From: a virus
Virus record (IMG/VR): IMGVR_UViG_3300044998_000634
Span: 1 to 28,943 of that record
Reading direction: 5' to 3' (one strand)
DNA: 28,943 bases
Shown: in pieces, positions 1-28,943 of the stretch
How the letters are laid out: each line of letters starts with the position of its first letter
Numbering within the stretch: the first letter of the stretch is position 1
Position numbers and translations under genes: made by a program
Notes under the pieces: generated by a model
What the model was told of the DNA's origin: nothing
Databases searched by the model: none
What the model saw: the letters and a program-made list of their open reading frames with translations, nothing else

Positions 1-435
1 CAGATACTGTTAGACTTGTATAATTGTAACTCTTTGATATACAACGAGTTACATAATAAAACTGATATTGAATATTACAATAGTTTAAGTACACATTATA
101 GTAATTTTATGAGTAATTTTGATGCTAGAACAGTAAAAAAAGAAATAAAAGTAAATAAAAAATTAGAAAATATACAAATACAAACTATAAAAAAACAAAA
201 AACAAACAAAGTAGAACAAATAGAAATACAAAAAGTAAAAAGAATACTACAAAAATATACAAATAATACAAATATAACTGAAGAAGATAAAAGAATACTA
301 CAAAAAATAAAACAAAGAGAGAGATGCAGAAAGTACTACATTAAAAAAAGAAAAGAAGAAAACAAGACATATAAGAGTTACAAATACAATAAAACAATAG
401 AAACTTTACTAAAACAACATAATATACACGTATAA
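1..435 (+). CDS. 3' part of junction-spanning hypothetical gene (292 aa in the circle)
   Basis: This is the C-terminal part of a gene cut by the arbitrary opening of a circular genome. The frame is open from base 1 and continues, in the same frame, the reading frame that starts at 28470 and runs off the right end. Across the 30-base shared end the joined protein is 292 aa. This half is very rich in Lys, Gln and Asn, and its last 60 residues are strongly basic (KQRERCRKYYIKKRKEE), which would suit nucleic-acid binding. A TTG at 16 in the same frame could be mistaken for a start, but the frame is already open upstream, so it is not needed. I recognise no family. Position in the early arc suggests an early or replication role, which is inference only. 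Confidence 0.75.
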   Translation, partial: QILLDLYNCNSLIYNELHNKTDIEYYNSLSTHYSNFMSNFDARTVKKEIKVNKKLENIQIQTIKKQKTNKVEQIEIQKVKRILQKYTNNTNITEEDKRILQKIKQRERCRKYYIKKRKEENKTYKSYKYNKTIETLLKQHNIHV

Positions 436-606
436 TTAGTGATTCACATTAGTCATTCACCGATTATTTTTATACGTTCGTCTATAAATTTAATACGTTT
501 ATCGAAAAGTTGTAAAAAAAGTATAAAAATACTTGCAAAATCGCGAAATTGACTTTAACTTTGTTATATATAAAGTATAAAAAAAACACCACAACACCAC
601 AACACC
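436..606 (+). promoter_or_regulatory. Early promoter A with operator-like palindrome and CA-rich leader
   Basis: A Bacteroidota-type promoter is visible: TTG at 533-535, a 20-bp spacer, and TAACTTTG at 556-563. The palindrome AAGTAT-AAAA-ATACTT (519-534) overlaps the TTG and is a plausible repressor site. The leader runs through a CAACACCA-type repeat directly into the ATG at 607. The segment from about 510 to 610 is repeated almost exactly at 847-945. I see no intrinsic terminator for the upstream gene in 436-500. Confidence 0.75.
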
Positions 607-837
607 ATGGAAAACATCACCACCACCACCACCACCACTACTAACAAGATATTTACACATACAGTAAGAGATGTTGTAACTATCAACTTCACATTAGAGC
701 GTGATGTATTTATTAAAATATACAGTAAAAAAGGTTGTACCAAAAGATGGTTCGGATGGCATTACGATATTAACATTTTGAGAGAAGTATTAGATGCCAA
801 CAACATCAAATATGAAGTTGTAAAAATAGAAGAATAA
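607..837 (+). CDS. Small hypothetical early protein, Thr-rich N-terminus (76 aa)
   Basis: I do not recognise this protein. Residues 5-12 are eight consecutive threonines, encoded by an ACC/ACT run that continues the CA-rich leader. The rest is a compact, mixed-charge domain (about residues 16-76) containing a KRWFGWHYD stretch and ending in NIKYEVVKIEE. It looks soluble, with no membrane segment. The ATG at 607 is chosen because it follows promoter A and its leader, and because the same leader-plus-ATGGAAA arrangement occurs at 943. Being the first gene behind a host-type promoter, with a possible operator, suggests early, regulated expression. Host takeover or anti-defence is one possibility, with no motif to support it. 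Confidence 0.7.
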   Translation: MENITTTTTTTTNKIFTHTVRDVVTINFTLERDVFIKIYSKKGCTKRWFGWHYDINILREVLDANNIKYEVVKIEE

Positions 838-942
838 AAAAAAAACTTGTAAAAAAAGTATAAAAATACTTGCAAAATCAAAAAATCGACTTTATATTTG
901 TTATATATAAAGTATAAAAAAACACCACAACACCACAACACT
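838..942 (+). promoter_or_regulatory. Early promoter B, duplicate of promoter A
   Basis: TTG at 870-872, a 20-bp spacer and TATATTTG at 893-900 form a Bacteroidota-type promoter. The palindrome AAGTAT-AAAA-ATACTT recurs at 856-871 and again overlaps the TTG. The downstream leader matches that of promoter A almost base for base and ends at the ATG at 943. Promoters, palindromes and leaders of A and B lie 336-337 bp apart, so the whole regulatory module has been duplicated. Confidence 0.8.
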
Positions 943-1779
943 ATGGAAACCACCAACACCACCACAACCAAAACTCACACTTACACTACAAACAGTGTAA
1001 TGACACAAACAATTAAAAATGACTGTGTAAACTTCGAAATGAAGAAAAAAGAAGTTACAATAACAGTTAATGATATAAAAGTAAAAGATGTAATCGATTT
1101 TTTGGAATTGAACTACACTAATATGTTTACTGTTGATTGTACAAAAACATACACAAATGAAGTAGTAGATATCGAAAATGTAAAAAATGACAAAATTGTT
1201 GATTTAGATGATATTTATATTAACGAAAACACAAAAGAAATACAAAAACAAAAAATTGAAAACAATGTTTGTGTTATAAACAGTAAAATAATACAAATAG
1301 TAAGTACTGTTAATAACTACAACACAGTAAATATAAACTTTACTAAAACAACAAAAAAACAAATAAGAAAGATACAAGATAACATAGTTAACTACTTATT
1401 AGAAAAAAGTGTAGTTGTAACAGAAGAAGAAAAAGACACGTTTTTTAATGTAAATGTAGAAAAAACACTATATGTTAAATTTGTCGACGATATTTTTTGT
1501 AATTTTTTGAGAGAAAATGAAATGATAAACTACGCTTTTGACTATAATTTCTCAAAAAATGAATTTTTAAGTACAACTGTAAAACTAAATACGTTTGAAG
1601 AACTAAATAAATTTATAAAAAAACACAAGATAAAAGATGTAAAGTATATACATTTCGGATATCAGTTTGATTCTTTACAAAAATGTATGAGACATATATT
1701 AAACAAAAGTAAAATTAACGAAATACAAGACCCTATTCTTGTAAAATATTTAGACTACAATCTTAAACAAGTACTTTAA
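943..1779 (+). CDS. Hypothetical early protein (278 aa)
   Basis: Unknown protein. The frame is open from a TTG at 898, but that TTG lies inside the promoter -7 box. The ATG at 943, in the same leader context as the gene at 607, is the supported start. The N-terminus is Thr/Asn/His-rich (METTNTTTTKTHTYTTNS). The remainder is an acidic/basic mixed, Asn- and Lys-rich protein without membrane segments, signal peptide or recognisable catalytic motif. A short Lys-rich stretch (FIKKHKIKDVKYIHFG) lies near residue 230. It may be paralogous in regulation, but not visibly in sequence, to the gene at 607. Early-gene placement is the only clue to function. Confidence 0.75.
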   Translation: METTNTTTTKTHTYTTNSVMTQTIKNDCVNFEMKKKEVTITVNDIKVKDVIDFLELNYTNMFTVDCTKTYTNEVVDIENVKNDKIVDLDDIYINENTKEIQKQKIENNVCVINSKIIQIVSTVNNYNTVNINFTKTTKKQIRKIQDNIVNYLLEKSVVVTEEEKDTFFNVNVEKTLYVKFVDDIFCNFLRENEMINYAFDYNFSKNEFLSTTVKLNTFEELNKFIKKHKIKDVKYIHFGYQFDSLQKCMRHILNKSKINEIQDPILVKYLDYNLKQVL

Positions 1780-1800
1780 TAAACCAAAATAAAAAAAAAA

Positions 1801-1962
1801 ATGGAGAACACTATGGAAAATACAGTTAAAACACAAACACAAACACAAACAGAAAAAGTAGTTATTGTATACACACAAAAAAACGAAGATTACTATAACG
1901 AATACTTAGCAAAAATGAAAGAAGATGAAGAACTAGATAACGAGTTTGTGTGTTTAGAGTAA
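1801..1962 (+). CDS. Small acidic hypothetical protein (53 aa)
   Basis: A 53-codon frame begins 21 bp after the previous stop and ends shortly before the terminator at 1995. It starts ATGGAGAACACTATGGAA; a second in-frame ATG at 1813 could also be used. The N-terminus contains TQTQTQT encoded by CAAACA repeats, the same CA-rich 5' coding bias seen in the other early genes. The C-terminal half is acidic (KEDEELDNEF). No family is recognised. Its bias, position and spacing argue that it is translated, but it is too short to be sure. Confidence 0.55.
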   Translation: MENTMENTVKTQTQTQTEKVVIVYTQKNEDYYNEYLAKMKEDEELDNEFVCLE

Positions 1963-1994
1963 AAAATGGGGATTGTATTATTTTCATATTTGAG

Positions 1995-2023
1995 AAAAGG
2001 GAGCTGAAAAGCTCCCTTTTTTT
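1995..2023. terminator. Bidirectional intrinsic terminator between early and late arcs
   Basis: Perfect 11-bp arms, AAAAGGGAGCT (1995-2005) and AGCTCCCTTTT (2010-2020), surround a GAAA tetraloop and are followed by T's to 2023. On the other strand the A-rich left flank gives a shorter U-tract. It lies exactly where the plus-strand early genes and the minus-strand late genes converge, and the stop of the 2022-2303 gene is inside the T-tract. Confidence 0.9.
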
Positions 2024-2303
2024 ATTCTTCTATTCTTGTTTTGAGAGATTGTATCGCGATTCTCAACTCTATCAAAATATCATTCTGTTTCTCGACATTA
2101 TTTTCTAATTTTTGTATTGTCGTCTGTAATCGCGTTAAATCATTATTTACAATATTTCTTTGATCCGATATAGCTTCAGTCAATTGTTCTTGTTGTAACT
2201 CCATTTTCGATATTTTATTCTGCATTTGATACCAAATACGTAATAATGTTGCAGCTTGTGCTATTAAAAAGAATAATATAGAGTTGTCCCATGTGATTTC
2301 CAT
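2022..2303 (-). CDS. Membrane-anchored coiled-coil protein, possible holin or spanin-like lysis protein (93 aa)
   Basis: Residues 8-25 (ILFFLIAQAATLLRIWYQ) form one probable N-terminal membrane segment. From about residue 30 to the end the protein is a polar heptad-like helix, rich in Gln, Leu, Glu and Ile, which should make a coiled coil. The architecture, the small size and the place as last gene of the late arc would suit a holin or inner-membrane spanin. XhlA-like proteins have the reverse order, with the membrane segment at the C-terminus. No partner endolysin is recognisable nearby, so the lysis role is inference from topology and position. Confidence 0.6.
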   Translation of the reverse strand: MEITWDNSILFFLIAQAATLLRIWYQMQNKISKMELQQEQLTEAISDQRNIVNNDLTRLQTTIQKLENNVEKQNDILIELRIAIQSLKTRIEE

Positions 2304-2349
2304 TTTTGTGATAAATATACTTTTTTATATAATTATATATTTTTAATAC

Positions 2350-3027
2350 TTAAAAATTCGTTTTTTTGATTTGTTTTATAACATCCCATTTCAATTTTTT
2401 AATAATACAATAAATATAAAGTGTACGCTGTATACTGTACCAAGCGCGACTATCATAACCCCAGCTCGTAACATCTAATGTTTTATCTAACCATTCAAAA
2501 TATTCTAAAAAAATATCTTTTTTCATAAAAAATTGGTCTCCAATACACCAAATTTTATCTTTTGTCTTAATATTACTTTCTATTCTACTCTCACTTATAC
2601 TTTTTGTCAAAAAAAATAAATATTCTGGTCTATTGTTAAATTTAGAAATATACATAGTGTTAGTAACTAACACATCAGAATCTAGTTTTTCAAACAATAA
2701 ATTTCTGTAAAACTGTACATCGTCTTCATATGTGTTATCTGTTTGTAAAAAAGATATGTGTGTAGTATCATCATCAATTAAATTATTTTTTACAACAGCA
2801 AAAAATGCTGTATAATTTTTTAGTATATCGTTTTTGTCTTCAATGTTAAAATGTAAATCTTTACAAATTATAACATTTTTTAACTTTTTAAGTCCGTGGG
2901 AATTTTGATTACTTACATATAGTATTTTACAGTTATCCCAAAATTTTATATACTTTTCGTAATGCTGTAAAATGTATTTTTTGTCTGAACTTATAATAAA
3001 TGTTTGATGTTTCATATTTGTATTCAT
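2350..3027 (-). CDS. Hypothetical protein, possible glycosyltransferase-like (225 aa)
   Basis: A 225-aa soluble protein of uncertain function. The N-terminal half alternates predicted strands and helices (TFIISSDKKYILQHYEKYIKFW, then CKILYVSN). A central LQTDNTYEDD and a later WCIGDQFFMKKDIFLEYFEWL recall the sugar-nucleotide and acceptor segments of small GT-A-like or capsular-polysaccharide glycosyltransferases. I see no unambiguous DxD site. It sits between the connector and the membrane coiled-coil gene, where phages often place host-interaction or lysis genes. A glycosyltransferase could decorate virions or the host surface; a structural role is also possible. Confidence 0.55.
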   Translation of the reverse strand: MNTNMKHQTFIISSDKKYILQHYEKYIKFWDNCKILYVSNQNSHGLKKLKNVIICKDLHFNIEDKNDILKNYTAFFAVVKNNLIDDDTTHISFLQTDNTYEDDVQFYRNLLFEKLDSDVLVTNTMYISKFNNRPEYLFFLTKSISESRIESNIKTKDKIWCIGDQFFMKKDIFLEYFEWLDKTLDVTSWGYDSRAWYSIQRTLYIYCIIKKLKWDVIKQIKKTNF

Positions 3028-3035
3028 ATTTTTTT

Positions 3036-3557
3036 TTAGTATCTCGAATTTTTTGGTAGTTTTGGACTAAACAAAATAGTATCTAATGTTCTGTGTTGTT
3101 TATCAACACATTCACAATTGACAGATTTTTTAAATTCTGGATAGTCTTCTATATTATCATTTAAAAATTTTACAAGTTTAATAATAAAAGACTGTAGTAT
3201 ACTCTCACTGCTTTTTTTAACATATAGCATGTCGTCTAAATTTGTAGTATTAGCAGTATCGCTTGTAAGTTGGACAACCCCCTGTTCCCTCGTCTTAAAA
3301 TGCAAAAATGGCAAAGTTTGTATATAAACACTAAAACTTATAACATATTTTAAGTGTTCTTTTATCAATTTATCAATTTCTGGTGTTACAGTACTACTTA
3401 ACTCATTTTGTATTCTGTTGTATAAGTCTTCCCCTAGAATTTCATACACTTGTACTAATTGAGTAGTACGATTACACTTATCAATAATTGTTTCATCAAC
3501 ATTATTTGAAAAGGGAGCTGTCTCTTTTATTGTATTATTACTTACTATCAGATTCAT
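3036..3557 (-). CDS. Probable head-tail connector/adaptor protein (173 aa)
   Basis: The protein has an IxxLGEDLYNRIxNEL segment near residues 38-52, followed by a long helical part (LIKEHLKYVISFSVYIQTLPFLHFKTREQGVVQLTSD in outline, residues about 64-100). This pattern resembles the small connector proteins found next to portals in Bacteroidota phages (DUF6712-like, functionally like HK97 gp6). It overlaps the end of the portal gene by 20 nt, so translation is probably coupled. It would extend the portal ring and provide the docking face for the tail. The assignment relies on this pattern and on adjacency to the portal. Confidence 0.6.
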   Translation of the reverse strand: MNLIVSNNTIKETAPFSNNVDETIIDKCNRTTQLVQVYEILGEDLYNRIQNELSSTVTPEIDKLIKEHLKYVISFSVYIQTLPFLHFKTREQGVVQLTSDTANTTNLDDMLYVKKSSESILQSFIIKLVKFLNDNIEDYPEFKKSVNCECVDKQHRTLDTILFSPKLPKNSRY

Positions 3558-4653
3558 TTTCTTGTAAATTTTTTGGATTTTTGAATTTAAATTGAGCGGT
3601 TGTATTTAGAAAAGGTAACAGACTGTTAACTTCAGTCTCAATTATTTTTCTAATAGGTAAAATTACGGATTCCATAAACAATTTTTTCCCTTCGACTATA
3701 GTACTACCATCGCCACTCAATGTCGAACCAGAAGGTAGACCCAAAATTGTGGGTGATGAAACTTCGTGTGCCATTATAATGTCTTGTCTAATTGTATTAA
3801 GTAAAGGGGTAACATCTCTTTCCCCCGGGTTATTAGAGAAAGGTATAAAATTTACAGGATTATCCTTATCTCCGTTCACAATTAAGAGTTTACCAGCATT
3901 TCCAGAACCTACAAATTCATCCGCAAACTCTTTTTTGATGCTATTTGTGGTTGTTTTGCTCATTTCTATCGGTAGTTGAAGGACACCATTTGGCGTGAAC
4001 GAGTTCAAAATTAAGTTTTTAGTAAAGTTTATAAGTTCAATTTCTGTTAGAATACTATTGTAAGCGGAAAAATAGGAAGGTAATGGATAGTAAGTGCTTA
4101 CAGGATTATACATTTTATAGTAAAATACTGTATTGTTTTTTTGATATTCGTAATTAAATTTACTTATAAAAATAGGCTTATGCTTATATGTTGCTTTTGT
4201 CCAATCCGAGCTATACCAATACCCGGTATCGTAATTGTTATTTTCATTTTTTTTAGTGTCCATACCAGCTCTAAGCGTTTGAAAATTGATATGTACCATG
4301 TCCCCTAAAAAATTATAATATTCTAGTGGAATCATCTCAATTGCGAATCCACCAAATAAAATTAGGTCTGTTGCGATTTTACGTATAAATAATTCTATAC
4401 CATTCCCATTGTCGATATTGTCAGCAATTTTAGCGTTATCAAATTCGATGCCGTCTTGCATTATCATATCGACTTTTTTATTTACGATGCTCGAATGAAT
4501 AGGACTGTTTATATACAAATCTGTTAATCGTTGGGGGAGTAAATTATCAAAATCGTAAGGGACATAACCTCTACCCAGCAATTCTCCGGATAAATCGGGG
4601 GTGTAAGTATTAGTGTTACTTACATTTACAAACTTAAAATCGTTACTTATCAT
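3538..4653 (-). CDS. Portal protein (371 aa)
   Basis: A dodecameric portal forms the DNA channel at one capsid vertex. Supporting features are the N-terminal LPQRLTDLYINSPIHSSIVNKKVDMI region, an early IRKIATDLILFGGFAIEMI helix (about residues 90-108), and a central strand-rich clip-like region. The C-terminal DIIMAHEVSSPTILGLPSGSTLSGDGS segment (about residues 290-320) matches portals in which this loop precedes the long wing helix. At 371 aa it is slightly short for the family. It starts at an ATG preceded by a near-palindromic motif at 4655-4670. It is far from the terminase in this genome, which is unusual for tailed phages. Confidence 0.85.
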   Translation of the reverse strand: MISNDFKFVNVSNTNTYTPDLSGELLGRGYVPYDFDNLLPQRLTDLYINSPIHSSIVNKKVDMIMQDGIEFDNAKIADNIDNGNGIELFIRKIATDLILFGGFAIEMIPLEYYNFLGDMVHINFQTLRAGMDTKKNENNNYDTGYWYSSDWTKATYKHKPIFISKFNYEYQKNNTVFYYKMYNPVSTYYPLPSYFSAYNSILTEIELINFTKNLILNSFTPNGVLQLPIEMSKTTTNSIKKEFADEFVGSGNAGKLLIVNGDKDNPVNFIPFSNNPGERDVTPLLNTIRQDIIMAHEVSSPTILGLPSGSTLSGDGSTIVEGKKLFMESVILPIRKIIETEVNSLLPFLNTTAQFKFKNPKNLQENESDSK

Positions 4654-4680
4654 ATTAGTATGTATACTAAATGTTAATAA
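4654..4680 (-). promoter_or_regulatory. Candidate late initiation motif upstream of the portal gene
   Basis: Read on the minus strand, TTATTAAC is followed by TTAGTAT-AC-ATACTAA (7-bp arms, 2-bp spacer) and then the start codon. This is one copy of a motif (TTATTAA, 10-13 nt, ATACTAATATG) also found at several other unit starts. It does not match the host TAnnTTTG promoter. Whether it is a promoter, operator or translation signal is unknown. Confidence 0.45.
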
Positions 4681-4690
4681 AAGTGTGTGT

Positions 4691-4722
4691 AATGTTTATA
4701 TAATGTTTATATAATGTTATAT
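4691..4722. repeat. Three tandem 11-bp AT-rich repeats
   Basis: AATGTTTATAT occurs at 4691-4701 and 4702-4712, with a 10-bp shortened third copy at 4713-4722. The array covers the last bases of the fibre gene and the gap before the portal gene. It may be part of the portal promoter region or simply a slippage product. Confidence 0.7.
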
Positions 4723-6054
4723 AATCATCCAATCATTTAATGTAGCTACATATATTAGTTTTATACTAGTCTTATTACCAGTTAAAATGTAAGGACTCGC
4801 TACTAAATTTATTGTTTCGGTATTGTGTGCGTTTATATCTAAATTACCCCCGTCACTTTTTTTGATAATTATAACTCGTCCGTCCTGTGGGTCTTCGGGG
4901 AGAACTAAAACTGGTATATTAGTTGCATTTATAATTAAAAGATATTCGTCTTGGTCTAAACTTATAAAAGAAGCAGTAAAATTTGTTACATCTTTAGTTT
5001 TTACGTGTACAGGGGTAGCTAATTTTAATCCTTTTTCGTCTAAAATTAAACTATTATTAAAATTAGATGTGTTAAAATCTGAAACTTCTAAAACAATAGA
5101 AGCTGTATCAGCAAAATCTTCACATTTTTTTTGTATTCTAGCTAACACATTTGTACTAGAAATAACACAATCATCTGTAATTTCGTTTAAAAATTTCGAA
5201 ATTGAACGACTATAATTAGTAGTATCTAACAGTAAAGTTTCTGTAATTCCAGCTTGTGCGGGCGTAAATGAGTCTTCTATACCTACACGTTTGTAATAAT
5301 TAAAATTATTACTTGTATCTGCAACTGTTTGTATAATAGATGTTGCTCCTTCTGCTGTATCGGGTCCAACGTAATTTAAATTGTTAACTGTGTGTGAACC
5401 AAATATCATTTGGTAACCTGCGCTTGTACCGTTTCCACTTTGTGTGTAAAATACTTCTCCTGTGGGTTCCCACGCAATATTATTCCAAAATAAAGTATCC
5501 CCCTTAAATGTCCCAGGTTGAACAGGCGTGTTAACATTATTGTTATTATTATTTAACACGTTAACAGCAGTTATAGTATACCCACCCGTTTGGTCTGCGT
5601 TTGGCGATGCACTTATTTCCAAAACTTTTAAGTGTCCAGTAGGGATTGCAGGCGCTACAGGGTTTGGGGATGGTACACCAACAGTATAAACTACTGTGTT
5701 TGTCGGACTAAGCGATATAATATCAATCCGAGGGTCGTTTATATCACCCGGAGACAAAATTATATTTCCCGCATTTGCGATATTATAAACGACAGCGTTA
5801 ATTTGATAAGTGCCACTTGTGTATAGAATGCGATTCGCATTTGGACTAACATCTAAACTAAAATTGAGTCCAGATACGATACCATCTAAAAAATAAGGAA
5901 TGTTAACATCTACAATTGTATTATCATTTTTTGTCAGTCTTAATATACCATTAGACGGGATTGTTGCAGATACAACAGAGTCATCAATCAAATTAGCATG
6001 TTGATTGATGGCGGGGATGATTTCGCAAGGGGTAGTAATTTGGTCGGCTGCCAT
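4717..6054 (-). CDS. Probable tail fibre / receptor-binding structural protein (445 aa)
   Basis: This protein is rich in Thr, Asn, Ser, Ile and Val, low in Cys and almost entirely beta-strand in character, as in fibres and spikes. The N-terminal 120 residues, with repeated short strands and loops, would attach to the virion. A PQPGTFKGDTLFWNNIAWEPTGE segment around residue 180 resembles the 'GDTLFWNGTAW' linkers common in phage fibres. The C-terminus (about residues 385-445: GRVIIIKKSDGGNLDI through IKLIYVATLNDWMII) matches the terminal beta-sandwich typical of trimeric fibre tips. It probably forms the adhesin or a shaft component. It follows the tail-tube-like genes with an 11-nt gap. Confidence 0.65.
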   Translation of the reverse strand: MAADQITTPCEIIPAINQHANLIDDSVVSATIPSNGILRLTKNDNTIVDVNIPYFLDGIVSGLNFSLDVSPNANRILYTSGTYQINAVVYNIANAGNIILSPGDINDPRIDIISLSPTNTVVYTVGVPSPNPVAPAIPTGHLKVLEISASPNADQTGGYTITAVNVLNNNNNNVNTPVQPGTFKGDTLFWNNIAWEPTGEVFYTQSGNGTSAGYQMIFGSHTVNNLNYVGPDTAEGATSIIQTVADTSNNFNYYKRVGIEDSFTPAQAGITETLLLDTTNYSRSISKFLNEITDDCVISSTNVLARIQKKCEDFADTASIVLEVSDFNTSNFNNSLILDEKGLKLATPVHVKTKDVTNFTASFISLDQDEYLLIINATNIPVLVLPEDPQDGRVIIIKKSDGGNLDINAHNTETINLVASPYILTGNKTSIKLIYVATLNDWMII

Positions 6055-6065
6055 TTTTTATTTGG

Positions 6066-6275
6066 TTAATTTTGGTTTTGTAAAGAATCTAAGAATTGAG
6101 AATACTCGGAAGCAGAATAATATATTGTACCTCCAGCATTTTCAATTTCTTCAATTTGTTTTTGAGAGAATTGTATCTCTTCTAATTGTATATAGTCTTG
6201 TGTAACAATTTTAACAGTATAATGTTCTGCCAAAATTGAATTTGTGTTTGGAATATGTGCGTAGTTTGATGTCAT
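6066..6275 (-). CDS. Small hypothetical protein between tail genes (69 aa)
   Basis: Unknown. It is a Glu/Gln/Ser-rich 69-aa protein with no membrane segment. Residues 30-50 (IQLEEIQFSQKQIEEIENAG) should be helical. It is packed 3 nt after the stop of the tail-tube paralogue and 11 nt before the fibre gene, so it belongs to the same unit. It could be a fibre-assembly chaperone or a small virion component, on context alone. Confidence 0.6.
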   Translation of the reverse strand: MTSNYAHIPNTNSILAEHYTVKIVTQDYIQLEEIQFSQKQIEEIENAGGTIYYSASEYSQFLDSLQNQN

Positions 6276-6278
6276 TTT

Positions 6279-6902
6279 TTAAGGTAAAAGGTTACAAAGT
6301 TGTTCGGGTGTTAGAAAACATAGCTCTGTTGCAGTCAAATCACATAAACTAAAAATCAAATTAGGTGTTATGTATGTGTTAATATATTCTAAACTTACTT
6401 CTCTTACTAAATATCTTTGTGTTAATTTAGTTAACACTGTCATTATATTTCCTTCTTCATTATTTCCAAGATTTGCGTCGACTGTAGTAACTGTACCACC
6501 CCATTCCCCTATGAGGAACCAATTTAAATTACTATCTTGTATTAAATATATTACGTTTTTTATATTTAGTATACTCTCTACTAAATCTCGCGTTGTTTGC
6601 TGTTGAGAAGATAAACTAAAGTTTACTTCTATATTGTACAAATCCTCATTTTCTACTTTTTTTTGTGTAAAAAAACTATTATTATGTATATGTTGTACTT
6701 CTGTCCAAAAATTCTGTATGCCATTATGTCCAACTATTTTACCAAATTGATTTTGAGATGTCTCTTCTAACAAAAAATGTTCCCCAAAATACTCCCTGTC
6801 ACTTACAAATAGTCTATTTATTGTTCCAACTGCAACAATACAAGGCTGAGTAACACTATTTGGATTAGTAAATGTATTATTTATCTGTTTGTTAAATCTC
6901 AT
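6279..6902 (-). CDS. Tail-tube-like paralogue with Cys/Leu-rich C-terminal extension (207 aa)
   Basis: This protein appears paralogous to the one at 7350-7916. Both have an FWTEV/TWFKV strand, a long polar segment, and then an IYLIQDSNLNWFLIGEWGG versus VVLVQDSSGVWRLFGETLG core, followed by a Y-I-T tail. The present copy adds about 25 residues ending CDLTATELCFLTPEQLCNLLP, with repeated L-C-x-LT elements. It may be a minor tube, cap or neck protein that stacks on the major tube protein, or a decoration protein. It overlaps the next upstream gene by one base (6902), suggesting coupled translation. Confidence 0.6.
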   Translation of the reverse strand: MRFNKQINNTFTNPNSVTQPCIVAVGTINRLFVSDREYFGEHFLLEETSQNQFGKIVGHNGIQNFWTEVQHIHNNSFFTQKKVENEDLYNIEVNFSLSSQQQTTRDLVESILNIKNVIYLIQDSNLNWFLIGEWGGTVTTVDANLGNNEEGNIMTVLTKLTQRYLVREVSLEYINTYITPNLIFSLCDLTATELCFLTPEQLCNLLP

Positions 6903-7249
6903 TAAATATACCCTCCATTTGTGTTATTGTTAATAGAGTCGCCAACTTTTAACAACTCTCTAAATAATATATCGTTATTATAAACAAATCGTAATTCATA
7001 CTCGCCTTCATTTATAAATACTATTCCGTTACTCAAATCCTCATCATTCAAATTTTCTGTTATTTCTAGTAAAAATAATACCCATTTTTCGTATTCAGTT
7101 ACACTATTTAATGTAACAATTTTTAAGATTTCTGGGTTTTTTTGAGTTACTATGTGTAATGCTATATTACTATATATTAAGTTTTGGAAAGACAAGTTGT
7201 CCTTCCAAACGGGTAACTGATTTACAGTATTAGTATAAGTTTGTAACAT
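6902..7249 (-). CDS. Hypothetical tail-associated protein (115 aa)
   Basis: Unknown structural-type protein. It has a GEYELRFVYNNDILFRELLKVGD pattern near residues 80-103 that resembles short beta-rich proteins next to fibre genes in Bacteroidota phages. It is the first gene after the terminator-like hairpin at 7281-7310. Its ATG lies 8 nt after an ATACTAAT motif, so it probably begins its own transcription unit. It ends in a one-base overlap with the gene at 6279-6902. Fibre attachment or chaperone roles are guesses from position. Confidence 0.6.
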   Translation of the reverse strand: MLQTYTNTVNQLPVWKDNLSFQNLIYSNIALHIVTQKNPEILKIVTLNSVTEYEKWVLFLLEITENLNDEDLSNGIVFINEGEYELRFVYNNDILFRELLKVGDSINNNTNGGYI

Positions 7250-7275
7250 AAGTATATTAGTATGTATAGTATTAA
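7250..7275 (-). promoter_or_regulatory. Candidate late initiation motif upstream of the 7249 gene
   Basis: On the minus strand TTATTTAATACTATACATACTAATATACTT (given as its parts TTATTTAA, ATACATACTAAT and ATACTT) leads directly into ATG at 7249. It begins just downstream of a minus-strand terminator, as expected for a fresh promoter. It lacks the host TAnnTTTG box. Confidence 0.45.
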
Positions 7276-7277
7276 AT

Positions 7278-7310
7278 AAAAAAAGTGTGCTCAGTTACGA
7301 ACACACTTTT
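7278..7310 (-). terminator. Intrinsic terminator after the tail-tube-like gene
   Basis: Read on the minus strand, AAAAGTGTG and CACACTTTT (9-bp arms at 7302-7310 and 7281-7289) enclose a 12-nt loop and are followed by a run of seven T's. It lies 40 nt past the stop of the 7350-7916 gene. It would separate the highly expressed capsid/tube genes from the fibre, portal and lysis genes, with read-through or a new promoter feeding the latter. Confidence 0.8.
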
Positions 7311-7349
7311 AGAGTTATGAATACAAATAAAAGTTGAAAAATCTTAAAA

Positions 7350-7916
7350 TTAAGGAGCTACAGGCATAGTTGTAATATAAGTAGATTCTACCGCCCTAGC
7401 AAAACCTTGCTCACCTCTTGTGAGCGTGATAGTTGTACCTGCAACATCTGTTTGTGTAGTACCAGAATTTTTGTCAAATTCGCTTGCACGAAGACCCAAA
7501 GTCTCACCAAATAGTCTCCAAACACCAGAGGAATCTTGTACTAGTACAACAAGTCCCTTAGAGTTTTTAACTTCTGTAAGAAAAGATGCTACTTCCATCG
7601 CCGCATTTTCTAAATCTAAATCGTCTCCCAACTGGGCAACTTGGAAAGTAACGCTTTGATTTATAAATTTAGATATAGGCGAACCCAGAGTCTCCGAGGT
7701 TACTAAAGTATCGTCATAAACGACAACTTTAAACCAAGTATCGGAAGGGGTTGTAAGTGTAACGGAATTTATTACCGCAATGGGTGTAGGGGAAGGGGAA
7801 GCGTCCACGTAAGCGCTAACTTTCTCTCTATCAATAAGATACAGAATACTCTTGTTACCACCGGGGGTAGAACGAGCGCAGTTTTGGTCGAGACCACTTG
7901 TTAAAAGGCAACTCAT
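7350..7916 (-). CDS. Probable major tail tube protein (188 aa)
   Basis: The N-terminus (GLDQNCARSTPGGNKSILYLIDREKV) has the 'G-x-x-C...GG-x-x-x-YL' signature I associate with an abundant tail-tube-type protein in Bacteroidota phages. The centre carries SVTFQV followed by a helix, and the core VVLVQDSSGVWRLFGETLGLRASEF ends in a typical GTT..TDVAGTTITLTRGEQ segment (about residues 120-175). At 188 aa it fits tube proteins. It is directly downstream of the major capsid gene and has richer codon use than its neighbours, as expected for an abundant virion protein. A head-decoration protein is the main alternative. Confidence 0.6.
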   Translation of the reverse strand: MSCLLTSGLDQNCARSTPGGNKSILYLIDREKVSAYVDASPSPTPIAVINSVTLTTPSDTWFKVVVYDDTLVTSETLGSPISKFINQSVTFQVAQLGDDLDLENAAMEVASFLTEVKNSKGLVVLVQDSSGVWRLFGETLGLRASEFDKNSGTTQTDVAGTTITLTRGEQGFARAVESTYITTMPVAP

Positions 7917-7937
7917 ATATATGTTTTTTTTGTTCTT

Positions 7938-7980
7938 TTTTTAAGCTTATAAAAGAGGGGAACTTAATCCCCCCTTGTCC
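7938..7980 (-). promoter_or_regulatory. Possible attenuating hairpin between capsid and tube genes
   Basis: On the minus strand AGGGG and CCCCT flank about 10 nt and are followed by CTTTTAT. The stem is short and the T-tract is interrupted, so it would be at most a weak terminator. It could also be an mRNA-stabilising hairpin after the capsid gene. Confidence 0.35.
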
Positions 7981-7995
7981 TAAGCGAATGTTTTT

Positions 7996-8949
7996 TTAGA
8001 TACCGTACACTGCGATGTCAGCACCGTGGCGATAACCTACACCAAATCTTGTTTTGATTCTCATACGGACGTTGTCGTTAAAAGCGTCACTTATACTCAT
8101 ATCTGTGATATTTACAGTAGTTTCATCTGATTTTGCGCTGTAAACAACACCTAAATTGTCCGAATAAGTTGCGAACATGGTGTTATCTGGCAGTGCAGTT
8201 ATAGCTACAACTTCTATTCCCAAATAAGCAACTCTAGTTACACCGCTAGTCGGATCGAATTGGAAAGTACCAACACCGGAACCCGCTTGTGTTACTTTAA
8301 ACAGGTAGGCATCCATAACGTTTTGCGCTACAGCTATTTTCAGACCACTTTTTTTAGAAGACCCTTTTAGTTTCTTGCTAATTTGTAAGTAAAGTCTGTT
8401 CATCTCAGCGAGCACATTAGACTCTGTAATCGCTACTGGAGATGTAACTTTTTGTACAGATGCATCATTTTCCCACAATTTCAGATAACCATCACACAGA
8501 TCCAGCGAAGTGTTAGTCGTACCTTCACTATCGCCATTTATTATAATGTTATCAACTTTTTGTTTAGCTACCTCGATAAACAAATCTAATGCAGCGTTAA
8601 TAAAATCAGTCTGAGTTATTTTTTCACTATTGAAACTCTCATTTCCGTAAAGTGCTTCGAGAGCTGTATCCACTAAATCGTTGTGACAAAGTTGAGCAGT
8701 CAATTGTACAGCACACAAATTAGTTTCGTTTTGTTTTAGTGTAATGTTACCAACCTCGTCTGTTTGACACTCGTAAGCAGACATATCCATATTAGTTGAC
8801 AGGTCGTGCCATACGTAAGTGCTTCGGAATGAAGGGATTACACGAGCACCGAAGGTTTCAACCAAGTAGTTACCGGAAAAAATAGGTATAACAATCTCAT
8901 CCAGCGCAACCTTTCCGGCATAATCGATATTTGTTTTTAGTAAAGCCAT
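7996..8949 (-). CDS. Major capsid protein, HK97-fold type (317 aa)
   Basis: This is the main shell protein. The N-terminus has ALDEIVIPIFSGNYLVETFGARVIPSFRS. A long E-loop/spine helix region contains FINAALDLFIEVAKQKVDNIIINGD (about residues 120-145). The A-domain is LGIEVVAITALPDNTMFATYSDNLGVVYSA (about 245-275), and the protein ends in RMRIKTRFGVGYRHGADIAVYGI, a pattern seen in many HK97-like capsid proteins. It follows the protease-scaffold gene by 31 nt, the classic order for these genes. Codon use is less AT-extreme than in surrounding genes, which suits high expression. Confidence 0.85.
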   Translation of the reverse strand: MALLKTNIDYAGKVALDEIVIPIFSGNYLVETFGARVIPSFRSTYVWHDLSTNMDMSAYECQTDEVGNITLKQNETNLCAVQLTAQLCHNDLVDTALEALYGNESFNSEKITQTDFINAALDLFIEVAKQKVDNIIINGDSEGTTNTSLDLCDGYLKLWENDASVQKVTSPVAITESNVLAEMNRLYLQISKKLKGSSKKSGLKIAVAQNVMDAYLFKVTQAGSGVGTFQFDPTSGVTRVAYLGIEVVAITALPDNTMFATYSDNLGVVYSAKSDETTVNITDMSISDAFNDNVRMRIKTRFGVGYRHGADIAVYGI

Positions 8950-8980
8950 AATATTTTTTTGTTTTTTTTGTTTTTTGTGA

Positions 8981-10147
8981 TTATTTGTTGTTTTTTCTTG
9001 CTTTTCTAGCTAGCATAATGTCTTCAAAAGAAGGCTCACTAGATTTGTTTTTGTTTTGAGTAGAGAAGTTAGTAGTAGTCTGTACAGAGTTACTCTTAAT
9101 ACCTTTCAAATTTTCAAATTCAGACTTCATTTGAGAAAACATAGTCATCATTTGTGCTTTCATTTCTTTTACTTCTTCCTTAACTTTCTCAAAATCAGCG
9201 GGATTCTCTACTTCAGCTTCTGGACTCTCGCTTGGTTCGGTTGTTTCGGACTCAGCAACAGCAGGGGTAAACATAAGTTCACCAACTACATTACCTTCTG
9301 CGTCCATAACCTTCAAAGGCTCGGTCAAAATAGAAGCAGGCAGGTTTATTATAGTCCCGTCACCTAGAACAAAAGTTGCAACTTCTTGCATTTCTTGTTC
9401 GTTTTTGTCTTTTTCTTTGTCTTTTTCTTCTTCTTGTTGTGTTTCTTCACTCATAAAAGTTCGAAACTTCTTGTATAAATCTTCAAAGTTCATATTGTTT
9501 TTTTCTAATTTTTGGTTTAGGTTTTTGATTTCCTCGTCGGAAAGTTTTTTATGTAAAAAATGAGAAAACATCTCATAAAACATACTCATATCACGTTCGT
9601 CTTTTTTATCTGTAACGTCTACTATTTGTATTTGTTCTTCCACCGCTTCAAAATCTCCCTCCAAACTGAAACCAGTTACTTTCCCACTCTCTATATAGTC
9701 TGTCCAGTACTGTTTATCTTCGATTTTCATCGTAATCATCCACGTTCCACGTGGAACATTAAATCCAAGCGCTTTACTTTTGTCTGTTTCGGGGTCTTCA
9801 ACTATCCAGCTTTCTACTATGTAGTTATTATTTAGTTGTACTTTGTGCTCGTGCGTACTTTCTGTGTGTTTATTGTACTTAAAAAAGTTGTTTCTACTGT
9901 TAATAACATCTTCTTCTGTAAAATATACAAAAAATATCTTGTTTTCTTTGTCGTACCTTGGGATATCCATATTTGGAACCATCAATGGACCGGTCAATTC
10001 GTACTTTACTTTATCTTTTGTAAAATTAAACTCCCTTACTTCACTCGAAAATTTCTGAAAACCGATTTCGATTGCTGGACTTTTGACCATGCTAGTCGCA
10101 AAAACTCCTTTGTTTTTTTTATTTACTTTCAAACGAAACAGTCTCAT
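8981..10147 (-). CDS. Prohead protease fused to scaffold (XkdF-type) (388 aa)
   Basis: Residues 1-170 match the XkdF-type prohead serine protease (Peptidase_S78_2). Markers are YELTGPLMVPNMDIPR (49-64), FFVYFTEEDVI (72-82), a THEHK histidine motif (H99/H101), YIVESWIVEDPETDKSKALGF (109-129), GTWMITMK (134-141) and the serine motif GKVTGFSLEGDF (155-166, S161). Residues about 195-350 are acidic, low-complexity and helical, ending in a coiled coil (EEVKEMKAQMMTMFSQM). This second part should act as the internal scaffold that the protease removes during maturation. The ATG at 10147 has no overlap with the tape measure gene. Confidence 0.88.
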   Translation of the reverse strand: MRLFRLKVNKKNKGVFATSMVKSPAIEIGFQKFSSEVREFNFTKDKVKYELTGPLMVPNMDIPRYDKENKIFFVYFTEEDVINSRNNFFKYNKHTESTHEHKVQLNNNYIVESWIVEDPETDKSKALGFNVPRGTWMITMKIEDKQYWTDYIESGKVTGFSLEGDFEAVEEQIQIVDVTDKKDERDMSMFYEMFSHFLHKKLSDEEIKNLNQKLEKNNMNFEDLYKKFRTFMSEETQQEEEKDKEKDKNEQEMQEVATFVLGDGTIINLPASILTEPLKVMDAEGNVVGELMFTPAVAESETTEPSESPEAEVENPADFEKVKEEVKEMKAQMMTMFSQMKSEFENLKGIKSNSVQTTTNFSTQNKNKSSEPSFEDIMLARKARKNNK

Positions 10148-10196
10148 ATTATTATATATAAATTATATGTAAAAAAGTGTTAAATGTGTTAATTAG

Positions 10197-12740
10197 TTAC
10201 AAAGTTGCGCGACTTTGAGCACGTAATACACTATCTTTTACTCTATCTATACTCTCAACACTCACGACAATTTCTGGAATTTGTGCTTGTTGATTAGTAA
10301 TGTTAGTAATGTTATTTGTTGTTCCGCCAACTAATCCACCATCACTATACCCTTTTAATCGCATATTTTCGAGTTGGGAAACAAACATATTTCCGATTGG
10401 ATTTTGTAAAATTGTTGCAGGTACAACATACTCACCTGCGTGTACAATACCAGCAGGCTCATATTTTCCACCTTTTTTAGTATAACCCCCTTCCGCAAAC
10501 TGAGGTAAGGGTGTTGCTAAAGCGGTTGCTAACTGAGCTGCACCGACTACACCATAACTCGCGGCTAAAATACCGGCACTTATACCTATGTCTGCTTTAG
10601 GTACTTGTGCTAGTGCAGTTATTATAGCAAGTGAAGTTGCTTGTATAATACTCGCAATATTTATTGCTTTTTCACGTTTTGCTGCTTTTATTTGTTCTTC
10701 TTTTTTCTTTTTTTCTAAATTTAATTTCTCTTGTTCTGCATTTTTTCTCTCATTTTCTAATTTTCTTTCAATTGCTCGTTGTGTCTCTAAGTTAGCTAAC
10801 GCTTCTGCTGTGTTTGTCGCATTACTATTTCTAAAAGCTTCTTCAGCTTCAGCTATCTTCTCAGCTTGTGTTTTTAGTTGTTCGTCGAGAAAAGAAATAC
10901 GTTCATCTACAACTTCTATCTCTTTATCGATAGTTGCTATACGATTTTCAGATATTTGATTCAGTAAATTGTTTATTTCACCAGTTATATTTTTTGATAT
11001 TTCAGCATATTGTTTTGTTTTAGCTATAGCTATATCAATTTTTTGTTGTTGTGCTTTTTCAAAAGCTTCAACATCTTCATCAGTCAAAAATTGTTGTACT
11101 TCATACAATCTTTTTATAATAGCTATACGTTCGTCAGCACTTAATTTTTCATTTCTACTTTTTTCTCGTAAGTTGTTGATAGTCTGTTGTTTAGCGTTTT
11201 CTTCTGCGACAAGTAATTCTTGTTGAATTCTTACAATTTGTTCTTTTTTTCTATTTTCTTCTTCAATTTCTTTACTGATTTTATCAACTGTAAATTTAAC
11301 AGCGTCTTCATTGTACTCTTTTTGTATAGTAGTTAATTTTGTTAACAATTCTTTTTGTATCTTTTCTCTTTCTATACTTTTTTCTTTTTCAAAATTAACA
11401 ATTCGCTGTTTGTCGAAAAATTCTGAGTCAATTGCAGCTTTTTGAGCTTCTGCTAGTAACTCAATTCTTTCTTTTTGCGTCTGTAAATCGAAAAGAATAA
11501 CAGAATTTAACTCATTTGTCGAATCAATTTTTAGTTTATCCGACTCAATTTTGTTTTTTGTTACTTCTGTTTGTATATCGATTTGTTTTTTAGCCAACTC
11601 TTTAAGTTTATCTCCCAAATCTTCTTCGCTTTTTGTAAGACTTAAAGTAGATTGTACTTGTTCAGCTCTTAAATTTTTTATTGTATCTTCCAAAATTATC
11701 AATTCTGCCATGGATGTTCTATTATCTGTCCGTGCTTTTGCTAAAGCGTTTTCTGTTTCTACTAATTTTTTAGTTATTTCTTCGTTTTTTTGTTTTTCGT
11801 CACTTACTTCGCTTTGTTTTAGTTTTATTTCTCGCAATTGTTTGTTTGTAGTACTTAAAACAATGTTAAGTTCCTTTTCAGCCTTTAACCATTCCAGATT
11901 TTTTTTCTGCAATTCTGCTCTAGCTTCTTTATTTTTTTTAAGAGCTTCTTCGTTATCTTCAGTTTTATCTGTAAAAATTGCAACAGCACCTGCAATCGCC
12001 CCAACCGCTGCAATTAACAATCCAACGGGTCCCAATGCTGCTTTAACTGCAATACCAAGCAACTTAGTTGCAAGAGTAGCCCCATTGGTTGCAGCAGTTT
12101 CCGCAAATCTCGCAGCGATTGTTTTTGCAACTGCTATTTGTTTAGCTATTTCAACAGCTTGTGTAACTGCTCCAACCGCTACTGTAACTTGTTGTAATCG
12201 CAATATCGCTTCCTGCGCATTTTTATTCTCGCCAGCGAAACTTTGTACTAAAGCTAATCCTTGCCCAAAAGTTGAAGCTATACCAACTCCAACTTCAACA
12301 AGCTTTGTTTTTTGTTCTTTAAGAGATAAACTTGCTGCTTCAATTTGAATTTTTACTTGTTCTATTTTTTTGTTAGCTTCTATATATTTTTCTGTCCCTA
12401 CTTTAGCGCCGTCCAGTTCACCTTGCAAAAATTTTAATTGTGCATTTAAATCATTTATCGATCCTGTATCGAAAGCACCCAACTCAGCACTTAATAAATT
12501 TGCAGCTTCTTTTGCACCTTTTAAATCTTCTTGCAATTTAAAAGCTTCTGCTTGCAGTTTTGTAAAAGCTTCGCTTCCAATCTCAACATTTTTTAATTCT
12601 TTTCTAATTTTTTGCAATTCTGCGACAGAGCCCGGGACTACTTTATTAGTTTCTTTAACATTTTTGTTAAGTGTATCAAAACTTTTAATACTCTCAGCTA
12701 AACCCTTAACTTCTAAGCTAATTACCTTTTTACTTTCCAT
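10197..12740 (-). CDS. Tail tape measure protein (847 aa)
   Basis: This long, mostly helical protein sets tail length. It begins with coiled coils (VAELQKIRKELKN, LNAQLKFLQGELDG) and has a hydrophobic stretch at about residues 225-258 (LLGIAVKAALGPVGLLIAAVG). An extended Lys/Glu coiled coil spans about 260-680, and a second hydrophobic block covers about 690-740. The C-terminal QFAEGGYTKKGGKYEPAGIVHAGEYVVP motif (about 745-772) is diagnostic of this group of tape measures. By the usual scaling of about 1.5 angstrom per residue the tail would be near 125 nm, so a siphovirus is likely. The antisense strand carries long open frames caused by the Lys/Glu-rich coding bias; they are not genes. Confidence 0.9.
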   Translation of the reverse strand: MESKKVISLEVKGLAESIKSFDTLNKNVKETNKVVPGSVAELQKIRKELKNVEIGSEAFTKLQAEAFKLQEDLKGAKEAANLLSAELGAFDTGSINDLNAQLKFLQGELDGAKVGTEKYIEANKKIEQVKIQIEAASLSLKEQKTKLVEVGVGIASTFGQGLALVQSFAGENKNAQEAILRLQQVTVAVGAVTQAVEIAKQIAVAKTIAARFAETAATNGATLATKLLGIAVKAALGPVGLLIAAVGAIAGAVAIFTDKTEDNEEALKKNKEARAELQKKNLEWLKAEKELNIVLSTTNKQLREIKLKQSEVSDEKQKNEEITKKLVETENALAKARTDNRTSMAELIILEDTIKNLRAEQVQSTLSLTKSEEDLGDKLKELAKKQIDIQTEVTKNKIESDKLKIDSTNELNSVILFDLQTQKERIELLAEAQKAAIDSEFFDKQRIVNFEKEKSIEREKIQKELLTKLTTIQKEYNEDAVKFTVDKISKEIEEENRKKEQIVRIQQELLVAEENAKQQTINNLREKSRNEKLSADERIAIIKRLYEVQQFLTDEDVEAFEKAQQQKIDIAIAKTKQYAEISKNITGEINNLLNQISENRIATIDKEIEVVDERISFLDEQLKTQAEKIAEAEEAFRNSNATNTAEALANLETQRAIERKLENERKNAEQEKLNLEKKKKEEQIKAAKREKAINIASIIQATSLAIITALAQVPKADIGISAGILAASYGVVGAAQLATALATPLPQFAEGGYTKKGGKYEPAGIVHAGEYVVPATILQNPIGNMFVSQLENMRLKGYSDGGLVGGTTNNITNITNQQAQIPEIVVSVESIDRVKDSVLRAQSRATL

Positions 12741-12753
12741 TTTTGTGTGTTTT

Positions 12754-12882
12754 TTATTTGTTTTTGTTTGAGAATACGTATCTACATGTGTGCCAGTACT
12801 TTACACACATATATATTATTAGTTTTTTTATATACTTAAATGTATAGTATAGTATTTGTGTTACTCTTTTTAATTTTAACAT
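12754..12882 (-). CDS. Possible 42-aa basic peptide upstream of the tape measure
   Basis: A short frame on the minus strand starts at ATG 12882 and stops 13 nt before the tape measure ATG. It encodes a basic peptide rich in Lys, Tyr and Ile (MLKLKRVTQILYYTF at the start). Its start codon is preceded by TTATTAAC and ACATACTATT, the same motif that precedes the start codons at 4653, 23995 and 28470. That shared context, and its position between a divergent gene and the tape measure, are the only support. It may be a leader peptide rather than a functional protein. Confidence 0.4.
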   Translation of the reverse strand: MLKLKRVTQILYYTFKYIKKLIIYMCVKYWHTCRYVFSNKNK

Positions 12883-12907
12883 AATAGTATGTATGTACTG
12901 TTAATAA
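12883..12907 (-). promoter_or_regulatory. Candidate late initiation motif restarting the late arc before the tape measure
   Basis: On the minus strand TTATTAAC (12900-12907) followed by ACATACATACTATT runs into ATG 12882. The site lies between the divergent lipoprotein promoter and the tape measure gene, so it is well placed to restart minus-strand transcription. No TAnnTTTG element is present. Confidence 0.4.
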
Positions 12908-12946
12908 GTTTTTTGTGTTTTGTGTTTTTTGTATTACTATAAACAC

Positions 12947-12954
12947 TATATTTG
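12947..12954 (+). promoter_or_regulatory. Host-type -7 box for the lipoprotein gene
   Basis: TATATTTG, the same -7 box as in the early promoters, lies 22 nt upstream of the ATG at 12976. A TTG at the usual 20-bp distance is not clear; the nearest TTG copies give spacers of about 15 or 24 bp, so the promoter may be weak. Confidence 0.55.
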
Positions 12955-12975
12955 CACTAATAAATACATAAAAAT

Positions 12976-13218
12976 ATGAAATACACACTTCTCATTTTCA
13001 CAATGTTTCTTTTTAGTTGTACTAAAGAGACAAGTCTGCCAACCCCAACTAACGTAACTACCTCAACTTCAATGACTTGCAAAAGTTTGTGCGGTAGTTA
13101 TAAGCAAGCGTTACGCGACAACGCATTAAATAACGACAATCATAAAATGCAAGAAATACAAAATAGATTAGATTACTTTAGAGAACAAATAAAAATAAAA
13201 AATTGCGATTGTTATTAA
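12976..13218 (+). CDS. Small lipoprotein, moron-like (80 aa)
   Basis: A signal peptide MKYTLLIFTMFLFSC ends in the lipobox LFSC, with Cys15 as the predicted lipidated residue; the mature part is about 66 aa. It carries further cysteines (CKSLC and a terminal CDC), a Thr/Ser-rich linker after the anchor and a charged helix (KMQEIQNRLDYFREQIKIK). It is the only plus-strand gene inside the minus-strand late arc and has its own host-type -7 box. This is the arrangement of a moron. Known phage lipoproteins of this size often block superinfection by binding tape measure or receptor (for example Ltp of TP-J34). That role here is inference, though the tape measure gene is its direct neighbour. Confidence 0.75.
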   Translation: MKYTLLIFTMFLFSCTKETSLPTPTNVTTSTSMTCKSLCGSYKQALRDNALNNDNHKMQEIQNRLDYFREQIKIKNCDCY

Positions 13219-13226
13219 ACACAGTA

Positions 13227-15992
13227 TTATATTTTTACCAAAACCACTCGAGTTAAAGGGTTAAAAGGGTCGTACCCACTTATTTCACTTATGTAAAATA
13301 AGTGTTTATCGATTTTTATAGGTACATTATACTGTATATTTGCGACATCTTGTTCGTTTAACAGAATATTAACCTCGACTTTAACCCCAGATATTATATT
13401 GTTAAAATAATTACTAAAATTTGGTAAAGGAAACTGTTTTTTAATGTCCCAGTTGGGTAGTATTTTTGAAGATAAAGCTATACCCCGAGTACCCCCACCA
13501 ATCCAAGTGTCCGAAGACGGGAGTATGGAAATAGGTTCCCATTTTTGATATATAAATTTGGGTACAAAATTGTAACTATTTGGATTATTTAGTCTATCTT
13601 TATTTTGTACAAAGTAACTTTCTTCCGTGCTATAAGCGTGACATTGTAGTCCGATTGGGGAGTCTCCGTTTGGATTTAATAAAACTGGTTGTCTAACCGC
13701 GATATTTAACCCAGTTGGAATATTATTTTGTGTTTGATATGTACGTACATCAAACAAATTTATAGTTTTAGTAATACTAGAAGTACTCAATGTACTGTCT
13801 AATGTTACTATTTCTTCTACGCTATACCTATCATTTTCATCCTTTTTGTTAACTAAACGTAAAGTTTTCACCGAAGAAAGTGGTGATATAGTAGATTCGT
13901 CGAGATTACACTTATCACTCCAATCCAATAAGTTTAGTTTATTGTTATAGTAGTCATCATATCTATTCAAATTTACTCGATTTTCATCTTCTGTAAAAAT
14001 TATATTGTAAGATTCTGCTATTTCTTTTACAAAATTAACACATTTTATTGCTGGGAGCGTTTCTGCAATATTAAATTTTGTTGAAAATTGAGGAATGATT
14101 TCCATTTCTGCAAAACTACATTCCATTTGATGTACAATTAAATCACTTATCCAGTAATTAAAAGGACTAGATGTGACGGTAGAATAATTGGATTGATACA
14201 CCCTCCATCCGTATAGAAATTCCACAACATCATTTTGTTTTAACTCTACTTCCCACTCCCATTCAAAATTATATCCTGTATTTGCAAATCCTGTCCGATT
14301 AAAATTTGCTGGCTCTTCTATAATTGTATAGTCAAACGGTCTCCCTAAATCTAAAACTCTGGCACCTGGAAACATGCTATCATAATTTAACCAAGCGATA
14401 ACTTCTTCCTTAAAATCTCCAAATCCATAATTGGTTTCGGGATTGTCTCTCACTATTGTATTATTATTTAAGTAATTGTAAACAGTCTCTATTGTTTGTC
14501 TATTTTTTACTAAAATTGGCTGGAAAATACAATCGTTAATAAAAGGTGTAACACCCGGTGTATAAGAAGGAGTAGCAGCTTGTCCTCTAAAACTACTAAG
14601 TCCTGTATCTGTAAAACTTTTTCTATTGTTATTTATTTTTAAGTTATTAAACTTAAATCTAAACTTATATTTACCATCTTGCGGAACATTATATGCTTTC
14701 CAAGCGCGATCGCCAAACATATTATTCCAGTTTGCAAATCTTGTTTCGTTTTGAAAATGATTATCAAACCCAGGGTTGAATAACTCTTCCCCGTCATACC
14801 CGTTTGCGACTGTAAGCAAATCTGAATTATTTGAAGAGTAGTGTATACTGTTATTATAACCACTTGTTCCCAAAAAAAGTGGTTTAATACACTGCATAAA
14901 AACTTCAGAATCTTGGTAATTCGGGTCTGGTAAACGTAATAAATTAACTTGTTGTGTTCCACGTGGAACATACATGTTGTACAGAAAATTGCTAGAAGTG
15001 TTTATAGTTACAAGCGTTGGGGGTCCGGGTGAAACTTGCGGATTGTAAGGCGCATTTGCTATACTTCTTGCAATTTCAACCGTATCCACATACTTGTTAT
15101 TTACAACATTATGTGTCCTAGCGAGTACTCTAGCTAACAACCCCCAATTGTATCCTTCTATTTTGTTGTTTTTTGAAGTATACGTCATCACAAAATTATC
15201 ACGTATAGAATCTATGAAGTCTCCTGCAACATCTTTTCCTGCATCTTCAAAAATAGCTTCCAGTAATTTAATTACATAAACAGTAGGCAAATACAAAAAT
15301 TGGTTTATCGGATACTGCTCGCTAAACCACAACTGATTACCACCATAGGTCACTGTCGCGAAATCTTTCCAGTTTTCCGGGGTGTTGCTAGCATTATATG
15401 CACTTATGTAATTATTATTAACATCTGGGACATAAAAACCCCCGTAGTTTACAAGTGGAAACGTGTTTGGGTATGTACCTTCGTAATTTTGTATCCAAAC
15501 ATCTTCTAAACTAACAAACTCACTTTTGTTTATATTTAATTTATTTGCTATAATTTGACTATAGTCTGTTCCAGATACACCTGTCCATTGTTTTTTAATA
15601 CCAACAAAATAATATTTTCTGAAAGACTCAATTTCTGTAAGTAATTTATCTACAAGCTTAATTGTCCAACTTAAATTAGAACCCACACAATCACACTCAT
15701 AACTGTCTTTTGTAATTTTGTTTACTATTAGTGTTCCCCTTAAAACTGTAACACCTCCAGACAGTATTTGAACGTCATAATTTCTGATATTTAAGAATCC
15801 TTTTTCAGTTTGTAAGTCTTCTACGTGTTCAAATATTTTTCTATTTTTTAATGTGCGCGGTAGTTTTAAGTCTAGTGTGTAATCTGCTGTTTTCGTATTT
15901 GTACTAAAATCGAATACGCGTTTGAATATCTTTACAGATAAATCTTTTGTATCAAAAACGTCTGCTTCTTCACTATTTATAAGTAGTCTCAT
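13227..15992 (-). CDS. Large tail-tip/baseplate protein, hub-like (921 aa)
   Basis: The N-terminus contains VKIFKRVFDFS...TKTADYTLDLKLPRTLKNRKIF (about residues 20-55). This is a recurring opening of the large tail-tip proteins of Bacteroidota phages, in which 'T-x-D-x-x-LPRTxxNxxIF' is conserved. Around residues 635-695 the segment LPAIKCVNFVKEIAESYNI...NLNRYDDYYNN.LNLLDWSDKCN resembles gp27/Tal-like hub domains. The rest is beta-rich and Asn/Tyr-rich. It probably forms the tail tip or hub that joins tube and fibres. It converges with the plus-strand lipoprotein gene with only 8 nt between stops. Confidence 0.6.
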   Translation of the reverse strand: MRLLINSEEADVFDTKDLSVKIFKRVFDFSTNTKTADYTLDLKLPRTLKNRKIFEHVEDLQTEKGFLNIRNYDVQILSGGVTVLRGTLIVNKITKDSYECDCVGSNLSWTIKLVDKLLTEIESFRKYYFVGIKKQWTGVSGTDYSQIIANKLNINKSEFVSLEDVWIQNYEGTYPNTFPLVNYGGFYVPDVNNNYISAYNASNTPENWKDFATVTYGGNQLWFSEQYPINQFLYLPTVYVIKLLEAIFEDAGKDVAGDFIDSIRDNFVMTYTSKNNKIEGYNWGLLARVLARTHNVVNNKYVDTVEIARSIANAPYNPQVSPGPPTLVTINTSSNFLYNMYVPRGTQQVNLLRLPDPNYQDSEVFMQCIKPLFLGTSGYNNSIHYSSNNSDLLTVANGYDGEELFNPGFDNHFQNETRFANWNNMFGDRAWKAYNVPQDGKYKFRFKFNNLKINNNRKSFTDTGLSSFRGQAATPSYTPGVTPFINDCIFQPILVKNRQTIETVYNYLNNNTIVRDNPETNYGFGDFKEEVIAWLNYDSMFPGARVLDLGRPFDYTIIEEPANFNRTGFANTGYNFEWEWEVELKQNDVVEFLYGWRVYQSNYSTVTSSPFNYWISDLIVHQMECSFAEMEIIPQFSTKFNIAETLPAIKCVNFVKEIAESYNIIFTEDENRVNLNRYDDYYNNKLNLLDWSDKCNLDESTISPLSSVKTLRLVNKKDENDRYSVEEIVTLDSTLSTSSITKTINLFDVRTYQTQNNIPTGLNIAVRQPVLLNPNGDSPIGLQCHAYSTEESYFVQNKDRLNNPNSYNFVPKFIYQKWEPISILPSSDTWIGGGTRGIALSSKILPNWDIKKQFPLPNFSNYFNNIISGVKVEVNILLNEQDVANIQYNVPIKIDKHLFYISEISGYDPFNPLTRVVLVKI

Positions 15993-16015
15993 ATTTGTAT
16001 GTATGTTTTTTATTA

Positions 16016-17806
16016 TTAAATTTGTCGTGTTATGTTATACTCTGTATACTCTACTTTAACATTATATAAACTAGATGTACTATTTGTTGTTAATTCGACA
16101 TCTTTTATTTTTATTTGCTTTAATACATTAAAACTATTGTAATTTAATACTTTATAAACATAAAAAGATTTACTTATTTTATATAACCATTCAGCTTGCT
16201 CTTTTGTAACGTATCCAGAATTTAATGTAGTTTCTGTTACACTTTCTGTATTATATGCGTTTATTTTACTTATATCTGCAATATAACCCGCTTCGAGACT
16301 ACTCGATTTTTGATAATCTTTTGTATTATTTTTATTGTTTTGTATAAGTGTACCTTCAAAATCAAAACTATCAAACACCCCAAAATCATTTACCCATGTC
16401 AATTTTTCGTAATTTTCTTTTATTTGTGTGTCTAAAACATATTTTCTTTTAAACAAACGTACTTTAGTACCAGATATTACATTACTTCTAACAACCCCAA
16501 CCTCGATTTCAAAAAATAATATTTTTTTATTATTGCTATTTTCAATATTTTGTATGTTTGTAGGTACATTCCACTTGTATACCCCACTTTCTTTCATATT
16601 AAAAAATGAAGTGTTACTCGTTACTGTTGTACCATCTAAAAATGTGTAAACTATTTGATAATATCCGTTATTGTTTAGACTAAATCTGTTGTCATCTCGG
16701 TAAATCCAACTCAGAAATGGTCTCTCATATCTTCTAATCATAACAGAATCGGGTTGAGTCGTCAATGCAGACAAGCTATCTTCTATTACTGCGTCTCCCA
16801 CACTGTTATAAATACTCCAATATTTTCTGAAATCCGATGAATTTGTCGTATCATTTGCTAGGTAAGGGTCTATTATAGCGTCAAATGCAAATCGAGTTTC
16901 AGTTTCGTCGACATGTATTTTTTGTGTAACATTATCTGCGTTTTTATACTCTTCCCCAAATCTGATGTAATAAGGTTTCACTAAAGTGTTATCTAGTAAA
17001 GGAACTATATTACCGTATTCACTTAAAAAATGTTTGTTTTTGTTTAGCTCTGTACGTATATACTTACTTACATCTATAACGTAACTATTTTGTGAATTTA
17101 ACGGAAGAGACAGAGTTGATATACGTTTTACTACATTATTCGTAATATTTTGAAACCCTGTATATTTTTTTGGATTAGTTAGTATATCGTTTCTGTTTAT
17201 TGTGTATATTTCCACAAAAATCCTATAATCTTTTGTGGATTTTGATGAACCTATATTTTTATTTGCTGCAAGTGTAGAAGAACCAATTATTGTATCGGTT
17301 GGGGGTTTAGATATAAACCAGTCTAATGAAGGTGAACCCACCCCTGGACCCGCTGGTAAAATGTTAAATTCTGCACTTTGTGTTTTTGCAACAATATGCA
17401 CTACCCATCTGGGAGTAGGGTTTAGGTCAACTGCAAATACATCATATTTTGTACTATCTAAAAAAGTTTGAAGCTTAAAAGCTAAATCTGTTGCCCATTT
17501 TTTAGTGCCCGCATCGTTAGCGACTGTAAACATCTCGTTTCTTTGTAATGCATTAGCTGTAGCTGTAAAAGTAGTATTAAAAATACGTAAAGTAGTCCCA
17601 GCTGTAATTAAAGCGCTGGCACCTGTAAACGCGATTACCAATCTCGATTTTACAACTGAAGTCGTAAGTACCTCAGTTTCAAACTCATACAGAACTGGAT
17701 TTTGGACAGGGTCAATACCGATTTCAACATTTTGAAATGTTGTGGGTGTATTGTAAAAACGTTGTGTACGTGTAAAAGGCTTACGTATTAAATTTATGTT
17801 ACTCAT
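16016..17806 (-). CDS. Tail structural protein, distal-tail/baseplate type (596 aa)
   Basis: A beta-rich virion protein without membrane segments. The motif LTWVNDFGVFDSFDFEG (about residues 470-486) is the 'W-x-N-x-x-G-x-x-D-x-F' signature common in minor tail proteins encoded next to tail-tip genes in Bacteroidota phages. Three blocks are visible: a Thr/Ala-rich N-terminal 180 residues, a middle segment with IDVSKYIRTELNK, and the C-terminal part with a short helix (KEQAEWLYKISKSFYVY). It lies 23 nt upstream of the tip gene and 5 nt after the gp10-like gene. A distal tail or baseplate role is likely but not specific. Confidence 0.55.
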   Translation of the reverse strand: MSNINLIRKPFTRTQRFYNTPTTFQNVEIGIDPVQNPVLYEFETEVLTTSVVKSRLVIAFTGASALITAGTTLRIFNTTFTATANALQRNEMFTVANDAGTKKWATDLAFKLQTFLDSTKYDVFAVDLNPTPRWVVHIVAKTQSAEFNILPAGPGVGSPSLDWFISKPPTDTIIGSSTLAANKNIGSSKSTKDYRIFVEIYTINRNDILTNPKKYTGFQNITNNVVKRISTLSLPLNSQNSYVIDVSKYIRTELNKNKHFLSEYGNIVPLLDNTLVKPYYIRFGEEYKNADNVTQKIHVDETETRFAFDAIIDPYLANDTTNSSDFRKYWSIYNSVGDAVIEDSLSALTTQPDSVMIRRYERPFLSWIYRDDNRFSLNNNGYYQIVYTFLDGTTVTSNTSFFNMKESGVYKWNVPTNIQNIENSNNKKILFFEIEVGVVRSNVISGTKVRLFKRKYVLDTQIKENYEKLTWVNDFGVFDSFDFEGTLIQNNKNNTKDYQKSSSLEAGYIADISKINAYNTESVTETTLNSGYVTKEQAEWLYKISKSFYVYKVLNYNSFNVLKQIKIKDVELTTNSTSSLYNVKVEYTEYNITRQI

Positions 17807-17811
17807 ATATT

Positions 17812-18234
17812 TTATTTTGTTATTTTTTTGATTTGTTGATCGATTACAGAACTAAAATCGAGAGCAAGTTCAGAACTTAATTCTGTATCAATTCGGTCAA
17901 ATGTTTTTTGTAAAAATGGTCTAGGTTTTATACCTTGTTGGTATATACTCGTTTGTATAGCATATACTGTTTTATTGTCTGTATCCATACCCTTCCTTTT
18001 TAACCATTTTAATAAAACCGATGTAGGTACACGTGTTATTAAAGGTCTCCTACCTTTATCTATAAACTCGTAATAATTGTTCATAATTAGTGTTATCTGT
18101 GTATCTTTAATCTCGTAACTAACTGATTTATAGAGATTTGAGTCTTTTAAGTCGATAGCTACGAGCTCTTGTTGTGCTATTTCGACTAGCGTCTCGCCTA
18201 TAGCTTCCAATAATTTTTGTGTTTGCTTGTCCAT
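17812..18234 (-). CDS. HK97 gp10-like neck/tail-completion protein (140 aa)
   Basis: The NNYYEFIDKGRRPLITRVPTSVLLKWLKRKGM segment in the middle and IQTSIYQQGIKPRPFLQKTFDRI near the C-terminus match the pattern of gp10-like proteins ('YxxxxDxGRRP...P...L..W...KG', 'I...G...RPFL'). They form part of the head-tail joint or tail completion ring. The length of 140 aa is typical. It is tightly packed, 2 nt after the tail-terminator-like fusion gene, as expected for neck components. Confidence 0.6.
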   Translation of the reverse strand: MDKQTQKLLEAIGETLVEIAQQELVAIDLKDSNLYKSVSYEIKDTQITLIMNNYYEFIDKGRRPLITRVPTSVLLKWLKRKGMDTDNKTVYAIQTSIYQQGIKPRPFLQKTFDRIDTELSSELALDFSSVIDQQIKKITK

Positions 18235-18236
18235 TT

Positions 18237-19916
18237 TTAAAAATTAACTATTGGGTCTGCTGTATAGTTAATACCTATCCCGTAAGACATTGTTTCAGAA
18301 ATTTCTGAGGGTGTGATGGGTTGTACTATACTACCTAAACGTTTTTGAAGTGTGTGATATACAACTAAGTTTGTTATTGTCGAAACAGGGGGGTAATTAC
18401 CAGCTCCAGAATTGTAAATTTGTTGACATTCTAAATCTGTTAATGCTCTGTTAAACATTTGAAAATGAGCCATTTGTCCCCCTAACCTGTTCGCACCTGG
18501 GATGATGCCTAAATTTATATTCCCTTGGTTTACCAAATTTACTTGTGTAGTTATAATACCTGTTGCCGTATTAGTATTAACACCGTTAACAAATATACGC
18601 CAGTTAGTTCTGTTTAATCCGTTTCTTACTAATATTAAGTTAATAATTTGGTTAAAAGGTAACAAGCCAGCTGAAACGTTAAATTGTTGTACACCACCTT
18701 GCCCAGGTCCATCATTTCTAAGTGCCCAAGCTCCCGACCCATTTGGATTGTGTAGAAAAAAGATTCCCGTATTGCTAACTGAATACGTATTAAAAATTGA
18801 ATGACTAACTCCAGTTGTTGTAACTTTATACCATAAACTCACAGTAAAGTCTCCTGTCCCAAAATCGTATACGGGATGGGTGGGGTCGTATAACATAGTA
18901 ATTTGATCATTTACTCTATCAAAAAACCAAGCCTTTTGTAAACTAAATGCTTTACGAGATACTGTTACTGTACTTACACTACTTGTAGTTACACTGTTAT
19001 TTGTACGTACGTAATATAGTTTACTATTTACTAAACTTGTATCTATTGTATCTTGTAATGTTTCGCCTTGTGCTAAAACTGTAACAAAGTTGTCATCACT
19101 CCACTCGACTGTTAGTCCTGTTGCGATAGTTTCGTTTATACTTAATGTAAAGTTTTGTGTTCCCAGTTTCCAATCCAATTGTAAATTATTTGCAGAGACT
19201 GGTAAAACGTTGGGAATCAATTGATTAACTGTAAGTGTGTGTGTCGTTACAGGACTAACATCTACCCCGTTTGTTGTACGTACGTATATTATTTGCGTAC
19301 CAGGATTTTGTAAGTTTATAGTGTATGTGGTACCAGTACCCGCAACTGTAACAAAGTTATCTAAACTCCACTCAATTATTAGTCCCGCGGGTGGTTGTGT
19401 GATGTTAAAAGTGTATGTGCTACTAGATGTGTTTACAATTACATTACTATTTACGTATAAACTTACAGGTACTTGTAAAAAAGGTACAGATGTTGTAACA
19501 TCTTTACATAACACATTATCTTGTACTGTCAACTCAATCTCAAATCTCCAGCCGCAAGTTCTATCTGTTAAAGAATCCATGTATGGAACTATATTGTACT
19601 CTAAACTTTTGTAGTTATCTTTATAATTATTGTATATGTAATTTAATACACTCTCGCCTATTTGTTTAGTCTTTCCTAAAATAGCGATTTCGTTACTTCT
19701 GTCTTCGAGCACTCTGTCTTGCACAACAAAGTTAATACTATATTGTTGTGTAGTTTTATTTACACTGTTAACTCGTGGAACTTCTAAAAATAGGGAAGGA
19801 TATATAATATTTGCGGATTGATTTATAGTGTACAGTTCGTGTACATTAAAACTTTTTATAAATATGTTATTATCAACACATTCTCTAAAAATGTTTATTA
19901 CTTCTAATAGTGTCAT
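18237..19916 (-). CDS. Tail-terminator-like domain fused to Ig-like repeats and a LamG domain (559 aa)
   Basis: Three parts are visible. Residues 1-140 resemble the tail-terminator-like proteins of Bacteroidota phages (IIYPSLFLEVPRV, YSINFVVQDRVLEDRSN, TDRTCGWRFEIELTVQD). Residues about 150-230 and 236-320 form two related beta-sandwich repeats sharing GL(I/T)(I/V)EWS.DNFVTV and YVRT.N.V..S.V.T. Residues about 325-530 are a LamG/concanavalin-type jelly roll (FFDRVNDQITMLYDP, GTGDFTVSLWYKV, WRIFVNGV, LGGQMAHFQMFNRALTDLE). Such domains usually bind carbohydrate. It starts inside an ATGA overlap with the chaperone extension, so translation is coupled. The fusion would place sugar-binding domains at the head-tail neck, or the N-terminal call is wrong and it is a side fibre. 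Confidence 0.65.
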   Translation of the reverse strand: MTLLEVINIFRECVDNNIFIKSFNVHELYTINQSANIIYPSLFLEVPRVNSVNKTTQQYSINFVVQDRVLEDRSNEIAILGKTKQIGESVLNYIYNNYKDNYKSLEYNIVPYMDSLTDRTCGWRFEIELTVQDNVLCKDVTTSVPFLQVPVSLYVNSNVIVNTSSSTYTFNITQPPAGLIIEWSLDNFVTVAGTGTTYTINLQNPGTQIIYVRTTNGVDVSPVTTHTLTVNQLIPNVLPVSANNLQLDWKLGTQNFTLSINETIATGLTVEWSDDNFVTVLAQGETLQDTIDTSLVNSKLYYVRTNNSVTTSSVSTVTVSRKAFSLQKAWFFDRVNDQITMLYDPTHPVYDFGTGDFTVSLWYKVTTTGVSHSIFNTYSVSNTGIFFLHNPNGSGAWALRNDGPGQGGVQQFNVSAGLLPFNQIINLILVRNGLNRTNWRIFVNGVNTNTATGIITTQVNLVNQGNINLGIIPGANRLGGQMAHFQMFNRALTDLECQQIYNSGAGNYPPVSTITNLVVYHTLQKRLGSIVQPITPSEISETMSYGIGINYTADPIVNF

Positions 19917-20158
19917 TTTTGTTTTGATATTTGATTTTCGAGTTTTTGTTTTTGTATTTTATAACTAATAAAGTATAAAAATTCTTGTAAATTCATTTTT
20001 TTAACATACTCTAATTTAGTAACATCATCATCTATAGCCATCATCATCAATTGATAAGCTGATGGAAAATTTCTGTTAAACTTATCTTCTAAACTGCTAT
20101 ATCTTCTTGTTTTTGTGTTATCATTTGTGCTTTTTGGATACACAACTGGGTAACTTTC
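19913..20158 (-). CDS. gpT-like tail-assembly-chaperone extension made by -1 frameshift
   Basis: The -1 frame is open from about 20188 to 19913 and has no ATG near its start; the first possible start is a GTG at 20143. It encodes YSSLEDKFNRNFPSAYQLMMMAIDDDVTKLEYVKKMNLQEFLYFISYK, a helical pattern seen in second frames of chaperone pairs. Read after a slip at 20158-20164, the fusion with the upstream frame would be 243 aa. Its stop overlaps the next gene's start as ATGA, good evidence that ribosomes really reach this end. In lambda the G-T fusion recruits tube subunits onto the tape measure. Confidence 0.65.
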   Translation of the reverse strand, partial: ESYPVVYPKSTNDNTKTRRYSSLEDKFNRNFPSAYQLMMMAIDDDVTKLEYVKKMNLQEFLYFISYKIQKQKLENQISKQK

Positions 20159-20643
20159 TTTAAATTTTCCAAATTCGACAAAAAAAAACTAGAGACACTC
20201 CACACTTCACCCGCGTCCATTTCTTTTATTTCGTTTATTCTGCTTAATTTATACTTCCCGTCATAACTTTTTTCGTCTTGTGTCCAAGATAATAGACACA
20301 TTGTTTTAAGTATACGTTCTTTTCTGTCTTGTATTTGTTCGATTAGAGACAAGTCTCCCCATTCTTGTACTGTCATTTTGCTTATGTCGACTCTAAACTC
20401 GTATTCTACATTATTATGTACTATTTTATTAGTATTATATTGTTTGTTTAGTATACTATTTATATCGTATTTTTGTTTTAGTTCAGCGTATTCGACTAAA
20501 CTCATTTTCATTACTTCGTTTACAGACGAATTAGACAATACTGTTGTAATAAGTATATCTTTATCTATATCGTTCTCTAGTTTGTCTAGTTCGTCCAGCA
20601 AATCTAAAAACTTTTCTATACTTATACTTACACTCATACTCAT
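20089..20643 (-). CDS. Tail assembly chaperone, gpG-like (184 aa)
   Basis: A small acidic-to-neutral helical protein with no recognisable enzyme motif. The middle part (EYEFRVDISKMTVQEWGDLSLIEQIQDR) and later GEVWSVSSFFLSNLENLKKV fit the chaperone-like proteins that precede the tail genes in Bacteroidota phages. The evidence from gene structure is stronger than from sequence: its end overlaps a -1 frame by 55 nt or more, with slippery heptamers in that overlap. It lies directly downstream of the large terminase gene with an 18-nt gap. It is separated from the tape measure gene by about 7 kb, unlike the usual adjacency. Confidence 0.6.
   Translation of the reverse strand: MSMSVSISIEKFLDLLDELDKLENDIDKDILITTVLSNSSVNEVMKMSLVEYAELKQKYDINSILNKQYNTNKIVHNNVEYEFRVDISKMTVQEWGDLSLIEQIQDRKERILKTMCLLSWTQDEKSYDGKYKLSRINEIKEMDAGEVWSVSSFFLSNLENLKKVTQLCIQKAQMITQKQEDIAV
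20158..20188 (-). other. Programmed -1 frameshift region
   Basis: Within the reading frame of the 20643 gene three slippery sequences of the X XXY YYZ form occur in the correct phase: T TTT TTT/T TTT TTG in a nine-T run (20180-20188), A AAT TTA (20161-20167) and T TTA AAG (20158-20164). The -1 frame becomes open only after a TAG at 20189-20191, so the shift must occur in or after the T run and before 20089. Confidence 0.65.
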
Positions 20644-20661
20644 ATCTATATGTATTATTGT

Positions 20662-21903
20662 TTAGTTAAATTTTGTGTACCAGCAAGCAATCGCTAAGCT
20701 CATAACGCAGTCGTCGTGCAGCCCCGCGGGAGCATTGTAACTTACATTTCTAGTAGTCTCGTTATAAGTATATGTATAATTTATAAGCTCGTCTATTAAA
20801 ATTTGATTATTAGGTATACGTATTTTCTCATTTTCGAACAGTACACATAGTCTTTCTATTATTTTTTTCTTACTTTCCATGTTAGTATTAAACTCTTTTA
20901 CATTACAGCCTTCTTCCCTTAGCATTTCAACAACTCCCTGGTACATATTGTTTTCCACTCTTATATTACAATCGTTCCATTTTTGAGATAAATTTTTGAT
21001 TCTAGTAACAATTTCTCTCATTTCTATTTGATTAAATCTTTGTATTTCTTGCACAACATTATTATAGTCTACGACTGTGCATACAGTATAGTCATTTTTT
21101 ATTCCCACATCCACCCCCATTACGTAATCTTTTTTCCTAATCGGCTGATGTACTGTATCGTCTATACATTTATCTATGTTGTTAAATACCTCACCTCCAT
21201 TTGTCAGAAATTCTGCTAAATATTCTTGTCGAAAAATGTGTTCTGGGATTTGAGACTCGACATCTTTTAAGAATTGTTTGTTTACGTAGGGACTGTCCTC
21301 TGTCTTAAATCTAAAACTTTTCCATCCTTTTTCGCCAGATACTCCTTTATTATATAATTCCCAAAATTCCCCCTTTCCCTTTGGCGTACTGATAAAAATT
21401 GCCTTATATTTTTGCATTGTCGCAAATGTTGGCTGTAGTACAGAAGCATATACTCCTCTTTTGAAGCTACTAAACTCATCTAAAATTAACAAACTAAATT
21501 TTCTGCCACGTAAATTTTCGACAGCGGGATAACTTCCCAGTCTAAAAAATATTTTAGAATTGTTTTTTAGATGTATCGTACACTCTGTATTGTTTACATA
21601 ACTAAACAATTTTAAATGTTTGAATAAGTTTATAAACTCTGTAAATACTACTTTTCTTTGATCGTGACTGTAACAGATGTATCCATTTTCTGTGTTTTTA
21701 TTATCAATTGCCCATTTTAGCAGCACATTACAACATAACATAGTTTTACCAAAACGCCTACCAGCACAAATTACTATGTTATTAAATTCTTCATTTTCTA
21801 TAAATTCCAGAATTTCTAACTGTTTTCCGTGTGGTTTAAATAATTTAATTTGTTTTATTATCTTATTTTTTTTAACAGTTTTATATGTTGTATCGTGTCT
21901 CAT
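20662..21903 (-). CDS. terL: Terminase large subunit (413 aa)
   Basis: The packaging motor and nuclease. Motifs in order are Walker A AGRRFGKT (47-54), Walker B LLILDE (138-143), the coupling motif ISTPKGKGEFW (171-181) and the RNase H-like nuclease start MGVDVGIKNDYTV (262-274, D265). A conserved ERLCVLFENEKIRIP helix/loop follows (350-364), and APAGLHDDCVMSLAIA (391-406) carries the last nuclease aspartates (D397/D398). The length is normal for this class. It overlaps the preceding small gene by 23 nt. The genome's circular layout without cohesive-end signals is compatible with headful packaging but does not prove it. Confidence 0.95.
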   Translation of the reverse strand: MRHDTTYKTVKKNKIIKQIKLFKPHGKQLEILEFIENEEFNNIVICAGRRFGKTMLCCNVLLKWAIDNKNTENGYICYSHDQRKVVFTEFINLFKHLKLFSYVNNTECTIHLKNNSKIFFRLGSYPAVENLRGRKFSLLILDEFSSFKRGVYASVLQPTFATMQKYKAIFISTPKGKGEFWELYNKGVSGEKGWKSFRFKTEDSPYVNKQFLKDVESQIPEHIFRQEYLAEFLTNGGEVFNNIDKCIDDTVHQPIRKKDYVMGVDVGIKNDYTVCTVVDYNNVVQEIQRFNQIEMREIVTRIKNLSQKWNDCNIRVENNMYQGVVEMLREEGCNVKEFNTNMESKKKIIERLCVLFENEKIRIPNNQILIDELINYTYTYNETTRNVSYNAPAGLHDDCVMSLAIACWYTKFN

Positions 21904-22231
21904 ACTCTTCTTCTACATTATAAATTAGTTGTTCTAGTTCTTGTATTCTTTTTTCTATCTCTAATTTTTCTCTAAATTTGTTTGTTGCTGTTGTTTTTTT
22001 TAAGTCTTTACTGTAACTCCACACTAACATTAAATTTTTTAATTGAGAAGGATGTATATCATAAATGTCAGCTATGTCATTTTTTACAGATTCTATTATT
22101 TCTTTTCGTCTTTGAATAGGTATATCTGCATATGTGTCAGAAATTATTAGAGTATCAAAACAATTAACATCGTTTAACACTGTTACATCTCTGTACACAT
22201 GTTCATAAAAAGTTTGTTCTCTCTCATTCAT
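21881..22231 (-). CDS. Probable terminase small subunit (116 aa)
   Basis: Start chosen at the ATG at 22231, which overlaps the upstream stop as ATGA; a longer frame to 22282 has no ATG and would overlap the neighbour by 55 nt. The protein starts MNEREQTFYEHVYRDV and has a helical middle with DIADIYDIHPSQLKNLMLVWSYSK, which could form a DNA-binding helix bundle. It ends in a coiled coil (KLEIEKRIQELEQLIYNVEEEYE) suited to ring oligomerisation. Small terminases diverge fast; the call rests mainly on size, helix plus coiled coil, and the 23-nt overlap with terL. Confidence 0.45.
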   Translation of the reverse strand: MNEREQTFYEHVYRDVTVLNDVNCFDTLIISDTYADIPIQRRKEIIESVKNDIADIYDIHPSQLKNLMLVWSYSKDLKKTTATNKFREKLEIEKRIQELEQLIYNVEEEYETRYNI

Positions 22232-22473
22232 ATGCCCAACATTCTTTCGATTTCGATTTGTAAATCTCGCAAAATAGCACACTCTTCATAATTTTCTTTA
22301 GTTTCGCAATATAATCTTCTGTTATCTATGTGTTCGTAAAACCGCCAAATTTGCGATATTGATAAATTTTTTAAGTAATTAAATAGTTTATAATAGTCAT
22401 CTTCTGTTTTGTTTTCTTTATAAATTACGTTTTTAACGTCTATCATTTTTACAATGTATCTTTTAGTTTCCAT
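22228..22473 (-). CDS. Small UVR-motif protein (81 aa)
   Basis: Start set at ATG 22473 (a longer frame uses TTG at 22482). The C-terminus, YCETKENYEECAILRDLQIEIERML (last 27 residues in outline), matches the UVR motif ('E-x-x-x-Y-E-x-A-A-x-L-R-D-x-I'), which in UvrB/UvrC, McsA and ClpE mediates protein-protein contact. The N-terminal part (KRYIVKMIDVKNVIYKENKT) is basic. A free UVR motif on a phage protein could bind host UvrB/UvrC or a protease adaptor, but small UVR-like proteins are also found in Bacteroidota of unknown role. It overlaps the neighbours at both ends, so it is part of a coupled string of genes. Confidence 0.6.
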   Translation of the reverse strand: METKRYIVKMIDVKNVIYKENKTEDDYYKLFNYLKNLSISQIWRFYEHIDNRRLYCETKENYEECAILRDLQIEIERMLGI

Positions 22474-22699
22474 CTTCTCCAAAATATTTTTGTATTTTTA
22501 TACACATTCTACGTAGTCCGTTTTCACAATTGCAAAATTTTACGTTTTTATTAAAAATTTGTGTATATATTTTTCTTAATTTTACGTAATTCTCTTGCAC
22601 GTTTTTAGCATTTATCGAAACGCGCATCTTATATCTCTCGTCAAAAAAGAAGTTTTTTAATTCTGTAAACTCTTTTTGTATATCATCAACTGTATTCAT
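22463..22699 (-). CDS. Small cysteine-containing hypothetical protein (78 aa)
   Basis: Unknown. It has an N-terminal helical, acidic part (VDDIQKEFTELKNFFF), then a basic segment and KFCNCENGLRRMCIKIQKYFGE near the C-terminus. Three cysteines (C-x-C and one 9 residues on) could bind metal, but a fourth ligand is not obvious. Similar short proteins with 'IYxxIFxKxV...C..C...L..KI' appear upstream of terminase genes in Bacteroidota phages, function unknown. It is separated from the preceding membrane-protein gene by 1 nt and overlaps the UVR gene. Confidence 0.6.
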   Translation of the reverse strand: MNTVDDIQKEFTELKNFFFDERYKMRVSINAKNVQENYVKLRKIYTQIFNKNVKFCNCENGLRRMCIKIQKYFGEDGN

Positions 22700-22700
22700 A

Positions 22701-22940
22701 TTAAAAAAAAGGATTGTTTTTTTGTAAGAGTACTTGCAGCCAAAACGCGATTATACTACATATAATAGTATCTATTGTTACATTGTATAAAATTGTTAGT
22801 GTTATAAATGTAGTCCAAAAACTTAAACAATACTCACAATTTAATAATTTTGTTGGTATTTCGTATTTACACAAAATCCATATTGAGTATAAGTACACAA
22901 CAAATGTACATATTAGTGTTATTTTTAGTTGTATTAACAT
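22701..22940 (-). CDS. Small integral membrane protein with CxxC motif (79 aa)
   Basis: Two to three hydrophobic helices are visible: residues about 7-24, about 40-57 and 58-72. Between the first two lies LNCEYCLSFW, a C-x-x-C flanked by aromatic residues, recalling small membrane proteins of the DUF1360-like kind. It overlaps the start of its neighbour at 22934 by 7 nt. Its site between a regulator-like gene and small cytosolic genes gives no firm function; effects on host envelope or holin-like action are possible. Confidence 0.6.
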   Translation of the reverse strand: MLIQLKITLICTFVVYLYSIWILCKYEIPTKLLNCEYCLSFWTTFITLTILYNVTIDTIICSIIAFWLQVLLQKNNPFF

Positions 22941-23317
22941 TTGTTAAATACTTGTTTTAGTGTTTTTTTACTTATATTATAGTGTTCACACACTTTATTG
23001 TTAACTTCTCTTAAAATTACGCGCAATCTGTTGTAAGGGATGCCCAGTTTTTTAGACAGTTCTCGCTGTGTATCATCTGTATGTAAATAAGTGTACCAAA
23101 TTATCATTTTTGTGTGTGTCGTCAATAACGATACTGTTATTAGTAAACTATGTAACTGTATCTGTTTGTTTAACTCTTCTTCTTTTTTATTTTGCTCTTC
23201 GTCTAAATCAAAAAAATAATTGTTTTGATAGAACATACTGTCTAAAGAGCTATAGTTTTTGTGTACTATATCTTCTACATGTTCGTTTTTTAATGTTTTT
23301 CCGAAAAAGTTTTTCAT
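22934..23317 (-). CDS. Sigma-region-4-like helix-turn-helix protein (127 aa)
   Basis: The C-terminal half (about residues 78-120) reads IIWYTYLHTDDTQRELSKKLGIPYNRLRVILREVNNKV, a helix-turn-helix of the sigma-70 region 4 kind: acidic helix, turn at LGIPYN, recognition helix RLRVILREVNNK. The N-terminal half is acidic with a QNKKEEELNKQ linker and no sigma region 2, so it is not a full sigma factor. It would suit a small late-gene activator or sigma-like subunit, or a DNA-binding small terminase. It stands near the beginning of the late arc, as expected of an activator. Its start overlaps the preceding stop as ATGA. Confidence 0.55.
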   Translation of the reverse strand: MKNFFGKTLKNEHVEDIVHKNYSSLDSMFYQNNYFFDLDEEQNKKEEELNKQIQLHSLLITVSLLTTHTKMIIWYTYLHTDDTQRELSKKLGIPYNRLRVILREVNNKVCEHYNISKKTLKQVFNKC

Positions 23318-23490
23318 AACTCATTTTTTGTTTCGTCTTTTTTAAGTTTTAATCGTAACTCTTGTTCAAATAACTCTAATTTTAGTAGCAGTTTCTCTTC
23401 TTCTACTTTACGTAAGTATCTAAACGTTCGCATCTCGATATCTAACAATTTAGCGTGTACGTCTTGTATTTGTTCTTCAAAGTTTTTCAT
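23314..23490 (-). CDS. Small coiled-coil protein (58 aa)
   Basis: A 58-aa frame fills the gap between two genes exactly: its ATG lies 1 nt after the preceding stop and its TGA overlaps the next ATG as ATGA. It begins MKNFEEQIQDVHAKLLDIE and is almost entirely a charged helix (RKVEEEKLLLKLELFEQELRLKLKK), a likely coiled coil. Perfect packing in the operon is the main evidence that it is real. Function unknown; a protein-binding or regulatory role would fit. Confidence 0.75.
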   Translation of the reverse strand: MKNFEEQIQDVHAKLLDIEMRTFRYLRKVEEEKLLLKLELFEQELRLKLKKDETKNEL

Positions 23491-23491
23491 A

Positions 23492-23995
23492 TTATTGTAG
23501 TTGTAGTTTTTTTGTGTTTTGTGTAGTTAGTTGTAATTCAAAAAAGTCTTTTCTTACTTTTTCGTATGTGTTTCTAACAGTGTTTACGTTTGTCAGAATT
23601 TTTGATATTTCGGGGAGTATCGGCATGTTGTATAAATTCCATTTCGCATAGTAATTGTCAGAAAAAAATACTATAAAAAACGGTATAGCTTTTAATTCGA
23701 ATGCTGCTTTCATCATTTCGTCATACTTTCGCTTTTCTAACAAAATAGTATTATATTGATTGTGTGTTATATTACGTACTTTTATTTCGTATATGTGTTT
23801 TATATACACTTGTTTGTTATCTATTGTGTAGTTAGTTATAACTCCGCCTTCTTTTATTTGAATTGGGTAGCTTACCATAACGTCCCATCCCATTTCAAAA
23901 TTCGGACCCTCTTCTAAAATTGCTAAAGGGGATTGTGTTTTTATAAGTTGTTCTAGTTTGTCGAATCCTATTTTTTCTTCTTTTTTGTATAACAT
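23492..23995 (-). CDS. PD-(D/E)XK-type nuclease-like protein (167 aa)
   Basis: The segment GWDVMVSYPIQIKEG (D38) followed by YIKHIYEIKVRNIT (E70-I-K72) is the D...ExK arrangement of restriction-type nucleases, with further basic residues ILLEKRKYDEMM (K88) in the next helix and a closing strand IPFFIVFFSD. The size fits small phage endonucleases such as Holliday-junction or packaging-linked nucleases. It is the first gene of the late arc, beside the iteron region. It could act in recombination, replication or packaging. The start motif CACACATACTACTATG precedes it. Confidence 0.65.
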   Translation of the reverse strand: MLYKKEEKIGFDKLEQLIKTQSPLAILEEGPNFEMGWDVMVSYPIQIKEGGVITNYTIDNKQVYIKHIYEIKVRNITHNQYNTILLEKRKYDEMMKAAFELKAIPFFIVFFSDNYYAKWNLYNMPILPEISKILTNVNTVRNTYEKVRKDFFELQLTTQNTKKLQLQ

Positions 23996-24011
23996 AGTAG
24001 TATGTGTGTGT
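23996..24011 (-). promoter_or_regulatory. Candidate late initiation motif at the head of the late arc
   Basis: On the minus strand ACACACATACTACT runs directly into ATG 23995, a variant of the motif ATACTAATATG at other unit starts. A clear TTATTAA element is not present here; ATTAAAC lies about 20 nt upstream. It is the start of the longest transcription unit of the genome. Confidence 0.4.
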
Positions 24012-24292
24012 GTTTGTTTAATGTATATATCTTATAAAAATATTGTTTTTTTCGCTTTTACCTTTTTTTTTTTATTTTTTTATTATTTTTCGTATATTTT
24101 TTTATTCGATTGGTTCGGTACTAATCGAACTAACTATTAGCTACTATAAAAAACGCACATAAATCGCGTATACCGAACGATAATTAGGTAGGTGGTATCT
24201 GTATATCAAAATGATGTTGCGTGTCTCATATCGCTTTATATTTAGTTTTTTTATTTTTTTTACATGTTTTTATGTGTTTTCATTTAGTTAGA

Positions 24293-24483
24293 TTAGTTCG
24301 TTTAGTTCGTTTAGTTCGGTACAGACCGAACCAACTGTGTAGTTTGCGTGAGTTTTTAAGTTCGTTTAGTTCGTTTAGTTCGTTTAGTTCGGTACAGACC
24401 GAACCAACTGTGTAGTTTGCGTGAGTTTTTAAGTTCGTTTAGTTCGATTAGTTCGTTTGGTTCGGTACAGACCGAACCAAATA
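24293..24483. repeat. Three 73-bp tandem repeats: iterons TTAGTTCG(T) plus hairpin
   Basis: TTAGTTCG units with 9-bp spacing occur at 24293, 24302, 24311; 24366, 24375, 24384; 24439, 24448 and, as TTGGTTCG, 24457. A weaker TAAGTTCG precedes the second and third groups. Each group ends in TTCGGT-ACAG-ACCGAA (24315, 24388, 24461). The unit repeats exactly every 73 bp; the third copy diverges after the hairpin, where its arms extend to 11 bp (TTTGGTTCGGT/ACCGAACCAAA). Confidence 0.9.
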
Positions 24484-24486
24484 TAT

Positions 24487-24636
24487 GCGTTTAATGCACG
24501 TAGAGCGCGATTTTGCTGTTTTTATGTGTGTTTTTGTGTGTTTAGTAATGTGTTTCGTTACGCGGATTCGAAAGATTGTGAATATGAGAAAAAAAAGAAG
24601 TGTAACTTGCGTTTAATGCACGTAGAGGGCGATTTT
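24487..24636 (+). repeat. Direct repeat of 28 bp, two copies
   Basis: GCGTTTAATGCACGTAGAG followed by (C/G)GCGATTTT occurs at 24487-24514 and 24609-24636, differing at one base and 122 bp apart. It may be a protein-binding site within the origin region. Confidence 0.8.
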
Positions 24637-24852
24637 ATTTTGTATACTTACGAAATGAGCCTGCGAAAACGCTCTTTTGTACCAAGTTTTTTTTAAGGTT
24701 TTTAGATATTTTTTTAAGTGTTTAACTTTAGTTCGGATTTCAACAAAAACAAAAATATAGAGGTAGTTACAAGTTTTACCCCCAAAACCCGTAACTTTTG
24801 CTGGGGGGTTGTAACCATAAAAACCGTGTTCTATATACTTACAACTATATAA

Positions 24853-25095
24853 GTTACAGGTTACAGGTTACAGGTTATGTTTTAAAGTGTATATAAATTG
24901 ATGTATTTTATAGTTGTATATTTAAGTATTTTAGATAAATATTACTATTTTTATATAATATGTTTAAAGTAAGTTTTTGCCTGTAACCCTGTAACCTTAG
25001 ACGCAACTAACTGATAATCAACAATTTACGAGGTTACAGCTTTCCAAAGTAACGTGTAACTTGTAACCTTTGTAAACTTTGTAAACTTTGTAAAC
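24853..25095. repeat. GTTACAG/TGTAAC repeats and TTTGTAAAC array
   Basis: GTTACAG is repeated three times head to tail at 24853-24873. The reverse form TGTAACC occurs at about 24981-24996 and again near 25062, with further GTTACA/GTAAC copies at 25033-25060. TTTGTAAAC is repeated three times at 25069-25095. An AT-rich segment lies between the opposing arrays. Confidence 0.8.
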
Positions 25096-25266
25096 TTTTG
25101 TGCACGTATAGCCCCAACAAGGTCACATATGAATAAAAATGACAACATACACTTATTTCGCATTTACATGCGTTTTGAGACACTTTAGTATAAATTGATA
25201 TAACGACATAGCTAAGTATATAATCGTGCGTTATACGTAATCTCTGTGCGTTTTTTGACTATACGA

Positions 25267-25290
25267 TTAGTTCGGTCTGTTACGAACTAA
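25267..25290. repeat. Inverted repeat upstream of the replicase gene
   Basis: TTAGTTCG and CGAACTAA form perfect 8-bp arms around GTCTGTTA. The arm is identical to the iteron unit at 24293-24457, so the replicase could bind here and repress its own promoter, which starts 31 bp downstream. Confidence 0.75.
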
Positions 25291-25320
25291 AAAAACTTAA
25301 AAAAAAACTTAAAAAAAAAT

Positions 25321-25350
25321 TTGAATTTATAGACAAAAAGCTTATTTTTG
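25321..25350 (+). promoter_or_regulatory. Promoter of the primase-helicase gene
   Basis: TTG at 25321-25323, a 19-bp spacer and TATTTTTG at 25343-25350 fit the Bacteroidota promoter. The downstream GAGATATA is shared with the promoter at 28313-28343. The leader is about 40 nt. Confidence 0.7.
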
Positions 25351-25393
25351 AGATATAGAACAAGATATATAATTAAAATAACGCAGAACAATT

Positions 25394-27613
25394 ATGAAGA
25401 CCACACACACACACAACAGCTTAGTAAACGAACACACAGTTACTATTATCAAAAATTTGACAGATAGAGATAGTAACAACTACGTTTACAAAAGTGTAGA
25501 AGAACTCTACAAACTAATTATTTCTAACAAATACGAGAAGTTACAAACAGAAATAAAAAACAGTTTAGTAAACTTAACAGAAGAAGAAACAAAAAAACAG
25601 TTAAAGTTAAGTTTACCTTGTTTTATTAGTAACATTACGCAGGGATTGACACTTACAGACGTAACAGACTATACGAACGTAGTAACGCTCGATATCGATA
25701 AAAAAGATAATACACACTTAGTAAATTTTGATGAAGTAATTTTAGAGATATGGGAAAATTTAGGAACTGATGTAACTAACAAACGTACTAATATAACTAC
25801 TAAAGTACATAACTCTATACTTATGTACCAGACGATGTCTGGGGGTTATAGACTATTAGTAAACACATGTGTTAAAAACGAAAACGACTATAACACTAGT
25901 GTTAATTACTTAATACAACTAATATACAAAAATTTTAATGTTAAAATAGATGCAAGCTCAGCTCAACCTAACCACAAAATGGTAATTTTTTCTGACAAAC
26001 AGGCAAAATTTAGAGATGTTACAATAGCATTAGAAGTTCCAAAAAATTTTAAGAATGTAAAAAAAGAAACAAACAACACAAAAGATTTTACAAAAAATAG
26101 AAAAAGAGTAATAAGTAGTGTAGATATTGATATACAACAATTACAAGAGATTATAGAACAAATACATCAAAAATGTGACAAAAATACATTTGCTGAATAT
26201 TCGGAATGGATAAAATTGGGATATTGTTTAATAAGTTTAGGATTAACTGAAAAAGAGTTTTGTTTTTTAAGTAGTACAGCACATAATTATAACAAACAAG
26301 TATGTATTCAAAAATTTTATGAATTAGAACAAAGTTTTGATGAAAGTAAAGCCCCAAAAATACAGTATTTTTTATATTTAGCTGAAAAATTAGGTGTATC
26401 GTTGGAAAGAAAAATTTGGGAAAAACACAAATATAAAAGAGTAGATACAGAAAGAATAATTGAAGAAATATTTACAGAATATAAATATTCATATGATACG
26501 TTTACAGCTAAAGAATATGTAAATGAAAAAGAAATTGATGAGATACATGTAAATGTAGTATGTTCTCGTATAAAAAATAAATTTAGACTAGACATTACAA
26601 AAAGATATGTGGGTGAATGTATTACAAGTTTAGCTATAAAAAACACATTTTGTAGTGTAAATAACTTATTAAATAAATTAGACACAAATGTAACGTACAA
26701 TAGTATAAATCCAATTGATTTTAACGAATTTCAGAAATTGTGTAAAGAGTTGGGATTGAGTGAGTTAGAAGAAAAAATGTTATTTAGATATTTGCTTGGA
26801 TGTTTTATAAACTTTACGAACGAAAACGGTAATAAATATTATGACGAAATACTAATTTTACAAGGCGAACAAGGGGTAGGTAAAACTTGGTTTGTTAAAA
26901 ATGTATTAACAAAATATTTTTCTCTTTTTGTTAAAAAGGCAGAATATAGCACAAAAAAGGATGACAGAATGAAGCAAGCTACAAGTTTATTTTTATTCGA
27001 TGATGAACTATCTTCTTTAAGCAGAAACGATAGTAACATAATAAAACAATTAACAAGTGAAACTTCTTTTGATGAAAGACTACCTTATGCAGCCAAACTA
27101 AATTATTTTACAAGACGTTACAATTTTATAGGATGTACAAACAACAATTGTGTGTACAATGATTTAACTGGAGGTAGACGTTTTTTGGTTATTAACTTAA
27201 AAAATTACGAAAGAGGTATAGAAAAAAGAATAAACATGGAAAAAATATGGGGGTTTTTTTACAGATTACATATGGATGGGTATGATTATAATTTTTATGA
27301 TATAAATATTGAGTTAAAAGAAAAACAAGAAGAAGTAAGATATATAAGCACAGATGAACTTATACTGGGTGATATGATAGAAGTTTCTAACAAACCTACA
27401 CTATTATCAAATTTAATTACAGAGTACAATCAATTCTACCCATACAACAAACTAACCACAACCGCATGGGGGTTGATTATGAAAAAAAATAACATAAGGC
27501 AAGAAATAAAGAAGATAAACAAAAAAACTTGTAGACTGTATTACTGTAAATTAAGACATATGAACATCAAAAATTTGGAAAGTAAAGAATTAGTTACTAC
27601 ATTTGTAGATTAA
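25394..27613 (+). CDS. Replicative primase-helicase, VirE_N/PriCT_2/VapE type (739 aa)
   Basis: Three domains in order. Residues about 50-215 are a VirE_N (BT4734-like) primase-polymerase-type domain with VVTLDIDKKD (D100, D102) and a MSGGYRLLVN core (148-157). Residues about 235-330 (QQLQEIIEQIHQKCDKNTFAEYSEWIKLGYCLISLG) resemble PriCT_2. Residues about 455-680 are a VapE-family helicase with Walker A GEQGVGKT (491-498), Walker B LFLFDDE (532-538) and GGRRFLVINL (593-602) with a candidate arginine finger. It should both prime and unwind DNA and bind the adjacent origin. The start at 25394 has CA-rich first codons (MKTTHTHNS). No other DNA polymerase is coded, so host polymerase is needed. 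Confidence 0.88.
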   Translation: MKTTHTHNSLVNEHTVTIIKNLTDRDSNNYVYKSVEELYKLIISNKYEKLQTEIKNSLVNLTEEETKKQLKLSLPCFISNITQGLTLTDVTDYTNVVTLDIDKKDNTHLVNFDEVILEIWENLGTDVTNKRTNITTKVHNSILMYQTMSGGYRLLVNTCVKNENDYNTSVNYLIQLIYKNFNVKIDASSAQPNHKMVIFSDKQAKFRDVTIALEVPKNFKNVKKETNNTKDFTKNRKRVISSVDIDIQQLQEIIEQIHQKCDKNTFAEYSEWIKLGYCLISLGLTEKEFCFLSSTAHNYNKQVCIQKFYELEQSFDESKAPKIQYFLYLAEKLGVSLERKIWEKHKYKRVDTERIIEEIFTEYKYSYDTFTAKEYVNEKEIDEIHVNVVCSRIKNKFRLDITKRYVGECITSLAIKNTFCSVNNLLNKLDTNVTYNSINPIDFNEFQKLCKELGLSELEEKMLFRYLLGCFINFTNENGNKYYDEILILQGEQGVGKTWFVKNVLTKYFSLFVKKAEYSTKKDDRMKQATSLFLFDDELSSLSRNDSNIIKQLTSETSFDERLPYAAKLNYFTRRYNFIGCTNNNCVYNDLTGGRRFLVINLKNYERGIEKRINMEKIWGFFYRLHMDGYDYNFYDINIELKEKQEEVRYISTDELILGDMIEVSNKPTLLSNLITEYNQFYPYNKLTTTAWGLIMKKNNIRQEIKKINKKTCRLYYCKLRHMNIKNLESKELVTTFVD

Positions 27614-27645
27614 GATATATATAGTTGTTGTGTTCATTACTGTGT

Positions 27646-27680
27646 GTAGGGGGGTTGTGGTGACCTCCCTACTTTTTTTT
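27646..27680 (+). terminator. Intrinsic terminator after the primase-helicase gene
   Basis: GTAGGGGGGT (27646-27655) and ACCTCCCTAC (27663-27672) pair over 10 positions with one G-U, enclose a 7-nt loop and are followed by eight T's (27673-27680). It is 32 nt past the stop codon. Confidence 0.9.
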
Positions 27681-27702
27681 ATAAAAAAAAAATTGTAAAA
27701 AC

Positions 27703-27733
27703 TTGTTAAAACGACTTTTTTATATTATATTTG
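27703..27733 (+). promoter_or_regulatory. Early promoter C
   Basis: TTG at 27703-27705, a 20-bp spacer and TATATTTG at 27726-27733. It shares AAAAACTTG and ACTTTT around the TTG with the promoter at 28313-28343. The leader leads to the ATG at 27763 through GAGACACA. Confidence 0.85.
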
Positions 27734-27762
27734 TGATATATACATTAAACCGAGACACAGCT

Positions 27763-28242
27763 ATGATACACATTTACCCAAAAATAACAGACCCAAAAAT
27801 TACATTTGAGCAAGAAATGAATTTAACAATAGATATGTTAAATATAATTAGTCCTATAATAAAAATGATTTATGAAGATACTGAAACTGTAATAACACAC
27901 GATATAATACTACAACTAGAACGTATAAAAAATGACAAAACAGACGACTGGGCTGTACTTATAAATATAAAAAGAGATGAATACAAACATTTAGATGACG
28001 AAGAGTTTATTTATTTTAGAGATAATTACAAATTACAGGCACCAGAATGGATTTACAATTTAGTAAATTATATAAAATACGAAGAAGAAGATAAATACGA
28101 TGAAAATTTAGATTTTGATTTATATGTGAGATTTGACAAAAAATTATTATACGATTGGGTTAAGAGTAATTACAACACATATTACTCTTATATGAAAAAT
28201 AAAGAAAAATACTATACACAAAAACTAATAGACACACTATAA
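27763..28242 (+). CDS. Hypothetical acidic early protein (159 aa)
   Basis: Start set at ATG 27763, 30 nt after the promoter -7 box; an in-frame TTG at 27703 is the promoter itself. The protein is acidic and Tyr-rich with no membrane segment: MIHIYPKITDPKITFEQE at the start, a central block KTDDWAVLINIKRDEYKHLDDEEF and a C-terminal Tyr/Lys-rich stretch (NYNTYYSYMKNKEKYY). I recognise no family. High acidity is common in phage proteins that mimic DNA or inhibit host enzymes, which is only a hint. Confidence 0.7.
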   Translation: MIHIYPKITDPKITFEQEMNLTIDMLNIISPIIKMIYEDTETVITHDIILQLERIKNDKTDDWAVLINIKRDEYKHLDDEEFIYFRDNYKLQAPEWIYNLVNYIKYEEEDKYDENLDFDLYVRFDKKLLYDWVKSNYNTYYSYMKNKEKYYTQKLIDTL

Positions 28243-28288
28243 TATGACACAGATGATAGAATAATCTCTAAATTATTTTAATGTTAAA

Positions 28289-28349
28289 ATATCTCAAATA
28301 TAATATAAAAACTTGTAAAAACAACTTTTACATGTTATATTTGAGATAT
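28289..28349. repeat. 15-bp inverted repeat around early promoter D
   Basis: ATATCTCAAATATAA (28289-28303) and TTATATTTGAGATAT (28335-28349) are perfect inverted copies 31 nt apart. The right arm contains the -7 box TATATTTG of the rightward promoter; the left arm therefore contains the same box facing left. Confidence 0.9.
28313..28343 (+). promoter_or_regulatory. Early promoter D
   Basis: TTG at 28313-28315, a 20-bp spacer and TATATTTG at 28336-28343. Transcription should begin near 28350 and meet an intrinsic terminator about 80 nt later. Confidence 0.85.
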
Positions 28350-28438
28350 ATAAAGTAAGAGACACACGTCTTCTGTTCTGTTTGTTCTGTTCTGTTCTGT
28401 TCTGTGACCCCACTAGTAGCCTACTAGTGGGTTTTTTT
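28350..28438 (+). ncRNA. Putative 85-90 nt small RNA or attenuator leader with TTCTG repeats
   Basis: Promoter D would give a transcript running through GAGACACACG, then TTCTG twice (28371-28380), TTTG, TTCTG four times (28385-28404) and a strong terminator at 28409-28438. No start codon with a useful frame lies in it. It may be a free small RNA, or the regulated leader of the gene at 28470. The exact 5' end is inferred from the promoter position. Confidence 0.5.
28409..28438 (+). terminator. Intrinsic terminator
   Basis: CCCACTAGTA (28409-28418) and TACTAGTGGG (28422-28431), 10-bp perfect arms around GCC, followed by seven T's (28432-28438). Confidence 0.92.
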
Positions 28439-28445
28439 ATGAGAG

Positions 28446-28469
28446 TTATTAAACTAGATATATACTAAT
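28446..28469 (+). promoter_or_regulatory. Candidate initiation motif before the junction gene
   Basis: TTATTAAACTAGATATATAC (20 nt, from 28446) followed by TAAT leads directly to ATG 28470. The motif starts 7 nt after the terminator T-tract, so it could restart transcription with almost no leader. It is the only plus-strand copy of the motif otherwise found in the late arc. Confidence 0.4.
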
Positions 28470-28943
28470 ATGAATAACACAACACTAAACACACACAAAA
28501 AAGACAACAGACAAACAAAAAACACAAAATTAGATTACTATACACAAATAGATACAATACTAAAAAGTACACTTACACAAGATATAAGTGTACTTTTTAA
28601 TGTTGTAAAAGAAAAACAGTGTAGTAGTTTTTACTTGTATGTGTATTATAAAACACAAAGTAAAAAAAACTTTATAAATTACATTAATTTACATCATATT
28701 TTTAATTTTTTAGATATTATTAAAATAATAGACTATATTACTACTAATAATTTACAAAATTTTGAAACATGTAAAACTAAACTAACTAATATATGTTGTA
28801 AACAAAATATATTTTATAGACGTTTTTATATTAACATACTACTAAACAGTATATTACATCGTATAACAAAGCACAAATATCTAATTAAACAACATTTAGA
28901 CTGTCTAAAAGAACAGATACTGTTAGACTTGTATAATTGTAAC
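28470..28943 (+). CDS. 5' part of junction-spanning hypothetical gene (292 aa in the circle)
   Basis: The frame starts at ATG 28470 and is open for 158 codons to the last base of the window, where it continues in phase into position 31 (the last 30 bases equal the first 30). The stop is at 435. The N-terminus is Asn/Thr/His-rich from CA-rich codons (MNNTTLNTHKKDNRQTK), followed by a mostly helical part with several cysteines (FETCKTKLTNICCKQNIFYRRF). No membrane segment or enzyme motif is clear and I recognise no family. Together with the very basic C-terminus it may be a nucleic-acid-binding protein. Confidence 0.75.
   Translation, partial: MNNTTLNTHKKDNRQTKNTKLDYYTQIDTILKSTLTQDISVLFNVVKEKQCSSFYLYVYYKTQSKKNFINYINLHHIFNFLDIIKIIDYITTNNLQNFETCKTKLTNICCKQNIFYRRFYINILLNSILHRITKHKYLIKQHLDCLKEQILLDLYNCN

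Follow-up and report, generated by a model that had tools for sequence, protein, structure and literature searches.

This genome raises the question of how its late genes are transcribed, and whether a motif repeated at their start codons acts as a promoter. The window analysed here is the entire 28,943-nt IMG/VR record IMGVR_UViG_3300044998_000634. It carries a 30-nt terminal repeat and is thus probably a complete, circularly assembled genome, with a base composition of about 70% A+T. A minus-strand arc (2022-23995) holds the genes for portal, protease, a virion structural (capsid-type) protein, tape measure and TerL, and a plus-strand arc holds a primase-helicase gene and small genes; Rfam and tRNA scans of the window were empty. 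A first-pass annotation had described TTATTAA followed by ATACTA at or close to the start codons of units beginning at 4653, 7249, 12882 and 28470, with weaker versions at 15992 and 23995, and had proposed a phage-specific promoter yielding leaderless or nearly leaderless mRNAs.

The 14-nt element at the unit starts

Alignment of the six named starts revealed that their common part is the final 14 nt before the ATG, with a consensus of approximately (G/A)(T/C)ATACATACTAAT. In five units (4653, 12882, 15992, 23995 and 28470) its last base directly adjoins the ATG, and the sixth copy, at unit 7249, ends 6 nt short of it. When each site was held out in turn and scored against those of the 57,800 positions not used for training, the six ranked 1, 1, 1, 1, 2 and 7; a caution is that the sites were originally chosen by eye. 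A matrix built on four sites ranked the two that it had not seen, 15992 and 23995, 5th and 7th among all positions, each at offset zero. The placement of the element is non-random and far from chance. The copies and the genes that they adjoin are as follows.

4654..4667, minus strand: late element GTATACATACTAAT, abutting the ATG of the portal gene; held-out rank 1 of 57,800
7256..7269, minus strand: late element CTATACATACTAAT, 6 nt before the ATG at 7249, with a terminator directly upstream; held-out rank 1
12883..12896, minus strand: late element ACATACATACTATT, abutting the ATG at 12882; held-out rank 1
15993..16006, minus strand: late element ACATACATACAAAT, abutting the ATG at 15992; held-out rank 1
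23996..24009, minus strand: late element ACACACATACTACT, abutting the ATG at 23995; held-out rank 2
28456..28469, plus strand: late element AGATATATACTAAT, abutting the ATG at 28470; held-out rank 7
3538-4653, minus strand: portal gene, its ATG abutted by the late element
10197-12740, minus strand: tape measure gene, with the ORF from 12882 ahead of it
28470 through the record ends to about 435, plus strand: gene whose ORF was read across the junction

The ORF at 12882 has only 42 codons, and for this reason may encode a leader peptide that precedes the tape measure.

The TTATTAA half of the original motif fared differently. The pattern TTATTAA-N9..12-ATACTA occurs three times in the window, compared with 0.16 expected from dinucleotide shuffles, the pattern having been searched with spacers of N6..16.

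4656-4680, minus strand: TTATTAA-ATACTA pattern at the named ATG 4653
12885-12907, minus strand: TTATTAA-ATACTA pattern at the named ATG 12882
28446-28467, plus strand: TTATTAA-ATACTA pattern at the named ATG 28470

The distance between the two words varies (12, 10 and 9 nt, and 8 nt from TTATTTAA at 7249), the TTATTAA box is missing at 15992 and 23995, and a motif-agnostic simulation found some 7-mer common to three of the six segments in 8.5% of runs (p 0.085), which is not significant. On these three grounds we dropped TTATTAA from the signal, and its proposed role as a second promoter element was not upheld. The first-pass annotation was right that all six sites share an element at or near the ATG, but the shared core differs from the TTATTAA version that it put forward; likewise, the two "weaker" sites do have the 14-nt element abutting their ATGs, but not the TTATTAA box. 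The sites at 4653 and 7249 also have the word CACACTTTT in common, in one register; we rejected it as a possible -35 box, as it belongs to the terminator at 7249 and is absent from the other sites.

The elements could be chance similarities in an AT-rich genome, a view to which the base composition and the non-significance of the TTATTAA half on its own lend some weight. The held-out ranks of 1 to 7 in 57,800, the zero offset at five starts and the excess of the full pattern make this very improbable, and chance similarity is largely excluded by the leave-one-out test.

Gaps, terminators and host-type promoters

A gap of 20 nt or more precedes 6/6 genes bearing the element, compared with 9/24 other genes (Fisher p 0.017, gaps entered by hand). 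The intrinsic terminators, both strong, that had been reported directly before 7249 and 28470 were both found, and their position directly upstream means that a new transcription start is needed at each of these units.

7281..7310, minus strand: intrinsic terminator before the 7249 unit, a 13-pair stem and then a T-run
28409..28438, plus strand: intrinsic terminator before 28470, a 10-pair stem (28409-28431), the rest a T-run

On the plus strand, early genes are headed by promoters of the host type, with the spacing TTG-N17..21-TAnnTTTG, whose ends lie at 563, 900, 25350, 27733 and 28343. Three of them are located as follows.

533..563, plus strand: host-type promoter TTG-N-TAACTTTG, for the early gene 607-837
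870..900, plus strand: host-type promoter TTG-N-TATATTTG, for the early gene starting at 943
28313..28343, plus strand: host-type promoter preceding both the 28409 terminator and the 28456 late element

A search of the sense (minus) strand of the late arc, 2022-23995, for the same spaced pattern found none, in agreement with the first-pass annotation, which could find no TAnnTTTG promoter in this arc. The five antisense matches within the arc are compatible with chance (13 matches overall, 5.4 expected). None of the six element sites carries the boxes of a Bacteroidetes primary-sigma promoter, and the promoter ending at 28343 is separated from 28470 by the terminator. Five late units are predicted on the minus strand from this arrangement, starting at 23995, 15992, 12882, 7249 and 4653.

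Alternatively, the element may be a Kozak-like, AT-rich translation-initiation signal of strongly expressed first genes, the late mRNA being made by read-through from a distant promoter that escaped detection. The five copies that abut the ATG have A at -3 and -6, bases that favour translation in Flavobacterium johnsoniae (PMC6847099), as this explanation would have it. The copy at 7249 is displaced by 6 nt, however, which speaks against a pure ribosome signal; C and T positions are conserved besides the two A residues, the best copies stand only at unit starts with gaps, and the two copies directly after a terminator need a new start. We consider a translation signal unlikely, and related phages provide further evidence on this point.

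Relatives, their ATG-locked motif and sigma-like factors

Megablast against phage records revealed no near relative of the window, and no close one came to light when viral contigs were scanned with its TerL, primase-helicase and protease one protein at a time. The nearest named relatives by portal are the Nonlabens (Persicivirga) phages P12024S and P12024L, at 23%, and the protease is 32% identical to that of P12024S over 173 aa. With an alignment of these two proteases as query, at least 597 related viral contigs were found. Seven bacterial loci were found as well, among them ones in Galbibacter, Pricia, Psychroflexus and Flagellimonas. These bacterial loci indicate that the phage family is probably flavobacterial; the window phage belongs to this large siphophage family, and we infer a flavobacterial host for it as well.

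The first-pass annotation had named motif enrichment in related genomes as a check. An exact scan for the full motif (TTATTAA plus ATACTA) returned 62 stretches, and the exact motif was not shared with relatives; the sole similarity to window proteins among the 62 was a weak helicase match in one contig (L005), where the motif lay away from a gene start. An exact scan for TATACATACTAATATG returned 25 contigs, with one cluster of six contigs, five of which had distant portal similarity (24%); two of these five also had the protease (29%). This cluster was rejected as support: in G023, the one member that was read throughout, the match runs into the 3' part of the gene before it and no second copy was seen. 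Exact scans of viral contigs thus did not find the window element repeated in another genome. A different motif, of the extracytoplasmic function (ECF) type, is nevertheless enriched in relatives at the same place.

Several late genes of P12024S have a GTTAATA-type word immediately ahead of their start, and 7 of the 110 CGTTA words in this phage lie at -12 or -11 of GenBank starts, compared with 0.36 expected. Among 348 non-redundant unit-start upstreams of the family, GTTA occurs at -11 in 22 (against 2.1 per position), CGTTA at -12 in 13 (against 0.46) and AACAAA at -31 in 11 (against 1.3). The two boxes are coupled, with ACAAA at -32..-28 in 13 of 25 GTTA sites (2.3 expected) and no excess in windows further off. 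The resulting family layout is AAC-N16/17-CGT, fixed to the ATG, from which 9 nt separate the end of the CGT box. ECF sigma factors are characterised by AAC and CGT boxes (PMC8103513), and Flavobacterium psychrophilum has a promoter class with a CGT box, SM6, that has been read as ECF-type (PMC9723704). The relatives thus have the AAC (-35) and CGT (-10) boxes of an ECF-type promoter, 16-17 nt apart; in the six aligned sites of the window, CGT is absent from -12 and AAC from -31.

These upstreams bear on the translation signal in two ways. They are A-rich at about -13 to -11 and at -3, which speaks for such a signal, but their coupled second box at -31 lies beyond the reach of a ribosome.

The pooled family matrix was noisy (3 of its top 8 matches in P12024S lay at annotated starts), and gave nothing sensible when run on the window. 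An all-pairs comparison of upstream similarity within each genome, an insensitive test, placed few genomes clearly above controls. By eye, the Pricia locus has the variant TTTTTCCAAA...TCTTATGGGTGT before the ATG and the Flagellimonas locus CTTCCAAAT...TTTTGTTATTC, both in the same place, so that more than one variant seems to be in use at this position among the relatives. The window element may be a diverged form of the family motif, to which it is linked by position only.

Sigma-like proteins are frequent in the family. The phage sigma factor profile phrog_1740 matches 14 of 19 long family records (E 1e-4 to 3e-13), the matching genes usually lying on TerL's strand and upstream of TerL where both were seen. 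The relatives' proteins (160-200 aa) are region-2-like at the N-terminus and region-4-like at the C-terminus, as in ECF sigma factors. In P12024S_33, the match to Pfam Sigma70_r2 exceeds the cut-off, and region 4 is below the Pfam cut-off but correctly placed. A family sigma profile also identified a likely sigma factor in contig G023, while its matches in the Flagellimonas, Pricia and Bacteroidetes loci were partial sigma factors. In the window, one gene stands out by its profile matches.

22934..23317, minus strand: candidate late factor, 127 aa, with a helix-turn-helix similar to sigma region 4

This protein is the best of 210 window ORFs against the iterated family sigma profile, with a weak match in the region 4 part (E 3e-4); its hhalign probability is 41.5%, the next ORF reaching 2.6%, and it matches phrog_351 at E 6e-4. 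Comparison with the family sigma profile found no region 2. Its AlphaFold model was poor, and Foldseek with this model returned nothing at E <=0.001; no sigma structure is among the Foldseek VIA matches listed for it, which, given the poor model, excludes nothing. The match being weak, we regard this protein as a lead to the sigma factor of the window and not as a result.

Conceivably, the element is instead an operator or activator site beside other promoters, for example weak host-type ones that need a phage activator. A helix-turn-helix protein in a window where no complete sigma factor was found would suit such a scheme, as would the fact that host core promoter boxes can be degenerate. 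Activator sites are not usually held at a fixed position relative to the start codon, though, the sense strand near the elements has no host-type box, and relatives have sigma genes together with ECF-type boxes at the same place. An activator site seems to us a still weaker candidate than a translation signal.

Proposed mechanism and known systems

We favour, with a probability of roughly 60%, the reading that the 14-nt element is the core of a phage-specific late promoter that is read by a dedicated factor, yields leaderless or nearly leaderless mRNAs, and has diverged from the ECF-type promoter of the family. The promoter at the start codon proposed in the first-pass annotation thus survives, without its TTATTAA box: it fits the placement of the element, a late arc whose sense strand has no host-type promoter, and the ECF-type motif and sigma factors of relatives. 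On the other side stand the absence of the family AAC and CGT boxes from the window element, a candidate factor that resembles region 4 only, the A residues at -3 and -6, the choice of the sites by eye, and exact scans in which no other genome had the element repeated.

Under this promoter reading, host promoters would serve the early genes. Host core RNA polymerase would then be redirected to the late elements by a phage factor, for which the sigma-like helix-turn-helix protein at 22934-23317 is the most likely candidate, and the 14-nt element would be the downstream core of the late promoter. The units at 23995, 15992, 12882, 7249 and 4653 would be served in this way, as would 28470 on the opposite strand. 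Transcription would start at the ATG or only a few bases from it. With a box-to-start spacing of 6-9 nt, as in phages 7-11 and phiEco32 (PMC8948821), CGTTA at -12 would put the 5' ends of family transcripts at about the A of the ATG; TATACA at -13 in the window would do the same, and at 7249 would leave a leader of about 6 nt. Leaderless mRNA is likely, judged from position alone, that is, from the fixed distance between motif and ATG. Translation of such an mRNA would depend on the ATG itself, and the A residues at -3 and -6, present in the DNA, would lie outside the transcript if it is truly leaderless.

More tentatively, it is possible that leaderless virion mRNAs from ATG-fused promoters, read by phage ECF-like sigma factors, are a trait of the whole family, and that in the window the sigma factor has lost region 2 and the promoter has become TATACATACTAAT, the two having co-diverged. 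Judging from the family sequences, the wider finding of an ECF-type promoter locked to the ATG in many related phages is more interesting than the window element alone, and we found no earlier report of ATG-locked late promoters in this phage group in the open-licence literature. If true, unit starts, operons and gene starts of late expression could be read from sequence in widespread, mostly uncultured phages; the family would offer a natural series of co-changed sigma-promoter pairs; and these phages would rely on leaderless translation in hosts that do without Shine-Dalgarno signals and are themselves rarely leaderless.

Phage sigma factors with late promoters are already known from 7-11 (gp47) and phiEco32 (gp36), in which a sigma-family protein directs the host core polymerase to a short repeated late motif (PMC8948821, PMC4331800), and we propose a likeness to these systems. 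Their early genes use host promoters, as in the window, and their transcription starts lie 6-9 bp from the motif (PMC8948821). The two phages are related, yet their motifs differ at similar places (tAATGTAtA versus GTAAtg-16-aCTA; PMC8948821, PMC4331800). Promoters and factors have been shown by experiment in these phages, with no mention of ATG locking, whereas in the window we infer function and the element abuts the ATG. A repeated motif ahead of late units is present in the window, and its candidate sigma gene is a weak match; phi32_gp36 has no region 4, whereas the window candidate resembles region 4 only. TATACAT looks similar to the phiEco32 motif when that motif is reverse-complemented, but we discounted this likeness because its orientation is wrong.

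With the ECF sigma promoters (PMC8103513) and the SM6 class (PMC9723704), the relatives share AAC-N16/17-CGT, which they have before late starts, and ECF-like sigma factors, with the difference that the relatives' boxes are ATG-locked; the window element departs further, having neither AAC nor CGT in register. The Bacteroidetes primary-sigma promoter (TTG ... TAnnTTTG) stands ahead of early genes and is absent from the sense strand of the late arc. Phage transcripts are often leaderless according to the AR9 paper (PMC5312081), and in F. psychrophilum leaderless transcripts make up only 5.5% of mRNAs (PMC9723704). Leaderless mRNAs elsewhere start at or next to the start codon, as predicted here, where they would be made by a small siphophage using the core polymerase of its host.

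Candidate attenuators near late genes

Window positions 28313-28438 hold a host-type promoter (the Bacteroidetes primary-sigma layout), followed by approximately 90 nt with TTCTG repeats that terminate in an intrinsic terminator, with the late element (the predicted phage-specific late promoter) and the ATG at 28470 coming next. Set between two promoter classes, this region is a candidate small RNA or attenuator, and an Rfam scan returned no match for it. A terminator-like hairpin at 7956-7974 lies immediately 3' of the capsid-type gene and ahead of gene 7350-7916, which is without a clear late element of its own; this hairpin is possibly an attenuator following a highly expressed gene.

Repeated sequences in the window

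Two near-identical early blocks each precede a different gene, and the intergenic region at the arc boundary, judging from its repeats, looks like a replication origin.

505-950: early promoter-plus-leader block, two copies, TTGCAAAATC...TTTG TTATATATAAAGTATAAAAAAACACCACAACACCACAACAC-ATGGAAA
24100-25090: direct repeats GTTCGTTTAGTTCGGTACAGACCGAACCAACTGTGTAGTTTGCGTGAGTTTTTAA, at least two copies; also GTTACAGGTTACAGG / TTTGTAAAC repeats

Relatives of the phage

Related structural genes are carried by five bacterial genome assemblies (L149, L150, L151, L152 and L153; Galbibacter, Pricia, Psychroflexus, a Bacteroidetes MAG and Flagellimonas), suggesting that some members of the phage family may be prophages. 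In the isolated relative Nonlabens phage P12024S, late-type motifs lie in gaps of approximately 30-50 nt common with divergent small genes on the opposite strand. For two of these small genes the gap also contains a host-type box, TATATTTG, and thus two promoter classes in one gap.

Gaps with a late-type motif and a divergent small gene in P12024S (L066)
2980/3031
5365/5412
23927/23961
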